From contig NZ_CP114787.1 in NCBI RefSeq assembly GCF_027359675.1, forward strand, positions 124,001 through 188,000: a stretch of 64,000 nt of DNA, written 5' to 3'. The position numbers were made by a program, and so were the translations under genes. Below the pieces are notes generated by a model. That model had not been told where the DNA came from. It searched no databases and saw only the letters and a list, made by a program, of their open reading frames with translations. Below are positions 1-64,000 of this stretch, in pieces. This DNA comes from Roseibium sp. Sym1 (GTDB lineage Bacteria > Pseudomonadota > Alphaproteobacteria > Rhizobiales > Stappiaceae). How positions within the stretch are numbered: the stretch's first letter is position 1; each line of letters opens with the position of its first letter.

Positions 1-420
1 CCGCATCTGAGGGCTGGAATGTCGCCTTCGCCTACACGGCTTAACAGGCGGAATGCCGATGGAGCGCTGGACACGTATGTCAGCAGCTCTGAATGCGAGC
101 ATAGATGAATGCTGCTCGCAGGGCGTCATGGGGAGAATGCAGCCAGACCATGGCATCGGCATCGACTTGCGGAACGCAAGGGAAAAGACTGCGACCGGCA
201 GCCTCACCAATACGAAGACTGAATAGTCCAGCATATGAACGAGGGAAGGCATGATGGAATGCCCACGATGCTCTGCGTCACAAGGGAGTTGACCCTGATG
301 TCCATCATGCTGGCGGAGTTCCCGTAGTAATCCGAGGCGGGGAAAGCCTGTCACATGGTGAAGGGGAACAGTTCAATCTTCTTGGAGTGCAAATTAACTG
401 ACCAAATGGGGTGAAGACCT

Positions 421-1950
421 TTGATAATCAGCGAAATGCAGCACAAGCTCGCAACATGGGCCGAGGCTGATCCGAACCGACGGTTCGATCGGCTTCTACG
501 GCTCATTGCCAATCGGGAATGGCTTGCCGAAGCCGCCCGGATCGTTCTGGCGTCGAGTGGCGCCCGAACTCCGGGCATAGATGGAATAGACAAGCAACGG
601 ATGCAGGCCGATTTGGATCACCATCTGGCCGACCTGCGGACTGACCTGCTGAAGGGTAGCTATTGCCCGAAGCCGGTCAAGCGGATCTATATCCCGAAAG
701 CCAATGGCAAGCTACGACCGCTGGGTATACCAACCCTGACAGACCGTATCGTCCAGCGCGCCATGCTGATGGCCATGGAGCCGATCTGGGAGAGCGACTT
801 CCATCGCCTCTCCTATGGCTTCCGGCCGGAACGCAGCGTGCATCATGCTGTCCGTACCGTGAAGATCCAGCTTCAGGATGGAGCGGATACGACGAGGGGC
901 CGCTGGATCATCGAAGGTGATCTGGCGAGCTACTTCGACACCGTCCATCACCGGCTGCTTCTTAAATGCGTACGGCGACGGGTGCGGGACGGTCGGTTTG
1001 TCGATCTCCTCTTGCGCATTCTTAAGGCGGGTCATGTCGACCGTGGCCTGTTCTGGGCTGCCAGCGAAGGTGTTCCGCAAGGTGGCGTGCTATCACCGCT
1101 CCTGTCCAACATCATGCTCCATGAGTTCGATGTCTGGCTGGAGGCGAAATACCTGAACCGGAAGGTCCGCAAGGATCGCTGGGCATGGAACTTCGGCATA
1201 CAGCAGGGACGACCCATTACGGTTCGGGAGAACCGGCAATGGAAACCTGCGATTGCCTATTGCCGCTACGCCGATGACTTCGTCGTCATCGTCAAGGGGA
1301 CGAAGGCCCATGCTATGGAGATACGTGAAGAATGCCGGGCCTTTCTGGAGGACCGCCTGAAGTTGACGTTGAATATGGAGAAAACCCATATCACGCACGT
1401 CGATGACGGGTTCGTCTTTCTAGGGCACCGGATCATTCGCAAGCGAGGGTCGAACGGACGCATGTCCGTTGTCACGACGATACCCAGGGAAAAGGCCAAG
1501 GCGTTTGTCCGCAAACTGACCGAGACCCTTTCCGGCAATCATAGTGCCAGTACGGTCGATAAGATCGCCAGCCTGAACCGCCAGCTGGCGGGATGGGCGG
1601 CGTTCTACAAGTTCACCGACTTCAGGGCGTATGTCTTCCGGCGCATCGACCATGTCGTATTCTGGAAAATGGCGCACTGGCTGGGGCATAAATACCGGAG
1701 CCGTATCAAACCCTTGATGCTGAGGTGGTTCAGGCCCCCGGAACCGGGCAAGGCGAAAACCTGGCTCGTTTACGGTCGGAACGAACGTGGCGAGGGCATC
1801 GGAAAAGACTTGAAACGGCTTGTCTCAAGCCCGAAGGCTCAATTCCGTTGGCGCAATCCGGAGGTCAATCCATACATCTTCCGGAGTGAAACCCGCAGCA
1901 CCGTCACCTCGCGCTATCATGATGTTGCCATGGCCATGGGCCAAGATTGA
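421..1950 (+). CDS. ltrA: Group II intron reverse transcriptase/maturase
   Basis: LtrA-type protein of 509 residues that helps its host intron fold and splice and copies it into DNA targets. The reverse transcriptase core is clear. The metal-binding YADD motif is encoded at 1267-1278, and the upstream RT blocks include SYGFRPERSVHHAV and EGVPQGGVLSPLLSN. The maturase (X) domain follows, with RQLAGWAAFYKFTDF. No HNH endonuclease domain is seen at the C terminus, which ends shortly after the X and DNA-binding part. The start is taken as TTG at 421 with a GTGAAG upstream; ATG at 436 is an alternative. The frame is intact, so the protein may be active even though the invaded transposase is broken. 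Confidence 0.92.
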   Translation: MIISEMQHKLATWAEADPNRRFDRLLRLIANREWLAEAARIVLASSGARTPGIDGIDKQRMQADLDHHLADLRTDLLKGSYCPKPVKRIYIPKANGKLRPLGIPTLTDRIVQRAMLMAMEPIWESDFHRLSYGFRPERSVHHAVRTVKIQLQDGADTTRGRWIIEGDLASYFDTVHHRLLLKCVRRRVRDGRFVDLLLRILKAGHVDRGLFWAASEGVPQGGVLSPLLSNIMLHEFDVWLEAKYLNRKVRKDRWAWNFGIQQGRPITVRENRQWKPAIAYCRYADDFVVIVKGTKAHAMEIREECRAFLEDRLKLTLNMEKTHITHVDDGFVFLGHRIIRKRGSNGRMSVVTTIPREKAKAFVRKLTETLSGNHSASTVDKIASLNRQLAGWAAFYKFTDFRAYVFRRIDHVVFWKMAHWLGHKYRSRIKPLMLRWFRPPEPGKAKTWLVYGRNERGEGIGKDLKRLVSSPKAQFRWRNPEVNPYIFRSETRSTVTSRYHDVAMAMGQD

Positions 1951-1955
1951 ATGGA

Positions 1956-2024
1956 GAGCCGTATGCGCTGAAAGGTGCACGTGCGGTTCGGGGAGGAGAA
2001 GCGCAACCGCGCTTCTTACTCCAC
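1956..2024 (+). ncRNA. Group II intron domains V and VI
   Basis: Domain V (1956-1989) is a 34-nt hairpin starting GAGCCG and ending CGGTTC, with the AGC catalytic triad near its 5' side and a GAAA loop. It is followed by a stem-loop with arms around GGAGGAGAAGCGC and GCGCTTCTTACTCC (about 1990-2022). This fits domain VI, with an unpaired A near the 3' side as branch-point candidate. The family assignment is strong; the exact branch nucleotide is inferred. Confidence 0.85.
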
Positions 2025-2494
2025 TGCCGATGCGACGCGGCTTCCTCTACCTGGTCGCCATCATGGACTGGTTTACCCGCAAGGTTCTGTCCTGGCGCAT
2101 CTCCAACACGCTGGAGGCCGACTTTTGCGTTGAGGCGCTGAACGAGGCAGTCCACCGGTTCGGCCCGCCCGAGATCATGAATACGGATCAGGGCAGCCAG
2201 TTCACGTCCTTCGCCTGAACCGACCGGCTGAAGCGGGTCGGCACCCGGATCTCGATGGACGGCAAGGGCCGTTGCCTCGACAACATCTTCATCGAGCGCC
2301 TGTGGCGGTCCTTGAAATACGAATGCGTCTATCTGCATGCCTGGGAGACCGGATCGCAGGCCAAAGCCGGCGTCGCGAAATGGATCGCCTTCTACAATTA
2401 CCAGCGGCCTCATGCTGCCCATGGCGGACAGCCGCCCGCCGTGGTCTACTTCACCCAAACCGAAACCGACCAGCAGGGGCAAAGAGTAGCTTAA
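2025..2494 (+). pseudogene. IS3-family transposase (OrfB), 3' exon, broken
   Basis: C-terminal part of an IS3-family DDE integrase-type transposase. Visible landmarks are MRRGFLYLVAIMDWFTRKV, then NTDQGSQFTSFA with the second catalytic Asp, then NIFIERLWRSLKYE with the catalytic Glu and the end QRPHAAHGGQPPAVVYF. The N-terminal part lies beyond the intron and outside the window. At 2216-2218 a TGA interrupts the frame where relatives have a Trp codon (TGG), so even after intron splicing the product would be truncated between the second Asp and the Glu. The protein is therefore inactive twice over: intron insertion plus nonsense mutation. Confidence 0.88.
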
Positions 2495-2533
2495 ATCACC
2501 TCGAAAACTGTCCAAAGGTTGGGGAGTAGCTCA
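2349..2533 (+). repeat. 185-bp IS right end, copy 1 (inverted repeat)
   Basis: The last 185 bp of the IS3-family element, from within the transposase gene to the terminal inverted repeat ending GGGGAGTAGCTCA. By eye it is base-for-base identical to the reverse complement of 11243-11427. The two copies face each other across 8.7 kb of catabolic genes. Confidence 0.93.
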
Positions 2534-2613
2534 AAATGATCCCTGTTTGTTCCTCAAGACGCCCAAATGTGCACGCTCGGGCCTCTTGGGCCTGATTGGC
2601 TCATGCGAAGTTA

Positions 2614-2631
2614 TCCAAACAGTTGTTAGAA
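2614..2631. promoter_or_regulatory. TetR-type operator dyad, site 1
   Basis: TCCAAACAGTTGTTAGAA, a copy of the 18-bp dyad found at eight places in this window (best copy TTCTAACATTTGTTAGAA). The right half-site GTTAGAA is perfect and the left half differs at two positions. It lies 150 bp upstream of the thiolase start and 63 bp from the next site. Confidence 0.55.
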
Positions 2632-2665
2632 AAAAGTTCAAGCAAGTGCCCCCTAATGTAGGATA

Positions 2666-2712
2666 TTGACACGACTTCATTCCGGCATCTAAAATTCTAA
2701 CAATTGATAGAA
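2666..2712 (+). promoter_or_regulatory. Promoter with TetR-type operator, site 2
   Basis: A near-consensus sigma-70 promoter is visible: TTGACA at 2666-2671, an 18-bp spacer, and TAAAAT at 2690-2695. The operator dyad TTCTAACAATTGATAGAA occupies 2695-2712, immediately over the expected transcription start, so a bound repressor would block initiation. The thiolase start codon is at 2764. Confidence 0.68.
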
Positions 2713-2763
2713 AATGCGTGGCGTCGGTATCAGAGTGCCCCAAACGAAAAGGGAGCGAGAGAA

Positions 2764-3948
2764 ATGAAGGACAAAGCGTATGTCGCCGGCGTCGGGATGG
2801 TCCCGTTCCAGAAACCTGGGAAATCGGAAAGCTATGACGTGATGGCCGCGACAGCCACGCGCGCCGCGTTGGCCGATGCGGGGCTCGACTATGACAAGGT
2901 GCAACAGGCCTATGTGGGCTATGTCTATGGCGACAGCACCTGCGGCCAACGGTCGCTGTATCAGGTCGGCATGACCGGAATTCCGGTCGTGAACGTAAAC
3001 AACAACTGCTCGACCGGATCCTCGGCGCTGTTTCTGGCGCGCCAAGCGGTCGAGAGCGGCGCTGTGGACTGCGCCCTGGCGCTGGGTTTCGAGCAGATGC
3101 AGCCCGGCGCGATCGGCGCGATGTTCCACGACCGGGTCAGCCCCTTCGCCTCGTTCGACGAAGAAACCGACGATCTCGTGGGCAACCCGGAGATCCCGCT
3201 GGCGCTGCGCTATTTCGGCGGCGCCGGCAAGGCGCATATGGAGGAGTTCGGCACCACGCTGGAAACCTTCGCCAAGATCCGCGCCAAGGCCAGCCGGCAT
3301 GCGGCGAAGAATCCGATTGCCCTGTTCCGGCAGGAGGTGACGGCTGAAGACGTCATTGCAGCACAGGTCGTCTGGCCGGGCGTGATGACCAAGCTCATGG
3401 CCTGTCCGCCAACCTGTGGCGCGGCGGCGGCGATCATCTGTTCCAAGGAATTCGCCGACAAGCACAGACTGGACAGTTCCGTGCGGATCGCGGCGCAGGC
3501 AATGACAACGGATGGCCCGGAAACTTTCGAAGCCCATGACATGCGCGAAGTGGTCGGCTTTTCGATGGCTAAGCGAGCCGCCGATCAGGTCTACGAGGCC
3601 GCAGGCATCGGGCCGCAGGATATAGACGTGGTCGAGCTGCACGACTGCTTTGCCCATAACGAGCTGATCACCTACGAGGCGCTCGGCCTTTGCGGGCGCG
3701 GCGATGCGGCGAAATTCGTCGATGATGGCGACAACACCTATGGCGGCAAATACGTGACCAACCCATCCGGCGGGCTCTTGTCCAAGGGGCATCCGCTTGG
3801 GGCGACCGGCCTTGCGCAATGCACCGAGCTTGTCCAGCAGCTACGCGGCCAGGCCGATGCGCGCCAGGTCGACGGCGCGCGCCTGGCGCTGCAGCACAAT
3901 CTGGGCCTCGGCGGGGCCTGCGTGACCACGCTTTATGAAAAAGCCTGA
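2764..3948 (+). CDS. SCP2-type thiolase (acetyl-CoA acetyltransferase family)
   Basis: Cytosolic thiolase of 394 residues in the sterol-carrier-protein-x group, expected to cleave a 3-ketoacyl-CoA with CoA in the last step of beta-oxidation. The nucleophilic Cys is present at about residue 82 (NNNCSTGSSA). The later motifs HDCFAHNE and GHPLGATG supply the catalytic His and oxyanion residues. The start at 2764 follows a good ribosome site (GGGAGCGAGAG); a longer frame from 2704 would run through the operator. It forms a two-gene unit with the SDR 24 bp downstream and is preceded by two operator dyads. The substrate is not determinable, but the SCPx group favours branched or bulky chains. Confidence 0.85.
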   Translation: MKDKAYVAGVGMVPFQKPGKSESYDVMAATATRAALADAGLDYDKVQQAYVGYVYGDSTCGQRSLYQVGMTGIPVVNVNNNCSTGSSALFLARQAVESGAVDCALALGFEQMQPGAIGAMFHDRVSPFASFDEETDDLVGNPEIPLALRYFGGAGKAHMEEFGTTLETFAKIRAKASRHAAKNPIALFRQEVTAEDVIAAQVVWPGVMTKLMACPPTCGAAAAIICSKEFADKHRLDSSVRIAAQAMTTDGPETFEAHDMREVVGFSMAKRAADQVYEAAGIGPQDIDVVELHDCFAHNELITYEALGLCGRGDAAKFVDDGDNTYGGKYVTNPSGGLLSKGHPLGATGLAQCTELVQQLRGQADARQVDGARLALQHNLGLGGACVTTLYEKA

Positions 3949-3972
3949 CGAAACGGATCGGGAGGAGACGTC

Positions 3973-4803
3973 ATGACGGGAAAACTCGACGGGCGCGTGG
4001 CGCTGGTTTCTGGGTCGGGCCGGGGGATCGGCCGGGAAATCGCGCTGAAACTGGCCTCGGAAGGCGCGCGCGTGGTGATCAACGATCTGGACGCCGATCC
4101 GGCCAATGAAACCGCCGAGGCGGTGCGCGCGATGGGTGCGGAGGCCGTGGTCTGCGCCGGTAGCGTCACCGACGACGGGTTCGCCGAACGGTTCATCAAG
4201 ACCGGCGTAGACAGCTTCGACGGGCTCGATATCATCGTGAACAACGCAGGCTACACTTGGGACAGCGTCGTTCAGAAGATGTCCGACGAACAGTGGCAGG
4301 CGATCATCGACGTCCACCTGACAGCACCCTTCAAGATCCTGCGCGCTGCCCAGCCGGTGATCAGCGCCAAGGCCAAGGAAGAGGCCGCGGTCGGGCAAGA
4401 GGTATTCCGCAAGGTAGTCAACATCTCGTCCATCGCAGGGACCGGCGGCAATGCCGGCCAGATCAACTATTCCGCCGCCAAGGCCGGTATCCTCGGGGTC
4501 ACCCGGACGATGGCCAAGGAATGGGGCCGCTATAAGGTCAACGTCAACGCCGTCGCCTTCGGCCCAATCCGCACCCGCCTGACCGAAGGTAGCGCGGATG
4601 GCAACAGCACGATCAAGGTCGAGGAAATAGAGATCAAGGTCGGCGTGAATCCCGATCTCCTGTCCCAGATGGAGCGCATGATCCCGCTGGGCCGGGTCGG
4701 CACTCCGGAAGAAGCTGCCGGTGCTGTCTATCTGTTCTGTGCGCCGGAATCGAACTTCATTTCAGGCCAGCACGTCATCTGCGGCGGCGGTTTCGTGATC
4801 TAA
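3973..4803 (+). CDS. SDR-family oxidoreductase (3-hydroxyacyl-CoA dehydrogenase-like)
   Basis: Classical short-chain dehydrogenase of 276 residues. It shows the Rossmann nucleotide motif GSGRGIG near residue 14, the NNAG motif, and the active-site YSAAK motif in INYSAAKAGILGVT. Asp at the end of beta-2 (INDLDAD) suggests NAD(H) preference. Placed right behind the thiolase with a GGAGGAG ribosome site, it would plausibly oxidise the 3-hydroxyacyl-CoA that the thiolase then cleaves. An insertion around residues 205-225 (NSTIKVEEIEIKVG) before the cofactor-closing helix is somewhat longer than in FabG. Exact substrate unknown. Confidence 0.83.
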   Translation: MTGKLDGRVALVSGSGRGIGREIALKLASEGARVVINDLDADPANETAEAVRAMGAEAVVCAGSVTDDGFAERFIKTGVDSFDGLDIIVNNAGYTWDSVVQKMSDEQWQAIIDVHLTAPFKILRAAQPVISAKAKEEAAVGQEVFRKVVNISSIAGTGGNAGQINYSAAKAGILGVTRTMAKEWGRYKVNVNAVAFGPIRTRLTEGSADGNSTIKVEEIEIKVGVNPDLLSQMERMIPLGRVGTPEEAAGAVYLFCAPESNFISGQHVICGGGFVI

Positions 4804-4808
4804 GGCAT

Positions 4809-4839
4809 TTGCCCGGACCCGATGACGGGGTCCGGGCAA
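4809..4839 (+). terminator. Hairpin after the thiolase-SDR unit
   Basis: Perfect 12-bp inverted repeat (left arm TTGCCCGGACCC, right arm GGGTCCGGGCAA) with a 7-nt loop, six bases after the SDR stop codon. No T-run follows, so it may be a weak or Rho-assisted terminator or an mRNA 3' stabiliser. Confidence 0.6.
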
Positions 4840-4920
4840 GCACATTAATGTCTGGGCGGCCTCATGGCGGTCGCCCAGGCGGAATTTCCCACAAGCTCTA
4901 ATCTGACACAATCACGACGA

Positions 4921-4958
4921 TTGACTCACTTGCGTTGTTTACCTAACAGTCGTTAGTT
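4921..4958 (+). promoter_or_regulatory. tetR promoter with operator, site 3
   Basis: TTGACT (4921-4926) with a 17-bp spacer leads to a weak -10 (TAACAG, 4944-4949). The dyad ACCTAACAGTCGTTAGTT covers 4941-4958 and therefore overlaps the -10 and the start point. It lies 26 bp before the tetR start codon, the layout expected for autorepression. Confidence 0.62.
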
Positions 4959-4983
4959 AGGCGTTGGGGCGAAACGAAGGTCT

Positions 4984-5613
4984 ATGGCACAAAACACGGC
5001 AAGTAAACTCAACGAGACATCGCGAAGCGCGGTCGGGCGGGACGGGGTGCTGGACATTGCAGCGCGACTTTTCCGCGAACAAGGCTACGGGTCCGTTTCG
5101 CTCCGAAAAATTGCCGAGGCCGCCGGGATCAAGGCGGGTAGCATATATTATCATTTCGGTTCCAAGGACGAGATCGTCGCGGCCGTTCTTGATGCAGGGA
5201 TTCAAGTCGTTCACGCGAGCATGAGAGACGCCGTCACCGCCCTGCCAGCGGATACCGACGGCGAAACGGTACTGCGCGCCGCGATCCGGGCGCATCTTCG
5301 CGCGCTTCTAGACGTAAGCGATTATACCTCGGCGAATGTGCGTATTTTCGGGCAGGTGCCGCAATCCGTGCGGGATGCCAACTTGCCCACGCGACGGGCC
5401 TATGAGGCAGAATGGGACAGTCTTCTGTCCCGGCTTCAGGAAGATGGCGCGCTGAAGCAAGACGTCGATATCCGCCGCCTGCGCCTGATGCTGATCGGCG
5501 CGTTGAATGCCACGCTTGATTGGTTCGACCCGGACCGCGGCAGCGCCGATGCGCTGTCTCACACCTATGCCGATGTTTTCCTTAACGGGATACTCGAAAG
5601 AAAGGATGCCTGA
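4984..5613 (+). CDS. TetR-family transcriptional regulator
   Basis: Regulator of 209 residues. The N-terminal TetR helix-turn-helix is clear: GVLDIAARLFREQGYGSVSLRKIAEAAGIKAGSIYYHFGSKDEIV, about residues 20-65. The remaining all-helical domain would bind an effector, in this context probably an acyl-CoA or related thioester. It is the first gene of the carboxylase operon (the beta subunit starts 3 bp after its stop) and has a matching operator dyad in its own promoter. The placement resembles AtuR of the acyclic-terpene cluster in Pseudomonas. I infer that it controls the eight TTCTAAC-type sites in this window; no other TetR gene is present. Confidence 0.88.
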   Translation: MAQNTASKLNETSRSAVGRDGVLDIAARLFREQGYGSVSLRKIAEAAGIKAGSIYYHFGSKDEIVAAVLDAGIQVVHASMRDAVTALPADTDGETVLRAAIRAHLRALLDVSDYTSANVRIFGQVPQSVRDANLPTRRAYEAEWDSLLSRLQEDGALKQDVDIRRLRLMLIGALNATLDWFDPDRGSADALSHTYADVFLNGILERKDA

Positions 5614-5616
5614 TAC

Positions 5617-7215
5617 ATGGCGCGTCTTGAAACAGCGGTGCTGACCGCCTCAGAGACCTACACCCGCAACCACGCAGCACAAAGCGAGCGTGTCGAAACC
5701 CTGCGTACGCGGATCGCCAAGGCAACGGCCGGCGGGCGCCTCGACATGGTCGAACGGCACCGCAAGCGCGGCAAACTGTTGGTCCGTGAGCGTATCGACC
5801 TGCTGGTGGATCCGGGCACCGCGTTTCTTGAACTGTCGTCGCTGGCCGCCTACGGGCAATATGGCGGTGAGGTTCCCGGCGCGGGGATCGTCACCGGCAT
5901 CGGGATCGTTCACGGGTTGCCCTGTGTGGTGATCGCCAATGATGCCACGGTCAAGGGCGGGTCATTTTACCACGAAACTGTGCAGAAACACATTCGCGCC
6001 CAGGAAATCGCGGCGGAAAACCGTTTGCCCTGCCTCTATCTGGTGGACTGCGGCGGGGCCTATCTGCCGGAACAGGACCGGGTTTTCCCCGATGCCCGGC
6101 ATTTCGGCAATTCCTTTTACCGCCAGACCAACATGTCGGCCAGCGGTCTGCCGCAGATCTCGGCCGTGTTCGGCGGCTGCACGGCGGGCGGGGCCTATAT
6201 TCCCGCCCTGTCGGACGAGGTCATCATGGTGCGCGGCAACGCGCGCATCCATCTGGGCGGGCCGTCGATCGTCAAGGTGGCGATCAATGAAGAGGTCGAT
6301 GGCGAAACGCTGGGCGGGGCCGAAATGCACACGCGCGTTTCGGGTGTCTCCGACCATCTGGCCGAGGACGAGCACCACGCGCTGGCGCTGATGCGCGACA
6401 TCGTGGTCGAGCTGGGCCAGTCGCGCCCGATGCAGCCCGACAAGCTGCCACAGCCGCCCGCGCATGATCCCCAGGAGCTGCTTGGCGTCATCAGTGCCGA
6501 CCGCAAGGAACCCTATGACATGCGCGAGGTTCTGCTGTGCATGATCGACGCCGGAGAATTCCGCGAATTCAAACCCAGTTGGGGCGAAACGCTGGTCTGC
6601 GGCACGGCCTGCATCCATGGATACCGGGTTGGAATCCTGGCCAACAACGGCGCGCTTTTGTCCGAAAGTTCTCTGAAGGGCGCGCAGTTCGTGTCGATGT
6701 GCGATCAACGCAACATCCCGCTTTTGTTCCTGCACAACATCTCGGGCTTCATGGTCGGCACCGACGCCGAGCGCGGCGGCATCGCCAAGAACAGCGCCAA
6801 GCTGGTCTATGCCATGTCGGTGGCCAAGGTGCCGCGCCTGTCGGTGCTGCTGGGTGGGTCCTATGGGGCGGGCAACTACGGCATGTGCGGACGCGGTTTC
6901 GCGCCGAGTTTCCTTTTTGCCTGGCCGACCGCGGAACTGGCCACCATGTCCGCCGACATCGCCACCAACGTGATGCTGGAACTGCGCCGCCAGAAGGGGG
7001 GCGATCCGGACAAGATGCAGGCCGACATGGCCAGGATCGAGGCGCAGGTGCGTGCCCAGTATGGCGAACAGTCCGATCCCTATTATGCCACCTCGCGGCT
7101 TTGGGACGACGGGCTGATCGAACCCGGACAGACCCGCGATATCCTGGGCCTGTGCCTGGCCATTATCTCTTCGGTGCCCGAGGCCGGGCGCCACACGCCC
7201 GTATTCAGAATGTGA
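5617..7215 (+). CDS. Acyl-CoA carboxylase beta subunit (methylcrotonoyl-CoA carboxylase type)
   Basis: Carboxyltransferase subunit of 532 residues that moves CO2 from carboxybiotin to an enoyl-CoA. The two crotonase-like halves are complete, with the oxyanion-type motifs GGCTAGGAYIPALSD in the N half and GGSYGAGNYGMCGRGF in the C half. The stretch PEQDRVFPDARHFG matches the 3-methylcrotonoyl-CoA carboxylase pattern more closely than what I recall of geranyl-CoA carboxylase. A leucine/isovalerate-type substrate is therefore somewhat favoured, but a terpenoid-type substrate is not excluded. The gene lies between tetR and a methylglutaconyl-CoA hydratase-like gene, and the biotin-carrying partner is two genes downstream. 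Confidence 0.87.
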   Translation: MARLETAVLTASETYTRNHAAQSERVETLRTRIAKATAGGRLDMVERHRKRGKLLVRERIDLLVDPGTAFLELSSLAAYGQYGGEVPGAGIVTGIGIVHGLPCVVIANDATVKGGSFYHETVQKHIRAQEIAAENRLPCLYLVDCGGAYLPEQDRVFPDARHFGNSFYRQTNMSASGLPQISAVFGGCTAGGAYIPALSDEVIMVRGNARIHLGGPSIVKVAINEEVDGETLGGAEMHTRVSGVSDHLAEDEHHALALMRDIVVELGQSRPMQPDKLPQPPAHDPQELLGVISADRKEPYDMREVLLCMIDAGEFREFKPSWGETLVCGTACIHGYRVGILANNGALLSESSLKGAQFVSMCDQRNIPLLFLHNISGFMVGTDAERGGIAKNSAKLVYAMSVAKVPRLSVLLGGSYGAGNYGMCGRGFAPSFLFAWPTAELATMSADIATNVMLELRRQKGGDPDKMQADMARIEAQVRAQYGEQSDPYYATSRLWDDGLIEPGQTRDILGLCLAIISSVPEAGRHTPVFRM

Positions 7216-7225
7216 GACCAATGCC

Positions 7226-8020
7226 ATGACAACCACCTATGAAACCATCCTTATCGAAACCGACGCGCGCGGGGTTGCCACGGTAACGCTCAATCGTCCT
7301 GACAAGCACAATGCTCTGAACGGCGGGCTGATCGCTGAGCTGTACGATGCCGCCGAAAAGCTGGCCGCCGATGACAGCGTGCGCATCGTGATCCTGACCG
7401 GCAACGGAAAAAGCTTCTGCGCGGGCGGTGATTTCAACTGGTTCGCTTCGAATGTCGAAAAATCCCGCGCCGAGCGGGTGTACCAGAGCGCCACGCTGGC
7501 GCGCCTGTTGCGCCGCCTTGATACTCTGCCCAAACCGCTGATCGGAAAGATCAACGGGCCGGCCTATGGCGGCGGCGTCGGCATGATTTCGGTCTGCGAT
7601 TACACAATCGGTGCCGAAGGCGCGCGGTTCGGTCTTACCGAGGTCAGGCTCGGCTTGCTGCCGGCCAACATCTCGCCCTACGTGGTGGCCCGTATCGGCA
7701 AGGTGCATTCCCGCGAAACCATGCTGTCCGGGGCGCTTTTCGACAGCGCTCGGGCCGAATGGATCGGTCTGTTGACCGAGGTCGTGGCCGCCGATGATCT
7801 GGACGCGGCCACCGAAAGCGTCGTCCACAATCACCTGCAGGCCGCGCCGGGCGTGGTGTCCGACACCAAGGCGCTGATCGCCTATGTCGCGTCCCACGAT
7901 CTTGAAACCAATATGATCTACACCGCCGACCGGCTGGCCGATGCCTGGGAAACCGAAGAGGGTATCGAAGGTATCAACAGTTTCATCAACAAGGGCGTTC
8001 CGTCATGGTGGGTGAAATGA
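7226..8020 (+). CDS. Enoyl-CoA hydratase, methylglutaconyl-CoA hydratase-like
   Basis: Crotonase-fold hydratase of 264 residues. The oxyanion-hole segments are SFCAGGDFNWF (about 66-76) and GPAYGGGVGM (about 111-120). The stretch FGLTEVRLGLLPANISPYVV is characteristic of the LiuC/AtuE group, which hydrates the product of methylcrotonoyl- or geranyl-CoA carboxylase. Its position between the two carboxylase subunits fits that role. The expected next enzyme, a hydroxymethylglutaryl-CoA-type lyase, is not in this operon. The stop codon overlaps the start of the alpha subunit gene (ATGA), indicating translational coupling. Confidence 0.85.
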   Translation: MTTTYETILIETDARGVATVTLNRPDKHNALNGGLIAELYDAAEKLAADDSVRIVILTGNGKSFCAGGDFNWFASNVEKSRAERVYQSATLARLLRRLDTLPKPLIGKINGPAYGGGVGMISVCDYTIGAEGARFGLTEVRLGLLPANISPYVVARIGKVHSRETMLSGALFDSARAEWIGLLTEVVAADDLDAATESVVHNHLQAAPGVVSDTKALIAYVASHDLETNMIYTADRLADAWETEEGIEGINSFINKGVPSWWVK

Positions 8021-10026
8021 GCTTTACCCGCGTCCTGATCGCCAACCGCGGCGAGATCGCCCGCCGTATTCAGCGCGGGTGCCGCAAGCTGGGGTTGGAA
8101 AGCGTGGCTGTATTTTCAGAGGCCGACCGCGACGCGCCCTTCGTGCACGAGGCCGATCATGCCGTCTGCATCGGCGGGGCGGCCCCTTCGGAAAGCTATC
8201 TGAACGTCGGGGCCATTCTGGATGCCGCACGCGCGACCGGCGCGGGGGCGGTGCATCCGGGCTATGGCTTTCTGTCGGAAAACGCCGGTTTCGCGGCCGC
8301 GGTCGAGGCGGCGGGCCTTGTGTTCATCGGGCCGAAGCCCGATGCAATTGCCATGATGGGGTCGAAAATCGAGGCCAAGGCGGCTGCCGAGGACGCAGGC
8401 ATACCCGTGCTGCCCGGTTATCGCGGCGAAGATCAGTCCGACGCGCGCCTGCTGAAAGAGGCCGAGGCGCTTGGCACCCCCTTTCTGGTCAAGGCCAGCG
8501 CAGGCGGCGGCGGGCGCGGGATGCGGCTTGTCACCGATCTGGACGAGGCACCCGAGGCGATTGCATCCGCCCGGGCCGAAGCCCAGGGGGCCTTTGGCGA
8601 TCCGGCGGTGTTCCTTGAACGCTATGCGCCCCGCGCCCGCCACGTCGAGGTGCAGGTGCTGGGCGATACTCACGGCACCGCGCTGCATCTGGGCGACCGC
8701 GACTGTTCGCTTCAGCGCAACCACCAGAAGCTGATCGAAGAGGCCCCCGCCGCAGATCTGCCCGAGGCTTTGCGCGATGACATGCGGGCGGCGGCTGTGC
8801 GGCTGGCGCAGGCGATCGGCTATCGCTCGGCCGGGACGGTGGAATACCTCTTTGATCCGGCCCGTGGCGAATATTACTTTCTTGAAATGAACACCCGCTT
8901 GCAGGTCGAACACCCTGTGACCGAGGCGATCACCGGCATCGACCTGGTTGAATGGCAGTTGCGCATCGCGCGGGGCGAGCCACTGACACTGGCGCAATCG
9001 GATGTGCAATTCGACGGGCACGCCATTGAAATCCGCATCGCCGCCGAAAACCCGGCCGAGAGCTTCCGCCCCGAAACGGGCCGGATCACCCTCTGGGCTC
9101 CGCCCGCCGGCGTGCGGCTGGATACAGGGGTCGAAGCAGGCTCGGTCGTCAGCCACCATTACGATTCGATGATTGCCAAGCTGATCGTCCATGCGCCGGA
9201 CCGGGCCGGGGCGATCCGCCGGGCGGTTGCCGCGATGGATGACTTTGCCGTCGGTGGCGTCGGTCTGAACCTGGCCTATCAACGTGCCCTGCTGCTGCAT
9301 CCGGATTTTCAGACGTTCCGGCACCACACATCGGGCCTGCCCGAGATGTTCCTCGATGGCTGGACGCACCCGACCCCCGATCCCCGGGACTCGGCCTTCG
9401 CCGCGATTGCGCTACACCTGCATCTCGCGCCAGCGGCGGCGGGCGCGTCGCCCTGGGAAAGCCTTGGGTCATGGCGGCTCACGGCCCCTGGCGGACGGCC
9501 CGGTGCGGCATCCTATTGGGATACGACCAATGACGACCCGATCCGCGTGACCGGCTCCGGAACAATATTCGCCGCCGTGCCGCCAGGCGGCCAGACCGTC
9601 ACGGTCGAAACCGCCGCCCTGACCGGGGACCGTCTGAGCGGACGCATCGACGGTGTTCCATTTGCGCGCATCGCCCATGTCGAACGTGCCCGCGATCATT
9701 GGCGGGTGCACCTGCAAACCTCTGCCGGAATGGCAGCGGCAGACCTGCGCACGCTGGAGGATCAGCATCTGCAACGCGCCACGGGTGGATCTGGCGGCGC
9801 TGACCTGCTGTCGGCGCCCATGCCGGGTGCTGTTGCCGAGGTGCGCGTCGCGCCCGGCGACCGCGTCGAAGCCGGTGACACGCTGGTGGTGCTGGAAGCC
9901 ATGAAGCTCTTGCAAAGCCTGCCCGCGCCGGTCGCGGGCGTGGTGACGGAAATCTATTGTGCACCCGGCGACACGGTTGCCGGGCACGCCCCACTTATCA
10001 AACTCGATCCGGAGGAAAACACATGA
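8017..10026 (+). CDS. Acyl-CoA carboxylase alpha subunit (biotin carboxylase plus BCCP)
   Basis: Biotin-dependent subunit of 669 residues. The N-terminal biotin carboxylase begins FTRVLIANRGEIARR and carries the ATP-grasp glycine loop KASAGGGGRGMR and the FLEMNTRLQVEHPVTE motif. A middle domain links to a C-terminal biotinyl domain whose EAMKLL motif gives the biotinylated lysine at about residue 630. It charges biotin with bicarbonate and ATP for the beta subunit at 5617-7215. The start at 8017 gives a 4-bp ATGA overlap with the hydratase; an in-frame ATG at 8005 is possible. The protein depends on biotin supply, which makes the BioY remnant nearby notable. Confidence 0.92.
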   Translation: MSFTRVLIANRGEIARRIQRGCRKLGLESVAVFSEADRDAPFVHEADHAVCIGGAAPSESYLNVGAILDAARATGAGAVHPGYGFLSENAGFAAAVEAAGLVFIGPKPDAIAMMGSKIEAKAAAEDAGIPVLPGYRGEDQSDARLLKEAEALGTPFLVKASAGGGGRGMRLVTDLDEAPEAIASARAEAQGAFGDPAVFLERYAPRARHVEVQVLGDTHGTALHLGDRDCSLQRNHQKLIEEAPAADLPEALRDDMRAAAVRLAQAIGYRSAGTVEYLFDPARGEYYFLEMNTRLQVEHPVTEAITGIDLVEWQLRIARGEPLTLAQSDVQFDGHAIEIRIAAENPAESFRPETGRITLWAPPAGVRLDTGVEAGSVVSHHYDSMIAKLIVHAPDRAGAIRRAVAAMDDFAVGGVGLNLAYQRALLLHPDFQTFRHHTSGLPEMFLDGWTHPTPDPRDSAFAAIALHLHLAPAAAGASPWESLGSWRLTAPGGRPGAASYWDTTNDDPIRVTGSGTIFAAVPPGGQTVTVETAALTGDRLSGRIDGVPFARIAHVERARDHWRVHLQTSAGMAAADLRTLEDQHLQRATGGSGGADLLSAPMPGAVAEVRVAPGDRVEAGDTLVVLEAMKLLQSLPAPVAGVVTEIYCAPGDTVAGHAPLIKLDPEENT

Positions 10027-11189
10027 CCAGACAAGACAACATCACCGCGGCCACCGGCCCGTTCAACGAAGAACTCAACATGATCCGCGACCAGCTGCGC
10101 CGCTTCATCGAAACCGAGGTGACAGCCAAGGCCGAGCCCTGGGAAGAGGACGGCATGGTGCCCCGCGACGTGCTGCGCCGGATGGGTGATCTGGGCGTGC
10201 TGGGCATGCGCTATGACGAACAATATGGCGGCGCGGGGCTGGACGTGATGTCCAGCGTGGTTCTGGCCGAAGAGGTGGGGCGGTCTACCTTCGGTGGCTT
10301 CTCGGCCACGGTTCTGGTGCATACCGACATGGCCTCGCCGCATCTGGAAAACGCGGGCACCCCGGAACAAAAGGCGCGCTGGATGCCGTCGATCACCTCG
10401 GGCGAAAAGATCACCGCCGTCGCCGTGACCGAACCGGGTGCCGGGTCGGACGTGGCGGGCATGCGTACCCGCGCGGTTCAGGACGGGTCGGACTGGGTGC
10501 TGAATGGCACCAAGATGTTCATCACCAACGGCGTACATGGCGACCTCTACTTTGTCGGCGCCAAGACCGATCCCGATGCCAAGGGGTCGCGCGGGATCAC
10601 CATGTTCGCGGTCGAAAAGGGCTCGCCGGGCTTTTTGGTCGGCCGGGCGCTGAACAAGACCGGCTGGCTGTGCTCGGACACGGCCGAACTGATCTTCGAG
10701 GATGTCCGCATCCCCGCCGAGAACGTGTTGGGTGAGGTCAACAAAGGCTTCTATTCAGTGATGAAGAACTTCCAAAACGAACGGATCGTGCTGGGTGCGA
10801 TGGCCTGTGCCGAAGCGCAAACCGCGCTGGACATGACCGTGGATTACGTCAAGCAGCGCAAGGCCTTTGGCGGCGTTCTGTGGGACAAGCAGGCCGTGCG
10901 CCAGCGGCTGGCCGACTGTCAGACGCGGATCGCGGCAGGACGTCAGCTGGTTTATCACGCCGCCGGTCTGGATGCCGCAGGTCGTGACTGCGTGAAAGAG
11001 GTCTCGATGGTCAAAGCCTATTGCGGCGAACTGGTGAACAGCGTGCTTTATGACTGCGTCCAGTTTCACGGCGGCATGGGTTATATGCGCGAAACACCGG
11101 TGGAACGCATGTCACGCGATGCCCGTGTGCAGGCCATCGGCGGCGGGGCGAGCGAAGTCATGTTGGAAGAAGTCGCCAAGCGGATGTGA
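10023..11189 (+). CDS. Acyl-CoA dehydrogenase
   Basis: FAD enzyme of 388 residues that makes an alpha-beta double bond in an acyl-CoA and passes electrons to ETF. Family landmarks are GVLGMRYDEQYGGAGLD near the N terminus, VAVTEPGAGSDVAGM for FAD and substrate, VDYVKQRKAFGG, and VQFHGGMGYMRETPVER near the end. The start is the ATG at 10023 behind a GGAGG site, overlapping the stop of the alpha subunit gene. In Liu/Atu-type pathways the dehydrogenase supplies the enoyl-CoA that the carboxylase uses, which is its likely job here. Last gene of the tetR operon; the IS end starts 53 bp downstream. Confidence 0.9.
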   Translation: MTRQDNITAATGPFNEELNMIRDQLRRFIETEVTAKAEPWEEDGMVPRDVLRRMGDLGVLGMRYDEQYGGAGLDVMSSVVLAEEVGRSTFGGFSATVLVHTDMASPHLENAGTPEQKARWMPSITSGEKITAVAVTEPGAGSDVAGMRTRAVQDGSDWVLNGTKMFITNGVHGDLYFVGAKTDPDAKGSRGITMFAVEKGSPGFLVGRALNKTGWLCSDTAELIFEDVRIPAENVLGEVNKGFYSVMKNFQNERIVLGAMACAEAQTALDMTVDYVKQRKAFGGVLWDKQAVRQRLADCQTRIAAGRQLVYHAAGLDAAGRDCVKEVSMVKAYCGELVNSVLYDCVQFHGGMGYMRETPVERMSRDARVQAIGGGASEVMLEEVAKRM

Positions 11190-11242
11190 ATGTACGCGCT
11201 ATAGTTATGGGAAACTATTGAAAGGAAGAACGGCATGCTTAT

Positions 11243-11427
11243 TGAGCTACTCCCCAACCTTTGGACAGTTTTCGAGGTGATTTAAGCTACTCTTTGCCCC
11301 TGCTGGTCGGTTTCGGTTTGGGTGAAGTAGACCACGGCGGGCGGCTGTCCGCCATGGGCAGCATGAGGCCGCTGGTAATTGTAGAAGGCGATCCATTTCG
11401 CGACGCCGGCTTTGGCCTGCGATCCGG
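11243..11427 (-). repeat. 185-bp IS right end, copy 2 (inverted repeat)
   Basis: Reverse-complement copy of 2349-2533, covering the last 48 or so codons of the IS3-family transposase and the terminal repeat that begins TGAGCTACTCCCC. No other part of the IS is present here: homology stops abruptly at 11427, where a bioY-like frame begins. The copy is therefore a truncated remnant. Confidence 0.92.
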
Positions 11428-11779
11428 GCTTCCGGTGTTCGCGGGTACGCCGCCTGCCGTCGCCGGTCCAGCCTATCTTCTTGGGCCAACTGGCGGCTAT
11501 CTGATTGGGTTCTTGCTTTGCGCAGTTGTATCCGGCTTCGTTGCGAAGAGATTGAGAGGGACTCGACCTGTGTTCGGCGCCTTTCTGGCTGTCTTTTCGG
11601 GTTCGATTGCTATTTACATGCCGGGACTTGCCTGGCTGGGAAGCATCCTCGGTTATGATGAAAAGCTGCTCGCCGCCGGCCTGTATCCGTTCGTATCCGG
11701 GGATGTGACAAAAGCCGCGATTGCCTGCGTCTTGTTCATGATATTCCGCGATTCTCATGTGTTGCGGAGGATTAGGTAG
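11427..11779 (+). pseudogene. bioY: BioY biotin transporter, C-terminal remnant
   Basis: About 117 codons homologous to the C-terminal half of BioY, the membrane S-component of ECF biotin importers. AYLLGPTGGYLIGFLLCAVVSGFVAKRL is characteristic of the family, followed by further hydrophobic helices and a C-terminal KAAIACVLFMIF helix. The N-terminal half has been replaced by the IS fragment. An ORF can be opened from a TTG inside the IS (11261), but its first 55 residues are antisense transposase sequence, so a working transporter is unlikely. It sits beside a biotin-dependent carboxylase operon, which suggests that bioY once belonged to that neighbourhood. Confidence 0.82.
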
Positions 11780-12328
11780 TTATCTGATTGGCGAGTTGCA
11801 CAAAGGTCAGTTTCTGTCTGATTGCCAAACTCACTTACGCGCGATAACCAAGATGAGATGAGGCGTCTGTTCATATCGGTAGCTGCAGCGGCTGTGTAAC
11901 GAAGGGTCGGCGTGCCCCAACTCTGGTTCAAACCGCCGCAGCGCCTTTTCTTGGAACTGTAACCGCGGCCGATCCGACCTATTGATGATCTGAATGGATT
12001 GGAGAATCGTCTTCGAGCGGAGTTGTCACCCAACAGATCGTCGGACGAGCTTTTTAGCCTTGCCGACACGACATTTCCGTCGAGCCGCACGTCTTCATAC
12101 GCCCTTAAATATCCTCGAAGCGGAAACATCGCTCTGCCGAAACGAAGCCAAGAGGTCGTGCCATTGCACCCAACGGGAGATCACAGCGGCAGTCTGAGTC
12201 TTGCATGGTGGCTACCTTGATCTGAATGCCCACCGGAACCGCGCGGCAGGGCGGCTGGCAGGCTATTTGAGGCGCAACGGGCGATTGTGTCACGAATTTT
12301 TCGCGTTCGGCTGGATGATGACTTGAGA
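11780..12328. other. Gene-free stretch
   Basis: About 550 bp between the bioY remnant and the next operator. Short frames exist on both strands (for example minus 11755-12129), but none shows a recognisable family, a ribosome site or a normal composition. I read it as decayed or non-coding DNA left by the IS-associated rearrangement. Confidence 0.5.
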
Positions 12329-12346
12329 TTCAAACAGATGTTAGAA
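12329..12346. promoter_or_regulatory. TetR-type operator dyad, site 4
   Basis: TTCAAACAGATGTTAGAA, one mismatch from perfect symmetry in the half-sites. It lies 41 bp before the CoA-transferase start codon at 12387. Confidence 0.65.
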
Positions 12347-12386
12347 TAAGGTGATTGGAAGCTGCCTCGAGCGAAAGGTCGGAATA

Positions 12387-13601
12387 ATGGTAGGGCCACT
12401 GGAGAACCTCCGCATCGTTGAACTCGGGCATGTTATCGCCGGACCGCTTGCCGCTTCTCTGCTTTCCGACTTTGGAGCGAAGGTCGTCAAGGTGGAGACG
12501 CCGGGACGTCCGGACATGATGCGTGACCTGGGCCCCGTGGCGATCGATGGCGTGGGGGTGTGGTGGAAGACACTTGCTCGCAACAAGCAAATCCTTGGTC
12601 TCGACTGGAAAAGCGAAGAGGGGCTGAAGGTACTCCGCAAGCTTGTGGAATGCTCGGATGTCCTGGTCGAAAACTTCCGGCCTGGCGTTTTGGAGCGCGC
12701 CGGGATCGGGCCCGAGGTGCTGCACGGTTGGAATCCCGATCTTGTGATCCTTAGAGTGTCCGGATACGGCCAGGATGGCCCGATGCGCGATACGCCTGCA
12801 TTCGGGCGCGCGGCGGAGGCGATGAGCGGCCTGGCGCATCTGACCGGCTTTGCCGATGGTTCGCCGATGCACCCGGGGTTTCCTGCTGCTGACAGCACGA
12901 CAGGGTTGATGGGGGCGCTTGGGCTGATGATAGCGCTATATGCGCGGGAACGCGGTGTGGTGCGCGGTCAGGTCGTTGATCTGGCCGTTTTCGAGGCGCT
13001 TTTGCGACTGATCGATTATCATGTCCCCGCGGCGACGGGTGCCGGCATCGCGCCGATCCGCAATGGATTGCGACAGCCAATGGATTTTGCGCCAGGCGGA
13101 ATGTTCCGCACGCGCGACGGAATATGGGTCACTGTTTCGGCTGGCAGTGCAGAAACAGCGCGGCGTCTCCTGCGCGCGGTTGGCGGCGATTCCTTGGCCG
13201 ATGATCCGAGATTTGCGAGCCTGCACAGCATGTCAAAACACATGACGGAGGTGTTTGACACGCTGAACGCCTACATCACGGCACGTGATTTCTCTGAGGT
13301 TCAAGTGGAGTTCGAACGTCACGATGCGGTGGCAGCTCCCGTTTTGTCGGTCGAGCAGATAATCGACCATCCGCAGATTAGCCATCGGGGCGATATAGCC
13401 TCGGTAGAAGGCGACCCGACACATGTTGTCGGTCCGGTCCCGCATTTCAGCATTACACCAGGTGTCTTGCGCTGGCTCGGCCGCCCGAGAGGGGCGGATA
13501 CCGCCTCCGTGCTGGAGGCGCTTGGTTATGATGACGTACAAATCGCAGATCTGGCGAGGACAGGATGTATTGAGACCGCTCTTGAGGAGGAACGGACATG
13601 A
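12387..13601 (+). CDS. Family III CoA-transferase (CaiB/BaiF)
   Basis: CoA-transferase of 404 residues. The N-terminal signature LRIVELGHVIAGPLAASLLSDFGAKVVKVE, followed by VLVENFRPGVLERAGIG and VSGYGQDGPM, is typical of the family. It would activate a free carboxylic acid by moving CoA from a donor thioester. The start is placed at ATG 12387 (AAGGTCGGA upstream); GTG at 12351 would put the start next to the operator. It overlaps the following acyl-CoA dehydrogenase by 4 bp, giving a two-gene activation and oxidation unit controlled by operator site 4. Donor and acceptor acids are unknown. Confidence 0.85.
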   Translation: MVGPLENLRIVELGHVIAGPLAASLLSDFGAKVVKVETPGRPDMMRDLGPVAIDGVGVWWKTLARNKQILGLDWKSEEGLKVLRKLVECSDVLVENFRPGVLERAGIGPEVLHGWNPDLVILRVSGYGQDGPMRDTPAFGRAAEAMSGLAHLTGFADGSPMHPGFPAADSTTGLMGALGLMIALYARERGVVRGQVVDLAVFEALLRLIDYHVPAATGAGIAPIRNGLRQPMDFAPGGMFRTRDGIWVTVSAGSAETARRLLRAVGGDSLADDPRFASLHSMSKHMTEVFDTLNAYITARDFSEVQVEFERHDAVAAPVLSVEQIIDHPQISHRGDIASVEGDPTHVVGPVPHFSITPGVLRWLGRPRGADTASVLEALGYDDVQIADLARTGCIETALEEERT

Positions 13602-14764
13602 CATTCAGGATGTCTGAGCAACAGAGCGAAATCCGCGAAAGTATTCTGCGGATTTGCGCGCGTTTCGACGACGAGTACTGGCTTGAACGGGATAGCAAGG
13701 GAGGCTTTCCGCACGATTTGCACCTGGCCATGGCGCAAGGTGGTTGGCTGGGGATCGCGATGCCCGAGGCGGTCGGCGGCGCGGGATTGGGGATCACAGA
13801 TGCGACGATCATGATGCAGGCGATCGCAGAATCGGGCGGCGGCGCCAGCGCCGCTTCTGCCATCCACATGAACATTTTCGGGCTCAATCCGGTCGTGAAA
13901 TTCGGAACGGCTGAGCAGAAAGCACGTATGCTGAAGCCCCTGATCGAAGGACGGGAGAAGGCGTGTTTTGCGGTAACCGAACCGACTACGGGCCTCGACA
14001 CCACCAAGCTCAGGACCATGGCGGTGAAAAAGGGGGATCACTATGTGGTGCATGGTCAAAAGGTATGGATCTCGACCGCACAGGTTGCCGACAAAATGTT
14101 AATTCTAGCGCGGACAACGCGGCTCGAGGATGTTGAGAAGCCAACCGAGGGACTGAGCCTGTTCTATACAGATCTCGACCGAAATTTCGTCGATGTCCGC
14201 GAGATCGAAAAGATGGGTCGAAAGGCTGTCGATTCGAACGAAGTCTTCATCGATGGGTTACCGATTCCGGCTGAGGACCTGATCGGGGAGGAGGGCAAAG
14301 GCTTTAGGCAAATTTTGCACGGGTTGAATCCCGAACGCATCCTAGTGGCCGGCGAATGCATTGGTATTGCGCGCAACGCACTGGCGCGCGCGGCGCATTA
14401 TGCAACCGAACGTGTGATATTTGACCGCCCGATCGGCCAAAATCAGGGTGTTCAGCATCCGCTCTCCAAAGCCTGGGCGCGGGTGGAATCTGCCAATCTC
14501 ATGGTGATGCACGCTGCTGCTCTTTACGATGCGGGAGAACCCTGCGGCGTCGAGGCGAACGCTGCCAAGCTTTTGGCCGCCGACGCCGCGGTCGAGGCGA
14601 CCGAAGCCGCGCAAATTACATTTGGCGGATTCGGATACGCCAAGGAATATCACGTTGAGCGGTTAGTGCGGGAGGCTCTGCTTTTCCGCATCGTACCGGT
14701 GACACCGCAGATGCTTTTGTCGTTCATAGCAGAAAAAGCCCTTGGACTTCCAAAGTCTTACTGA
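13598..14764 (+). CDS. Acyl-CoA dehydrogenase
   Basis: FAD-dependent dehydrogenase of 388 residues. It shows GWLGIAMPEAVGGAGLG, CFAVTEPTTGLDTTKL (the FAD-binding segment, with TTGLDT where most relatives have GAGSD), VHGQKVWIS and ITFGGFGYAKEYHVERLVRE. The TTGLDT variant is known in a broad FadE-like group acting on branched or cyclic acyl-CoAs. It is translationally coupled to the CoA-transferase by an ATGA overlap, so the acid activated upstream is probably its substrate. Confidence 0.87.
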   Translation: MTFRMSEQQSEIRESILRICARFDDEYWLERDSKGGFPHDLHLAMAQGGWLGIAMPEAVGGAGLGITDATIMMQAIAESGGGASAASAIHMNIFGLNPVVKFGTAEQKARMLKPLIEGREKACFAVTEPTTGLDTTKLRTMAVKKGDHYVVHGQKVWISTAQVADKMLILARTTRLEDVEKPTEGLSLFYTDLDRNFVDVREIEKMGRKAVDSNEVFIDGLPIPAEDLIGEEGKGFRQILHGLNPERILVAGECIGIARNALARAAHYATERVIFDRPIGQNQGVQHPLSKAWARVESANLMVMHAAALYDAGEPCGVEANAAKLLAADAAVEATEAAQITFGGFGYAKEYHVERLVREALLFRIVPVTPQMLLSFIAEKALGLPKSY

Positions 14765-14802
14765 TCGGGGATAACGGGCGGGGGCTGTTGGGAAAAGTTG
14801 TC

Positions 14803-14831
14803 TTGATCAATTTTCTAACAGGAGTTAGATT
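14803..14831 (+). promoter_or_regulatory. Promoter with TetR-type operator, site 5
   Basis: TTGATC (14803-14808), a 17-bp spacer and TAGATT (14826-14831) form a plausible promoter. The dyad TTCTAACAGGAGTTAGAT at 14813-14830 fills the spacer and the -10, so binding would exclude polymerase. It precedes the SDR and the importer operon. Confidence 0.62.
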
Positions 14832-14871
14832 ATTGGCAACTACCCCTAAATGGGGAATGGGAGGAGGCGTC

Positions 14872-15726
14872 ATGAGTAAGGCGCAGTTCGGGTCTTCGAG
14901 GGAGGACCTGTCAAACCGTACAACCGTTTACGCAAGCGGTTTGTTCACCGGCAAAACCGTTGTGGTGACCGGGGCTGGAGGCGGATTGGGGCTGGCAATT
15001 GCGACCCTGTTCGCGAGGCTTGGAGCCAATCTGGCGATCAATGGACGCAACGAAGAGAAACTGGCTTTGGCCAAGGAGTTCCTTGAAAGTTTCGGGGGCG
15101 AAGTTTTCGCTGTGCCTATGACCATCCGGGAGCCTGAGCAGGTCGAAGATTTTGTCGCCAAGGCGAACCAGGAATTCGGGGCGATTGACGTTTTGGTGAA
15201 CAATGCGGGGGGGCAGTTTCCACAGGCCGCGCTGGATTTTTCCCCGAAGGGCTGGAACGCTGTCATTGACACCAATCTGAACGGAACCTGGTGGATGATG
15301 CAATCCACGGCGCGCCACTGGGTTGCCAACAATCAATCGGGCTGCATCGTCAACATCGTGGCCGATATCTGGCGAGGTATGCCCGGCATCGCTCATACCT
15401 GTGCGGCCCGGGCGGGGGTAATTTACCTGTCAAAGTCGGTTGCGGTGGAGTGGGCCCCGCATGATATCCGAGTGAACTGCGTAGCACCGGGTTGCTGCGA
15501 AAGTAACGGTTTCGGGAACTACCCTCCGGAGGGTTCTGCGACCTTTCAGGACTCCAATCCGATGCGGCACGCCGGGGACGAATGGGACGTCGCAGAAGGC
15601 GTTGTCTATATGGCGGCCAGTTCAGGGAAATTTGTAACCGGTGAAGTTCTGAACATCGACGGTGGACAGCAATTGTGGGGGGATCCATGGCCAACGGGGC
15701 GACCGGACTACTTCCAGATTACCTGA
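14872..15726 (+). CDS. Atypical SDR, PECR/dienoyl-CoA reductase-like
   Basis: Short-chain dehydrogenase relative of 284 residues with a good nucleotide motif (TGAGGGLG) and NNAGG. The usual catalytic YxxxK is missing: the aligned residues read TCAAR in AHTCAARAGVIYLSKS. Peroxisomal trans-2-enoyl-CoA reductase has a comparable SGAAR sequence and uses a displaced Tyr. A displaced Tyr could also serve here, but it is one residue off (AGVIYLSK), so catalysis is uncertain. ATG 14872 follows GGAGGAGG and is preferred to an upstream start. First gene of the importer operon. A reductase of unsaturated acyl-CoA is the best guess. Confidence 0.75.
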   Translation: MSKAQFGSSREDLSNRTTVYASGLFTGKTVVVTGAGGGLGLAIATLFARLGANLAINGRNEEKLALAKEFLESFGGEVFAVPMTIREPEQVEDFVAKANQEFGAIDVLVNNAGGQFPQAALDFSPKGWNAVIDTNLNGTWWMMQSTARHWVANNQSGCIVNIVADIWRGMPGIAHTCAARAGVIYLSKSVAVEWAPHDIRVNCVAPGCCESNGFGNYPPEGSATFQDSNPMRHAGDEWDVAEGVVYMAASSGKFVTGEVLNIDGGQQLWGDPWPTGRPDYFQIT

Positions 15727-15763
15727 TGATGGCCGTGAACCTTAGGGGGGCAATGAGATCCAG

Positions 15764-16570
15764 ATGACGACGAAGATTAAAACAGCAATCGGTGTCGATG
15801 ATGGGGCGATACTGGAGTGCAGCGGGATCGAACGACGGTTCGCCGGCATCGTCGCTGTCACCGGTGTGGACCTCGTTATTAGGCAAGGGGAAATCTTTGG
15901 ACTTGTCGGTCCGAATGGCAGCGGAAAGACAACATTAACGAACGCAATTACCGGATTTTACCCGCCAAACGAGGGCAAGGTCCGGCTGGCGGGAAAAGAC
16001 ATCACGGGCACAGCGCCTCACAAGGTTGCCAAGCTGGGGGTCGCCCGGACGTTCCAGAATCTTGCCCTGTTCAACGGGATGAGCGTTCTGGACAACATCC
16101 TGCTCGGGCGGCACATCCACATGAGCCCAGGCGTTTTGCGCACGGCTCTTTATTGGTGGGCAGCACAGCGTGAAGAAATCGAGAACCGTAGAATCGTCGA
16201 GGAGGTGATCGAGTTTCTACAACTCGAGAGCATCCGGCATGAGTTGGTCGATGGCCTTCCGATCGGGTTGAAAAAACGGGTCGAGCTGGCGCGGGCATTG
16301 GTGGCCGAGCCACAGATGCTGATTCTCGACGAACCGATGGCCGGCATGAACCAGGAAGAGAAAGGGTATATGTCCCGTTTCATTCTGGATGCCCGTGCCG
16401 AACGCGGCGTCAGCGTTCTTCTGATCGAACACCATATGGATGTCATTACCGGCATTTGTGATCGGATGCTGGCCCTGAATTACGGTGAAATGATCGCCAG
16501 CGGCATCCCCAAGGAGGTTGTGAAGGACCCGCGGGTCATCGAGGCATATATCGGAGGGTCGCATGACTGA
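15764..16570 (+). CDS. Branched-chain-type ABC importer ATPase (LivG-like)
   Basis: ATP-binding subunit of 268 residues. Walker A is GPNGSGKT (about residue 49), Walker B is MLILDEP, and the switch His lies in LLIEHHMDV. The ABC signature is the degenerate LPIGLKKRVELARAL rather than LSGGQ. The insertion ARTFQNLALFNGMSVLDNILLGRH is characteristic of LivG. It overlaps the acyl-CoA synthetase gene by 8 bp. Together with two permeases, LivF and two binding proteins it forms a complete HAAT-family importer, probably for the acid degraded here rather than for amino acids. Confidence 0.88.
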   Translation: MTTKIKTAIGVDDGAILECSGIERRFAGIVAVTGVDLVIRQGEIFGLVGPNGSGKTTLTNAITGFYPPNEGKVRLAGKDITGTAPHKVAKLGVARTFQNLALFNGMSVLDNILLGRHIHMSPGVLRTALYWWAAQREEIENRRIVEEVIEFLQLESIRHELVDGLPIGLKKRVELARALVAEPQMLILDEPMAGMNQEEKGYMSRFILDARAERGVSVLLIEHHMDVITGICDRMLALNYGEMIASGIPKEVVKDPRVIEAYIGGSHD

Positions 16571-18482
16571 TTTTACGAAGAACCGGTCTTCAGGCGGCGA
16601 AACGATTGGTGCACTTCTGGCGAAGAACGCGTCGCTCCATGGAAAGGATATCGCCCTTCGCGAAAAAGAGCGCGGGATATGGAAAGAAACCACCTGGGCG
16701 GAATACGCCCAAGAGGTACTAGCCTGTGCGGCTGGGCTTGAAAAAATCGGCGTGAAGCCGGGCAAAGCAGTGCTTGTTCTGGGCGATAACCGTGCGCGGT
16801 TGTATGGTGGCATGCTGGCTGTTTCGTTGCTTGGTGCCTACGCAATGCCCGTTTATCCGGGCGCAACGCTCGAGGAACTGCGACACTTTCTTGGCGAAGT
16901 CGAGATCGTCGCGGCCATCGCGGAAGATCAGGAACAGGTTGACAAGATCCTGGAATTGAAGGGCGCGGGTGCACAGGGCGTCGCCCACATCATTTATGAT
17001 GAAGCGCGCGGTCTTGGCTTCTACGAGGTCGAAGGGCTGATGTCCTGGGATCACCTGATCGAAGTTGGTCAGCACGATCTTAACGAAGCCCCGGGTCTGC
17101 GTGAGGAACTGCTTAGTCGTGCGAAACCGGAAGATCCGGCTATTTTTCTGCATTCCTCCGGAACGACGGGCGCACCCAAGGGGATCGTGCTGAGTCAGAA
17201 GAACGTTCTTGCCGCGGCTCAGAATGGGCGTGCGGCGGGTGCATTCGACGAAAATGAGGAGATCCTTGCGTACTTGCCGATGGCCTGGGTGGGAGACTAC
17301 GCCATAACCGTTGCGGCGGCACTACTTTGGCGTTTCACCGTGAATGTGCCTGAGCGCCAGGAAACAGTCGTGCGCGACATGCGTGAGATCGCTCCGACCT
17401 TCTATCTGGCGGCGCCGAGAAGCTGGGACCAGATGCTGACGACAATCCAGGTTGGTATCGAGAATTCGACCCCTTTCAAGAAGTGGCTGTACCAATTCTT
17501 CATGGACCGTGCCGTCGCAGCTGAGACACGCAAGCTGAACGGCAAAAGCGGAGGTGCATTGGAGCCTTTGGGTCGACTTTTGGGTGAGGCAATTGTTTTC
17601 GGTCCGATCAAGGACCAGTTCGGAATGAGCCGCCTCAAGAACGCGTTCACCGGCGGTGAAGCGATCGGCGAAGACACCTTTGTTTTCTACCGAGCCCTGG
17701 GAATCAAATTGCGCCAACTCTACGGCCAAACCGAAAACAGCGCAATCAATGCAATTCAGTCTCCGGGTGAAGTTCGCCTTCATACCGTTGGCAAACCCGC
17801 GCCGGGCGTCGAGGTGACCATCGCCGAGGACGGGGAGGTTCTGGTGCGTTCGGACAGCGTATTTGAAGGGTACTTCAACAAACCCGAAGCGACCGCCGAA
17901 GCCCTTGAAGGCGGGTGGCTGCATACAGGTGATGCCGGGTATCTGGAGGAAGATGGACACTTGGTTGTTCTGGGGCGCGTCTCCGAGGTCATGCATACAG
18001 CCGGAGGCGAGCGTTATGTGCCAAACTACATCGAAAACCGGTTGAAATTCAGCCCTTACATTAAGGATGCGGCCGTAATAGGCGCCGGGCTTGACGAATT
18101 GACGGCCGTGGTTTGCGTGGATTTCGAAGCGGTTGGCCACTGGGCAGAGGTGAATGGCGTACCCTATGTGTCATATGCCGATCTTTCTCAGCGTGAAGAG
18201 GTCGCGACGTTGCTTCGCGAGGCCTTCCAACGGGTCAACAAGGCCGTCACCGAACCGTTGCGCCTGCAACGCTTTGTCAGTCTGCCGAAAGAATTCGACC
18301 CGGACGATGGCGAAATCACGCGAACCCGAAAACTGCGGCGGAAGGTCGTTCAGGAACGTTATGCCGACGTGATCGCAGCGCTCTACGACGGTTCAAAAGA
18401 GGTCCATGTTAGCGCGCAGGTGACTTACGAGACCGGGGAAGTAGGGAAGGTCGAAAGAAGCCTTCCTATCAGGGAGGTATAA
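16563..18482 (+). CDS. Long-chain acyl-CoA synthetase-like AMP ligase
   Basis: Adenylate-forming ligase of 639 residues. The P-loop-like motif is HSSGTTGAPKGIVLS (about residues 198-212), the adenine motif is YGQTENS, and GWLHTGDAGYLEEDGHLVVLGR carries the ribose-binding Asp. C-terminal residues DDGEITRTRKLRRKVV replace the usual catalytic-Lys region and are typical of the large FadD15-like group. It would convert the imported acid to its CoA thioester with ATP. The gene lies between livG and livH within the importer operon, coupling uptake to activation. Confidence 0.88.
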   Translation: MTDFTKNRSSGGETIGALLAKNASLHGKDIALREKERGIWKETTWAEYAQEVLACAAGLEKIGVKPGKAVLVLGDNRARLYGGMLAVSLLGAYAMPVYPGATLEELRHFLGEVEIVAAIAEDQEQVDKILELKGAGAQGVAHIIYDEARGLGFYEVEGLMSWDHLIEVGQHDLNEAPGLREELLSRAKPEDPAIFLHSSGTTGAPKGIVLSQKNVLAAAQNGRAAGAFDENEEILAYLPMAWVGDYAITVAAALLWRFTVNVPERQETVVRDMREIAPTFYLAAPRSWDQMLTTIQVGIENSTPFKKWLYQFFMDRAVAAETRKLNGKSGGALEPLGRLLGEAIVFGPIKDQFGMSRLKNAFTGGEAIGEDTFVFYRALGIKLRQLYGQTENSAINAIQSPGEVRLHTVGKPAPGVEVTIAEDGEVLVRSDSVFEGYFNKPEATAEALEGGWLHTGDAGYLEEDGHLVVLGRVSEVMHTAGGERYVPNYIENRLKFSPYIKDAAVIGAGLDELTAVVCVDFEAVGHWAEVNGVPYVSYADLSQREEVATLLREAFQRVNKAVTEPLRLQRFVSLPKEFDPDDGEITRTRKLRRKVVQERYADVIAALYDGSKEVHVSAQVTYETGEVGKVERSLPIREV

Positions 18483-19370
18483 ATGGACTGGGTCTTTCTA
18501 TCAGAGCTTGCGATCAACGGAGCCTTGACGGGTCTGCTGTATTCGCTATTCGCCATCGGCCTTGTGCTGATTTACAAGGCGTCTTCGGTGCCCAATCTGG
18601 CGCAGGGCGGGTTGACCATGGTCGGGGCCTATGTGGTCCTGGCGCTGGCGCGCGATGTGGGTTTACCTTTGTGGCTGGCCATCCCTCTGGCTGCGGTTGT
18701 CATGTTCGGCCTTGGGTTCGGCATTGAGCGTGTTGCTCTGCGCCGTCTCGCAGGTCGGCCGGTTGTCATGATCCTGATGCTGACACTCGGCCTCGACATT
18801 TTCCTGCGGGGTACAACGCTTGCGATCTGGGGCGGGACGTCACGTTCGATGGAATTGGGCGTCAGCTATGATCCGCTGTTTCTGGGCGACATCTTCATCA
18901 GCCGCATCCATCTGGTTGGTGCCGGTGTTGCGCTCGCCTTGTTTGTCGCCTTCATGCTGTTTTTCCGAACCCGGACCGGGATCAAGTTGCGGGCGATCGC
19001 GGATGATTACATGGCTTCGTGGTCGGTCGGCATCTCGGTTGAACGCGGAGTTGGCCTGTCTTGGGCGCTGGCATCCGTTGTTGCCGTCGCCGCTGGCGTT
19101 ATCTGGGGCGAGATTCAGGGCGTCGATCAGGCGCTGTCGCTGTTGCTTCTCAAAGGTCTGACGGTTGCCGTTCTCGGTGGTCTCGACAGTATCCTTGGCG
19201 CCGTGATCGCGGGCATCGTCCTGGGCGTCGTCGAAAACGTTGGCGCTGATTTCCTCGATCCGCTTGTCGGTGGCGGAAGCCGAGAACTTATCGTCGCCGC
19301 CGTCCTCATTCTTACGGTCATGATCCGTCCGCACGGGCTGTTCGGTCGTCACGACATCGAAAGGGTGTAA
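18483..19370 (+). CDS. Branched-chain-type ABC importer permease (LivH-like)
   Basis: Inner-membrane permease of 295 residues with about eight hydrophobic segments. Family landmarks are LYSLFAIGLVLIYKASSVPNLAQGGLTMVGAY near the N terminus and LLLKGLTVAVLGGLDSILGAVIAGIVLG, the coupling-helix region for the ATPases. It starts on the base after the synthetase stop codon and ends 3 bp before livM, so the permeases are clearly co-transcribed. Confidence 0.9.
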   Translation: MDWVFLSELAINGALTGLLYSLFAIGLVLIYKASSVPNLAQGGLTMVGAYVVLALARDVGLPLWLAIPLAAVVMFGLGFGIERVALRRLAGRPVVMILMLTLGLDIFLRGTTLAIWGGTSRSMELGVSYDPLFLGDIFISRIHLVGAGVALALFVAFMLFFRTRTGIKLRAIADDYMASWSVGISVERGVGLSWALASVVAVAAGVIWGEIQGVDQALSLLLLKGLTVAVLGGLDSILGAVIAGIVLGVVENVGADFLDPLVGGGSRELIVAAVLILTVMIRPHGLFGRHDIERV

Positions 19371-19373
19371 GGC

Positions 19374-20447
19374 ATGTTTTACAAACTTTCTGGCGTCCAT
19401 CACGCCAACTACGTTTCGGATAGCCGAATCTTCAAGGTACCTGCTGACCGGAATCTGACTGCATTCATCTTCCTGATCGCCATTGCCGCGCCATTCATCA
19501 TACCGTCGCTCTATCTGAACAGTTACATGCTTCCGTGGCTGATCTGGACGGCCGCCGCTCTGGGCCTGAACCTGGTGACAGGGTGGGCCGGCCAACTGCA
19601 CTTGGGTTATGCTGCGGTCATGGCCGTCGGAGCATATTCGTCGATCCACGCCGCGCGTTTCGGGGTGCCTTGGGAATTCGCCCTTATCATTGGCGGATTG
19701 ACTTCATCTGTGATTGGTAGCCTGTTCGCTTTTGCCGCCTTGCGGGTCAAAGGGCTCTATCTCGCTCTCACTACTCTCGCGATGCAATTCGTGATGGACT
19801 GGGTTCTGACCCACTCTCCGGCGATCTCGGGGGGCTCACACGCGTCGCTCCAGTCACCGACATTGGCGCTGCTTGGACAAGAGATCACGTCTGACACCGG
19901 CTTTTACTATGTTGCCTTTGGTTGGTGCGTGTTGGTGACGATGTTCATGCTCAACCTCAAACGCACGGGGCTTGGTCGCGCCCTGGTCGCTGTACGGGAA
20001 AAAGACTTTGCAGCCGCGATCCTAGGTGTGAACAGTTTCTACTACAAAATTCTGGCATTTGCGACTTCGTCTTTCATCGCGGGCGTCAGCGGTGCATTGC
20101 TTGTTGCCACCTTTTTCTTTCTCGCAGCGCCCGAGCAATTCTCAGTTGCCGTTTCGATCCAGGTTCTTGCGATGGTGATCGTTGGCGGTCTTGGCAGCAT
20201 CATCGGAACCTATTTTGGCGTTGCCCTTATCCTTCTTGTTCCCGGTCTGGTGAATGGTCTCGTCGTCACGCTGAGTGACTGGATTGGCGTACAGATCGAT
20301 GTTGAAACACTCGCTCACATCCCGAACGCAGTCTATGGCGCACTGATCGTCATTATCCTTCTGATTGAACCACTCGGTTTGGGCAAACTCTACGGCAACA
20401 TCAGAGACTATCTGATGGTCTGGCCCTTCGATCAGTTCAAGAAATAG
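19374..20447 (+). CDS. Branched-chain-type ABC importer permease (LivM-like)
   Basis: Second permease, 357 residues. An unusual N-terminal soluble stretch of about 25 residues (FYKLSGVHHANYVSDSR) precedes the first membrane helix. Core motifs are LGLNLVTGWAGQLHLGYAAVMAVGAY, LRVKGLYLALTTLAMQF and AMVIVGGLGSIIGTYFGVALI. It pairs with LivH to form the channel. Confidence 0.9.
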   Translation: MFYKLSGVHHANYVSDSRIFKVPADRNLTAFIFLIAIAAPFIIPSLYLNSYMLPWLIWTAAALGLNLVTGWAGQLHLGYAAVMAVGAYSSIHAARFGVPWEFALIIGGLTSSVIGSLFAFAALRVKGLYLALTTLAMQFVMDWVLTHSPAISGGSHASLQSPTLALLGQEITSDTGFYYVAFGWCVLVTMFMLNLKRTGLGRALVAVREKDFAAAILGVNSFYYKILAFATSSFIAGVSGALLVATFFFLAAPEQFSVAVSIQVLAMVIVGGLGSIIGTYFGVALILLVPGLVNGLVVTLSDWIGVQIDVETLAHIPNAVYGALIVIILLIEPLGLGKLYGNIRDYLMVWPFDQFKK

Positions 20448-20451
20448 GGAA

Positions 20452-21270
20452 ATGTCGATGCAAGAAAAAGTTGAAGCCCAGAACATTCTATCCATGAACA
20501 GCGTCGAAGTTCTGTACGACAATGTGATGCTGGCGGTCAAAGGTGTTTCGGTCCAAGTCCCTATAGGCGAGATGATCGCACTATTGGGATCTAACGGAGC
20601 GGGGAAAAGCACCACGTTGAAAGCGATCAGCGGTCTTTTGAAGGCTGAGCGCGGACGCATCAGCCGAGGTGAGATAACGTTCCAAGGAACGGAAATTACC
20701 GAAGCGCTCGCGCAAAAACGTGTCGAGATGGGCATCTGTCATGTCATCGAAGGGCGACGGGTATTCGAACACCTGACCCCCGACGAGAACCTGACAGCCG
20801 CCGCGCCGCGCGGAATGTCCCGCTCAGCGCTGAATGCCGAAAAAGAAAAGATCTACGGATACTTTCCGCGGCTTGCCGAGCGCCGCAATTCGCAAGCAGG
20901 CTATTTGTCGGGTGGTGAGCAACAGATGCTTGCAATTGGGCGGGCCCTCGTGACCCAGCCGAAGCTGTTGATGCTTGATGAACCAAGTCTCGGGCTTGCT
21001 CCGTTCCTGGTCGAGGAAATCTTCGGCATCTTGCAAAAGATCAATAAGGATGAGGGCCTGTCCGTCCTGCTGGTGGAACAGAACGCCTTGGCGGCATTGG
21101 AGATCGTTTCTCAAGGGTATCTGATCGAGAACGGCCGCGTGGTTATGCACGGCACGGCCGAGGCGCTCAAGTCCAACTCCGACATTCAGGAGTTCTATCT
21201 GGGTGGTGGGGAAGGCACCGATTTTCACAACGTCAAGCACTACAGCCGACGCAAACGCTGGTTGAGTTGA
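20452..21270 (+). CDS. Branched-chain-type ABC importer ATPase (LivF-like)
   Basis: Second ATPase, 272 residues. Walker A is GSNGAGKST (about residue 45), the signature is a canonical YLSGGEQQMLAIGRAL, and Walker B is LLMLDEPSLGLAP. It has canonical motifs where LivG is degenerate, a common asymmetry between the two ATPases. The C terminus has an extra basic tail (HYSRRKRWLS). Start ATG TCG ATG at 20452; the second ATG (20458) is possible. Confidence 0.9.
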   Translation: MSMQEKVEAQNILSMNSVEVLYDNVMLAVKGVSVQVPIGEMIALLGSNGAGKSTTLKAISGLLKAERGRISRGEITFQGTEITEALAQKRVEMGICHVIEGRRVFEHLTPDENLTAAAPRGMSRSALNAEKEKIYGYFPRLAERRNSQAGYLSGGEQQMLAIGRALVTQPKLLMLDEPSLGLAPFLVEEIFGILQKINKDEGLSVLLVEQNALAALEIVSQGYLIENGRVVMHGTAEALKSNSDIQEFYLGGGEGTDFHNVKHYSRRKRWLS

Positions 21271-21303
21271 GGTACTAATCAGAAATTGTTCAGGGAGGAA
21301 CAA

Positions 21304-22542
21304 ATGAAGAAATTTACCAAAGCGTTGGCTGTATTTTCAGTGGTTGGCGGGGCGCTGTTCGGCACCCAGGCGCTGGCTGAGCCATTCAAGATCGGCATCT
21401 GCTACGACCTCAGCAAAGCTTATACCTTTGCCACGCCACAGGTTGCCCAAGCGGCACAGGATCTCGCGAAACTGGTCAACATGAAGGGCGGCATCGGAGG
21501 AGAGCCGGTCGAGGTTATCGTGCGCGATCATGGGAACGAGCCACAGCGCGGGATCGAGTGCTACTCGAAGCTCAGCCGCGAGGGTGTATTCGTCTTCGAT
21601 ACACTGTCCACTCCCGTTTCTCTGGCCATCCTGCCGCGGGCCATGGAAGACGGGCGCATCCTGATGCAGTCACTTGTCGGCCGCGGCGATGCCGTTGACG
21701 GCACCGTTTTCGAATGGGTCTATCCGGTCGGACCGACCTATTGGGGACAGGCGGCCAATGATGTTGCCTACATAAAGCAATTGCATGACGGCGACTTGTC
21801 GGACGTGAAGGTGGGGTTTGTTTATTTCGACTATCCCTTCGGACAGGAGCCGATCGAGATTCTCGAAACCCTGTCCGAGAAAGAGGGTTTTGAGCTTGAG
21901 CTTTACCCTGTGCCTCTGCCTGGCAGCGACCAGGCCGGTGTGTGGTCCAAGGTGCGCCGAGACAAGCCCGACCATGTGATTGTCTGGATGCTGGGCGGTG
22001 CGCATGTGGTTGCGTCGAAGGAAATGCAGCGCAATCGCATCCCGATGGACAAATACATTTCCGTCAACTGGCTGAACGAAGTCGATATCGCCAACATCGG
22101 CAACGAGGCCGCCAAGGGTATTAAGCGCGGAACCAATGTTGTGGGCGGTCAGAATGTCGCTCTGTATCAAGAGATCATGACTGAGCTCTATGACAGGGGC
22201 GAGGGGTCCGGCCCGATTGAGAAGACCCAGGACGTTTTCTACAACACTGGTCTGGCCATGTATTCAATCATGTTCGAAGCCGCGCGCAAGGCAGCAGAAC
22301 ACGAAGGCCTTCCGATTACCGCAAAGTCCTACAAAGTGGGACTGGAGTCGCTTGAGGGATACGACGCTAACGGGCTGATGGCACCCATTACGGTGACGGC
22401 CGAAGATCATGGCGGCGGTGGTAAGACCCGGATCGAGATGTGGGACGGGGAGACTTGGGTGCCGCAAACCAACTGGATCTCTGAATACGCCGACGTCGTG
22501 TGGGACGTGGTTAAAGAAAGTTCCTCAAAATACGAGCAGTGA
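21304..22542 (+). CDS. Periplasmic substrate-binding protein of the importer, copy 1
   Basis: Leu/Ile/Val-binding-protein-family receptor of 412 residues. A signal peptide is plain (MKKFTKALAVFSVVGGALFG, then AQALA-type cleavage before EPFKIG). The mature start FKIGICYDLSKAYTFATPQVAQAAQDLA is the periplasmic-binding-protein type I pattern. The start at ATG 21304 follows GGGAGG. It is strongly similar throughout to the next gene, for example both have RDHGNEPQRG, VGRGDAVDG and LYPVPLPGSDQAG. The ligand is unknown; similar receptors serve aromatic and short-chain acids. Confidence 0.88.
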   Translation: MKKFTKALAVFSVVGGALFGTQALAEPFKIGICYDLSKAYTFATPQVAQAAQDLAKLVNMKGGIGGEPVEVIVRDHGNEPQRGIECYSKLSREGVFVFDTLSTPVSLAILPRAMEDGRILMQSLVGRGDAVDGTVFEWVYPVGPTYWGQAANDVAYIKQLHDGDLSDVKVGFVYFDYPFGQEPIEILETLSEKEGFELELYPVPLPGSDQAGVWSKVRRDKPDHVIVWMLGGAHVVASKEMQRNRIPMDKYISVNWLNEVDIANIGNEAAKGIKRGTNVVGGQNVALYQEIMTELYDRGEGSGPIEKTQDVFYNTGLAMYSIMFEAARKAAEHEGLPITAKSYKVGLESLEGYDANGLMAPITVTAEDHGGGGKTRIEMWDGETWVPQTNWISEYADVVWDVVKESSSKYEQ

Positions 22543-22639
22543 ATGACTGATCGCAGGAAGCGTGACGCTACGCGGGGCGGCAGTGGCGGTTACGAAACGG
22601 TATCACCGCCCTAAACCAAACCAACGGGAGAGAGAAAAC

Positions 22640-23890
22640 ATGAAAGTCAAACAGCACATCAAGGCAGTGGCCCTTGCTACCGCTCTGGCGGCAAGCGCGA
22701 CTGTGGCCTCAGCGCAGGACAAGGAGCCGATCCGCTTCGGACTCTGCTTCGACCTTAGTAAATCCTACACGTTCATTTCGCCGCAGGTGGCCCAGGCGGC
22801 GCAGGACCTGGCGATATACACCAACGAAAATGGCGGTATCGAAGGTCATCCGGTGGAAATTATCATTCGCGATCACGGCAACGAACCGCAGCGTGGTGTG
22901 GAATGCTATGAGCAGCTCAAGCGCGAAGGTGTGTTCCTATTCAATTTTCTGTCCACGCCGGTCACGAACGCGGTTCTGCCACGTGCCATGAAGGACGGCA
23001 ACGTGTTGATGCAGTCCTTCGTTGGCCGCGGTGACGCCGTGGACGGCGATGTGTTCGAATGGGTTTTCCCGGTGGGTCCGACCTATTGGCAGCAGGCGGC
23101 AAATGACGTTGCCTTCATCAAGGGTCAGATGGGCGGTGATTTGAGCAAAGCGAAGATCGGGTTCATCTATCTGGATTATCCCTTTGGTCAGGAACCGATC
23201 GAGATCCTGAAAACGCTTTCCGAAAAGGAAGGGTTCGAACTGGAGCTTTACCCCGTGCCGCTTCCCGGGTCGGATCAAGCCGGCGCATGGAGCAAAATCC
23301 GCCGCGACAAGCCCGACTATGTGATCAGCTGGCTTCTGGCGGGCGGTCATGTCGTCGCCTCGAAAGAAATGCGTCGCAACCGTTTCCCGATCGACCGCTA
23401 TCTGTCGGTGAACTGGCTGAACGAGGTCGATATCGCCAATATTGGCGCCGAAGAGGCAAAGGGGATTCTGCGTGGCACCAACGTGGCCGGTGGTCAGGAA
23501 GTCCCGATCGTGAAAACCATGCTCGAAACCTATTATGCCAAGGGTGAAGGCAGCGGCCCCGAAAACCTTGTTCGTGACGTGTATTACAACACCGGCATGG
23601 CAATCTATTCGGTTGGTTTCGAAGCCGCCCGTCTGGCGATCAAGCAGAGCGGTTGGCCTGTGACGCCGGAAAGCATGAAAGCAGCCTATGAATCGATCTC
23701 CGAGTTCGACGGCAACGGGGTTATGGCTCCGGTGACTGTGAGCGCATCCGACCACGGTGGCGGTGGCAAGACACGTGTCGAGCAGTGGAATGGCGAAACC
23801 TGGGTTCCGCTGACCGACTGGAGCGCCGACTATCTCGACGTTGTGTGGGATGTCATCAAGCACAGCTCCGCGACTTTCAAAGTCGAATAA
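22640..23890 (+). CDS. Periplasmic substrate-binding protein of the importer, copy 2
   Basis: Receptor of 416 residues with signal peptide (MKVKQHIKAVALATALAASA, cleavage after ASA) and mature start FGLCFDLSKSYTFISPQVAQAAQDLA. It is a tandem paralogue of the preceding gene and near-collinear along its whole length. Differences cluster in some ligand-facing loops (IVWMLGGAHV versus VISWLLAGGHV; NVVGGQNVALYQEIM versus NVAGGQEVPIVKTML). Start ATG 22640 follows GGGAGAGAG. Two receptors for one permease would widen the ligand range. Confidence 0.88.
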   Translation: MKVKQHIKAVALATALAASATVASAQDKEPIRFGLCFDLSKSYTFISPQVAQAAQDLAIYTNENGGIEGHPVEIIIRDHGNEPQRGVECYEQLKREGVFLFNFLSTPVTNAVLPRAMKDGNVLMQSFVGRGDAVDGDVFEWVFPVGPTYWQQAANDVAFIKGQMGGDLSKAKIGFIYLDYPFGQEPIEILKTLSEKEGFELELYPVPLPGSDQAGAWSKIRRDKPDYVISWLLAGGHVVASKEMRRNRFPIDRYLSVNWLNEVDIANIGAEEAKGILRGTNVAGGQEVPIVKTMLETYYAKGEGSGPENLVRDVYYNTGMAIYSVGFEAARLAIKQSGWPVTPESMKAAYESISEFDGNGVMAPVTVSASDHGGGGKTRVEQWNGETWVPLTDWSADYLDVVWDVIKHSSATFKVE

Positions 23891-23969
23891 GACTGGGCTT
23901 CCCCGCGGCAAACACGTCGCGGGGAACCTTTCCGCGGTTAGATTGTTCCGAGAAAGCGAAGCGAGTATC

Positions 23970-24746
23970 ATGAGCCCCATTGACGTGACGATCGTAGACG
24001 GAATTGCGACCGTCTGTATTAACCGGCCCGAACGCAAAAACGCGCTTTCCGTGGCGGCTACGAACGGTCTGACTGACGCCTGGGAGAAGATCGAGGCGGA
24101 TGACAGCGTTCGTGTGGCCATTCTGACTTCGGCCGATTGCGGCGTATTCAGCGCCGGACTGGATCTGAAGGAAGCTACACAAATCGCACGCGACGAGGGC
24201 GTGGATATCCTGACCAAAATGCGCGATCCCTTTCACGAGACCATGCGTGCCTGCAAGAAACCGATCATCGCAGCGATGACCGGATCGCTGATGGCGGGCG
24301 GAATGATGCTGACCTTGAATTGCGATCTGCGGGTCGGTCTCAAGGGGACCAAGGTCGGTATCACCGAAGTAAAGATTGGTCGTGGATCGCCCTGGGCATC
24401 GCCAGCACTGTCCATGCTGCCGCAGCCCATCCTTATGGAAATTGTTCTGACCGGGGACTTGATGCCGATCGAGCGTCTGCACGAATACGGGTTCACCAAC
24501 TATATCGAAGACACCCCCGATGGCGTTCGCGCACGGGCCTTCGACCTTGCCAAACGTATTGCCAGCGCGGCGCCTCTTTCGGTGATTGCGGCCAAAGGCA
24601 GCGTTCGCGCAACCATGGACCTGGGCTGTGCGGGTGGCCTGAAAGAGGGTAAGCGCCTGCACGAGGCGGTTTACGCCAGCAACGACGCGATTGAAGGCCC
24701 CAAGGCCTTCGCTGAAAAACGAGTACCCGTCTGGACCGGGACCTGA
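23970..24746 (+). CDS. Enoyl-CoA hydratase/isomerase
   Basis: Crotonase-family enzyme of 258 residues. Oxyanion-hole segments are GVFSAGLDLKEA and GSLMAGGMMLTLNCDLRVG. The Glu in ITEVKIGRGSPW corresponds to the position of the second catalytic acid. In the frame the start could lie further upstream, but ATG 23970 gives the standard N terminus (IDVTIVDGIATVCINRPERKNAL). It follows the second binding-protein gene by 79 bp and precedes a second crotonase, so both probably belong to the importer operon's 3' part. Confidence 0.84.
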   Translation: MSPIDVTIVDGIATVCINRPERKNALSVAATNGLTDAWEKIEADDSVRVAILTSADCGVFSAGLDLKEATQIARDEGVDILTKMRDPFHETMRACKKPIIAAMTGSLMAGGMMLTLNCDLRVGLKGTKVGITEVKIGRGSPWASPALSMLPQPILMEIVLTGDLMPIERLHEYGFTNYIEDTPDGVRARAFDLAKRIASAAPLSVIAAKGSVRATMDLGCAGGLKEGKRLHEAVYASNDAIEGPKAFAEKRVPVWTGT

Positions 24747-24757
24747 TGGAGGCTTGA

Positions 24758-25540
24758 ATGACTGAACTTATTCGCCTGGACAGGGAAGGCCCTGTCGCAA
24801 TCCTGCGTTTTCTTCAGCCGACAAAGCGCAACCCTTACAGCATCGGGTTCGTCGAAGAACTGGTGGTGCTCCTAAGCGAAGCCGAACGGGACGATACGAT
24901 CCGTGTCGTTGTCATGACCGGTGGCGATCATTTCAGCAGCGGCGGCGATCTTGTCGGGTTTCAGTCCGAGATCGCCAAAGGCGCAAGGGCGACATTGGAA
25001 ATGGTGGAGCTGGTTCACGATGGCGGACGCGCGGCCTATCTGTTTCGCAAACCTCTTATTTCCGCGGTATGCGGCGTGGCTTTTGGCGCGGGTCTAAGCC
25101 TGGCCTTGTCGGCGGATATTGTCGTTGCCGCCGAAGATGCCCGGCTGTGCGAAGTTTTTGCGCGCGTCGGCGGCTGTCCAGACACGGGATCGAGCTGGCT
25201 GCTTCAGCAGCGTGCCGGTGTAGGGGTGGCGCGGATGCTGGTGCTCACGGGCCGTGAAATCGACGGGCGCACCGCCAGGGACCTGCGCGTTGTCGAAGAA
25301 TGCGTGCAGGCCAACCAGGTCGAGGTACGGGCGCTGGAAATTGCCCGCGAGATTGCAACGCACCCGATGTTTGGCGTTCAGACCGCCAAGCGTGTGATGC
25401 GCGCCGCAGCCGAGTGCAGCTATCTCGAGGCGCTGGATATCGAGCGCGATGCCCAAAGCGTTTTGCTGTGCGCGCATGACTTTCCCGAGGCCATGAAAGC
25501 GTTTTCGGAAAAAAGAACTCCAGAATTCAAAGACCGTTAG
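24758..25540 (+). CDS. Enoyl-CoA hydratase/isomerase, PaaG-like
   Basis: Crotonase-family enzyme of 260 residues. Oxyanion-hole segments are HFSSGGDLVGF and GVAFGAGLSLALSADIVVA. The segment FARVGGCPDTGSSWLLQQR has Asp after Pro where hydratases have Glu. That is the pattern of PaaG-type isomerases, so it may shift double bonds rather than add water. It stands 11 bp after the previous hydratase; etfB follows after 42 bp. Confidence 0.83.
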   Translation: MTELIRLDREGPVAILRFLQPTKRNPYSIGFVEELVVLLSEAERDDTIRVVVMTGGDHFSSGGDLVGFQSEIAKGARATLEMVELVHDGGRAAYLFRKPLISAVCGVAFGAGLSLALSADIVVAAEDARLCEVFARVGGCPDTGSSWLLQQRAGVGVARMLVLTGREIDGRTARDLRVVEECVQANQVEVRALEIAREIATHPMFGVQTAKRVMRAAAECSYLEALDIERDAQSVLLCAHDFPEAMKAFSEKRTPEFKDR

Positions 25541-25582
25541 CTCGGTTGAAACCTTATCGCAAAACTCAAGGAGACCACGCCA

Positions 25583-26341
25583 ATGAAGGTACTCGTGCCT
25601 GTGAAACGCGTGATCGACTACAACGTGAAGGTCCGCGTAAAGGCGGACGGATCGGATGTCGATCTTGCCAACGTGAAGATGTCGATGAACCCCTTTGACG
25701 AGATCGCCGTTGAAGAGGCCATTCGCCTGAAAGAGGCCGGCAAGGCCGAGGAGATCGTCGTGGTTTCCATCGGTGTGAAGCAGTCTCAGGAAACGTTGCG
25801 CACGGCGCTGGCGATGGGGGCCGACCGTGCCATTCTGGTCGAGGCGGCCGATGACGTGCACACCGATATCGAGCCCCTTGCGGTCGCCAAGATCCTGGCC
25901 AAGGTGGTCGAAGAAGAACAACCCGGCCTGGTGCTGGCCGGCAAGCAGGCGATCGACAATGACATGAACGCCACCGGTCAGATGCTGTCTGCTCTGCTCG
26001 GCTGGTCGCAGGGCACCTTTGCCTCTGAGATCGACATCGAGGGCGACACCGCCAAGGTCACCCGCGAAGTGGACGGCGGCCTGCAGACCATTTCCGTGAA
26101 AATGCCCGCCATTGTCACCGTGGACCTTCGCCTGAACGAGCCGCGTTATGCTTCGCTGCCGAACATCATGAAGGCCAAGAAAAAGCCGCTGAACGAGAAA
26201 ACCGCTGCCGATTACGGCGTCGATGTCTCTCCGCGCCTGGAAATCGTCAAGACCGAGGAACCCGCCGAACGGTCCGCGGGGATCATCGTTGGTTCGGTGG
26301 ACGAACTGGTTGCGAAACTCAAAGAAGCGGGGGCTGTCTAA
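25583..26341 (+). CDS. etfB: Electron transfer flavoprotein beta subunit
   Basis: EtfB of 252 residues, which binds AMP and forms the ETF heterodimer that takes electrons from the acyl-CoA dehydrogenases. The start [20 protein letters not shown] and the recognition-loop region ([24 protein letters not shown]), which docks on dehydrogenases, are typical. It overlaps etfA by one base (TAATG). Having etfBA in the cluster makes this region self-sufficient for electron removal. Confidence 0.95.
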
Positions 26342-27267
26342 TGACTGTTCTTCTCCTTGCCGAAGTGACCAATGGCGAATTGGCGATGGACGCCACCGCC
26401 AAGGCCGTGACCGCAGCCAGGGCGATCGGCGATGTGACCGTTCTGTGTGTGGGCGCTTCCGCCGCGGCAGCCGGTGACGCCGCCGCCACAATTGACGGTG
26501 TGGCCAAGGTGCTGGTCGCCGAAGATGCCAGCCTCGGCCATCGGCTGGCGGAACCGACCGCGGCTCTGATCGTTAGTTTGGCAGACGGGTTTGAACATAT
26601 CGTTGCACCCGCCACCACCGACGCCAAAAATGTCATGCCGCGTGTTGCCGCGCTGCTGGACGTGATGGTCTTGTCGGATGTCTCTGGAGTTGTGGACGGG
26701 TCGACCTTTGAACGCCCGATCTATGCCGGCAACGCCATGCAGACGGTCAAATCCAAAGACGCCAAGAAGGTGATCACCTTCCGGACTTCGACCTTTGGCG
26801 CGGCCGGCGCGGGCGGTTCCGCGCCCGTCGAAACCGTGGGCGCGACGGACGATCCGGGCCTGTCCGAATGGGTCGAAGACAAGGTCGCCGCAAGCGACCG
26901 CCCCGAGTTGACCTCGGCCGGTGTTGTCGTCTCGGGTGGCCGTGGCGTTGGTTCGGAAGACGACTTCGCACTGATCGAGAAACTGGCTGACAAGCTGGGC
27001 GCCGCGGTTGGCGCCTCGCGTGCCGCCGTCGACAGCGGCTATGCCCCGAATGACTGGCAGGTCGGTCAGACCGGCAAGGTCGTCGCGCCCGAGCTCTACG
27101 TGGCCGTTGGCATCTCGGGGGCGATCCAGCATCTCGCCGGCATGAAGGACTCCAAGGTCATCGTCGCCATCAACAAGGACGAAGAGGCGCCGATCTTTCA
27201 AGTCGCCGATTACGGACTGGTCGCCGACCTCTTCACCGCCGTGCCCGAGCTGCTCGAGAAACTCTGA
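26341..27267 (+). CDS. etfA: Electron transfer flavoprotein alpha subunit
   Basis: EtfA of 308 residues, which carries the FAD. C-terminal FAD-domain motifs are [57 protein letters not shown] and [22 protein letters not shown]. It would pass electrons to ETF-ubiquinone oxidoreductase encoded elsewhere. Followed by a strong terminator. Confidence 0.95.
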
Positions 27268-27299
27268 TCAACCGCGGATGACGCTGGACAGACAATCGA

Positions 27300-27333
27300 A
27301 AGGCCCGCCAAAACCGGCGGGCCTTATTTTTTG
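27300..27333 (+). terminator. Rho-independent terminator after etfA
   Basis: Perfect 10-bp stem (AAGGCCCGCC / GGCGGGCCTT) with a 6-nt loop, followed by ATTTTTT. It lies 33 bp after the etfA stop and closes the operon. Confidence 0.92.
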
Positions 27334-27504
27334 GTCTCGCAAGCCGCTTATGCGGGGCAGGAAAAGAGCAGGTAATCTTGTCACCTGAAAGCGTTTCCAC
27401 TTAACCTTGAGAAAGGTTTGAGCGGAAACGCCGCGACATGTTTCAGTGTTGTGGGCGTTTCGAGCAAAACCAGTGACTCAGGTTTTTTCGAAACGCTTCA
27501 ATTC

Positions 27505-28362
27505 TCAGTTTGTCCGGAACGCATCAGCGTGGTCTTCGAAGAACTGTCGGAAATCGCGCGGCTTGTGGCCCGTGGCCTCATCGACGGTGGGCGCGACATA
27601 GGAGAGGTGTCCCGCCGGTCCAAGAGCATAAAGTTCGTTCATTATGTCAGCCAGTTTTTCAGGCAGTCCGGCTCCGACCATCGCCTCTTTTGCCTGATCG
27701 AGTGTGACATCGACAAAGCGAACCTCTTTCCCGAGAACGTCGCTCATTATTGCGGCCGCATTCTCACAGGTGATCGCCTGGCCGCCGGTGATCGGCAGTT
27801 CCGAATTTTCATAGCCCGGCGAGGTCAGGGCGGTGACAGCGACGTCTGCAATGTCACGCGCATCGACAAAGGACACTTCGCCGTTCCCGAGCGGCAGATA
27901 GAAAGCACCGTGGTCGATTATCGTCGGAGCCGACATTATGAAGTTCTGCATGAAGAATCCGGGTTGCAGAAACGTATAGGGAATGCCGGTGGCCTTGACC
28001 TCTTCTTGGCTTTCACCATGCCAGCGCCCGATTTCAACCCCCGCGTCCGGACCCGCGCCAATCCCGGTGGACATCACGATATGCTTGATACCCGCCGCTT
28101 TGGCAGCCTGGATGGCATTTGATTTCATCTTGATCTGATCCAGATGCAGCGGGGTTACGAGAAACAGTTTCTCGGCACCTTCCATTGCCCGCGCAAGGGA
28201 GGCAGCATCGTCCAGGTCGCCCTGCACAACCTCGGCCTGTTGAAAAGCCTGGCCCGCCGTTTTTGCGTCGCGGGCCAGAACCCGCACTTTCTGTCCTTTG
28301 CCAAGCAGTCCCTCGACCACGGATTTGCCGATGTTGCCGGTACCACCGATCACCAAAATCAT
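27505..28362 (-). CDS. NmrA-like NAD(P)-binding oxidoreductase
   Basis: Atypical SDR of 285 residues in the NmrA/quinone-oxidoreductase-2 group. It starts ILVIGGTGNIGKSVVEGLL, the GxxGxxG nucleotide motif, and contains FLQPGFFMQNF and VDARDIADVAVTAL, both characteristic of the group. It probably reduces a quinone or related electrophile or acts as a redox sensor. It is divergent from the HxlR-family regulator at 28499, a common partnership. It is not obviously part of the acyl-CoA pathway and lacks the operator dyad. Confidence 0.82.
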   Translation of the reverse strand: MILVIGGTGNIGKSVVEGLLGKGQKVRVLARDAKTAGQAFQQAEVVQGDLDDAASLARAMEGAEKLFLVTPLHLDQIKMKSNAIQAAKAAGIKHIVMSTGIGAGPDAGVEIGRWHGESQEEVKATGIPYTFLQPGFFMQNFIMSAPTIIDHGAFYLPLGNGEVSFVDARDIADVAVTALTSPGYENSELPITGGQAITCENAAAIMSDVLGKEVRFVDVTLDQAKEAMVGAGLPEKLADIMNELYALGPAGHLSYVAPTVDEATGHKPRDFRQFFEDHADAFRTN

Positions 28363-28390
28363 GTGTATTCTCCTGTTCGATTTTTTCGGT

Positions 28391-28416
28391 TCGTATTTCA
28401 GTAGCGAAAGTACGAA
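28391..28416. promoter_or_regulatory. Candidate HxlR operator in divergent promoter region
   Basis: Imperfect dyad of the form CGTATTTC-N6-GAAAGTACG between the divergent genes, with one base inserted in the right arm. HxlR-family proteins usually bind dyads of this length with GTAC-like ends near their own gene. Inference from symmetry and position only. Confidence 0.45.
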
Positions 28417-28498
28417 TCACCCGGTAACATGAAGACAGATGAGGAGAAAAAGAAAGTAGGTTCCTTTGGGTAACTACTATGTTCAACGCGGCACCACG

Positions 28499-28843
28499 AT
28501 GCAGGAAGCCGGGCCCGTTTGTCCGGTTGAAACTCTTTTTCGCCAGTTGAGCGGCTCGTGGACAATGTCTATTTTGTGGCATCTGAACCAGGAAGGGCCA
28601 TTGCGATTTGGCATGCTTCGCCGGTTGCTTGCCGGTATTTCAACCAAGGTTCTGACCCAAAGGTTGCGTATGCTTGAGGCCGAGAGCCTGATCTACCGAG
28701 ATCACAACCCGACGATCCCGCCTCAGGTGACATATAGCCTGACGCCAAAGGGCGGGGAACTGGCCTGCGCCTTTGGGGCTTTGGCGGAGCTTGCCCAGAA
28801 GTGGGAAGGTGCAACTGCCCCTGATCAGGAAAGGCGTTCGTAG
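28499..28843 (+). CDS. HxlR-family transcriptional regulator
   Basis: Winged-helix regulator of 114 residues. The characteristic CPVETLFRQLSGSWTMSILWHL (with the conserved N-terminal Cys), LRFGMLRRLLAGISTKVLTQRLRMLEAESLI and YSLTPKGGEL place it in the HxlR/MarR-like group that senses electrophiles or redox state through the Cys. Start ATG 28499; TTG 28466 would add 11 residues. It faces away from the NmrA-like gene and probably controls it. Confidence 0.85.
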   Translation: MQEAGPVCPVETLFRQLSGSWTMSILWHLNQEGPLRFGMLRRLLAGISTKVLTQRLRMLEAESLIYRDHNPTIPPQVTYSLTPKGGELACAFGALAELAQKWEGATAPDQERRS

Positions 28844-28888
28844 AAAGATAACGTTGCGTTTGCTTTGGGGCAGAGCAGTTGTCGAAAA

Positions 28889-28906
28889 ATAAAACAATTG
28901 TTAGAA
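28889..28906. promoter_or_regulatory. TetR-type operator dyad, site 6
   Basis: ATAAAACAATTGTTAGAA: a perfect right half-site and a weak left half (three mismatches), 38 bp before the acyl-CoA dehydrogenase start. The weakest of the eight sites. Confidence 0.5.
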
Positions 28907-28943
28907 TTTCGAAAATGCTAACCGATGATAATCGGATGTCAAC

Positions 28944-30101
28944 ATGTCTCTGATCTCGAATAGTTCGACCTGGGCCGCAGATGAACACAAGATGTTCGCG
29001 GACACCACCCGCAAGCTTTTCGATGCTGAAATGGCACCGAATGTCGAAAAATGGGCGGATCAGGGGATCGTTGATCGCGAATTCTGGCGTACGGTCGGTG
29101 AACAGGGCGTCATGGGTGGCTCGATTGCCGAAGAATATGGCGGGTTCGGTGGCGGCATCGGGTTCGACGCGATTACCGTTTACGAGCAGGGCCGCACCGG
29201 TGATACGGGTTGGGGCTATGGCATCCAGTCCATCGTAATCCATTACCTCAACGCATATGGCAGCGAAGAACAAAAGAAAAAGTGGTTGCCGAAATTGGTC
29301 AGCGGCGACCATGTCGCGGCCATCGCGATGACCGAGCCGGGAACGGGTTCTGACCTCCAGAATGTCCAGACCTATGCGGAAAAGGATGGCAACCACTATA
29401 AGATCAACGGATCGAAGATCTTCATCACCAACGGGCACACGGCGGAGCTGGTTGTGATCGTGGCAAAGACCGACCGCAACGCCGGCGCCAAGGGCGTTTC
29501 GTTGATCGTTCTGGAAACCGAGGGCGCCGAGGGCTTTCGCCGGGGACGGAACCTGAAGAAACTGGGTATGAAAGGTTCGGATACGGCCGAGCTGTTCTTC
29601 GAGGATGTCCGCGTGCCTACGCCGAACCTGCTGGGCCAGGAGGAGGGGCAGGGGTTCTATCAACTGATGAAGCAACTACCCTGGGAACGGCTGATGATCG
29701 GCATCACCGCGCTTGGCTTCATCGACTTCGCCATCGCCGAGACGGTGAAATACGTCCAGGACCGCAAGGCGTTCGGCAGCCGGATCATGGATTTTCAGAA
29801 CACCCGGTTCAAGCTGGCGGAATGCAAGACGAAGGCCGAATTGCTGCGCAGCTTCGTCAATGACGGGATCGCCCGCCTGGAAACCGGCAGGCTGGATGCG
29901 GCTACCGCGTCGATGGCGAAATGGTGGGGCAGCCAAACCCAGAACGAGGTCATGCATGAATGCCTGCAACTGCATGGCGGCTATGGCTTCATGATGGAGT
30001 TCCCGATCGCACGGCTCTACGCCGACAGCCGGGTGCAGATGATCTATGGCGGCACCAACGAAATCATGAAGGAACTGATTGCGCGGTCGATGGATATCTG
30101 A
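28944..30101 (+). CDS. Acyl-CoA dehydrogenase
   Basis: FAD enzyme of 385 residues with the full family set: GVMGGSIAEEYGGFGGG, AIAMTEPGTGSDLQNVQT, INGSKIFITNGHTAELVV, VQDRKAFGSRIMDFQNTRF, LQLHGGYGFMMEFPIARLYADSRVQMIYGGTNEIMKELIAR. The organisation resembles long-chain and AcdA-type dehydrogenases acting on medium to long chains. It is a single-gene unit with its own operator (site 6), convergent with the two CoA-transferase genes on the minus strand. Confidence 0.9.
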   Translation: MSLISNSSTWAADEHKMFADTTRKLFDAEMAPNVEKWADQGIVDREFWRTVGEQGVMGGSIAEEYGGFGGGIGFDAITVYEQGRTGDTGWGYGIQSIVIHYLNAYGSEEQKKKWLPKLVSGDHVAAIAMTEPGTGSDLQNVQTYAEKDGNHYKINGSKIFITNGHTAELVVIVAKTDRNAGAKGVSLIVLETEGAEGFRRGRNLKKLGMKGSDTAELFFEDVRVPTPNLLGQEEGQGFYQLMKQLPWERLMIGITALGFIDFAIAETVKYVQDRKAFGSRIMDFQNTRFKLAECKTKAELLRSFVNDGIARLETGRLDAATASMAKWWGSQTQNEVMHECLQLHGGYGFMMEFPIARLYADSRVQMIYGGTNEIMKELIARSMDI

Positions 30102-30126
30102 CCCACGCCGGTGGGCCGACGCGACG

Positions 30127-31293
30127 TCAGTCTTCGTCGGCCCCTAGGATTTCTTCGGTATGCTCGCCCAGCCGCGGAGCTGGAAGGTGGTCGGACCGCG
30201 CCGGCGTGGCCGAGAACTGCACCGGCGGGCGTGTCGCCCAGATCGTGCCTTCGCTGGGGTGGTCCAGCCGCTGAAAGAAGCCTGTCGCGGCAAGATGCGG
30301 ATCGGCTGGAAGATCGGCGAGGTTGCGCACCGGCATCGCCGGGATGTCGGCCTGTTGCATCAGCTCCATCCATTCATCGGTGGTCCGGGTCGGTGCCAGT
30401 TCGGCCACCATGTCGTAGACCGCGCCGATATTGCGGCTGCGCGCATCCATGTCCGTCACCCAAGGATGATCGGCCATGTCGGTGCGGCCGACCGCCTGGA
30501 AAAAGCGTGCCCATTGGACATTGGTATAGGGCAGGATGGTGATGTAGCCGTCCCGTGTCTGCACTGGTCGGCGGTGCGGCACCAGCATACGAGCATAGCC
30601 GAAATCCTGCGGAGTTTCCTCGAACGTGGCACCGTCGAGATGCTCGACCAGAAGGAAGGAAGAAAGCGTTTCGAACATCGGCACTTCGACATGCTGTGCC
30701 TCGCCGGTGCGTTCGCGGTGAAACAGCGCCGCCATCACCGCATAGGCCGCAGTCACGCCGCCCAGCTTGTCGGCCAGGATTGTCGGCGCATAGGCAGGCG
30801 GCGCGTCGGGGTCGCGCAGGGCGGCAAGGCTGGCCAGCCCCGAAACCGACTGCACGATGTCGTCGAAGGCGGGCCGATCGGCATAGGGCCCGTCCTGGCC
30901 GTAGCCTGTGGCCGAAACGGTGATAAGGTTCGGGTTCTCGCGCCGCAGCGTCTCGGGGTCGAGAGACAGGCGCGCGAGCGCGGCGGGCCGGATGCTGGAA
31001 ATCATAACATCCGCATCGGCAAGCAACCTGCGCAAGCGTCCCTGGTCGTTAGCGGTCTTTAGATCGAGAACGACGCTGCGCTTGTTGCGGTTGGTGCCGA
31101 GAAAGGCCGCGCCCATCTTCTTGTTCCGCGACGGCTGGACCTGCCGCAAAAGGTCGCCCTCCGGACTTTCGACCTTGATCACATCGGCACCCAGCTCGCC
31201 CAGCATCTGGGTCGCCAGCGGGCCGAACACCACCGAGGTCAGGTCGACGATCGTCACGCCATCGAGAATCGATGCCTTGGGTTCCGTTTTCAT
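30127..31293 (-). CDS. Family III CoA-transferase
   Basis: CoA-transferase of 388 residues. It contains VTIVDLTSVVFGPLATQMLGELGADVIKVESPEGD, MISSIRPAALARLSLD, VSATGYGQDGPYADRPAFDDIVQSVSG and VPMFETLSSFLLVEHLDG. Start ATG 31293; a longer frame exists but would overlap the upstream gene. It lies 4 bp downstream of another family III gene (31298-32467), so the two form one minus-strand unit. Tandem CoA-transferases may be different specificities or one complex; nothing here decides between these. Confidence 0.85.
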   Translation of the reverse strand: MKTEPKASILDGVTIVDLTSVVFGPLATQMLGELGADVIKVESPEGDLLRQVQPSRNKKMGAAFLGTNRNKRSVVLDLKTANDQGRLRRLLADADVMISSIRPAALARLSLDPETLRRENPNLITVSATGYGQDGPYADRPAFDDIVQSVSGLASLAALRDPDAPPAYAPTILADKLGGVTAAYAVMAALFHRERTGEAQHVEVPMFETLSSFLLVEHLDGATFEETPQDFGYARMLVPHRRPVQTRDGYITILPYTNVQWARFFQAVGRTDMADHPWVTDMDARSRNIGAVYDMVAELAPTRTTDEWMELMQQADIPAMPVRNLADLPADPHLAATGFFQRLDHPSEGTIWATRPPVQFSATPARSDHLPAPRLGEHTEEILGADED

Positions 31294-31297
31294 GGTC

Positions 31298-32467
31298 TCA
31301 GCGGTCCTTTCTGGACATTGTGCCGAATTCCGTCCGGATCGCCGCGCCATCCGCGTCGAAGCCGGGCGAGGGGCCGAGCGCCGGGTTCCCCCTGCTTCGC
31401 CTGATCGGCGGCGCGGGCATGCGAAACGCGCCCGCGGGCGACGCGATGGTCGTGCGGTCGAGCTGGGGGTGTTGGGACAGGGCGGCAATGTCGTTCACCG
31501 CGCCATAGGCGATCATCGATCGCGCCAGCAGATCGAGCATGTCGGGCCGGTCCCGCGCCGCAAAGGCGGCCTCGATCATCGGCTGCAGCACGCCCCGGTT
31601 GCTGTTGCGGCTGTCATTGCTGTCAAAACGCGGATCCGTGGCCAGGTCCGGCTGTGACAGCACCGTGTCGCAGAACCGCGCCCATTCCCTTTCGTTCTGG
31701 ATCGAGATCACGATCTGTTCACCATCGCGGCAGGTATACGCGCCATAGGGGCAGATGTTGGGGTGGCTCAGACCGACCCGCGGCGTGTGCCGGTTCGCGT
31801 ATTCGTGAAAAACCAGCGGCACCGCCATCCAGTCCGCGAGCGTGTCGAACATCGCCACCGAAACGCCGGTTCCCCGGCCGGTGCGGCCGCGCTCCACGAG
31901 CGCCTCGCAGATCGCGGCATGGGCGGTCATGCCGGTCGAGATGTCGCACACCGACACCCCTACCCGGCCAGGGCCGTCCGGCGTTCCGGTGACCGATGCC
32001 AGGCCGCTTTCGCATTGGATCAGAAGGTCGTAGGCCTTGGCATCCCGCATCGGCCCGTCGGCGCCATATCCGGTAATGTCGCAGGTGATCAGCTGCGGGA
32101 ATCGTTCGCGAAGCGTCACCGAATCGAGCCCGAGCTTTTCCAGCGCGCCGGGCAGAAGGTTCTGGATGAACACATCGGCGCGTTCCAGCATCGCAATCAG
32201 CAGCGCGCGGTCCTCGCCGGACTTGATGTCCAGCGCGACCGATTCCTTGCCGCGGTTCAACCAGATGAAATAGGCGCTTTCCCCATGTGCCGCAGTGTCG
32301 TAGCCGCGGGCAAAATCGCCGGCTCCCTTGCGTTCGATCTTGATCACCCGTGCGCCGGCATCGGCCAGCCGCGACGTGCAGAACGGCGCCGCGACGGCCT
32401 GTTCCAGCGCGATGATCAGGGTGCCGGCCAAAGGTCTGGCCTGCGGCCCGCAATTCGGATTGCTCAT
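31298..32467 (-). CDS. Family III CoA-transferase (mesaconyl/itaconyl-CoA transferase-like)
   Basis: CoA-transferase of 389 residues. TLIIALEQAVAAPFCTSRLADAGARVIKIERKGAGDFARGYD is close to the succinyl-CoA:mesaconate/itaconate-type transferases. YFIWLNRGKESVALDIKS and TGYGADGPMRDAKAYDLLIQCESGL also fit that group. It starts 36 bp from operator site 7 in the divergent region and heads the minus-strand pair. A link with the citramalyl-CoA pathway genes at 41914-43568 is attractive but inferential. Confidence 0.8.
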   Translation of the reverse strand: MSNPNCGPQARPLAGTLIIALEQAVAAPFCTSRLADAGARVIKIERKGAGDFARGYDTAAHGESAYFIWLNRGKESVALDIKSGEDRALLIAMLERADVFIQNLLPGALEKLGLDSVTLRERFPQLITCDITGYGADGPMRDAKAYDLLIQCESGLASVTGTPDGPGRVGVSVCDISTGMTAHAAICEALVERGRTGRGTGVSVAMFDTLADWMAVPLVFHEYANRHTPRVGLSHPNICPYGAYTCRDGEQIVISIQNEREWARFCDTVLSQPDLATDPRFDSNDSRNSNRGVLQPMIEAAFAARDRPDMLDLLARSMIAYGAVNDIAALSQHPQLDRTTIASPAGAFRMPAPPIRRSRGNPALGPSPGFDADGAAIRTEFGTMSRKDR

Positions 32468-32502
32468 GATCGTCTCGCTTTCGACTTACCAGCTTGAATA
32501 AA

Positions 32503-32520
32503 AACTAACATCTGTTAGAA
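32503..32520. promoter_or_regulatory. TetR-type operator dyad, site 7 (divergent)
   Basis: AACTAACATCTGTTAGAA lies between the divergent CoA-transferase gene (start 32467, minus) and the DUF35 gene (start 32564, plus). One site could control both directions. Confidence 0.65.
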
Positions 32521-32563
32521 ATGATATCAACACACTCGGAAAGCAATTAAAAGCAGGGCTACA

Positions 32564-32941
32564 ATGCAAGACAAGACCGGATCGAATCAGACATTCCGGC
32601 GCGCGCTGGCGGATGGCGAGATCGCGCTCCCAAAATGCGACAGTTGCGGAAAATTTCATTTCTTCCCGCGCGTCGTCTGTCCGCATTGCCATGAAACGGC
32701 GTTGTCCTGGCACAAGGCCAGCGGTTGTGGAGAGGTGCATACGACGACCGTAGTCCGCCGCAGGTCCGAGCAGGGCGGGGATTACAACATTTGCATGGTC
32801 GAGCTGGAGGAAGGAGTGCGGATGATGAGCCGGGTCGAGGGGGTCGCGCCCGCGGATGTGGCGATCGGTATGGCGATCACCGTCTATGTCGGCGAGATCG
32901 ACGGAAAGCCTGCGGTGCTGTGCAAGCCGGTGGAGGGCTGA
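32564..32941 (+). CDS. DUF35 OB-fold/zinc-ribbon acyl-CoA-associated protein
   Basis: Small protein of 125 residues. An N-terminal zinc ribbon has Cys25, Cys28, Cys39 and Cys42 (CDSC...CPHC), followed by an OB-fold with the typical EVHTTTVVRR and YNICMVELEEGVRMMSRVEG segments. DUF35 proteins form complexes with thiolase-like partners, including the steroid side-chain aldolase Ltp2, and are needed for their activity. The next gene, 3 bp downstream, is exactly such a thiolase-like protein. Its role is therefore as partner subunit that helps position the CoA substrate. Confidence 0.88.
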   Translation: MQDKTGSNQTFRRALADGEIALPKCDSCGKFHFFPRVVCPHCHETALSWHKASGCGEVHTTTVVRRRSEQGGDYNICMVELEEGVRMMSRVEGVAPADVAIGMAITVYVGEIDGKPAVLCKPVEG

Positions 32942-32944
32942 GCG

Positions 32945-34096
32945 ATGACGGGAGGTTTGCGGGGAAAGACTGCCATCGTGGGCACCGGCCATGCCGGATT
33001 CGGCGAGGCGCATGGCCTGACCGCCTATGACATCATGGCCCAGGCGGGGCTGGCGGCGGTGGCCGACGCGGGACTGTCGCTGGCCGATGTCGACGGGCTG
33101 TTCTGCACCATGATGGAAGACAGCATGCCGGTGCTGATGGCGGCCGAGTATCTTGGTATCCAGCCGCGATTCGTCGATGGTACGATGACCGGCGGGTCGT
33201 CCTTCGTGAACTACTTGACCTCGGCGGCGATGGCGCTCGATGCGGGACTGTGCGATGTCGCGCTGATCGTCTATGGCTCGAATCAGAGAACCGCGTCGGG
33301 ACGGCTGGTGACGGCCTCGCGCCCACCCGAATACGAGGCCCCGTACAAGCCGCGCTATCCGATCTCTGCCTATGCGATGGCCGCGGCCCGGCATATGTAC
33401 GAATACGGCACCACCCGCGAACAACTGGCCGAAGTGGCGGTGGCCGCGCGCGCCTGGGCGCGGCTCAATCCCGAGGCGTTCGATCGCGGCCCGCTGAGCC
33501 GCGAGGACGTGCTGGCCGCGCGCATGGTGGGCGACCCGCTGACTGTGCGCGACTGTTGCCTGGTGACCGACGGTGGCGGCGCGATGGTGATGGTGCGCGC
33601 CGACCGTGCCAGGGATTGCCCGAAGCCGCCAGTCTATCTGCTTGGCAGTGCCGCGGCCAGTTCGCACCGGCAGATATCACAGATGCGGGATTTCACCACC
33701 ACGGCGGCCCGCGAATCCGGCGCGCGCGCCTTCGCGGTGGCCGGAGTGGCGCCGGGCGATATAGACCTGGTCGAGCTCTATGACGCGTTCACGATCAATA
33801 CGATCCTGTTCCTGGAGGATCTCGGGTTCTGCGCCAAGGGCGAAGGGGGCGCCTTTGTCGAGGGTGGACGCATCGCCCCGGGCGGGGTGCTACCGGTGAA
33901 CACCAATGGTGGCGGGCTGTCCTGTGTGCATCCGGGGATGTACGGCATCTTTACCGTGATCGAAGCCGCGCGGCAGATCCGTGGCGACGCGCCCGGACAG
34001 CAGCTAGAGAATATCGACCTGGCGCTTGCCCACGGCAATGGCGGCGTTCTGTCCAGCCAGGTCACGGCGATCTTGGGATCGGGAAACACGCAGTAG
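32945..34096 (+). CDS. Thiolase-like protein lacking the Cys nucleophile (candidate acyl-CoA retro-aldolase)
   Basis: Thiolase-fold protein of 383 residues. At the place of the nucleophilic Cys the sequence reads TGGSSFVNY (residues 82-90), so ordinary thiolytic cleavage is unlikely. Conserved later parts are VELYDAFTINTILFLEDLGF and NTNGGGLSCVHPGMYG. The absent Cys, the DUF35 partner gene directly upstream and the MaoC-type hydratase directly downstream are the hallmarks of Ltp2/Sal-type aldolases, which split a 3-hydroxyacyl-CoA into a ketone or aldehyde and a shorter acyl-CoA. The function is inferred by these features; a non-catalytic or degraded thiolase is the alternative. Confidence 0.78.
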   Translation: MTGGLRGKTAIVGTGHAGFGEAHGLTAYDIMAQAGLAAVADAGLSLADVDGLFCTMMEDSMPVLMAAEYLGIQPRFVDGTMTGGSSFVNYLTSAAMALDAGLCDVALIVYGSNQRTASGRLVTASRPPEYEAPYKPRYPISAYAMAAARHMYEYGTTREQLAEVAVAARAWARLNPEAFDRGPLSREDVLAARMVGDPLTVRDCCLVTDGGGAMVMVRADRARDCPKPPVYLLGSAAASSHRQISQMRDFTTTAARESGARAFAVAGVAPGDIDLVELYDAFTINTILFLEDLGFCAKGEGGAFVEGGRIAPGGVLPVNTNGGGLSCVHPGMYGIFTVIEAARQIRGDAPGQQLENIDLALAHGNGGVLSSQVTAILGSGNTQ

Positions 34097-34117
34097 GCGT
34101 TCCAGGGAGGAAGAAAC

Positions 34118-34975
34118 ATGCCACTGGATTTCGAGGCGCTTTCGAATTGGGATTTCGAGGAAATCGAGCAGACGCTAAGCGAAAGAGACACGATTCTCTA
34201 TGCGCTAGGGCTGGGTTTCGGTGAAGATCCGACCGACAAGAAGGAACTGGCCTATGTCTACGAGGACGGGCTGAAGGCGGTGCCGTCTATGGCGGTCACG
34301 ATGGGCTATCCGGGGTTCTGGCTGCGCGACCCGAGAACCGGCGTGAACTGGCAGAAGGTTCTGCATGGCGAGCAGTGGCTGGACATCTACAAGCCTCTGC
34401 CGGTGAAGGGCAATATCGTCGGCCGCAGCAAGATCGACTTCATCTCCGACAAGGGCGAGGGCAAAGGCGCCGTCATCTATCAAAGCCGCGAAATCATCGA
34501 CGCCGATACCGGCGAAAAGCTGGCTCGCGTAGCGATGTCGGCCTTTTGCCGTGGTGACGGCGGTTTCGGCGGGGAAAACCGCCCCGGACCGACGCCTGCC
34601 GAGCTGCCCGACCGCGCCCCCGATCATGTCTGCGACATCGAAACGCTGCCGCGGCAGGCGCTGATCTATCGGCTCAGCGGCGATTACAACCCCCTGCACG
34701 CCGACCCCGACGTGGCGCGCTCGGTCGGGTTCGACCGGCCGATCCTGCATGGGCTGGCCACCTATGGCTTGGCGGCGCGCGCGATCCTCAAATCGCTGCT
34801 GGACTACGACGCCAGCCGTCTCGTCGGGCTGGATGTGCGATTCTCGGCGCCGGTCTATCCGGGTGAAACCGTGCGGTTCGAGATCTGGGAAGGCGGGGGC
34901 GAGGCCCGGTTCCGTGCCTCGGTCCCTGTACGCGAGGTGGTGGTCCTGAACAATGGGGCCGCCAGGTTCGCGTGA
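34118..34975 (+). CDS. MaoC-family (R)-enoyl-CoA hydratase 2
   Basis: Double hot-dog hydratase of 285 residues. The N half is the degenerate hot-dog. The C half carries the hydratase-2 motif YRLSGDYNPLHADP with catalytic Asp189 and His194, then GFDRPILHGLATYG. The architecture equals that of eukaryotic multifunctional-enzyme hydratase 2, which handles bulky 2-methyl-branched enoyl-CoAs. Placed next to the aldolase-like gene, it would make the 3-hydroxyacyl-CoA for it. RBS GGGAGGAAG at 34105-34113. Confidence 0.88.
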   Translation: MPLDFEALSNWDFEEIEQTLSERDTILYALGLGFGEDPTDKKELAYVYEDGLKAVPSMAVTMGYPGFWLRDPRTGVNWQKVLHGEQWLDIYKPLPVKGNIVGRSKIDFISDKGEGKGAVIYQSREIIDADTGEKLARVAMSAFCRGDGGFGGENRPGPTPAELPDRAPDHVCDIETLPRQALIYRLSGDYNPLHADPDVARSVGFDRPILHGLATYGLAARAILKSLLDYDASRLVGLDVRFSAPVYPGETVRFEIWEGGGEARFRASVPVREVVVLNNGAARFA

Positions 34976-34987
34976 GGGGGGGGAAAG

Positions 34988-36124
34988 ATGCAGCCGCTCG
35001 ACGATATTCTGGTGCTCGATTTCAGCACCCTTCTTCCGGGTCCGATGGCGACGCTAATGTTGGCCGAGGCCGGCGCTGAGGTAATCAAGTTCGAGCGCCC
35101 CGGTACAGGCGAGGACGCGCGCCATACGAATCCCAAATTAAATGGTGAAAGCATCGGCTTTGCCGTGCTGAACCATGGGAAGCGGTCGGTAGCAATTGAT
35201 CTGAAGGCAGAGGGCACGGTGGAATCGCTGCGCCCCCTGATCGAGAAGGCCGATGTGCTGGTCGAACAGTTCCGCCCGGGCGTCATGGATCGGCTGGGGC
35301 TGGGGTATGACACCCTTCGCCGGATCAATCCGGGGCTCATCTATTGCTCGATCACCGGCTATGGCCAGACCGGGCCAAAGGCGGCGTCCGCCGGGCACGA
35401 TCTGAACTATGCAGGCGATTCGGGCGTACTGTCGCTCAGCCGGGGTCCCGACGATCATCCGACGATGCCATCTGGTCTGATCGCCGATGTTGGCGGCGGC
35501 ACCTATCCTGCCGTGATGAACATCCTGCTCGCCCTTCGGGCTCGCGACCGGAACGGGCAGGGGATCCATCTGGATATCGCGATGGCCGAGGGCGCCTTTG
35601 CCTTTGCCTATTGGGCCCATGCCGAAGGCGTGATCGCTGGCCAGGACATCGACAGCGGCGGCAGTCGGCTGACGGGCGGGCTTGCGCGCTACCGGCTCTA
35701 TACTGCAGGCGACGGACGGCAGGTCGCGGTTGGCGCGCTGGAAGAGAAATTCTGGCAGGCCTTCTGCGACGTGATCGGCCAGCCGGCCGATCTGCGCGAC
35801 GATTGGGCCGATCCGGAAACCTGCGCCGCAGAAGTGGCGCGGCGTCTGGCAGAGAGGCCTTCGTCCGATTGGGCACCGCTTCTGGAGGAGGCGGATTGTT
35901 GCTGCACGGTCGTGAAAATCCCCGCCGAGGCTGCCGCAGACCCGCATTTCGCGGCGCGCGGCGTGTTCGGCCGGATGCTGGCGATTGCCGGCACCAAGGT
36001 ATCGGCCCTGCCATTGCCGATTGCGCCCGGATTTCGTGGTCCGGCGGACCAAATCGGCCGCGCGCCATCTTTGGGAGAAGACAATGCGCGCCATAGCGTG
36101 GTGGTGGATCGTGAGCCGGAATGA
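34988..36124 (+). CDS. Alpha-methylacyl-CoA racemase-like family III protein
   Basis: Protein of 378 residues in the CaiB/BaiF fold that matches racemases rather than transferases. It has AGHDLNYAGDSGVLS (His137), MPSGLIADVGGGTYPAVM (Asp167) and VAVGALEEKFWQAF (Glu252). These correspond to the His/Asp/Glu catalytic set of alpha-methylacyl-CoA racemase (His126, Asp156, Glu241 in the mycobacterial enzyme). It would interconvert 2R- and 2S-methylacyl-CoAs so that dehydrogenases specific for one isomer can act. This is the best single clue that the pathway handles 2-methyl-branched chains. It starts 12 bp after the hydratase gene. Confidence 0.82.
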   Translation: MQPLDDILVLDFSTLLPGPMATLMLAEAGAEVIKFERPGTGEDARHTNPKLNGESIGFAVLNHGKRSVAIDLKAEGTVESLRPLIEKADVLVEQFRPGVMDRLGLGYDTLRRINPGLIYCSITGYGQTGPKAASAGHDLNYAGDSGVLSLSRGPDDHPTMPSGLIADVGGGTYPAVMNILLALRARDRNGQGIHLDIAMAEGAFAFAYWAHAEGVIAGQDIDSGGSRLTGGLARYRLYTAGDGRQVAVGALEEKFWQAFCDVIGQPADLRDDWADPETCAAEVARRLAERPSSDWAPLLEEADCCCTVVKIPAEAAADPHFAARGVFGRMLAIAGTKVSALPLPIAPGFRGPADQIGRAPSLGEDNARHSVVVDREPE

Positions 36125-36130
36125 ATCCCG

Positions 36131-36173
36131 TTGACGGGTGGGCTATCGGACATTATTCTAACATTTGTTAGAA
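36131..36173 (+). promoter_or_regulatory. Promoter with TetR-type operator, site 8
   Basis: TTGACG (36131-36136), 17-bp spacer, TATTCT (36154-36159). The dyad TTCTAACATTTGTTAGAA at 36156-36173 is the best of the eight copies, with fully symmetric 8-base half-sites. It overlaps the -10 and start point of the operon that begins at 36192. Confidence 0.7.
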
Positions 36174-36191
36174 ATGTAAGGGAGAGCTGCG

Positions 36192-36911
36192 ATGGCGCAG
36201 TCCAAGGAGGGCTTGTCTGCTGAGGCCGGTCAGTATGTGATGCCATCGCGCTTTGTTGAGAGCGACAGCGTGGAAGTGCAGGATTTCGTTTCCTCAGCAT
36301 TGCGTGATCTGCCTGCGGATGCAACCGATCGGGACAAGACGATCCGCCTTTTCGAGGTGGTACGCGATGGCATCCGTTACGACCCATATTGTTTTGCATT
36401 GGACGAGGATTCTTATCGAGCCAGTCGGATCGCGGGCGCCGAGGCGGCGTTCTGCGTCCCCAAGGCCATTCTCCTAGCGGCTTGCCTGCGGGCGGCGGGT
36501 ATACCGGCGGCGCTAGGTTTTGCCGATGTCCGCAACCACCTGAATACTCCCAAGTTGCAAGAGCTGATGGGTACGGATCTTTTCGTTTACCACGGATATG
36601 TGCAGCTCTGGCTGGAAGGAAAGCCCTACAAGGTAACGCCGGCTTTCAACATCGAGCTGTGCGAACGGTTCGGTGTCAAGCCGCTGGTCTTCGACGGCTA
36701 TCACGATGCGCTGTTCCACGAATTTGACGAAAAGAACAACCGGCATATGGAATACGTGAACGACCGTGGTCTCTTTTTTGATGCGCCGATAACGGAGTTC
36801 CTGCGCGTTTTCCGGGAAACCTATCCCCAGTTGGAGGAGTTCAACCGCGTTCGCATTGCCAACGGGTCCAAGGGGTATGATGCCGGATTCTCGGTAGAAG
36901 GCGAGTCATGA
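36192..36911 (+). CDS. Transglutaminase-like domain protein
   Basis: Protein of 239 residues with a transglutaminase/cysteine-protease-like core. The putative nucleophile is Cys88 in AEAAFCVPKAILLAACLRAAGIPA and the His is His134 in VYHGYVQLWLEGKPYKV. The third residue, normally Asp in a VDPT-like stretch, is replaced: the sequence reads VTPAFN. No signal peptide is seen, so it is probably cytosolic. It heads an acyl-CoA operon directly behind operator site 8 and overlaps the MaoC gene by 4 bp, which argues for a role in the pathway. The function is unknown; an amidase or thioesterase-like activity is only a guess. Confidence 0.75.
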   Translation: MAQSKEGLSAEAGQYVMPSRFVESDSVEVQDFVSSALRDLPADATDRDKTIRLFEVVRDGIRYDPYCFALDEDSYRASRIAGAEAAFCVPKAILLAACLRAAGIPAALGFADVRNHLNTPKLQELMGTDLFVYHGYVQLWLEGKPYKVTPAFNIELCERFGVKPLVFDGYHDALFHEFDEKNNRHMEYVNDRGLFFDAPITEFLRVFRETYPQLEEFNRVRIANGSKGYDAGFSVEGES

Positions 36912-37357
36912 AATACTTGGAGGATTTCCATCCAGGCCAGGTGTTTCGCTTTCGGAGTGCACCGATGAGCGCGGAGTCGATGAAGGCCTTTGCCCTGGAA
37001 TGGGACCCGCAGCGGCTGCATGCCGACGAGGATTATGCCACCGCCATGCACGGAAGCCTGATTGCCTCCGGTTTTCAGACTATGCTGGAGGCGTTCAAGC
37101 CCATCATGGTCGAATTGATGTCAGACGTCGCCAATATCGGCGGCATCGGATTTGACAAACTGCGCTGGTCGCGCCCCGTTCGCCCCGATGAACCGCTCGA
37201 TATCGAGATGCGGGTCAACTCGGTCACGCCGTCGCGCCGCAAGCCCGACCAGGGTGTTCTCCACTATACGCTGCGCGCCATGAACCCCGAGGGCGAAATT
37301 GTTTTTACAACCGATACGCCCGTTATGATCAAACGAAGAGACGATGACACAAACTGA
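36908..37357 (+). CDS. MaoC-like acyl dehydratase (single hot-dog)
   Basis: Hot-dog protein of 149 residues. The hydratase motif appears as EWDPQRLHADEDYA with Asp33 and His38, followed by HGSLIASGFQTM. It probably hydrates or dehydrates an acyl-CoA as a dimer. It overlaps the next acyl-CoA dehydrogenase gene by 14 bp. The neighbouring order MaoC, dehydrogenase, dehydrogenase resembles actinobacterial sterol side-chain operons. Confidence 0.83.
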   Translation: MKYLEDFHPGQVFRFRSAPMSAESMKAFALEWDPQRLHADEDYATAMHGSLIASGFQTMLEAFKPIMVELMSDVANIGGIGFDKLRWSRPVRPDEPLDIEMRVNSVTPSRRKPDQGVLHYTLRAMNPEGEIVFTTDTPVMIKRRDDDTN

Positions 37358-38471
37358 AACGAACACCCAGGATCAGGAGGAACTCCGCCTCCTTCGCGAC
37401 AGCGTCCAGACCCTGTTCGACCGGGCGGGGGGCAGCGGGCGTACCAGGAAACTGCGCGATGCCGACACCGGCTTCAGCAAGGAAATGATAGGTGAACTGG
37501 CCGAAGCAGGCGTCTTCGGCGTTGCGGTGCCCGAGGAAAACGGTGGCCTGGGGATGGGTCTGGCTGCGGCCGGGGTGATTGCCGAAGAAGCCGGTCGCGT
37601 ACTCGCCCCCGAGCCGGTCGTGGCGACAATCGGGCTGGTAACAGGGCTGTTGCGTCGCTTGTGCCCGGACCACCGGTTGTTGGAGATGGTCATCGCCGGT
37701 GAAACCGTGCTGGCAACGGCGTGGCAGGAGCGAGGCCCGACCGGTGTGGCGGCAAGCAGAAGCTGTCGATACGCGGATGGCAAGCTGACCGGCGCGAAGG
37801 CTTGGGTTGGCGGGGCGGTCGAGGCCGATGGTTTTCTGGTGGTGGCCGAAGGGGGCGACGGAACGGTTCTTGCCTACGTAGAAGCGGGCGCCGCCGGCTT
37901 GAGCGTGGATGGTCGCCAGCAGGCTGATGGCAGCGCGCTTGGTGAACTTTCTTTCTCGGGCGCGGCGGCGGGATGTCTGGCCGAGGGTCCGGACGTCGAG
38001 GCGGCGCTGGCCGGCGCGGTAAACGACGCAACCGCGCTGGCCGCGGCCGAGCTTGTCGGGCTCAGCGGGCGGGCCTTTGAGATCGTGCTCGATTATGTCA
38101 AGACCCGCGAACAGTTCGACAAGCCGATCGGCGCGTTCCAGGTCATTCAGCACCGTGCGGTCGATTTGCATGTGATGCAGGAAGTCGCAGAGGCAGGAGT
38201 GCGCGAAGCGCTCTCAGTGATGGACGACACAGCTGTCGATCCGCAGATGCACGCGCGCCAAGCCAGCCGCGCCAAGGCACGCGCCGGGGCGGCGGCAAAG
38301 AAGATCACCCGCGAAGCGATCCAGTTGCACGGGGCCGTCGGATATACTGACGAGTTCGATATCGGGCTTTATCTGAATAGGGCGCTGGTGCTTTCTGCAT
38401 GGCTGGGTGACGACGCCTATCACCGACGGCTCTGGCTTGACGCCCGTGAAGCAGAGGAGGCCGCAGGATGA
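37344..38471 (+). CDS. Acyl-CoA dehydrogenase, probable non-identical subunit 1
   Basis: Protein of 375 residues with the dehydrogenase fold (GVFGVAVPEENGGLGMG; YVKTREQFDKPIGAFQVIQHRAVDLHV; IQLHGAVGYTDEFDIGLYLNRAL). The middle beta domain is poor: no GAGSD-type FAD/substrate motif is seen, and the C terminus lacks a GGTNEI-like segment. It overlaps the next dehydrogenase gene by 4 bp. Such adjacent complementary pairs form alpha2beta2 enzymes (ChsE-type) in steroid degraders, so I read this as one subunit of a heteromeric dehydrogenase. Confidence 0.82.
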   Translation: MTQTETNTQDQEELRLLRDSVQTLFDRAGGSGRTRKLRDADTGFSKEMIGELAEAGVFGVAVPEENGGLGMGLAAAGVIAEEAGRVLAPEPVVATIGLVTGLLRRLCPDHRLLEMVIAGETVLATAWQERGPTGVAASRSCRYADGKLTGAKAWVGGAVEADGFLVVAEGGDGTVLAYVEAGAAGLSVDGRQQADGSALGELSFSGAAAGCLAEGPDVEAALAGAVNDATALAAAELVGLSGRAFEIVLDYVKTREQFDKPIGAFQVIQHRAVDLHVMQEVAEAGVREALSVMDDTAVDPQMHARQASRAKARAGAAAKKITREAIQLHGAVGYTDEFDIGLYLNRALVLSAWLGDDAYHRRLWLDAREAEEAAG

Positions 38472-39619
38472 CCGACTGGAACGCGATGAGCGACGAGGAT
38501 TTCCGCCGGGAGGTCCGGCAATTCTTCGAAACCGACTACCCCGAGGAGCTGCGCCACCTGCCGCACCGCCCGACGTTTGCCGAGATTGAGCATTGGCACC
38601 GGAAACTGCACGCCAAAGGCTGGGTTGCACCGGCCTGGCCCGCCGAATTCGGCGGGATGGGGCTGAATGCCGGTAAGCTTCTGATCTTCTACGAGGAACA
38701 ACAGCACTGGGGCGTTGTCCGAGGCCGTGACATGGGCGTGCAGATGGTCGGCCCACTGATCATCAAGTTCGGCACGCAGGATCAGAAGGATTACTGGCTG
38801 CCCCGGATTCTGAGCTGCGAAGACATCTGGTGCCAGGGCTATTCCGAGCCCGGTGCGGGGTCGGATCTGGCCAACCTGCGCACGCGCGCGGAAATCGACG
38901 GGGACGATTTCGTCATCAATGGCCAGAAGATCTGGACGACGATGGCACATGACGCCACGCATATTTTCATGCTGGTACGCACCGATCCTGACACGCCCAG
39001 GAAACAGCAGGGGATCAGCTTTGTTCTGGCGCCGATGGACCAGCCCGGTGTTGAGGTGCGCACAATCCGGACGCTGGCCGGCGAAACAGAGTTTTGCGAG
39101 GTCTTCTTCGACGATGCACGCACGCCGCGCGCAAACCTCGTGGGTGAGTTGAACAAGGGCTGGACGATGGCCAAGGCGCTCTTGAGCTTCGAGCGCATCT
39201 TCATCGGTGCGCCTAACCTTGCGCAGAATGCACTGGGTCAACTGGAAAGTTTTGCCCGCGGACGCGGTGCCTTTGACGATCCGGTGTTCCGTGACCGCTT
39301 CGCTCAGGCGGCACTGGATGTGGAAGATCATGCCGCGCTTTATGCCCGTTTTGCAGATCAGCTCAAACGCGGCGAGACGCTGGGCGCGGATGTGTCCATG
39401 CTGAAGATTTGGGTGACCGAGTGCTTTCAGCGTATCACCGAGCTGATGATCGAGGCGGCCGGCCCCGATGGGGGCACGATCGGCCCGCTTCAGGTTGGCA
39501 ATGTCAGCGTGGACGTTCTGTCGAGCTTTTATAAGGCGAGACCGACGACGATCTACGGTGGCTCGAACGAAATCCAGAGAAACATCCTGTCCAAGGCCGT
39601 CCTCGGGCTGCCTGGTTGA
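38468..39619 (+). CDS. Acyl-CoA dehydrogenase, probable subunit 2
   Basis: FAD enzyme of 383 residues with complete motifs: GWVAPAWPAEFGGMGLN, WCQGYSEPGAGSDLANLRT, INGQKIWTTMAHDATHIFML and the C-terminal TTIYGGSNEIQRNIL. It supplies the motifs missing in its partner at 37344-38471, to which it is translationally coupled. Probable substrate is the acyl-CoA with a shortened branched chain; not determined. Confidence 0.88.
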   Translation: MTDWNAMSDEDFRREVRQFFETDYPEELRHLPHRPTFAEIEHWHRKLHAKGWVAPAWPAEFGGMGLNAGKLLIFYEEQQHWGVVRGRDMGVQMVGPLIIKFGTQDQKDYWLPRILSCEDIWCQGYSEPGAGSDLANLRTRAEIDGDDFVINGQKIWTTMAHDATHIFMLVRTDPDTPRKQQGISFVLAPMDQPGVEVRTIRTLAGETEFCEVFFDDARTPRANLVGELNKGWTMAKALLSFERIFIGAPNLAQNALGQLESFARGRGAFDDPVFRDRFAQAALDVEDHAALYARFADQLKRGETLGADVSMLKIWVTECFQRITELMIEAAGPDGGTIGPLQVGNVSVDVLSSFYKARPTTIYGGSNEIQRNILSKAVLGLPG

Positions 39620-39647
39620 CTCAATACCCTACGGAGGAAATAGAACT

Positions 39648-40457
39648 ATGTCGGATCGTTATGCAAAGTACGACAAACTGAAATTTGACTACCCGGCGGA
39701 TCGCGTACTGCGCATCACCTTCGACCGGCCCGAGTCCTTCAATTCCGTGGATGCGGAAACCCACACCCAGATGACGGACATGTGGATCGACATCGACCGC
39801 GACCCCGACATCAACGCGGTCATCGTGACCGGCGCGGGCAAGGCGTTTTCCGCCGGCGGCGATTTCAGCCTGATCGAAAACATGATTGGCAATTCGCATG
39901 AGATCATGAAGACGTGGAAAGAAGCCAAGGATCTCGTCTACAACATCATCAACTGCAACAAGCCGATCATTTCCGCGATCAATGGCCCTGCGGCCGGTGC
40001 CGGCCTAGTGGTTGCCATCCTGGCGGATATCTCGATCGCCGGAAAACGGGCCAGGATCGTTGATGGTCACCCGCGTCTGGGTGTTGCCGCCGGTGACGTC
40101 GCGGCGATCATCTGGCCGCTGCTGACGTCGATGGCCAAGGCGAAATACTATCTGATGACCTGCAAGCAGGTGTCGGGCGAAGAGGCCGAGCGCATCGGTC
40201 TGGTGTCAATGTGCGTCGAAGATGACGAGCTGCAGCAGATCGCTTTGGACACGGCCATCGAACTGGCCAACGGCTCTCAAAGCGCGATCCGCTGGACCAA
40301 GTATTCGCTGAACAACTGGCTGCGCCAGGCCGGCCCCATCTTTGATGCGTCGACCGCGCTGGAGATGCTTGGCTTCATGAGCGAGGACGTCAAGGAAGGT
40401 GTGCTGTCACACCGCGAGAAGCGCGCGCCAAACTTCCGCAAGGACTGCCCGCTCTAA
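39648..40457 (+). CDS. Enoyl-CoA hydratase
   Basis: Crotonase-family enzyme of 269 residues. Oxyanion-hole segments are AFSAGGDFSLIENM and GPAAGAGLVVAILADISIAG; the segment DGHPRLGVAAGDVAAIIWPLL replaces the usual Glu-containing PExxxG, so the acid residue may be Asp. Start ATG 39648 has a strong GGAGG site; the much longer open frame upstream is overlap with the dehydrogenase. Third hydratase in the catabolic region, in the same operon as the dehydrogenase pair. Confidence 0.85.
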   Translation: MSDRYAKYDKLKFDYPADRVLRITFDRPESFNSVDAETHTQMTDMWIDIDRDPDINAVIVTGAGKAFSAGGDFSLIENMIGNSHEIMKTWKEAKDLVYNIINCNKPIISAINGPAAGAGLVVAILADISIAGKRARIVDGHPRLGVAAGDVAAIIWPLLTSMAKAKYYLMTCKQVSGEEAERIGLVSMCVEDDELQQIALDTAIELANGSQSAIRWTKYSLNNWLRQAGPIFDASTALEMLGFMSEDVKEGVLSHREKRAPNFRKDCPL

Positions 40458-40484
40458 CGCCCGATTGGACGAGGAGGCATGGAA

Positions 40485-41681
40485 ATGTCTGAAGATATCT
40501 ACCAAGATATAGCTCAAGCCTATGCCGCTGCGGCCGAAAAAGCTCCTGGCCTGAAATCGCGATTCACGGCTGCCAGATTCGATCCGGCAGCCGTCACATC
40601 GGTGGCGGACCTCTCGCGTCTTCCAGTGATGAAAAAGGAAGAACTTCTGAAGATCCAGCGCGAGAACCCGCCCTTTGGCGGGTTCCTGGCGTCTGATCTG
40701 AAGGATATCGGGCGGATCTACGTGTCCCCCGGCCCGATTTTCGAACCGGCCCTTTCGGGCGGGGGCGGTCACGGTCTGGACCTGCTGTTCAAGGCGGCAG
40801 GCGTGGGGTCGGGGGATATCATCCTGAACACCTGGATGTATCATCTGGTGCCCGCGGGACTTTTGTTCGACGAAGCCGCACAGGCTGCGGGCGCCACGGT
40901 GATCCCCGGCGGCGTCGGCAATACCGAGCTTCAGGCACAGATCATCGTCGAAACCGGCGTGACTTCGATCTGCGCCTCGACCGCGTTTTTCCTAACGCTG
41001 GCGGAAAAGGTGATAGAAACCTATGGCCGGGACGCATGGAAGGTGAAATCCGCGTTCCTCGGCGGTGAGATGGGCGACTGGATGGCCAAGCGCCGCCGGA
41101 TCGCGGAAGACTATGGCGTGTCGACTTGGGCTGCCTATGCCACTGCGGATTCGGGCCTTGTCGCATATGAGGATGGCGGCGAAGGCTATCTGGTTCATCC
41201 CGACCGCGTGGTGCAGATCTGCGACCCGGTCAGTGGTGAACAGGTCGGTCACGGGGAACCGGGTGAGGTTGTTGTGACCGCGCGCGATGCCACCTGGCCG
41301 ATGATCCGGTTTGGCACCGGCGACAGTGCCTTCGCGCTGGAGAGCAACGCGGATGGCAGCGTCAGCCGCCTGTCGGCGTTGCAGGGCCGGGTCGGCGCGG
41401 CGGTGAAGGTGCGCGAGATCTTCGTCTATCCGCGCGTGGTCGAGGAGGTTGTCATCGCCACGCCGGGTGCCAAGGCGGCTCAAGCCATCGTGACCCGCGA
41501 GAACGACCGCGACACGATCCGCCTGTCCCTAGTGCTGGAAGAGGGCGCGGACGAGCAAGCCGGCCGTGAGGCCGCCAACGAAGCGTTTAAGTTGCATGCC
41601 CGCATTCGCGCCGACGACGTCGCTATTGTTCAGTCGCTGCCGGAAAACGCTCCACTAATCGTCAACCAGAAGGATGGTTGA
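40485..41681 (+). CDS. Phenylacetate-CoA ligase-like (PaaK-type) AMP ligase
   Basis: Adenylate-forming ligase of 398 residues. It shows the PaaK-type opening (RFTAARFDPAAVTSVADLSRLPVMKKEELL), STAFFLTLAEK, SAFLGGEMGDW, WAAYATADSGLVAYE and PMIRFGTGD. The glycine-rich loop is atypical: SGGGGHGLDLLF in place of SSGTTG. It lacks the Lys-containing core and may be a ligase or acyltransfer relative. The start is taken as ATG 40485 because GAGGAGG (40471-40477) then has normal spacing; ATG 40479 is too close. Last gene of the operon from 36192. Confidence 0.78.
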   Translation: MSEDIYQDIAQAYAAAAEKAPGLKSRFTAARFDPAAVTSVADLSRLPVMKKEELLKIQRENPPFGGFLASDLKDIGRIYVSPGPIFEPALSGGGGHGLDLLFKAAGVGSGDIILNTWMYHLVPAGLLFDEAAQAAGATVIPGGVGNTELQAQIIVETGVTSICASTAFFLTLAEKVIETYGRDAWKVKSAFLGGEMGDWMAKRRRIAEDYGVSTWAAYATADSGLVAYEDGGEGYLVHPDRVVQICDPVSGEQVGHGEPGEVVVTARDATWPMIRFGTGDSAFALESNADGSVSRLSALQGRVGAAVKVREIFVYPRVVEEVVIATPGAKAAQAIVTRENDRDTIRLSLVLEEGADEQAGREAANEAFKLHARIRADDVAIVQSLPENAPLIVNQKDG

Positions 41682-41913
41682 TGGCGCAGGCTTCGCCATA
41701 CAGGACTGTATTGTTAAAGCTCAAGGCTGGCTCAGCACCAAGACCTGATCAGGGCTTAAACGTGACGCAGGTTTCCATATGCGGAGAACCACCCGATGTC
41801 GGGGACAGTAGTCGTGACAGGTGACGCGGTGCGAGTTGTAACATCAGAAGAAACATGTCGCGTCCGATGTCCTGCCCTTATTTATCCTGCGAAGCGCGAG
41901 AACTTCATCTGAT

Positions 41914-42783
41914 ATGCGCGGATTCAATGTTGTAGCGATGATCATTCCTGTCGAAATTGAACAATTGCGAAAATGGATTGGCCGGAAACAAACCGATACA
42001 GAAGTGTTGACTCCAGCATTTGTAAGGCGATTCAACGCCACGTTCGATCGGGATGCGCCTACCGAGATCGGCGATCTTGCGCCGATGCTTATACACTATC
42101 GTCTGACCCAGCCAAGTGCACCGTGTGCGAGTCTCGGTCCTGACGGTCATCCCGAACGCGGCGACTTTCTGCCCCCGGTGCCACTCCCGCGAAGGATGTG
42201 GGCTGGCAGTACGTTGACGTTCCATGAGGAGATCAATGTCGGTGATCTCTTGCATCGTCGGTCGACTGTCAAGGACCTGGAGTTAAAGCAGGGCCGGAGC
42301 GGACGGTTGTGTTTTGTCACCGTTGAGCACGAAATATCCTGTAGAAGACATTTGGTTGTGAGTGAGTGCCTGGACATTGTTTATCGCGATGGCGACACAG
42401 CTGCAGGTGTGACGGCCTGTGCGTCCCAAATAGCGCCTGCTGGTTCGTATAGTCGGCGAGTCGTCCCTTCGGCACCAATGTTGTTCCGATATTCGGCGAT
42501 TACATTCAATAGTCATCGTATTCACTATGACAAGCCATATGCCATTGAGACGGAGGGTTATCCAGGTCTCGTCATTCACGGTCCATTGCGGGCCACCCTG
42601 CTTTGCCAAATGGCGGCGGATCTCAAAGGAAGAACGCCCCGGATGTTCCGTTTCCGTAGTCAGTCTCCGATTTTCGATGACACGGATTTCGCGATCAATG
42701 CACAGGAGGATATCAAAGGACTACGATTGTGGACTTCACGTCGCGATGGTCCAATAGCAATGGAGGCGTTCGCTGAATGGTAG
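41914..42783 (+). CDS. MaoC-type mesaconyl-C4/itaconyl-CoA hydratase-like
   Basis: Hot-dog hydratase of 289 residues in the HTD2/mesaconyl-CoA hydratase group. Landmarks are LPRRMWAGSTLTFHEEINVGD, SGRLCFVTVEHEI, and RYSAITFNSHRIHYDKPYA with YPGLVIHGPL. It would hydrate mesaconyl-C4-CoA or itaconyl-CoA to citramalyl-CoA. It overlaps the lyase gene by 7 bp, and the two together would yield acetyl-CoA plus pyruvate. The start is uncertain (41914 or 41938; neither has a strong ribosome site). Base composition is visibly more A+T-rich than the operons upstream, suggesting separate acquisition. Confidence 0.78.
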   Translation: MRGFNVVAMIIPVEIEQLRKWIGRKQTDTEVLTPAFVRRFNATFDRDAPTEIGDLAPMLIHYRLTQPSAPCASLGPDGHPERGDFLPPVPLPRRMWAGSTLTFHEEINVGDLLHRRSTVKDLELKQGRSGRLCFVTVEHEISCRRHLVVSECLDIVYRDGDTAAGVTACASQIAPAGSYSRRVVPSAPMLFRYSAITFNSHRIHYDKPYAIETEGYPGLVIHGPLRATLLCQMAADLKGRTPRMFRFRSQSPIFDDTDFAINAQEDIKGLRLWTSRRDGPIAMEAFAEW

Positions 42784-43568
42784 GCTTTATACAAGCGCCG
42801 CTGTTTGTCCCTGCGTCACGGCCCACGCTATTTCCCAAAGCAGTGCTTTCGCGTCCAGACGCGGTAATACTTGATCTTGAGGACGCCGTGGCGGAACATC
42901 ACAAGGAGGTCGCACGGGCGAATATTGGCTGCGATTTCACCAGTCTTCCGGTCATCGTCCGGATAAACGGCAGAGGCACGAAATGGCACGAGGCCGATAT
43001 CGCCGCAGTGAGCAACTTGCGTGGAGTGGCAGTCATGCTGCCCAAATCGGAGTATCCCGAGGAAGTGGCAGGCGTTGTTTCCAAATTGAACGGCAGTCCA
43101 CTAATAGCACTAATCGAGACGGCGCGGGGTGTGGCGCAGGCTCGCGCCATTGCGGCGCAGAAAGGGGTGGTTCGTCTCGCATTCGGGTCTATCGATTTCT
43201 GCGCTGATATGGGGTGCGGACACCTGCGCGAAGTCCTCTTGCCGGCAAGGTCCGAGTTGGTTCTGGCATCGCGTCTTGCCGGAATCATGGCGCCAATCGA
43301 TGGAGTAACGATGCAGTTGAACGATAGAGCACTTGCCTATGACGACGCAGCGCACGCGCGCAATCTTGGTATGACCGGAAAGCTCTGTATTCATCCGAGC
43401 CAAATAGCGGAAGTAAAACGCGCATTCGCGCCAACAGAGTCAGAAATTGACTGGGCGCATCGGGTAATAGCTACTGGCGATGGTGCTGTCTCTATTGACG
43501 GTATCATGGTGGACGAACCTGCGCGCGCCCGGGCCCGAACCGTTCTTGCGACCGTGGAGCGGAGATAA
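42777..43568 (+). CDS. CitE/HpcH-type citramalyl-CoA lyase-like
   Basis: TIM-barrel lyase of 263 residues in the CitE family. Landmarks are LFVPASRPTLFPKAV, AVILDLEDAVAEHHK (metal and substrate Asp/Glu), PLIALIETARGVAQA, RLAFGSIDFCADMG, and GKLCIHPSQIAEVKRAFAPTESEI. Coupled to the hydratase upstream, it most likely cleaves (S)-citramalyl-CoA into acetyl-CoA and pyruvate; malyl-CoA or methylmalyl-CoA is possible. It ends the catabolic region. Confidence 0.83.
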   Translation: MVGFIQAPLFVPASRPTLFPKAVLSRPDAVILDLEDAVAEHHKEVARANIGCDFTSLPVIVRINGRGTKWHEADIAAVSNLRGVAVMLPKSEYPEEVAGVVSKLNGSPLIALIETARGVAQARAIAAQKGVVRLAFGSIDFCADMGCGHLREVLLPARSELVLASRLAGIMAPIDGVTMQLNDRALAYDDAAHARNLGMTGKLCIHPSQIAEVKRAFAPTESEIDWAHRVIATGDGAVSIDGIMVDEPARARARTVLATVERR

Positions 43569-43745
43569 TGTTATCGTCGAAGCTTACAAAAAGGATATGG
43601 CTAGAATAAATACGCCATGTCGTAAGCAGCCAACAATGATAAAAATTAGTTACGGCATATATCTCAAGCCAATATATAGTATTCGTAGTTGTGCATTCTC
43701 AACACTGTATAAATGGGTAGACTAAACATTTTTAAGATTGCATTA

Positions 43746-44332
43746 GGGTTCAGACTCAATCATAGCCAGAATGCGACGAGTGTTGCCAGGGCGACGGCGG
43801 AGAGGAAGTTTCTGGCGAGTTTATCATAGCGGGTTGCCACCCGGCGGAAGTCCTTCAACCGGCAGAAGGCGTTTTCGATGAGGTGGCGGTTTTTGTAGCG
43901 GCGCTTGTCATATCGGATGACACGCTTTCGGTTCGAGCGCCCGGGAATGACCGGGACGATTTGAGATTGGCGCAGATGCCTTCGCAAGCTGTTGGCATCG
44001 TATCCCTTGTCTGCGAGCAGGTATTTTGCACCCTGTAAGCCAGCCAGTAGATGCGGTGCGACCGGACTGTCTGCGGCATTGCCGCCAGTCAACATGAAAG
44101 CGAAGGGTCGCCCGATTACGTCGGTAAGGGCATGGATTTTAGTGGTTTGGCCGCCACGCGACGGCCCGATCGCCTGATTTTTCGCCCCCCTTTACCGCCA
44201 TGGGCCGAGCGGTGTGCCTTGACATAGGTGCTGTCGATGGAAGTGCTCCTTGTCACCGCACCGGAGGTTGCCAGCGCTTCTACAAGGTCGATCCAGAAGC
44301 GCAACCTGATGCCTGCAGCGCCATGGTCAGCG
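43746..44332 (-). pseudogene. IS5-family element remnant with transposase in two frames
   Basis: The minus strand encodes an IS5-family (IS427-like) transposase. A first frame (RFWIDLVEALATSG...SIDSTYVKAHRSAHGGKGG) runs to about 44155. It then continues in another frame as KNQAIGPSRGGQTTKIHALTD and LTGGNAADSPVAPHLLAG...KGYDANSLRRHL...YKNRHLIENAFCRLKDFRRVATRYDKLARNF to a stop at 43760. The shift lies at a run of G followed by CGAAAAATC, where programmed frameshifting is known in this group. The 5' part of the first frame is missing at about 44332, where IS3 sequence begins. A terminal repeat (GGGTTCAGACTCAATCAT) starts near 43746. Confidence 0.8.
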
Positions 44333-44985
44333 TATCGGTGAACGTCACCGCCAGCTCTCGCGGTGACAGCTCCGGCTCATCGAGGGCAAGGTCGATGACC
44401 TTCTCTCGGACCTCGTCGGGAATGCGGTTCCAGACCCGCCTGGGCTGAGGCTTGCGGTCTTCCAGCGCATCGACGCCGCCGGTGAGGAAGCGGTCATACC
44501 AGCGATTGAAGGTCGCGCGGGGAATGCCGAGCTTGTCCAGCGTTCGCTTGGCCGGCAGATGCGACTGCCCGACGAGCCGGATGATCTCCAGCTTCTCGGA
44601 GGCGAGGTATCTCATTCGTCGTCTCCCCCATCCGCGATCATGCTTTTTTTGAGCAGCCGCAGTTCCAGCGCCTGTTCGGCGACGACCTCTTTCAGATCGC
44701 GGGCCTCACGACGCAGATACTTGACCTCGTCGCTGGTGGCAGCACGTGCAGTGTCGCCGGCCAACCGCTTCTTGCCGGCTTCGAGGAACTCTTCCGACCA
44801 ATTGTAGTAGAGGCTCTCGGCGATGCCTTCACGCCGGCGCAGCGCGGCAATGCTCTCCTCACCGCGCAAGCCTTCCAGCACGATGCGGATCTTCTCTTCC
44901 GCCGAATAATGCTTGCGGGTGGCGCGGCGGATGTCCTTGATGACCTTCTCCGCCGGCTCCTTCTGTGTCCCGGATTTCCGCTAAG
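44332..44985 (-). pseudogene. IS3-family element remnant (orfA and 5' part of orfB)
   Basis: On the minus strand, orfA ends with ESLYYNWSEEFLEAGKKRLAGDTARAATSDEVKYLRREARDLKEVVAEQALELRLLKKS (stop at 44612). orfB starts MRYLASEKLEIIRLVGQSHLPAKRTLDKLG at 44615 and is recognisable to ELAVTFTDT (about 44331), where it is cut off. The catalytic DDE core of orfB is gone. The first codons of orfA also look damaged: a TAG lies in frame shortly before the homologous region, around 44985. This element differs from the IS at 2025-2533. Confidence 0.8.
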
Positions 44986-44998
44986 CCAAAATTGTCTC

Positions 44999-45372
44999 AT
45001 TGGTGCTGACCGGCGGACAGTTCCAGCAGCAGTACCTCAGACTCATCGCGCCGAACGACGCCTCCGTGGCCCGGATCAACCAGGAATGCCGGCTGTTCAA
45101 CGTGATGGCGCGGGCCGGCGAAACAGCCAATCCCCGCAATGACCTGCTCGAAGCGCTCGGATATCCGAAAACGGACGTCGGCCACCGCAGCCTCAACGCC
45201 GCCCTTTTGCGCCTGCGGGCCAAGGTGACGGAAGCGACCGGCCTCGCCCTGCCGATACAAACGGTAAGAGGGCTGGGCTATGTCGCCCGCAACCTGCTCC
45301 GCGAGCGACGGGAGACCTTGCTCTGGAGTTTAGGAGCACGTCGATACACCGCTGATGGGGTATCACTGCGGT
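44999..45372 (+). pseudogene. Winged-helix regulator, N-terminally truncated
   Basis: The frame gives about 120 residues with a C-terminal OmpR/PhoB-like DNA-binding domain: VLTGGQFQQQYLRLIAPNDASVARINQECRLFNVMARAGE, then NDLLEALGYPKTDVGHRSLNAALLRLRAKVTEATGLALPIQTVRGLGYVA, the recognition helix and wing. The N terminus is cut by the IS3 remnant directly upstream. The open frame formally reaches 45431, but its last 20 codons are antisense to the guaA remnant, so its real C terminus lies near 45320-45372. Probably not functional. Confidence 0.6.
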
Positions 45373-45383
45373 TGGTCTCCACC

Positions 45384-45560
45384 CCTCACTCCCACTCGAT
45401 GATGCCGGGTGGCTTCGAGGTTACGTCGTAGACGACGCGGTTGATGCCGCGGGCTTCGTCGATAATAGGGGCCGCGGTGTTGCCGAGGAAACCCATGCCG
45501 GGGTGGTAGAAATCCGCCGGCATGTAACAGTGGAAGTTACTGCGCGTTACGGACAGGCAT
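45384..45560 (-). pseudogene. guaA: guaA (GMP synthase) 3'-end remnant
   Basis: The minus strand reads [20 protein letters not shown] then [24 protein letters not shown] and a stop at 45384. That is the C terminus of GMP synthase, whose family end is RGINRVxYDxTSKPPxxIEWE. Only some 50-58 codons remain; further upstream the similarity fades after VTRSNF. A core chromosomal gene fragment on a plasmid-type backbone is unusual. The 3' end of guaA is a documented integration site for genomic islands, so this may be an attachment-site scar. Confidence 0.8.
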
Positions 45561-45656
45561 ATTCGTAGATGCCGTCAACACCAATCACGCCGACGCCATG
45601 CACCCGCCGCAGGACGTTCAATGTTCGAGACGAATGACGAACCCACGCCATTGATT

Positions 45657-46361
45657 CTAAATCAGTCCGAGACGAATGGCAGTCGACGCCGCATGCCGGT
45701 TGTTGGCGGCGCCGAGCTTCCGTGTTGCTTCATCGATATATGAGCGAACCGAGCGATAACCAATGCCGAGGGTGTCAGCGATGTCCGGCATCGACATGCC
45801 GTCGGCGAACCATCTCAGGCACTCCGCTTCTCTCGGGGAAAGATGTATGTCGGCTCCCATGCACACATCCTGAGCTATGCGGTCGAGACGTGAATGGACG
45901 AAGGTCACGGCGACGGCTGCGGTAACCGGATCAATCTTTTTGCCGACAGAAATCTCAGGCTCTCCGTTCGCCAGCGTAAATACCATGCGGTCCTTGAAAC
46001 CGACCGGGACGGAAATCGACAGGCCGGCCCGGATATCAAACCGGGCGGATTCGGCGAAGAACCTTATGACATCCCGTCTGCCCGCCCGTTTGGCCTCTTT
46101 GGCAGACCAGGTGAAGATCGGCGGTCCGTGCTTCGCACGGGTGACCACGGGGTCGATCCTCAGATAGTTTCTTTTCACGTAGAGCTCTTGCCACTCGCGC
46201 GGATAATTGGACACGGCAAAGCTCTCCTGGCCGCGCAGATGAACATAGGCGAAGTAGTCGAACCCGGCGTCTTCGCAGAAGCCCCGCAACGCACGCCGCG
46301 CCGCCCGCTCTTCGAGCGGCAGGGAGAGCGTATCGATCAAATGGAGGAGCAGCTCATTCAC
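45657..46361 (-). CDS. traR: TraR-type LuxR quorum-sensing activator
   Basis: LuxR-family regulator of 234 residues, the same length as TraR of Ti plasmids. The autoinducer-binding residues fall at the same numbers as in TraR: Tyr53, Trp57, Tyr61, Asp70, Pro71, Trp85 and Gly113. The DNA-binding domain keeps Glu178, Leu182 and Gly188 (LSPREAECLRWFADGMSMPDIADTLGI). It would bind an N-acyl-homoserine lactone and activate conjugation and replication genes. It starts with GTG at 46361 and lies 71 bp after trbI, as in several Ti/Sym plasmids. No autoinducer synthase gene is visible in the window. Confidence 0.9.
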   Translation of the reverse strand: MNELLLHLIDTLSLPLEERAARRALRGFCEDAGFDYFAYVHLRGQESFAVSNYPREWQELYVKRNYLRIDPVVTRAKHGPPIFTWSAKEAKRAGRRDVIRFFAESARFDIRAGLSISVPVGFKDRMVFTLANGEPEISVGKKIDPVTAAVAVTFVHSRLDRIAQDVCMGADIHLSPREAECLRWFADGMSMPDIADTLGIGYRSVRSYIDEATRKLGAANNRHAASTAIRLGLI

Positions 46362-46432
46362 GTGTGTATTGGCCCGTGGCGTTAAGGCGCGACGCGAGGC
46401 GCTCCAACGCGACGCAAATGGGGATCGAAGAC

Positions 46433-47737
46433 CTATTGGTATGCGTTGGGAAACACGATGTCCTGGTCGACCAGGACGTTGAAGCGATAGCCTGGCCTAA
46501 TCTTAAGTGTCGGCTGCAAATTGAGGTTCTTTGACACGGTCTGCTCCGAAATCTGGCTGAAGGTCTCGGCAAAAGACCGTCGCGCCGCATCGGTGGAAGT
46601 GTTACCATTCAGCGTATTGCCCTGATCCTCGGGCAACAGCATTTCGGTGCCGGCGCCGATCAGAGCTACCAGGATCGCCGATCCGAAGGTGCGCAGATAG
46701 TGGTTGTCGACCTGATCGTGGAAACCGCCGTAGCCGGCGCCGTCAGTTCCGGCCATGCCTCCGATCTGCAGGGTCGAACCGTTCGGGAAGATGATGTCGG
46801 TCCAAACAACGAGCACCCGGTTCTGCCCGAACGTCACCTCTGAATCGTAGCGCCCGAACAGCTTTGCGCCCTGTGGGATCAACAGCCGCCTCCCTGTCGC
46901 GCTGTCATGGACATTCTGCGACACCTGCGCGGTGATGCGGCCGGGAAGATCGGAATTGATGCCGGTGATCAGCGTGGCCGGAATAACCGAGCCGCGCTTC
47001 AGCTCGAACGGCGACATTTGCGGCACCACGGAGTTCGGCAGATAGCCGAGGTCCGCGATGTCCTGGTTGAAGAACTGCTGTTTGGACGCCTGCCCGTTCG
47101 GGTCGGCAGCCTGGCCGATGCCGGATTGAAGAGCGGCGCTATAGAGATCGAGCGCACTCGCCGGCCGGTTCGCGGCCGTCACTCCCGTTTGCTGAGACGT
47201 CGGCGTCGCCGCAGCATTCGTGTTTTCGAGGTCCTTCAGGTTGACTGCGATCGGAGAGTCGAAGGCGGCACCTTCAGCCTGGATGCTCGCCATCTGCTGA
47301 CGCTGATACTCTCTAAGCACCTGTTCGTCCTGTTCGCGCTGCAGCCGCGCCCGCCACACCTCTTCCGGCTCGAGCGTCGGCTGAGGGGCGGTTACGACGG
47401 TCGGCGTCGGCTCTGGTTCCCGCTGAAACGGGTTTCTCGGTCGCTCAGGCTCCTCGCTTGGTGTCGGCTGGACCACGACGGGCTGTGGCTCGCCGATGAT
47501 CCCGTCCGGCACACCTTGCTTCAGGCGCTCAGCGTCGTTGGAAGCGGGCCGCGCTGACGACGGCTCGATTTGCGGATCGCCCCCGAACTGCAACCCTCGC
47601 GACGACAGCCCGTAAAAGATCACCGCCAGAAAGATGACGACCAGCAGGATGGCGACGATCACTGGTACGCGATTGAGGCGCCTGATGCGCGGTCCGTCTT
47701 GCGGACCGGCGCCGCCGAGTTTCAGGGACTCGGTCAT
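46433..47737 (-). CDS. trbI: Conjugal transfer protein TrbI (VirB10-like)
   Basis: Type IV secretion core protein of 434 residues. A cytoplasmic N terminus is followed by one membrane helix (VPVIVAILLVVIFLAVIFYGL, about residues 24-44), a long Pro/Gln/Glu-rich linker, and the VirB10 C-terminal beta barrel (SVIPATLITGINSDLPGRITAQVSQNVHDSATG; LLIPQGAKLFGRYDS; IIFPNGSTLQIGGM). It spans both membranes and joins the TrbG/TrbH ring. Start ATG 47737; it overlaps trbH by 4 bp. Last gene of the trb operon. Confidence 0.93.
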   Translation of the reverse strand: MTESLKLGGAGPQDGPRIRRLNRVPVIVAILLVVIFLAVIFYGLSSRGLQFGGDPQIEPSSARPASNDAERLKQGVPDGIIGEPQPVVVQPTPSEEPERPRNPFQREPEPTPTVVTAPQPTLEPEEVWRARLQREQDEQVLREYQRQQMASIQAEGAAFDSPIAVNLKDLENTNAAATPTSQQTGVTAANRPASALDLYSAALQSGIGQAADPNGQASKQQFFNQDIADLGYLPNSVVPQMSPFELKRGSVIPATLITGINSDLPGRITAQVSQNVHDSATGRRLLIPQGAKLFGRYDSEVTFGQNRVLVVWTDIIFPNGSTLQIGGMAGTDGAGYGGFHDQVDNHYLRTFGSAILVALIGAGTEMLLPEDQGNTLNGNTSTDAARRSFAETFSQISEQTVSKNLNLQPTLKIRPGYRFNVLVDQDIVFPNAYQ

Positions 47738-48201
47738 GATGCGCCATCCGATCCGCGCTGCATGACAGACAACGGGCTGGCCGGTGTCGCGCCCGTGGCG
47801 CTGAGCGTGTACATGCGGGTCAGCTCGACCTTCAGGGTCGAGAGCCGCACCAGCATGCCGCCCTCGAAAGGATCGATCGAATAGGCCAGCGGCGTCACCG
47901 CGGTTCCCTCGGTCGCCTGATCGGTGACAACGGCATAGCCACATTCGCGAAGCGCCGCCTCGAGGGCCAGGCCGAACAGGGTGTCACTTCCGCGCAGCTT
48001 GATCGTGGTCGTGCCCGGCCCGACCTGCTCCGCCAGCCGCCCCACCATGTCGCCGGCAATGGCATTCGCCGATTCCGGCGTGAGTTGGGCCGTGACTTCG
48101 CTCCGGATGAGGCCGGGTCCACTCATCGTCTGGCACGCAGCCAGCATCGTCAGGAGCACCAGGGCGGCCGGGAGACGGAGCAGGTTTCTGATCGCGCGCA
48201 T
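47734..48201 (-). CDS. trbH: Conjugal transfer lipoprotein TrbH
   Basis: Lipoprotein of 155 residues. A signal peptide ends in the lipobox LAAC (Cys22-23 region, MLAACQTMSG), so it should be anchored in the outer membrane. Position between trbG and trbI and size fit TrbH of Ti plasmids, a VirB7-like part of the mating-pore core. Confidence 0.85.
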   Translation of the reverse strand: MRAIRNLLRLPAALVLLTMLAACQTMSGPGLIRSEVTAQLTPESANAIAGDMVGRLAEQVGPGTTTIKLRGSDTLFGLALEAALRECGYAVVTDQATEGTAVTPLAYSIDPFEGGMLVRLSTLKVELTRMYTLSATGATPASPLSVMQRGSDGAS

Positions 48202-48205
48202 CGCC

Positions 48206-49030
48206 CTACCCTCCCCGCCGGATCGTGATCTTCTGCTGCTGCCGGCCGACGCCCGACACCAGGATCGCGCGATCGATGTTGTAGTCGACGACCATCATCG
48301 CGCCGTTCATGCGGTAATTGACGATCCGGTTCTCACCGCCGGAAACGACGAACAGGACCGGGGCCTCCTGCCCTGACAACGAGGACGGAAACTGGATGTA
48401 GGTCTTCATCCCGTCGCTGTAGATCCGGGTCGGCCGCCAACGCGCCGCGCCGCTGATGTGGAATGCGAAGTCCAGCTGGTCGGCGGGCACGCCTGCGCCC
48501 GGCACAACGCTCGCCTCGATGCGCGCATTGATTTCAGCAAACCGCGCATTGATGTCTTCAGGATAATCGAAGCCGACGCGGGCCATATATTGGCTGTGAT
48601 GCGATTTGAGCTGAATATGATAGGTCCGCCGCGAGGTGGTCACGACCATCGAGGTGACCAGACCAGCTTCGGACGGTTTGACGATCAGGTGAATCGCCTG
48701 CCCGCTCGGCGCACCGGAGGTTGCCGGTTCGACCTTCCAGCGCACGGTGTCGCCAAGAAGGACGTCGCGCAAGACCTCCCCGGCCTGAAGCTCGATATCG
48801 CAGACCTGCAGCGGCGAGCAGACGACTGACGGCTGAACCTCGCCGTAAAGGAAAATCACCTTGCCGTCAGCGCCGCGCGTCACGACGCCCTGCCGGTGCT
48901 GCCATTGGCCGGAGAGCTGCGTGCCGCGCGCTTCGTTGCTTGTGAGCTGCTGTCCGTATGCGGGCAGCGTAGCGGCCGCGATCATCATGCCGGCGCAAAG
49001 CGCGATGCTGCGGATTTTCTTTTTTTTCAT
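48206..49030 (-). CDS. trbG: Conjugal transfer protein TrbG (VirB9-like)
   Basis: Periplasmic/outer-membrane T4SS protein of 274 residues with a signal peptide ([25 protein letters not shown]). VirB9 domain landmarks are [28 protein letters not shown] and [10 protein letters not shown], with a C-terminal [21 protein letters not shown] segment. It forms the outer ring with TrbH and TrbI. Confidence 0.93.
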
Positions 49031-49106
49031 TCACCTATCCTCCGGGGCCCATTCAGGTGGGCCGCATGTCTTTGCCCCAGACGTTGCCGTCTGGCGCCAA
49101 TGCGGC

Positions 49107-49769
49107 TCAGAGCTGCGCCGTCCAGTCAAAATCCTTCAAGTAAAGTCCGATGGGGTTGAGGCGGATCACCGCCTCGTCCTGCGGCGGGGTCAGCGTCACG
49201 GTGGCGACACCACGGAACCGTCTGGTCGCGAGCTCCTTGCCCTGCCGATCCCGCTCATACTCAGTCCAGTCGATCTGGTAGCTCTGATTGGAGAGCGGCA
49301 CGATATTGGTCACCTCGACCGCGACGGTCAGAGACCGCGCGCGGTCAAACGGTGAGTTGCTCCGGAACCAGGCATTGACCTTTTCGGTCGCCGGGTCGGG
49401 CGACCTGAGATGCGCATAAGCCCGATCGATATATTGCTTCTGGACGACGGTGTCGGGCGTCACCGAGCGGAAGTTCGATACGAAGCTCCCGAGCGTCGCG
49501 CGCACGACGCGTGGGTCCGCGTACTCGATCTGTTGCGGGAACCCTGTCGTTGCAGCCGTGCCGAGCTTGTCGACCTCGACGACATAAGGGACCAGCTTGA
49601 CCTGCGTGCTCTGATAGAGCGCGTAGGAAAATCCGATGACCGCCATGAGCATGCCGGTCACGCCAACGATCCTCCAGGCTGCGGCTGCCTTCACATATGA
49701 CCCGTAGCGCTCGTTCCATTCCTGGCGTGCGGCGAGGTAGGGATTTTCCGGAATAGTGGTTCTGGCCAT
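49107..49769 (-). CDS. trbF: Conjugal transfer protein TrbF (VirB8-like)
   Basis: Inner-membrane assembly protein of about 220 residues: short cytoplasmic N terminus, one helix ([19 protein letters not shown]), then the periplasmic VirB8 domain ([48 protein letters not shown]). Start ATG 49769 is chosen; a GTG at 49781 overlaps the trbL stop codon and would add four residues. Confidence 0.92.
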
Positions 49770-49777
49770 GGTTTCTG

Positions 49778-50944
49778 TCACGCTTTCTCGTCACGGTTCG
49801 GTCGGGAGGCGGGACGGCCTTGGGACTGGCCAAGCTTGGCGTTGGCAAGTCCAAGGGTCGAAGCGCCCCACGTGCCCGGAACACCGATCGCCTTGTCGCG
49901 GGCGGCCGAGGCGGCGGCACCGCCAGCGGCGTCCATGCCGCTCGCCATGCCCTTGAGAGCCGCGCCTCCGAATGAACTGCCGGCGGCGCGGGCATCGGAA
50001 TAGGCCGCCGCCCCTGCCCGCGCCCCGCCCACGGCCAGCGCCGCGCCGCCTGCCGCGAAGCTTGCCGCCTGGGCCCCGTGACGGATGGTCTCCATTCCGC
50101 CCGTGACCGAGACGCCCTGAACCATGCCCTGCACGATGTTGGGGACATACATCGCGATGACGAACACCACGACAGAGATGCCGGCGATCGCCAGCGTCGC
50201 CAGAAACTCGTCGCCCGTCGTCGGCGAATTGGCGAGGTTGATCAGAACCTCAGACCCGATCCGCGCGATCATCACCAGCGCCATCAGCTTCATGCCGACG
50301 GAAAACGCATAGATCAGGTAGCGGACCGAGAAGTCCTTGGTGAAGCTCGAGCCTCCCAGACCGAGCATGATCATGCCGGCCAGAAGCCCGACATACATCT
50401 CCACCATGACCGAAACGAAGATCGCCGCGACCAGGCTGAAGCAGATGACCGTGATGACCATTGCGAAGACGGCCGCGATCGCCAGCGCGTTGTCCTCGAA
50501 CAGGCCGAACTGCGCCTTGGCGGACATGGCGCTCGCGACCTCAAGCCCTGCATTGAACACGTTCGCGGGGGAAGCCGAACCGCCGTCGGCGCCGATCTGG
50601 AACAGGCTGTCGACGACCGCTTTCGTAAAATCCGGACCCTGTTCGAGAATGAAGACGAATAGACCGATGAACATGATGCGGCGGACAAGCTCGGCGAACC
50701 AGGTGTCGAGAGACGCCGCCGAGATCGCCAGCCACACGGCGGCGATCCCGACCTCGATGCCGGCGAGGATCCAGAACAGAGACCGCGCCGCGTCAAGGAT
50801 CGTTGTTTCCCAGCCCTGAGCGGCTGTCGCGATCTCGTTTTCGAGACTGGTCAGCAAGCTGCCTTCCTGGGCCAGTGCGGGATTGGCCCAGAGAGAGACG
50901 CCTCCGATCAGGATAAGGGCGAGCCTAGTTTCCGGACGTGCCAT
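49778..50944 (-). CDS. trbL: Conjugal transfer protein TrbL (VirB6-like)
   Basis: Polytopic inner-membrane protein of 388 residues with a signal-like N terminus ([18 protein letters not shown]) and several hydrophobic helices between residues 50 and 250. An Ala/Gly-rich, low-complexity C-terminal tail follows. It is the channel component of the mating pore. Overlaps trbK by 20 bp. Confidence 0.92.
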
Positions 50945-51128
50945 CGGCCCCGCCTTCCGACTTACCCCAGCGCGGTCGCATCTCCTGGCCGCCCTCGAGA
51001 TCGAAGTGCTGCCGTTCCGGCGCGGCGGCCGCCGCCGGCGCTTCCGGTTGTGTGGTTACGTTCCAGACAACGATGCCGACGACGACAACGACGATCGCGC
51101 AGATGGCGATGATGAAGAGCCTGATCAC
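50925..51128 (-). CDS. trbK: TrbK-like small membrane protein (putative entry exclusion)
   Basis: Protein of 67 residues: one strong N-terminal membrane helix (LFIIAICAIVVVVVGIVVW), an Ala/Pro stretch and a polar C terminus. Position between trbJ and trbL equals that of trbK, the entry-exclusion protein of Ti/RP4-type systems, though the sequence is too short to prove homology. GTG start overlaps the trbJ stop codon (GTGA). Confidence 0.72.
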   Translation of the reverse strand: MIRLFIIAICAIVVVVVGIVVWNVTTQPEAPAAAAAPERQHFDLEGGQEMRPRWGKSEGGADGTSGN

Positions 51129-51925
51129 CAGCGCGGTTCCATCGTCTGTCCGCCGGATGTCGACGGTGTGGTCGAATCGAAGAACTCCTCACGGCGATTC
51201 TGCGCGAGGTCCTTTGCCGCTTGCTCGGACTGATACCAGGTGCCCATCATCGTCACCTGTTGCGACACGAGCCCGCGCAGCTTCTGTGCCTGGGCGACCT
51301 GCTGGGCGGCGATCTCATGGCCGACCTGCAGCGCCTGCATCTGGCCGACCGAGGACTGCGACATCGACCGGAGCTGGCTCATCGTCGATTCCTCGGAGCT
51401 GAACTGGTCGGCCGTCAGTCCCGCCGCCCTGAGTGTCGCTCCGATCGTGTCGCGGTTGGTGTCGGACCAGTCCTGATAGCTCGACGAGAAGGTCTGCCCG
51501 TTGGCGAGGTCTGACTTGAAATCGGCAAAGCTCTCGAACCGCTGCCGCAGCACGTCATCGGCATTGCCCATCGAGAAGGCGATCGATTGACCCTGCTGGA
51601 CGAGGCTCTGCAACTGCATCAAATCGCTTTCGACCTGGCCCCAGACATGGCTCGGCAGCGTCAGCGTGTTCTGCAGCATGTTCTCGTAGATCCTCAGCTG
51701 GTTCTGGATCTGCTCGGCGAGCTGCGTGATCTGGGTGACCTGATTCTGGATTTGCTCGGCCGACTGGCCGACGAGACCGACCAACTCGCCATTGTTGAGG
51801 ATCTGCGTGAATTCCGTCGCTCCGAAGAACCCGCCACCGCCAGCCTGGGTGCTTGTGACCGACGAGGCTGAGAGGATTACGGCTATCGCAATCCTAGCTG
51901 TGCGTGAGAATGCGCTTGGCATCAT
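51125..51925 (-). CDS. trbJ: Conjugal transfer protein TrbJ (VirB5-like)
   Basis: Secreted pilus-associated protein of 266 residues with signal peptide (AIAVILSASSVTSTQAGG). The helical TrbJ body has many Gln-rich heptads (GQSAEQIQNQVTQITQLAEQIQNQL) and a C-terminal QMQALQVGHEIAAQQVAQAQKLRGL, characteristic of TrbJ. Start ATGATG at 51925/51922 lies inside the last codons of trbE. Confidence 0.92.
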   Translation of the reverse strand: MMPSAFSRTARIAIAVILSASSVTSTQAGGGGFFGATEFTQILNNGELVGLVGQSAEQIQNQVTQITQLAEQIQNQLRIYENMLQNTLTLPSHVWGQVESDLMQLQSLVQQGQSIAFSMGNADDVLRQRFESFADFKSDLANGQTFSSSYQDWSDTNRDTIGATLRAAGLTADQFSSEESTMSQLRSMSQSSVGQMQALQVGHEIAAQQVAQAQKLRGLVSQQVTMMGTWYQSEQAAKDLAQNRREEFFDSTTPSTSGGQTMEPRW

Positions 51926-54341
51926 CCACTCCCCTTTCCTCCAGCCAGGCCGCCGGCCATTCCTCGCCATGCGCCTCGCTGAGCTGATCAATGCGTTTGA
52001 GATTGTCCTTGCCCGAAGCCCCGACGAAGGCGAGCGCAACGGGCCCGAGCGACATATCGAAAAGTCGCCGGCCTTCGGGCGAGGCGACGTAGTATTCGCG
52101 CTTGGGAATAGCCGTGGCGACGATTTCGATCTGCCGGTCGTTGAACCCGATCCGTTCGTAGAACTCGCGCGTGCCCGATTCCCGCGCCGCTCCATTAGGC
52201 AGGCAAATCTTGGTCGGGCAGCTCTCCTTCAAGACATCGATGATGCCGGACTGCTCCGCATCCGAGATCGACTGAGTGGCAAGGACGACCGCGCAATTGG
52301 CCTTGCGCAACACCTTCAGCCATTCCCTGATCTTGTCGCGGAACATCGGATGGCCGAGCATCAGCCAGGCCTCGTCGAGGACGATGAGGCTTGGGCTCCC
52401 GGTGAGGCGCTTTTCGATCCGGCGGAAGAGATAGAGCAATACGGGCACGAGATTGCGCTCGCCCATATTCATCAGTTCCTCGACCTCGAAAGTCTGGAAC
52501 GATCCAAGCGTCAGACCATCCTCTTCCGCATCGAGGAGCTGACCCATCGGCCCGTCGACCGTGTAGTGCTGCAGGGCGGTCTTGATCTCGCGCATCTGCA
52601 CGCCACTGACGAAATCGGACAGCGAGCGCCCGCGAGCGTCCGCCAGGAGACCGATCTGCCGGGCGATCGCATTGCGGTGGTCCGGCGTGATCGTCACACC
52701 CTGCATTGCGACGAGCGTCTCGACCCACTCGGCGGCCCACGCACGATCACCATCCGTCGAGAGCTCGGCCAGCGGGCAGAAAGCGAGCGCTGTCCCCTCC
52801 CCTGCACCGATCTCGTAGTGATCTCCGCTGGCGGCCCTGGTCAGCGGATAGAGCGACTTGCCCTTATCGAATGCGAAGATCTGCGCGTGCTCGTAGCGCC
52901 GGAACTGTGCGGCGATCAGCGCCAGCAGTGTCGACTTGCCCGATCCCGTCGGGCCGAAGATCAGCGTGTGACCGACGTCGTCGACGTGAAGATTCAACCG
53001 GAAGGGAGACGAGCCGCTGGCGACCTGCATCAGCGGCGGGGCGTTGGGCGGATAGAACGGACATGGCGCGACGGCGCTACCCGCCCAGACGGAATTGACC
53101 GGAATGAGATCGGCAAGGTTGCGGGTGTTGATCAGCGGTTCGCGGACATTTGCGTAGCTGTTCCCCGGCAGGCTGCCGAGATAGGCCTCAGTGGCGTTGA
53201 GGGTTTCGATGCGGGCGCCGAAGCCTTCCGCCTGGATGAGCCTCCGGACGGCCTCTGCCTGATCGCGCAAACGGGCTTCATCCGTGTCGAACATCACGAT
53301 GACGGGCGTATAATAGCCATAGGCAACGAGTTGAGATGATGCCGCGGCGATCGCGTCCTCGGTCTCGGCGACCATGGTCATGGCGTCCTGGTCGACCGAA
53401 CGGCTCTGGGTCTGAAAGAGCTGATCGAAGAAGGGACGTACCTTTTGCTGCCACTTCTTGCGGGTGCGCTCGAGTTTTTGCCGCGCTTCCTGGTCGTCAA
53501 GGAAAATGAACCGGCTTGACCAGCGATAGGTCAACGGCATCAGGTCGAGCGAATTGAGGATGCCGGGCCAGCTCTCGGCCGGAAACCCGTCGATGCCGAC
53601 GACGGCGAGATAGCTGCCATCGACCATGGGCGAGAGCCCGTGATGGAATTCGGCCGTCACCAGCCAGTCGAGATACATCGGGATTGCCGGCAGTCTGACC
53701 GGATAGTTCCCGCCGAAAATGCAGAACCGGATGAACTGGAAGAGTTCGTCGTAGCGCGCTTCGTCGCCGCTCTCCGGATGAACGACCGTCCGCGTGACCA
53801 TGCGGCGGATCATCAGAACATTACCGAGATATTGTTCGACCTCCCGGATCGAGGTCTGGAAAGAGGTCAGCACCCCGTCGGCATAGGTTTGCGACCGACT
53901 TCCTTCGTCCGAATAGACGTAACGGGCCATGGCCGAACGGCGCGGCTCCGGCGGCCGATAGGTCAGGATCAGCGCATGCTGGCTTTCGTAGTGGCCGCGC
54001 TCGGCCATGAAATGGTCGCGACGCTGCTCGTCGATGGCGCGGGTCACCGGGTCGGGGAAATGGCAATCCTCGCGCGCGGGATAGGCCGTTGTGGGGACGC
54101 GAACCGCCTCGACCTGGATCATCCAGCCCGACCCGAGCCGCGAGAGGACGGCGTTGATCTGCCGCGAGACCTCGTTGCGCTCGATATTGGTGGAGCTCTC
54201 TGAATCCGGCCCGGCGAAATACCATCCGGCCATCAGCGAACCGTCCTTCAACAGGATGACCCCGTCGGCAACCAGACCGGCATAGGGCAACAGGTCGGAA
54301 AAGGACGGTTTTGAGTTCCGGAATTGCTTGAGGGCCACCAT
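51894..54341 (-). CDS. trbE: Conjugal transfer ATPase TrbE (VirB4-like)
   Basis: Large T4SS ATPase of 815 residues. Walker A is IFGPTGSGKSTLLALIAAQF (about residue 460), Walker B is LIVLDEAWLMLGHPMF, and the RAQ-like region is VLATQSISDAEQSG. The N-terminal half has the TrbE/VirB4 domain (KQFRNSKPSFSDLLPYAGLVADGVILLKDGSLMAGW). It powers pilus assembly and DNA transport at the inner membrane. The frame is intact. Confidence 0.95.
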   Translation of the reverse strand: MVALKQFRNSKPSFSDLLPYAGLVADGVILLKDGSLMAGWYFAGPDSESSTNIERNEVSRQINAVLSRLGSGWMIQVEAVRVPTTAYPAREDCHFPDPVTRAIDEQRRDHFMAERGHYESQHALILTYRPPEPRRSAMARYVYSDEGSRSQTYADGVLTSFQTSIREVEQYLGNVLMIRRMVTRTVVHPESGDEARYDELFQFIRFCIFGGNYPVRLPAIPMYLDWLVTAEFHHGLSPMVDGSYLAVVGIDGFPAESWPGILNSLDLMPLTYRWSSRFIFLDDQEARQKLERTRKKWQQKVRPFFDQLFQTQSRSVDQDAMTMVAETEDAIAAASSQLVAYGYYTPVIVMFDTDEARLRDQAEAVRRLIQAEGFGARIETLNATEAYLGSLPGNSYANVREPLINTRNLADLIPVNSVWAGSAVAPCPFYPPNAPPLMQVASGSSPFRLNLHVDDVGHTLIFGPTGSGKSTLLALIAAQFRRYEHAQIFAFDKGKSLYPLTRAASGDHYEIGAGEGTALAFCPLAELSTDGDRAWAAEWVETLVAMQGVTITPDHRNAIARQIGLLADARGRSLSDFVSGVQMREIKTALQHYTVDGPMGQLLDAEEDGLTLGSFQTFEVEELMNMGERNLVPVLLYLFRRIEKRLTGSPSLIVLDEAWLMLGHPMFRDKIREWLKVLRKANCAVVLATQSISDAEQSGIIDVLKESCPTKICLPNGAARESGTREFYERIGFNDRQIEIVATAIPKREYYVASPEGRRLFDMSLGPVALAFVGASGKDNLKRIDQLSEAHGEEWPAAWLEERGVDDAKRILTHS

Positions 54342-54347
54342 GGTCGG

Positions 54348-54647
54348 TCAGTACCTCCGCCAGGGTGACGATGTCGGCCGATAGCTCGGCCGGTATCCGA
54401 TGTGGCGCAGATAGACCTGCCGCATCATCGGGTCGGCTTTCGCCATGATGCGCAGCACGCCGACAACGCTGATCCAGATCGCAATGCCCAGCAACACCGA
54501 GAACCAGGTCAGCACGACGAAGATCAGGATGACCGTCGCCAGACCGGTCACGAGCACGAGCTCGCGGTCCGCGCCCATCAGATGGTTCGGCCGCGACAGC
54601 GCGCGATGGATCCGCGCGGTAGCGAGGGGAGCAACGGATTCAGCCAT
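54348..54647 (-). CDS. trbD: Conjugal transfer protein TrbD (VirB3-like)
   Basis: Protein of 99 residues with the VirB3/TrbD pattern: [22 protein letters not shown], then two hydrophobic segments, and a basic C terminus with [17 protein letters not shown]. Inner-membrane pilus-assembly component. Start ATG 54647; overlaps trbC by 8 bp. Confidence 0.93.
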
Positions 54648-55011
54648 CGCTCCCCTCCCCCGCCGCACTCAGGTCCGCCTGACCAGGGAGATCAATCGAG
54701 GCGCCCGATGCGCCGAACAGACCAACGATCTGCGTTGCGCCAAGCAGGATGCCGGCGACGAGCACGACATACATCAGCCGTCGCGCGAAATCGTTGAGCT
54801 CGCCGCCGAAGATCAGCATGCCGCCGGCGACCGCGACGGCGGCAAGGGCGATGAAGCCCGCCACCGGCCCCGTGATCGATTCCTGGATCGTCTGCAAAGG
54901 CCCTTCCCAGGGCAGGCTGCCGCCGGAGCTGGCAAGCGCCGGCGTTGCGGCGGCGCAGGCGACGGCAATCAAGAGCCCCATAGTTACGGGGCGGCGGAAC
55001 TTATGCGGCAT
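54640..55011 (-). CDS. trbC: Conjugal transfer pilin TrbC (VirB2-like)
   Basis: Pilin precursor of about 123 residues with signal peptide ([18 protein letters not shown]), then two hydrophobic helices ([20 protein letters not shown] and [22 protein letters not shown]). In this family the product is often cyclised. Start ATG 55011 has GAGG upstream and overlaps the trbB end; further upstream starts would lie deeper in trbB. Confidence 0.9.
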
Positions 55012-55972
55012 GGCTGTCCTCATCGATCTGTGCGTGATGTTCGGTTTCGTAAGTCGCACCGTCGAAGCCTCTGAGCCGCATCACATCGCGGACACGGCGA
55101 CCTGTGGCGGTGCGTTCGATGGAAACGACGAGATCGACCGCTTCCGCGATGACCTCGCGCATTGGCTGTTGGCTCGCTTCTGCGGTGAGCTGCTCGAGGC
55201 GCCTGAGGGCGGAGTGCGCGTTGTTTGCGTGGATTGTCGTAATCCCGCCCGGGTGACCGGTGTTCCAAGCCTTCAGGAGCGTCAGCGCTGCACCGTCCCG
55301 AACCTCGCCCACAATGATCCGGTCTGGCCGAAGACGCATCGTGCTCTTGAGTAGCCGACCCATGTCGACTGTGTCCGTCGTGTGCAGGCAAACCGCGTTC
55401 TCCGCCGCGCACTGGATCTCGGCCGTGTCCTCGAGGATAAGCAGACGGTGCGCTGGCGTCTCGCTGACGATCTCGGCGATCACCGCGTTGGCCAGGGTCG
55501 TCTTGCCCGACCCGGTGCCACCCGAGACAACAATGTTCAGCCGATCATGGACTGCGTGACGGATCAGGCTGGCCTGCAGCTTGGTCATGACGCCGCCCGA
55601 CACATAGTCCGACAGCGGGATCAGCCGCGAGGCACGTCGGCGGATCGTGAAGCTCGGTGCGCTCACGACCGGCGGCAAGAGGCCTTCGAAGCGATGGCCG
55701 TCGATCGGCAACTCGCCTGAGATGATCGGCTGCTCCTCATCGACCTCCGTCTGCAGCGCATGGGCGACGCTGCCGATGATGATCTCGGCAGCTCCGGGCT
55801 TGAGCTCACCAATGCGCGCGATCCCCTCCCCCAGCCGTTCGATGAAGAGCCGTCCGTCCGGATTGAGCATCACCTCGACGACATCGGCGTCTTCGAGCGC
55901 GGCGCAGATCGTCTCGCCGAGGGCATCGCGCAGCTTGCGGATCAGCCGTGACCGGGAGGACGACGCAGTCAT
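55001..55972 (-). CDS. trbB: Conjugal transfer ATPase TrbB (VirB11-like)
   Basis: Hexameric T4SS ATPase of 323 residues. Walker A is [15 protein letters not shown], the Asp box is [11 protein letters not shown], Walker B/His box is [36 protein letters not shown]. It switches the machine between pilus assembly and DNA export. First gene of the operon B-C-D-E-J-K-L-F-G-H-I; it is read away from the repABC operon. Confidence 0.95.
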
Positions 55973-55986
55973 TGCGTCTCTCCTCT

Positions 55987-56005
55987 CGGTGCAATCCGGG
56001 CACCG
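55987..56005. promoter_or_regulatory. Dyad in the trbB leader
   Basis: CGGTGCAATCCGGGCACCG: perfect 6-bp arms with a 7-bp spacer, 15 bp upstream of the trbB start codon. It may be an operator or a leader hairpin near the ribosome site. Confidence 0.4.
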
Positions 56006-56095
56006 TCATTTCGACCAAACAAGGTTTGCATCACATCCGCCACTGCTACTCAAAGGTGAGTTGTGGCTTTTGATGCATGAGATGGAATCGGTCAT

Positions 56096-56113
56096 CCCGG
56101 CAGTTCTGCCGGG
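56096..56113. promoter_or_regulatory. tra-box-like 18-bp dyad, copy 1
   Basis: CCCGGCAGTTCTGCCGGG. It has the 18-bp length of the tra box and shares its central GCAG-NN-CTGC, with a perfect dyad. It is 124 bp upstream of trbB. Probable binding site of the TraR protein encoded at 45657-46361; inferred, not proven. Confidence 0.62.
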
Positions 56114-56161
56114 ATCGTGCCTCGATTGGCGCTGGAACGGTTTCTGGCTGGGGCTTTGAGG

Positions 56162-56181
56162 CGACTCACTTTGCTGAGTCG
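56162..56181. promoter_or_regulatory. Dyad in the repA-trbB intergenic region
   Basis: CGACTCACTTTGCTGAGTCG, perfect 7-bp arms with a 6-bp centre. It lies between the two tra-box-like dyads. RepA proteins of repABC plasmids bind operators in this interval, so it is a candidate RepA or RepAB operator. Confidence 0.4.
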
Positions 56182-56253
56182 GGTTCGAAATTGGCGGAAT
56201 TCTGCGAATCTCGGCTTGTCGATGTTTGCCGATCGGAAGATTTATCGATGGGC

Positions 56254-56271
56254 CCCGGCAAATATGCCGGG
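56254..56271. promoter_or_regulatory. tra-box-like 18-bp dyad, copy 2
   Basis: CCCGGCAAATATGCCGGG has half-sites CCCGGCA/TGCCGGG identical to copy 1 with a different 4-bp centre. Centre-to-centre distance to copy 1 is 158 bp. It is 154-220 bp upstream of repA depending on the start chosen. Confidence 0.55.
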
Positions 56272-56424
56272 GAAAGAATCTGGCGACGTTTTTACGAGTT
56301 CTGCGATAACAGTATGAAAGATAAAAGGAAAATAGCCCTCTTGGTAGCGACTTTCGGATTTGCAGCCGACTCGTGTTAAGGGCTCGTTAACCAAAATAAT
56401 CTTGCTGGGCCACGCTTCCTGGGT

Positions 56425-57702
56425 ATGATCACGGAAATTCGCCCGTTCTGCGAAATAACCGTGATTGAAGAGATTAGCGTGAACGCTCCGATGCAGATTA
56501 ACAGATCAGACCTTCCTGATGTCGACGATGTAATCGGCGCTCACGCTGAACTCCTCGGCTCGCAGTTGCATAGCATCAGCGAAGCGCTTTTCCCTCCTGC
56601 GGCAAGCAAGGCGCTTCGAAAATTCACTTCGGGCGAAGCGGCGAAATTGATCGACGTTTCGGATTCGACACTGCGTAAGATGTCATTGGCCGGTGAAGGT
56701 CCGCAACCGGAGACAACGACAAACGGGCGACGCCTGTACTCCCTCTCAGACATAAACGAGATACGGCGGATATTCGCGAGAAACGCCCGTGGACGCGAGG
56801 CGATCGAGTTCGTTCCGCATCGGCGGGAGAACGAGCATCTCCAGGTACTCGCCGTTACCAATTTTAAGGGCGGCTCAGGCAAGACCACCACCTCCGCGCA
56901 CCTCGCTCAGTACCTGGCGCTTCAGGGGTATCGCGTGCTCGCTGTTGACCTTGATCCTCAAGCGAGCCTGTCCGCGCTCTTGGGTGTTCTCCCCGAATTG
57001 AATGTCGGCCATAACGAGACGCTGTACGCGGCGATCCGATATGACGAAGATCGTCGGCCACTAAGTGATGTTATACGCAACACGTATTTCGATGGTCTCG
57101 ATCTCGTTCCCGGCAATCTCGAACTCATGGAGTTCGAACATACGACGCCGAAAGCTCTCGCCGATGGAAGTGCGTCCGACGGCGGGGCGATCTTCTTCGC
57201 GCGGATCGCAAGTGCCCTCGACGACGTAGCTGATGACTATGATGTTGTGGTTATCGATTGCCCTCCTCAGCTCGGGTTCCTGACCCTCAGCGGCCTTTGT
57301 GCTGCTACGTCGATGATTGTCACGGTTCACCCGCAGATGCTGGACGTATCATCGATGAGCCAATTCCTTCTGATGACCCGTGACTTGCTTGGGGTGGTTC
57401 GTGACGCTGGAGGACAGCTGAAGTTCGACTTCGTCCGATATTTGCTGACGCGCTACGAGCCGCAAGACGCTCCACAGACGAAAGTGGTTGCGCTGCTTCG
57501 TAATCTTTTCGATGACCATGTTCTCACCAACCCGATGGTCAAGTCAGCCGCGATTTCCGACGCTGGCCTGACGAAACAGACGCTATACGAGATCGGGCCG
57601 GGCAACCTGACGAGAAGCACATACGATCGTGCAATGGAGTCCGTGAGCGCCGTGAACGGTGAGATCGAAGAGCTGATGCGTGCTGCCTGGGGGCGGTCAT
57701 GA
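56425..57702 (+). CDS. repA: Plasmid partition ATPase RepA (ParA)
   Basis: ParA-family protein of up to 425 residues. An N-terminal DNA-binding region (FTSGEAAKLIDVSDSTLRKMS) is followed by the deviant Walker A FKGGSGKTTTSAHLAQYLA (about residue 148), DLDPQASLSALLG, and VVIDCPPQLGFLTLSGLCAA. It segregates the plasmid with RepB and represses the operon. The start may be 56425, or ATG 56491 (residue 23), which matches the usual RepA length of about 400 better. Confidence 0.93.
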   Translation: MITEIRPFCEITVIEEISVNAPMQINRSDLPDVDDVIGAHAELLGSQLHSISEALFPPAASKALRKFTSGEAAKLIDVSDSTLRKMSLAGEGPQPETTTNGRRLYSLSDINEIRRIFARNARGREAIEFVPHRRENEHLQVLAVTNFKGGSGKTTTSAHLAQYLALQGYRVLAVDLDPQASLSALLGVLPELNVGHNETLYAAIRYDEDRRPLSDVIRNTYFDGLDLVPGNLELMEFEHTTPKALADGSASDGGAIFFARIASALDDVADDYDVVVIDCPPQLGFLTLSGLCAATSMIVTVHPQMLDVSSMSQFLLMTRDLLGVVRDAGGQLKFDFVRYLLTRYEPQDAPQTKVVALLRNLFDDHVLTNPMVKSAAISDAGLTKQTLYEIGPGNLTRSTYDRAMESVSAVNGEIEELMRAAWGRS

Positions 57703-57733
57703 CGAACGCGGCCTGCCTCTCTGATGCGAGCGT

Positions 57734-57749
57734 GTTGGGAGCTCCCAAC
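57734..57749. promoter_or_regulatory. parS: parS centromere site 1
   Basis: GTTGGGAGCTCCCAAC, a perfect 16-bp palindrome that fits the parS consensus GTTNNNNGCNNNNAAC of repABC plasmids, 32 bp after the repA stop. The symmetry extends to 22 bp here. Confidence 0.9.
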
Positions 57750-57791
57750 ACGCGACGTGTTTTCCGAAGTAAGGAGCCAACTGCTGCGGTT

Positions 57792-57807
57792 GTTGGGAGC
57801 TCCCAAC
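57792..57807. promoter_or_regulatory. parS: parS centromere site 2
   Basis: Second copy of GTTGGGAGCTCCCAAC, exactly 58 bp after the first. RepB is expected to bind it. Confidence 0.9.
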
Positions 57808-57849
57808 ACATTCGGCGCACTGTCGGAGCAACTGTCCAAATACAGAGTT

Positions 57850-57865
57850 GTTGGGAGCTCCCAAC
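57850..57865. promoter_or_regulatory. parS: parS centromere site 3
   Basis: Third copy of GTTGGGAGCTCCCAAC, again exactly 58 bp on and 46 bp before the repB start codon. Confidence 0.9.
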
Positions 57866-57910
57866 AAGCCCCCTGCCCCGAAGCGGATGGCCAAACTCGG
57901 GTGTGCACTC

Positions 57911-58915
57911 ATGAGCCGAAAAGACGCAATCAACTCCCTCTATCTCAAGAAGCCGGAGCCGGCTGCTGGCGAAAGCGAGAAGCCGTCGGAGCGCGTACGC
58001 ACCGGCGCTATATCGGCGATGGGAACGTCCCTGAAGCAGATGACCGATGGCGCCAAGCTGGCGACCCGGCTGCAGGAGCAGCTCGAGAAAGGCGATGTCG
58101 TCGTTGAAATCGAACCCGATACGATCGAACAGTCTCCTATAGCAGATCGCATCCCGACTGATGTTGATCCGGCCTTTGACGAGCTCGTGCAGTCCATTTC
58201 AGACAATGGGCAGCAGGTCCCAATTCTCGTTCGGCCAAGTCCTGCGGGACAAGGGCGATTCCAGATCGCATATGGTCGCCGCAGGCTAAAAGCCGCGAAG
58301 ATGCTCAACCGGCCGGTGCGGGCCATAATCCGAAAGCTCACAGACCAGGAACTGATCGTCGCACAAGGTCGTGAAAACCTTGATCGCGAAGATCTCTCAT
58401 TCATAGAGAAGGCGTTCTTTGCCAAAAATCTGGAAGACTCCGGCTGCGATCGGTCGACAATTGTCTCGGCGTTGTGTTCGGACAAGGCTGACGTCAGCAG
58501 ATACATAGCTGTGGCACGCCGCGTCCCGGAACACTTGGTGAAACGCATCGGACCAGCACCAAAGGCCGGCCGTGCGCGCTGGCTCAAGCTGGCTGACGGG
58601 CTCGAGCATGCCGGAGATTCCTTCGAGGCGGATACTATCTTCAGCGATGAAAAGATCGCCGGAGCCAATAGCGACGTGCGGTTTCAGGCTGTTCTGCGCG
58701 CGGTTGAGCCCAAGAAGACGGGGAAGAAACCCGCAAGCTCGAATATCTGGAAAACGCCAACCGGAAAGCGTGCGGCCAAGATAGAGGACCGCAACGGCCG
58801 AACGACGCTCACTTTCGAAGACAAGGTCGTTCCGGAGTTTGCGCGGTTTGTCTCTGCGCAACTCGACGACCTTTATCGAGAATTTCAATCCAGCAGAGAG
58901 GAGGGCCGCGACTGA
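57911..58915 (+). CDS. repB: Plasmid partition protein RepB (ParB)
   Basis: ParB-family centromere-binding protein of 334 residues. The start MSRKDAINSLYLKK is the standard RepB N terminus. An upstream frame from 57848 would run through the parS site and is rejected. Domain landmarks are DELVQSISDNGQQVPILVRP and GRFQIAYGRRRLKAAKML, then the GRENLDREDLSFIEKAFFAKNLEDSG helix-turn-helix region. With RepA it positions the plasmid, and it binds the three parS palindromes upstream of its own gene. Confidence 0.93.
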   Translation: MSRKDAINSLYLKKPEPAAGESEKPSERVRTGAISAMGTSLKQMTDGAKLATRLQEQLEKGDVVVEIEPDTIEQSPIADRIPTDVDPAFDELVQSISDNGQQVPILVRPSPAGQGRFQIAYGRRRLKAAKMLNRPVRAIIRKLTDQELIVAQGRENLDREDLSFIEKAFFAKNLEDSGCDRSTIVSALCSDKADVSRYIAVARRVPEHLVKRIGPAPKAGRARWLKLADGLEHAGDSFEADTIFSDEKIAGANSDVRFQAVLRAVEPKKTGKKPASSNIWKTPTGKRAAKIEDRNGRTTLTFEDKVVPEFARFVSAQLDDLYREFQSSREEGRD

Positions 58916-59108
58916 ATCAACGGCCGGAATTTCCGGCGAAAAGGAAACCCGGCAAAGAAAAAGGCCGCCGAAATCGCTTCCGGAAGCCCCTTCTTTAGTC
59001 TCAGCAGCTAGAGAATCGCACTTCCGAGAATCACAGTCAAGGCTCTTTTGAGCCATGAGCGCCTTTTCGGCGAGCAGTTTTCTATTGCCTAGCGATAGGT
59101 GAAAGAAA
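58916..59108 (-). ncRNA. repB-repC interval, probable antisense ctRNA (incompatibility RNA)
   Basis: About 190 bp without a gene between repB and repC. In repABC plasmids this interval encodes on the opposite strand a small antisense RNA that limits RepC synthesis. On the minus strand a hairpin with arms CCGGAA/TTTCGG, flanked by the palindrome GCTTCCGGAAGC (58976-58987), is followed by CCTTTTTCTTT (about 58953-58963). This could be the RNA's terminator. No promoter was identified, so the RNA's start is unknown; the assignment rests mainly on position. Confidence 0.5.
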
Positions 59109-60413
59109 ATGCAGACGCATATTGCAACGACGCCCTTTGGGCGCCGGGCGATGACGCTTGGCCAAATGGCAAGCCAAGTCGCCGCGAAATCCATACGAGA
59201 AGGTGCGACGGTCGAGAAATGGAAGGTCTTCCACACGATCCGCGATGCCAAGGAGCCACTGGGTGCCACCGATCGCGCTTTGGCGATCCTCAATGCGCTC
59301 TTGTCCTTCCATCCGGAGAATGAGCTTACGGCCGAAGGCGAGCTGATCGTATGGCCCTCCAATGAGCAATTGACCGCTCGGGCCAATGGCATGTCGCCGG
59401 CGACCCTTAGACGACATCTGAGCTGCCTGGTCGACTGTGGGCTGATTATCCGCCGCGACAGTCCCAATGGTAAGCGGTTCGCGCGCAGGGGTAGGGGCGG
59501 CCAAGTCGAGCAGGCCTATGGTTTCGATCTCTCGCCGATCGTCGCGCGCGCCGAAGAGTTCGCGGAACTCGCTGAAGCCGTCCAGGCCGAAAAACGCGCT
59601 TACAAGGCCGTGAGAGAGCGCCTGACGCTATTGCGCCGGGATATCGTCAAGATGATCGACGCCGGCCTTGAGGAGAGCGTACCGGGCAATTGGGGCCTGA
59701 TGACGCGCACTTATCAGGATATCATGGCCAAGCTGCCACGGACGGCGCCGCGCCAGGTTCTGGAGACCATCTGCGAAGATCTGGAGCTGCTCTGGGCGGA
59801 AGTGAATGAAGTGCTAGAATCATTCACAAAATCACAAAATATGAGCGCCAATGAGTCTCATTCTGAGCGCCACAAACAGAATTCAAACCCAGACTCCAAA
59901 TCTGAATCTGAACAAGGCTCTCGAAAAAGAGAAGAAGCGAGCGGCACCGCCGAGGAAAACAGCAACCTGCGGAGCTTGCCGAAGCGGGAGTTGCCTTTGG
60001 GTATCGTGCTGGATGCGTGTAGCGATTGGCGACAGCTGGCGAAGGATGGTGAAATCCGCAACTGGCGAGACTTTATTGCGGCCGCGGAGGTGGGCCGCGT
60101 GATGCTTGGGATCAGCCCGAGCGCATGGCGGGAGGCCTGCGAGGTTCTCGGCGACCAACATGCCACGATTACGCTCGCCGCGATTTATCAGCGCAACGAA
60201 CAGATCAATAGTCCCGGCGGCTATTTGCGTAGCCTGACCGACAAGGCGCGGGAAGGGAAGTTCTCGGCCTGGCCGATGATTATGGCGCTGTTAAACGCGA
60301 AGCTTGAAGCGGACAAGGCGGCTGCTAAAGCGCCGGCCACGGGAGCGGGCCGGGAAGGGGGCTATGAGATGTCTGATGCTCTTCGCCAGTCGATGAAGAA
60401 GTGGGATTCATGA
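59109..60413 (+). CDS. repC: Replication initiator RepC
   Basis: RepC of 434 residues, the initiator of repABC plasmids. The N-terminal winged-helix domain (LGQMASQVAAKS; LSFHPENELTAEGELIVWPSNEQLTARANGMSPATLRRHLSCLVDCGLI) binds the origin. A variable polar linker (about residues 240-300) is followed by the C-terminal domain (LPLGIVLDACSDWRQLAKDGEIRNWRDFIAAAEVGRVMLGISPSAW and GGYLRSLTDKAREGKFS). The replication origin lies within repC in this family. Confidence 0.95.
   Translation: MQTHIATTPFGRRAMTLGQMASQVAAKSIREGATVEKWKVFHTIRDAKEPLGATDRALAILNALLSFHPENELTAEGELIVWPSNEQLTARANGMSPATLRRHLSCLVDCGLIIRRDSPNGKRFARRGRGGQVEQAYGFDLSPIVARAEEFAELAEAVQAEKRAYKAVRERLTLLRRDIVKMIDAGLEESVPGNWGLMTRTYQDIMAKLPRTAPRQVLETICEDLELLWAEVNEVLESFTKSQNMSANESHSERHKQNSNPDSKSESEQGSRKREEASGTAEENSNLRSLPKRELPLGIVLDACSDWRQLAKDGEIRNWRDFIAAAEVGRVMLGISPSAWREACEVLGDQHATITLAAIYQRNEQINSPGGYLRSLTDKAREGKFSAWPMIMALLNAKLEADKAAAKAPATGAGREGGYEMSDALRQSMKKWDS
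59815..59900. other. Probable oriV inside repC
   Basis: A distinctly A+T-rich stretch in the linker-coding part of repC, with runs such as ATTCACAAAATCACAAAATATG and two similar ATGAG/GAGCGCCA words. In repABC plasmids the origin has been located to the A+T-rich part of repC. Position inferred from that. Confidence 0.5.
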
Positions 60414-60441
60414 CGTGGATCGGGGCAAGAGGGCCGGTGCG

Positions 60442-60657
60442 TCAGTCGGTATCGACAAGACAGTCGAAAGCATCGAGCAGGGCGTCTACGATCGTCTGAC
60501 CGAGGGCGTTTGCCGCATCGGCAATCCGGCTTTCGTCGCCTGTCCGGGCGGCTGTGGCGAGGCTCGAACCCTGCTCCACAATGATGCCATTGGCGCGGTC
60601 CATGGCCCATTGCGCAAAGTCCTCGCGGCTGTTGATGATCAGCGTCTCTGTTTCCAT
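60442..60657 (-). CDS. Small hypothetical protein
   Basis: Acidic, mostly helical protein of 71 residues (begins METETLIINSREDFAQWAMDR, ends DALLDAFDCLVDTD). No recognised family. It lies between repC (convergent, 28 bp away) and the serine recombinase gene, reading in the same direction as the recombinase. Composition and length are plausible for a small plasmid gene, but there is no homology evidence. Confidence 0.5.
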   Translation of the reverse strand: METETLIINSREDFAQWAMDRANGIIVEQGSSLATAARTGDESRIADAANALGQTIVDALLDAFDCLVDTD

Positions 60658-60744
60658 GCGCGTGCGCTCCAGGCTTTACGGTTTGTTTGCCATGTTTTGG
60701 CTAGGCTCGAGATGCGCGATTTGTATTGCGTTCGCGCTTATTGT

Positions 60745-61686
60745 TCACCCCGGCATTTCTGTCTCGACAGCGTCGATCAGGCCGCTGCGTTTTGCGCGAT
60801 CAAGGAGGTTTTTCACGGAAGAGGGCGCCCATTTCGTTCCTCCGCGCGGCGTGCGTTCGTGCAAGCGCTCTAGCTGGTTGGCGATTTCGCGCAGTGTGAG
60901 ATCCGGATTGGACGAATGGATCCCGGCGACCAGGGTCATCAACCGGTCCTCGGCCGGCCGCGGCGGCGATTTCCGCAAAAGCGACGCATCGGCCATACCT
61001 TCCGAGACCATCCATTTGACTGCCCGACGCAGGCGTTCCGGCGTCCAGTCGAAACCGCGCTGTTTGAGAACACGGGCGATGTCGTCCCAGGTGTGGTCCG
61101 GCCGCATCCGCTTCACCGTTGGAAGCCATTGTGAGGCCGTGGCCTGAAGGCGTGCCCCATAGGCCGCTTTCTGCGCCAACTTCATCTTCGAGAGCATCTC
61201 CGGCCGGCGCTCGCGGATGCCAGGATTGCCAGGGAGACGACCTTTCGCCTTAGCCGCCTGGATCCCGGCCTTGGTGCGCTCGGAAATCAACGCCCGCTCG
61301 AGCTGGGCCACGGCGCCGAGCACTTGCAGCGAGAACATGCCTTGGGGCGTGCTGGTGTCGATCGGATCCCTCAGCGATCGAAAATGCGCACCCTTTGCCG
61401 TCAGGTCTTCGATGACATCCAGCAGATGGCTGACGGATCGTGCCAGGCGATCGAGCCGCACCACGACGAGCGTGTCGCCGGCACCGATGTCCTGAACAAG
61501 CCGTGAGAGGGCAGGACGGGCGCGAGAAGCTCCGGAACCGTGTTCCTCGACGATCATTTCGCAGCCGGCCGACCGCAGCTCCATTTCCTGCGCCTGGGTC
61601 GCCTGCTCGTCCGTAGAGACGCGCGCATAGCCGATTAGCCGTCCCTGTGGTCGACGAGACGTGCGATTCTGGGTGTCAGCGGCCAT
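60745..61686 (-). CDS. Serine recombinase (resolvase/invertase)
   Basis: Small-serine-recombinase-type N-terminal catalytic domain: LIGYARVSTDEQATQAQEMEL with the active-site Ser in ARVS, DTLVVVRLDRLARSVSHLLDVIEDL with the catalytic Arg cluster, and GAVAQLERALISERTKAGI. After the usual end comes an extra C-terminal part of about 130 residues (HTWDDIARVLKQRGFDWTPERLRRAVKWM; LTLREIANQLERL) with two helix-turn-helix-like segments. The protein is 313 residues from ATG 61686; an upstream ATG at 61752 is possible. It may resolve plasmid multimers. Confidence 0.88.
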   Translation of the reverse strand: MAADTQNRTSRRPQGRLIGYARVSTDEQATQAQEMELRSAGCEMIVEEHGSGASRARPALSRLVQDIGAGDTLVVVRLDRLARSVSHLLDVIEDLTAKGAHFRSLRDPIDTSTPQGMFSLQVLGAVAQLERALISERTKAGIQAAKAKGRLPGNPGIRERRPEMLSKMKLAQKAAYGARLQATASQWLPTVKRMRPDHTWDDIARVLKQRGFDWTPERLRRAVKWMVSEGMADASLLRKSPPRPAEDRLMTLVAGIHSSNPDLTLREIANQLERLHERTPRGGTKWAPSSVKNLLDRAKRSGLIDAVETEMPG

Positions 61687-61968
61687 TTGCAGCGCCTGGG
61701 AGATGATCGAGAGCCGGTTTTCCAAACATAGAAGATACCGATAACTGATCATTTGTAAACGTCTCTTGAGTGCCTTTCTAACATCTGAAAGCGCCAAAAA
61801 CCCCGGGAAAACAGGCTCTCTCGTCGATCGGAGCGCCGATTGCCGGGTCTCTGTTCAATCCCGAAGGCCGCAGCGTTCTTTACATATAGAGGGGCTGAAG
61901 AATTACCGGTGTGACGGAAGCAAGAAGCGTGTTAACTTCCGTATGATAATTGAAGCGCCGTGTTATCA

Positions 61969-63075
61969 ATGGTTTATGATATCGGAAAATTGACCCATGA
62001 GACCCTTCTGGGGCCGATTGCGGCCGCGGAGGATGCGCTTGCCCGGCTTGATGAGCGGGTCGCCCGGTCCGAGGTTGGGGCCGGCTTTGCCGAGCGCGCC
62101 GACTTTTTTGATTCCGTCTCCAGTATGTGGATCGGCGGCGAACTCGTCCATCTCGAGGACCTTGTTCTCCACGACGCACAGATGGACATTCGCGCGCCCA
62201 GCCACGAGCTCGTCATCGCGCACCGCATTGTGAGGGCGCGGCGCCGGGTCTCGAGGAACGATCCCGGCTGGGCGGTTTCGCGGTCAGGGATCATGGCGTT
62301 GGCCGGTGTCGCGGAAGAGACCTCCGTCGAAGCCGAACCCGTCGACAGGGGAGGGGAGGGGGTCGAGCTCGACTTGATCCATCACGAACCACTGTCTCCC
62401 GAGTTGGCCGAGATCGATGACGTCCTCGCTCGCACCCAATGGCTGGTCGATGGCAATGCGGCCGTCGAACAAAAGAAGCGAGAACCCGCGTACAGTATCG
62501 GTGAGCTGCTCATTCGCGATCCGGATTGGGATGAAGGCGAGCGGATTGGCGAATGGCTCGAACTGGCCAAGAAGGTCGAGCGGCTTCCGGCCACGCTGGC
62601 CGCAGCGGTTCTTTGGGATGCCTGGGAACATCTCGAACCCCTGCAGCGCCAGCACTGGCTCGGACTGTTGCTTGTTTCGGATTACCTGCGATTGCGCGGT
62701 AAGGTCCGATCACACTTGTTGACGTTCGCGGTCGGGCTTCGAGAGATTCCCCGCGAGCGTCGCCGTGCCCGCGATCGAACGTCGCGGCTTGTCGCTTATC
62801 TCGACGCGATGAGCGCGGCCGCCGCGGCCGGGATGAAGGACATCGACCGGCTGGCACTAGCGAAACGGCAGCTTGAGCGGAAGGCTCTGGACAAGCGGTC
62901 GACGAGCAGCCTTCCGGTCGCCATTGACCTGTTCTTGTCGCGCCCGATCGTGTCCGCGCATATGGTCGCTAAGACTGCGAGAATTACTTCGCGTGGGGCC
63001 TTGAACCTGATCAGCGAACTAGGAGTGCGCGAGATAACGGGCAGGGGGCGCTACCGAGCGTGGGGGATACTCTGA
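61969..63075 (+). CDS. DUF1612/helix-turn-helix plasmid protein
   Basis: Protein of 368 residues matching the RHE_PE00001-type family common on rhizobial and rhodobacterial plasmids. The N-terminal DUF1612 part contains RADFFDSVSSMWIGGELVHLEDLVLHDAQMDIRAPSHELV and AHRIVRARRR. The C-terminal helix-turn-helix part contains DLFLSRPIVSAHMVAKTARITSRGALNLISELGVREITGRGRYRAWGIL. The C-terminal fold resembles Fic-associated winged helices. The function is not known; DNA binding is likely. ATG 61969 is taken; a GTG at 61960 is in frame. Confidence 0.8.
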   Translation: MVYDIGKLTHETLLGPIAAAEDALARLDERVARSEVGAGFAERADFFDSVSSMWIGGELVHLEDLVLHDAQMDIRAPSHELVIAHRIVRARRRVSRNDPGWAVSRSGIMALAGVAEETSVEAEPVDRGGEGVELDLIHHEPLSPELAEIDDVLARTQWLVDGNAAVEQKKREPAYSIGELLIRDPDWDEGERIGEWLELAKKVERLPATLAAAVLWDAWEHLEPLQRQHWLGLLLVSDYLRLRGKVRSHLLTFAVGLREIPRERRRARDRTSRLVAYLDAMSAAAAAGMKDIDRLALAKRQLERKALDKRSTSSLPVAIDLFLSRPIVSAHMVAKTARITSRGALNLISELGVREITGRGRYRAWGIL

Positions 63076-63145
63076 TGTTCACTGGTTTGACGATGGACCA
63101 AGAAAAACTCACCGTCTATGTTCGCTTTTAGTTGGGGGATGAAGG

Positions 63146-64000
63146 ATGCCATCTTTAAAATCGAACTTGGTTAAAAGAATTGATCGGCTGCCAAAACCGG
63201 CCAACGCCGCCGATGCTATGCAGCCTCTTTTTGAGGCGGTCAGTAATTCGATTCACAGTACACAGGATCGATTTAAGGACAAGGTCGCAACTGGGGGGAA
63301 GATCATCGTCACGCTGACCATGGAAGGTCGTCAGGCACCCGAAAGGATTATCGTCGAGGACAACGGCGTCGGACTGGATGGAAAGAACTATGATGCCTTT
63401 ACGACAACAGACACCGACAACAAAATTGCGCGTGGAGGGAAGGGTGTCGGACGTCTCTTGTGGCTCGATTGTTTTGAAGAGATCAGCGTGAAGAGTACGT
63501 CATTTGAGGATGGGACTGAAAAGCAAAGGTCGTTCAGCTTCGTGCTGTCGCAATCGGATCAAATCCAAGAATACGAAGAGAACGAAGTTGAAGCCACTCA
63601 TGCCAACACAGGCGTAATGATTGAGTTTGGAGCGCTCCAGGACAATGGCTATCGCGCCAAATTCCCGGGTCGCGCCGCCTATGTTTTTCAGCACTTCACC
63701 TCGCATTTCTTGCCGACCTTCATTGGAAAGCGCTCTCCGATCATCACCGTGCACTGCGGTGACGAAACCCGCCACTACCCTGAAGAGATCAACTCGATCA
63801 TTCATCGACGCGAGACGATCGAAAATATCCCGACCGAAGAGTACGGGCCGCTGACTCTTACGCTCATGGAATGCGACAAGGTTGCCAGCTCAGATCTTCA
63901 AGGCTCGCACTTCGTTCATTTCATCGCTCATGATCGAACGGTCCACTCCCAAAAGATCGACGGCAAGTTAGGGCTGAAATATTTTGGGGCCAATGAGGAT
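63146..64000 (+). CDS. GHKL-type ATPase domain protein (5' part; runs off window)
   Basis: At least 285 codons without a stop up to the window end. The N-terminal GHKL (Hsp90/MutL/histidine-kinase) ATPase motifs are visible. The N box is PLFEAVSNSIHST (about 28-40), the G1 box is VEDNGVGLDGKNYDAFTTTDT (about 71-91), and the G2 box is RGGKGVGRLLWLDCF (about 96-110). Start ATG 63146 has GGGGG 7 bp upstream. Stand-alone GHKL ATPases of this type (MutL/Hsp90-like, HATPase_c_3) are frequent in accessory regions and in some phage-defence operons. Partner genes would lie beyond the window, so the function stays open. Confidence 0.78.
   Translation, partial: MPSLKSNLVKRIDRLPKPANAADAMQPLFEAVSNSIHSTQDRFKDKVATGGKIIVTLTMEGRQAPERIIVEDNGVGLDGKNYDAFTTTDTDNKIARGGKGVGRLLWLDCFEEISVKSTSFEDGTEKQRSFSFVLSQSDQIQEYEENEVEATHANTGVMIEFGALQDNGYRAKFPGRAAYVFQHFTSHFLPTFIGKRSPIITVHCGDETRHYPEEINSIIHRRETIENIPTEEYGPLTLTLMECDKVASSDLQGSHFVHFIAHDRTVHSQKIDGKLGLKYFGANED

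Follow-up and report, generated by a model that had tools for sequence, protein, structure and literature searches.

Three described TetR systems are the closest to the locus analyzed here. In Mce3R of Mycobacterium tuberculosis, as described in PMC11667970, one chain contains two TetR units, both with a helix-turn-helix (HTH); the protein is autoregulated, controls genes of lipid and cholesterol metabolism and binds a 25-bp nonpalindromic operator. The KstR regulon of mycobacteria, in the account of PMC1995591, is governed by one single TetR that acts as a dimer on one palindrome, TnnAACnnGTTnnA (AAC-N2-GTT), which overlaps the -10 region, often lies between divergent genes and serves dozens of lipid-degradation genes. 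In Pseudomonas aeruginosa, control of the AtuA-containing acyclic terpene (atu) cluster is exerted by the TetR protein AtuR, and the available description has it repressing a divergent neighbour and binding two 13-bp inverted repeats.

The DNA studied here (the window) is the whole analysed stretch of 64,000 nucleotides from Roseibium sp. Sym1, part of a plasmid contig, C2, that accounts for 192,102 of the 7,257,095 bases of the genome (2.6%). The initial annotation described eight copies of one 18-bp dyad in front of acyl-CoA transcription units, each of them intergenic and no more than about 150 bp from a start codon. All eight 18-mers were found, and their placement agrees with the gene calls. 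We assign seven of them, together with three copies upstream of the window start (C2:101545, C2:110162 and C2:116601), to a class A operator, AAWTCTAACANNTGTTAGAWTT, and the one at 4941 to a distinct class B variant. The features are listed below in window coordinates, with operator scores in bits of the class A matrix.

2614..2631, class A operator, 27.9 bits
2695..2712, class A operator in the promoter of the thiolase/SDR unit, 32.2 bits
2764..4803, plus strand, unit of an SCP2-type thiolase (lipid-transfer protein) and an SDR
4941..4958, class B operator variant preceding the single TetR gene, 11.5 bits
4984..5613, plus strand, single TetR of 209 aa
5617..11189, plus strand, biotin-dependent acyl-CoA carboxylase operon (CT, enoyl-CoA hydratase, BC/BCCP, acyl-CoA dehydrogenase)
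11261..11779, plus strand, BioY biotin transporter, directly after the carboxylase operon
12329..12346, class A operator of the CoA-transferase/acyl-CoA dehydrogenase unit, 32.5 bits
12387..14764, plus strand, CoA-transferase III and acyl-CoA dehydrogenase unit
14813..14830, class A operator of the following 12-gene unit, 26.5 bits
14872..27267, plus strand, 12-gene unit: SDR, LIV-type ABC transporter with ligase and two binding proteins, two crotonases, ETF
28889..28906, class A operator of the acyl-CoA dehydrogenase gene at 28944, 30.2 bits
28944..30101, plus strand, acyl-CoA dehydrogenase
30127..32467, minus strand, two CoA-transferase III genes, divergent from 32564
32503..32520, class A operator between the divergent units, with TTG on both sides, 27.6 bits
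32564..36124, plus strand, unit of a ChsH2-like OB-fold protein, thiolase, MaoC hydratase and CoA-transferase III
36156..36173, class A operator (perfect dyad) of the transglutaminase-like/MaoC/acyl-CoA dehydrogenase unit, 35.7 bits
36192..41681, plus strand, unit of a transglutaminase-like protein, MaoC, two acyl-CoA dehydrogenases, crotonase and a sixth protein
C2:110224-111648, outside the window, double TetR of 474 aa, its own gene preceded by a full-scoring operator

Two further units of the cluster, at 27505-28362 and 41914-43568, have no operator site. The sixth protein of the unit at 36192..41681 produced no Pfam match and is annotated as phenylacetate-CoA ligase family in two relatives and as hypothetical in a third; among the NCBIfam matches listed for the pathway enzymes, no name exceeded the cut-off except two thiolase subfamilies. 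As in atu-type clusters, an AtuA family gene (PF07287, 477 bits) is present along with biotin-dependent acyl-CoA carboxylase genes, here beside those for BC, biotin-carrier and CT proteins. Because AtuA, three biotin-dependent carboxylases and an HMG-CoA-lyase-like gene occur together, the substrate would be an isoprenoid-type, beta-methyl-branched acid, and the 80-kb plasmid gene set probably breaks down branched, terpene-like acids.

The window contains 7 places that match TTCTAACNNNNGTTAGAA with at most 3 mismatches, compared with a mean of 0.49 and a maximum of 3 in 100 shuffles; site 4941 exceeds this limit. Genome-wide, TTCTAACANNTGTTAGAA is matched with at most 3 mismatches at 13 places, 10 on C2 and 3 on the chromosome, whereas the reversed pattern used as a control yielded 12 places with 1 on C2; when only 2 mismatches are allowed, the pattern is matched at 10 places, 9 of them on C2, and the control at 1. 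The proposed motif held up in the search of replicon and genome. A chromosomal near-copy, C1:536228 (1 mismatch, 15.5 bits), precedes a TetR gene (TetR_C_33) with AcrB/HlyD-type efflux genes on the opposite strand, and we read it as the site of another regulator. A KstR-type motif was rejected for the dyads, whose spacing from AAC to GTT is 4 (AAC-N4-GTT) and not 2. The class A matrix, trained on 107 sites from relatives and none from the Roseibium sp. Sym1 genome and symmetrised by us, assigned 26.5-37.2 bits to the seven window sites and the three further sites of C2, and 5.5 bits to the next match on C2 after site 4941, which is intragenic; in five Markov copies of C2 the top score was at most 5.7. 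Among relatives, the gap in matrix score between the classes is less clean, with class A-type copies down to 16.2 and one class B copy at 18.7. Because the sites are enriched on one plasmid relative to the reversed control and all ten, scanned with a matrix from relatives only, are intergenic, we read them as one regulon. The single acyl-CoA regulon of the initial annotation is thereby retained as one operator family, but its size of about 25 genes is not: with the three additional operators and our reading of the operons, it would span about 57 genes and 77 kb, from C2:88.6 to 165.7 kb.

A TetR-family repressor also remains likely, although probably not the one originally chosen. PF00440 and PF17932 each match twice within the 474 aa of the double TetR; in 22 of the 22 aligned double TetRs both HTHs are intact, and the motifs of the first recognition helix (AGSIYY) and of the second (AGSxYYHF) are invariant. 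Of 80 loci, 79 were examined, L106 being omitted for too little upstream DNA; in 78 of them an operator precedes the double TetR match, at -62 to -107, and no site precedes the gene in Acidocella (L107); the relatives' loci are themselves related, and these counts are therefore not independent. All 50 double-TetR genomes searched (50 of the 80 fetched loci, mostly isolates) have 4-10 operators, against 0-4 in controls. Among 385 sampled genomes of the class, the double TetR was found in 3, with 10, 7 and 2 operators, and of the remaining 382 genomes 94 have any operator, none more than 5. The motif belongs to one branch, because double TetRs of 39-42% identity in the family of genome G272 have no site nearby and G452 from the same family (92% complete) has three sites with no double TetR found. 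Since the operator precedes the double TetR gene in nearly all loci and operators persist without the TetR of 4984, the master regulator of the class A operators is probably the double TetR.

This protein resembles the Mce3R-type double TetR in its two HTH-bearing TetR units per chain and its predicted autoregulation and control of lipid-metabolism genes; we count as a further likeness PDB 9b7y, which is the best match of the single TetR and a lower match of the double TetR. Unlike the nonpalindromic Mce3R operator, the sites themselves are near-perfect 18-bp palindromes, perfect at 36156. Compared with KstR, the dyad likewise would overlap -10 regions, often between divergent genes, in front of many lipid-degradation genes, but with a double TetR in place of a dimer. 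In a tree of TetR halves with long branches, from which Mce3R is absent, the two alphaproteobacterial halves, N and C, form one group (100/98), and those of a Rhodococcus double TetR pair separately (99/98); this suggests that the alphaproteobacterial double TetR may have arisen by a separate duplication. A literature search for tandem TetRs besides Mce3R, or for such a cluster in roseobacters, gave no lead among the best matches listed.

In each of 15 close relatives of the single TetR, the class B variant ACCTAACANNYGTTAGTT lies at -40 to -45; it has one exact place in the Roseibium sp. Sym1 genome, and we accordingly rejected site 4941 as an equal copy of the dyad. The single TetR probably binds its own class B operator and controls only its carboxylase operon. 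Two plasmids without a TetR before the carboxylase operon also lack the class B site, and there the operon follows a class A unit; our idea that such plasmids would also miss the carboxylase was wrong, as it is present at 94.5-94.7% identity. In one copy of the operon among the relatives, which follows an IS21 element, neither class of operator is present. The initial annotation took the single TetR for the autorepressor of all sites. TetRs of acyl-CoA pathways often autoregulate, the gene adjoins a related operator inside the window, and a Frigidibacter plasmid combines two class A sites with the single TetR, no double TetR being present on that replicon. Nevertheless, we regard this model as very improbable and reject the single TetR as sole master: the canonical operator precedes the gene of the double TetR, and 5 of the 50 double-TetR genomes (three isolates and two metagenome-assembled genomes) lack an orthologue of the single TetR at a threshold of E up to 1e-60 and keep 9, 9, 10, 7 and 4 operators, as does G272 (100% complete) with 7. 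Another possibility, which we consider unlikely, is that the two TetRs compete for all operators, each being able to bind them, and that the entire regulon is tuned by the single TetR. As a paralogue of both halves of the double TetR (38% and 32%) whose recognition helix is almost identical to theirs, the single TetR may bind class A sites as well; both classes share the core TAAC-N4-GTTA, site 32503 is within 2 mismatches of either pattern, and the relative's class B copy mentioned above reaches its 18.7 on the class A matrix. Against competition, just as many class A sites occur where the single TetR is missing, class B is consistently set apart from class A by its outer bases, and 4941 falls far short of the at least 26.5 bits of class A in this genome.

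Promoter overlap of the dyads had been claimed from -35/-10 matches; at 27-42 kb all four promoter-like matches do fall on two operators, 28889 and 36156, but shuffled DNA gives as many on average (3.8). Better support comes from a TTG peak across the relatives, in which 141 of 254 strand contexts have a TTG at -10/-9; it mostly faces a gene, even if 5 of 10 site groups have no such TTG on an expected side and smaller, unexplained peaks occur at -31, -37 and -15. At 7 of the 10 sites here, three of them on both strands, TTG is placed where a -35 box would make the -10 box fall on the operator, and TTGACA-18-TAAAAT terminates at operator 2695. Alternatively, the double TetR might bind with TTG/CAA as an outer part of its site and not as a -35 box. 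TTG is indeed present on both sides at several sites, and 14813 has a back-side TTG in 2 of 3 copies with no gene starting there. This explanation is nonetheless doubtful given the variable offset (-8, -9, -10), the confinement of TTG to the gene side at 28889 (3/3) and the presence of TAGAAT/TAGATT 16-17 bases further. Site 2614 bears on both readings: it retains a left-facing TTG where the gene is gone, yet in 3 of 3 equivalents the minus-strand TTG at -10 is found only on the side of the relatives' hexapeptide transferase gene, to which it points. That transferase has no tblastn match in window positions 1-3000, and the reading frame 1904-2515 has its length and place by chance, with no similarity. 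Site 2614 thus faces on its left a gene absent from the plasmid; it may be a remnant, or else serve the unit at 2764 as a second site. We find it hardly credible that the dyads lack a regulatory role and are just a repeat or a structural element of the plasmid: they are concentrated on one replicon, but all ten are intergenic near gene starts, the dyad is conserved among relatives while the flanking DNA varies, and relatives from other genera have dyads before the same genes.

We thus favor, as a likely account overall, binding of the double TetR to the class A operators, occlusion of -10 boxes, release by an acyl-CoA and a local role of the single TetR on class B. As predicted from sequence, binding, ligand and operon extents would combine as follows. 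One chain, with an intact HTH in each TetR half, would cover one palindrome; the GTTAGAAT half-site would often serve as the -10 hexamer, preceded by TTG at a distance of 16-17 bases, and be covered by the bound protein. At some divergent sites both strands are so arranged, and one bound protein would shut a pair of antiparallel promoters that overlap. A pathway acyl-CoA (a CoA thioester) would release the double TetR, opening about 57 genes together, including its own, whereas the single TetR would add a local second layer through class B to the carboxylase operon. Taken as a whole, the picture of a double TetR from an alphaproteobacterial duplication and fusion as a single-chain stand-in for a dimer, half-sites doubling as -10 boxes of two antiparallel promoters so that one molecule closes two operons, a mobile regulon of about 80 kb for isoprenoid acids and a second TetR gating one carboxylase module is tentative and somewhat less probable than not.

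If correct, this account would show how a catabolic island, present in many marine Alphaproteobacteria on plasmids as well as other contigs, remains controlled by a single switch, with modules carrying the operator along, and would provide a natural comparison between a double TetR on a palindrome and Mce3R on a nonpalindromic site. It would also correct the choice of protein for purification and make a large uncharacterised cluster testable, since the inducing acyl-CoA should indicate the substrate.

All eight 18-mers described in the initial annotation were found at their coordinates, and seven of them fit TTCTAACNNNNGTTAGAA with up to three mismatches, a pattern that occurred 0.49 times on average, and at most 3 times, in 100 shuffles of the window. 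Genome-wide (7,257,095 bases), TTCTAACANNTGTTAGAA with up to three mismatches was detected in 13 places, 10 on contig C2 (192,102 bp), of which the window forms bases 124001-188000, and 3 on the chromosome, against 12 places, 1 of them on C2, for the reversed motif as control. A 24-bp matrix (symmetrised consensus AAWTCTAACANNTGTTAGAWTT) was built from 107 sites in relatives, with this genome excluded. On C2 it gave ten sites scoring 26.5-37.2 bits, all of them intergenic by our own gene calls; the next-best were the site at 4941 (11.5) and a match in coding sequence (5.5), and the maximum in five Markov copies of C2 was 5.7. The finding is real and larger than claimed, with three more C2 operators preceding the window. 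We denote the main dyad class A and the variant at 4941, in front of the single TetR gene, class B.

A second matrix (84 sites) was tested on 14 annotated plasmid stretches excluded from its training, 10 of which carried sites of at least 23 bits, mostly before the same units. The other four gave weaker matches only: class B or mutase-operon variants in L115 and L131 (11.1-12.4), and best scores of 12.5 in Polaromonas and 10.4 in Cupriavidus. In relatives, the scores of some class A-type copies drop to 16.2-17.6 while that of one class B copy rises to 18.7, which makes the gap between the classes less clean elsewhere than on C2. On the Pseudosulfitobacter plasmid L131, a third operator variant, ACCAAACAATCGTTTGCT (L131:5701-5718), precedes the TetR gene of a cobalamin-dependent acyl-CoA mutase operon. 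A chromosomal near-copy of the operator (L028:6228-6245) lies upstream of a different TetR gene (TetR_C_33); the strand opposite that gene carries efflux genes, HlyD and AcrB-type.

Among 254 strand contexts of operators in relatives, the start of a TTG falls at position -10 in 65 cases and at position -9 in 76; a second peak is at -25 (41 contexts), and smaller ones (23-29) are at -15, -31 and -37. A TTG at -10/-9 is separated by 16-17 bases from TAGAAT/TAGATT, which is the right half-site; from -25, TTG leads to TATTCT across the left half-site. The -10/-9 form is present in 7 of the 10 class A sites here, on both strands at C2:116601, 14813 and 32503, and absent from 2695, 12329 and 36156. 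A simple search for promoters across 27-42 kb gave four matches, all on operators; the shuffle mean was also four.

The ten top-scoring (class A) sites of C2 in the matrix scan, seven in the window and three before it
2614: left-facing TTG in 3/3 equivalents, towards the hexapeptide transferase gene of relatives
2695: TTGACA further upstream
12329: no TTG
14813: back-side TTG in 2/3 copies, unexplained
28889: TTG on its own gene's side only, 3/3 copies
32503: TTG on both sides, -8 to -10, in 4/4 equivalents, fitting divergent units
36156: -25 form of TTG
C2:101545: TTG on the acyl-CoA dehydrogenase side only, 5/5
C2:110162: before the window
C2:116601: TTG on both sides, -8 to -10, in 4/4 equivalents, fitting divergent units

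Site 2614 may be a relic on this plasmid because the left-hand hexapeptide transferase gene was not found in window positions 1-3000. At about the place of that gene in relatives lies the intron ORF 421-1950.

The idea of a regulon holds. With operons read from gene order, the units headed by class A operators would comprise about 57 genes in the stretch from C2:88.6 to 165.7 kb, 29 within the window and 28 upstream. They encode acyl-CoA dehydrogenases, CoA ligases, CoA transferases, crotonases, thiolases (one with a ChsH2-like partner), a LIV-type ABC transporter, ETF, AtuA and two carboxylases, one with an HMGL-like gene and one split, beside AtuA; a third carboxylase constitutes the class B operon. 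AtuA and the several biotin-dependent carboxylases point to beta-methyl-branched, isoprenoid-type acids as substrates, which is a guess.

Other features of the cluster and its surroundings
421-1950: reverse transcriptase/maturase of a group II intron, immediately before the part of the cluster that lies in the window
11261-11779: BioY biotin transporter, directly behind the biotin-dependent carboxylase (class B) operon
27300-27325: terminator-like hairpin of 10 pairs, directly 3' of the ETF genes
46433-60413: conjugation genes TrbI, CagX, TrbL and TrbE, with ParA-like and RepC genes
Among the units lacking a class A site are 27505-28362 (minus strand), 41914-43568, C2:105266-105721 and the carboxylase operon of class B

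The hairpin is likely to end a 12-gene unit, with terminator-like matches being no commoner than chance (7 versus a shuffle mean of 12.5). BioY also stands behind the carboxylase operon on two relatives' plasmids. C2, encoding RepC, a ParA-like protein and the conjugation proteins TrbE, TrbL, TrbI and CagX, looks like a plasmid, and because of these genes the regulon is probably carried by a conjugative one.

The initial annotation took the single TetR for the autorepressor of all eight dyads, which is probably wrong. Its one C2 paralogue carries two TetR units in one open frame (C2:110224-111648, 474 aa), the halves of which match it at 32% and 38%; both proteins are identical in Labrenzia sp. 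R4_2, which makes a Roseibium/Labrenzia host probable. From the best 80 of 210 loci with a relative of this double TetR, 79 were scanned (L106 has no upstream DNA), and 78, many of them closely related and hence not independent cases, have a class A site (up to three mismatches) at -62 to -107 of the match start; it is missing in the Acidocella locus. In most 20-kb loci the other sites are equivalents of C2:101545 and C2:116601 only. All 22 aligned relatives picked from the loci retain the helix-turn-helix in each half.

The double TetR occurs in 3 of 385 sampled genomes of the class, namely this genome, G272 and G349, with 10, 7 and 2 sites (up to two mismatches), respectively. Among the 382 genomes without it, 94 have a site, none more than five, and the four with 4 or 5 sites have 1-4 matches to the reversed control. 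All 50 searched double TetR genomes have sites, 4-10 each (controls 0-4), and 45 have a single TetR orthologue (E up to 1e-60), the G436 copy with an internal stop. Sites are kept in the five lacking it: the isolates G409 (9), G410 (9) and G424 (10) and the metagenome-assembled G003 (7) and G006 (4), where the miss may be an assembly gap. G272, 100% complete, has no single TetR either. In its family (25 genomes), sites number 2-5 in the five genomes whose double TetR reaches 48-54% identity, some of them near the gene; four with only 39-42% have 0, 0, 0 and 1, none near the gene; and 15 without one have 0-3, the three being in G452 (92% complete). Given these differences, the motif tracks a single branch of the double TetR family. 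Pointing the other way, in a comparison covering one replicon, is a Frigidibacter plasmid that carries two class A sites together with the single TetR and lacks a double TetR.

Most likely, one double TetR molecule would occupy each operator and block RNA polymerase at the -10 box, shutting two promoters at divergent sites; a CoA thioester of the pathway would then free it. By analogy with Mce3R, the known double TetR (PMC11667970), its halves may pair as an intramolecular pseudo-dimer. Unlike the 25-bp nonpalindromic Mce3R operator described there, the operator predicted here is palindromic. In a tree of the halves of ten alphaproteobacterial double TetRs and one from Rhodococcus (Mce3R left out), N halves (100/98) and C halves (93/98) form sister groups (joint 100/98) and the Rhodococcus halves pair with each other (99/98), which suggests separate fusions, although the program warns of long branches. 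The Rhodococcus gene (L137:11971-13293) lies near HMG-CoA lyase, acyl-CoA dehydrogenase and OB-fold/thiolase genes, a similar gene company with an apparently separate fusion. Functionally, the closest parallel is the KstR regulon, whose motif differs (PMC1995591); AtuR, known to regulate an AtuA cluster, is likened by cluster content. No paper on the regulator or operator was among the matches listed in a literature search with most subscription papers outside its scope, and neither was found in passages of PMC3511530 and of a mycobacterial TetR survey (PMC4482099).

The single TetR appears to have an operator of its own. ACCTAACANNYGTTAGNT (one copy with CCCTAAC) lies at -40 to -45 of its gene in all 15 fetched relatives of about 60% identity or more, and is absent before two distant relatives, in Polaromonas and Cupriavidus. 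Its only exact match in this genome is at 4941; two further places appear within two mismatches, where the control gives 3-4, so only the exact match is informative. The carboxyl transferase gene comes next after the single TetR in 15 annotated neighbourhoods. On plasmids of Sulfitobacter pontiacus and Pseudosulfitobacter, the carboxylase operon (94.5-94.7%) has neither the TetR nor the class B site and follows an SDR gene at a distance of about 100 bp, in line with a unit that has a class A site in its promoter (28.5 bits), an arrangement that we read as a natural loss of the local regulatory layer. A third copy, behind an IS21 element on a 110-kb plasmid, has no operator of either class. The operators thus fall into two classes, and control probably runs in two tiers.
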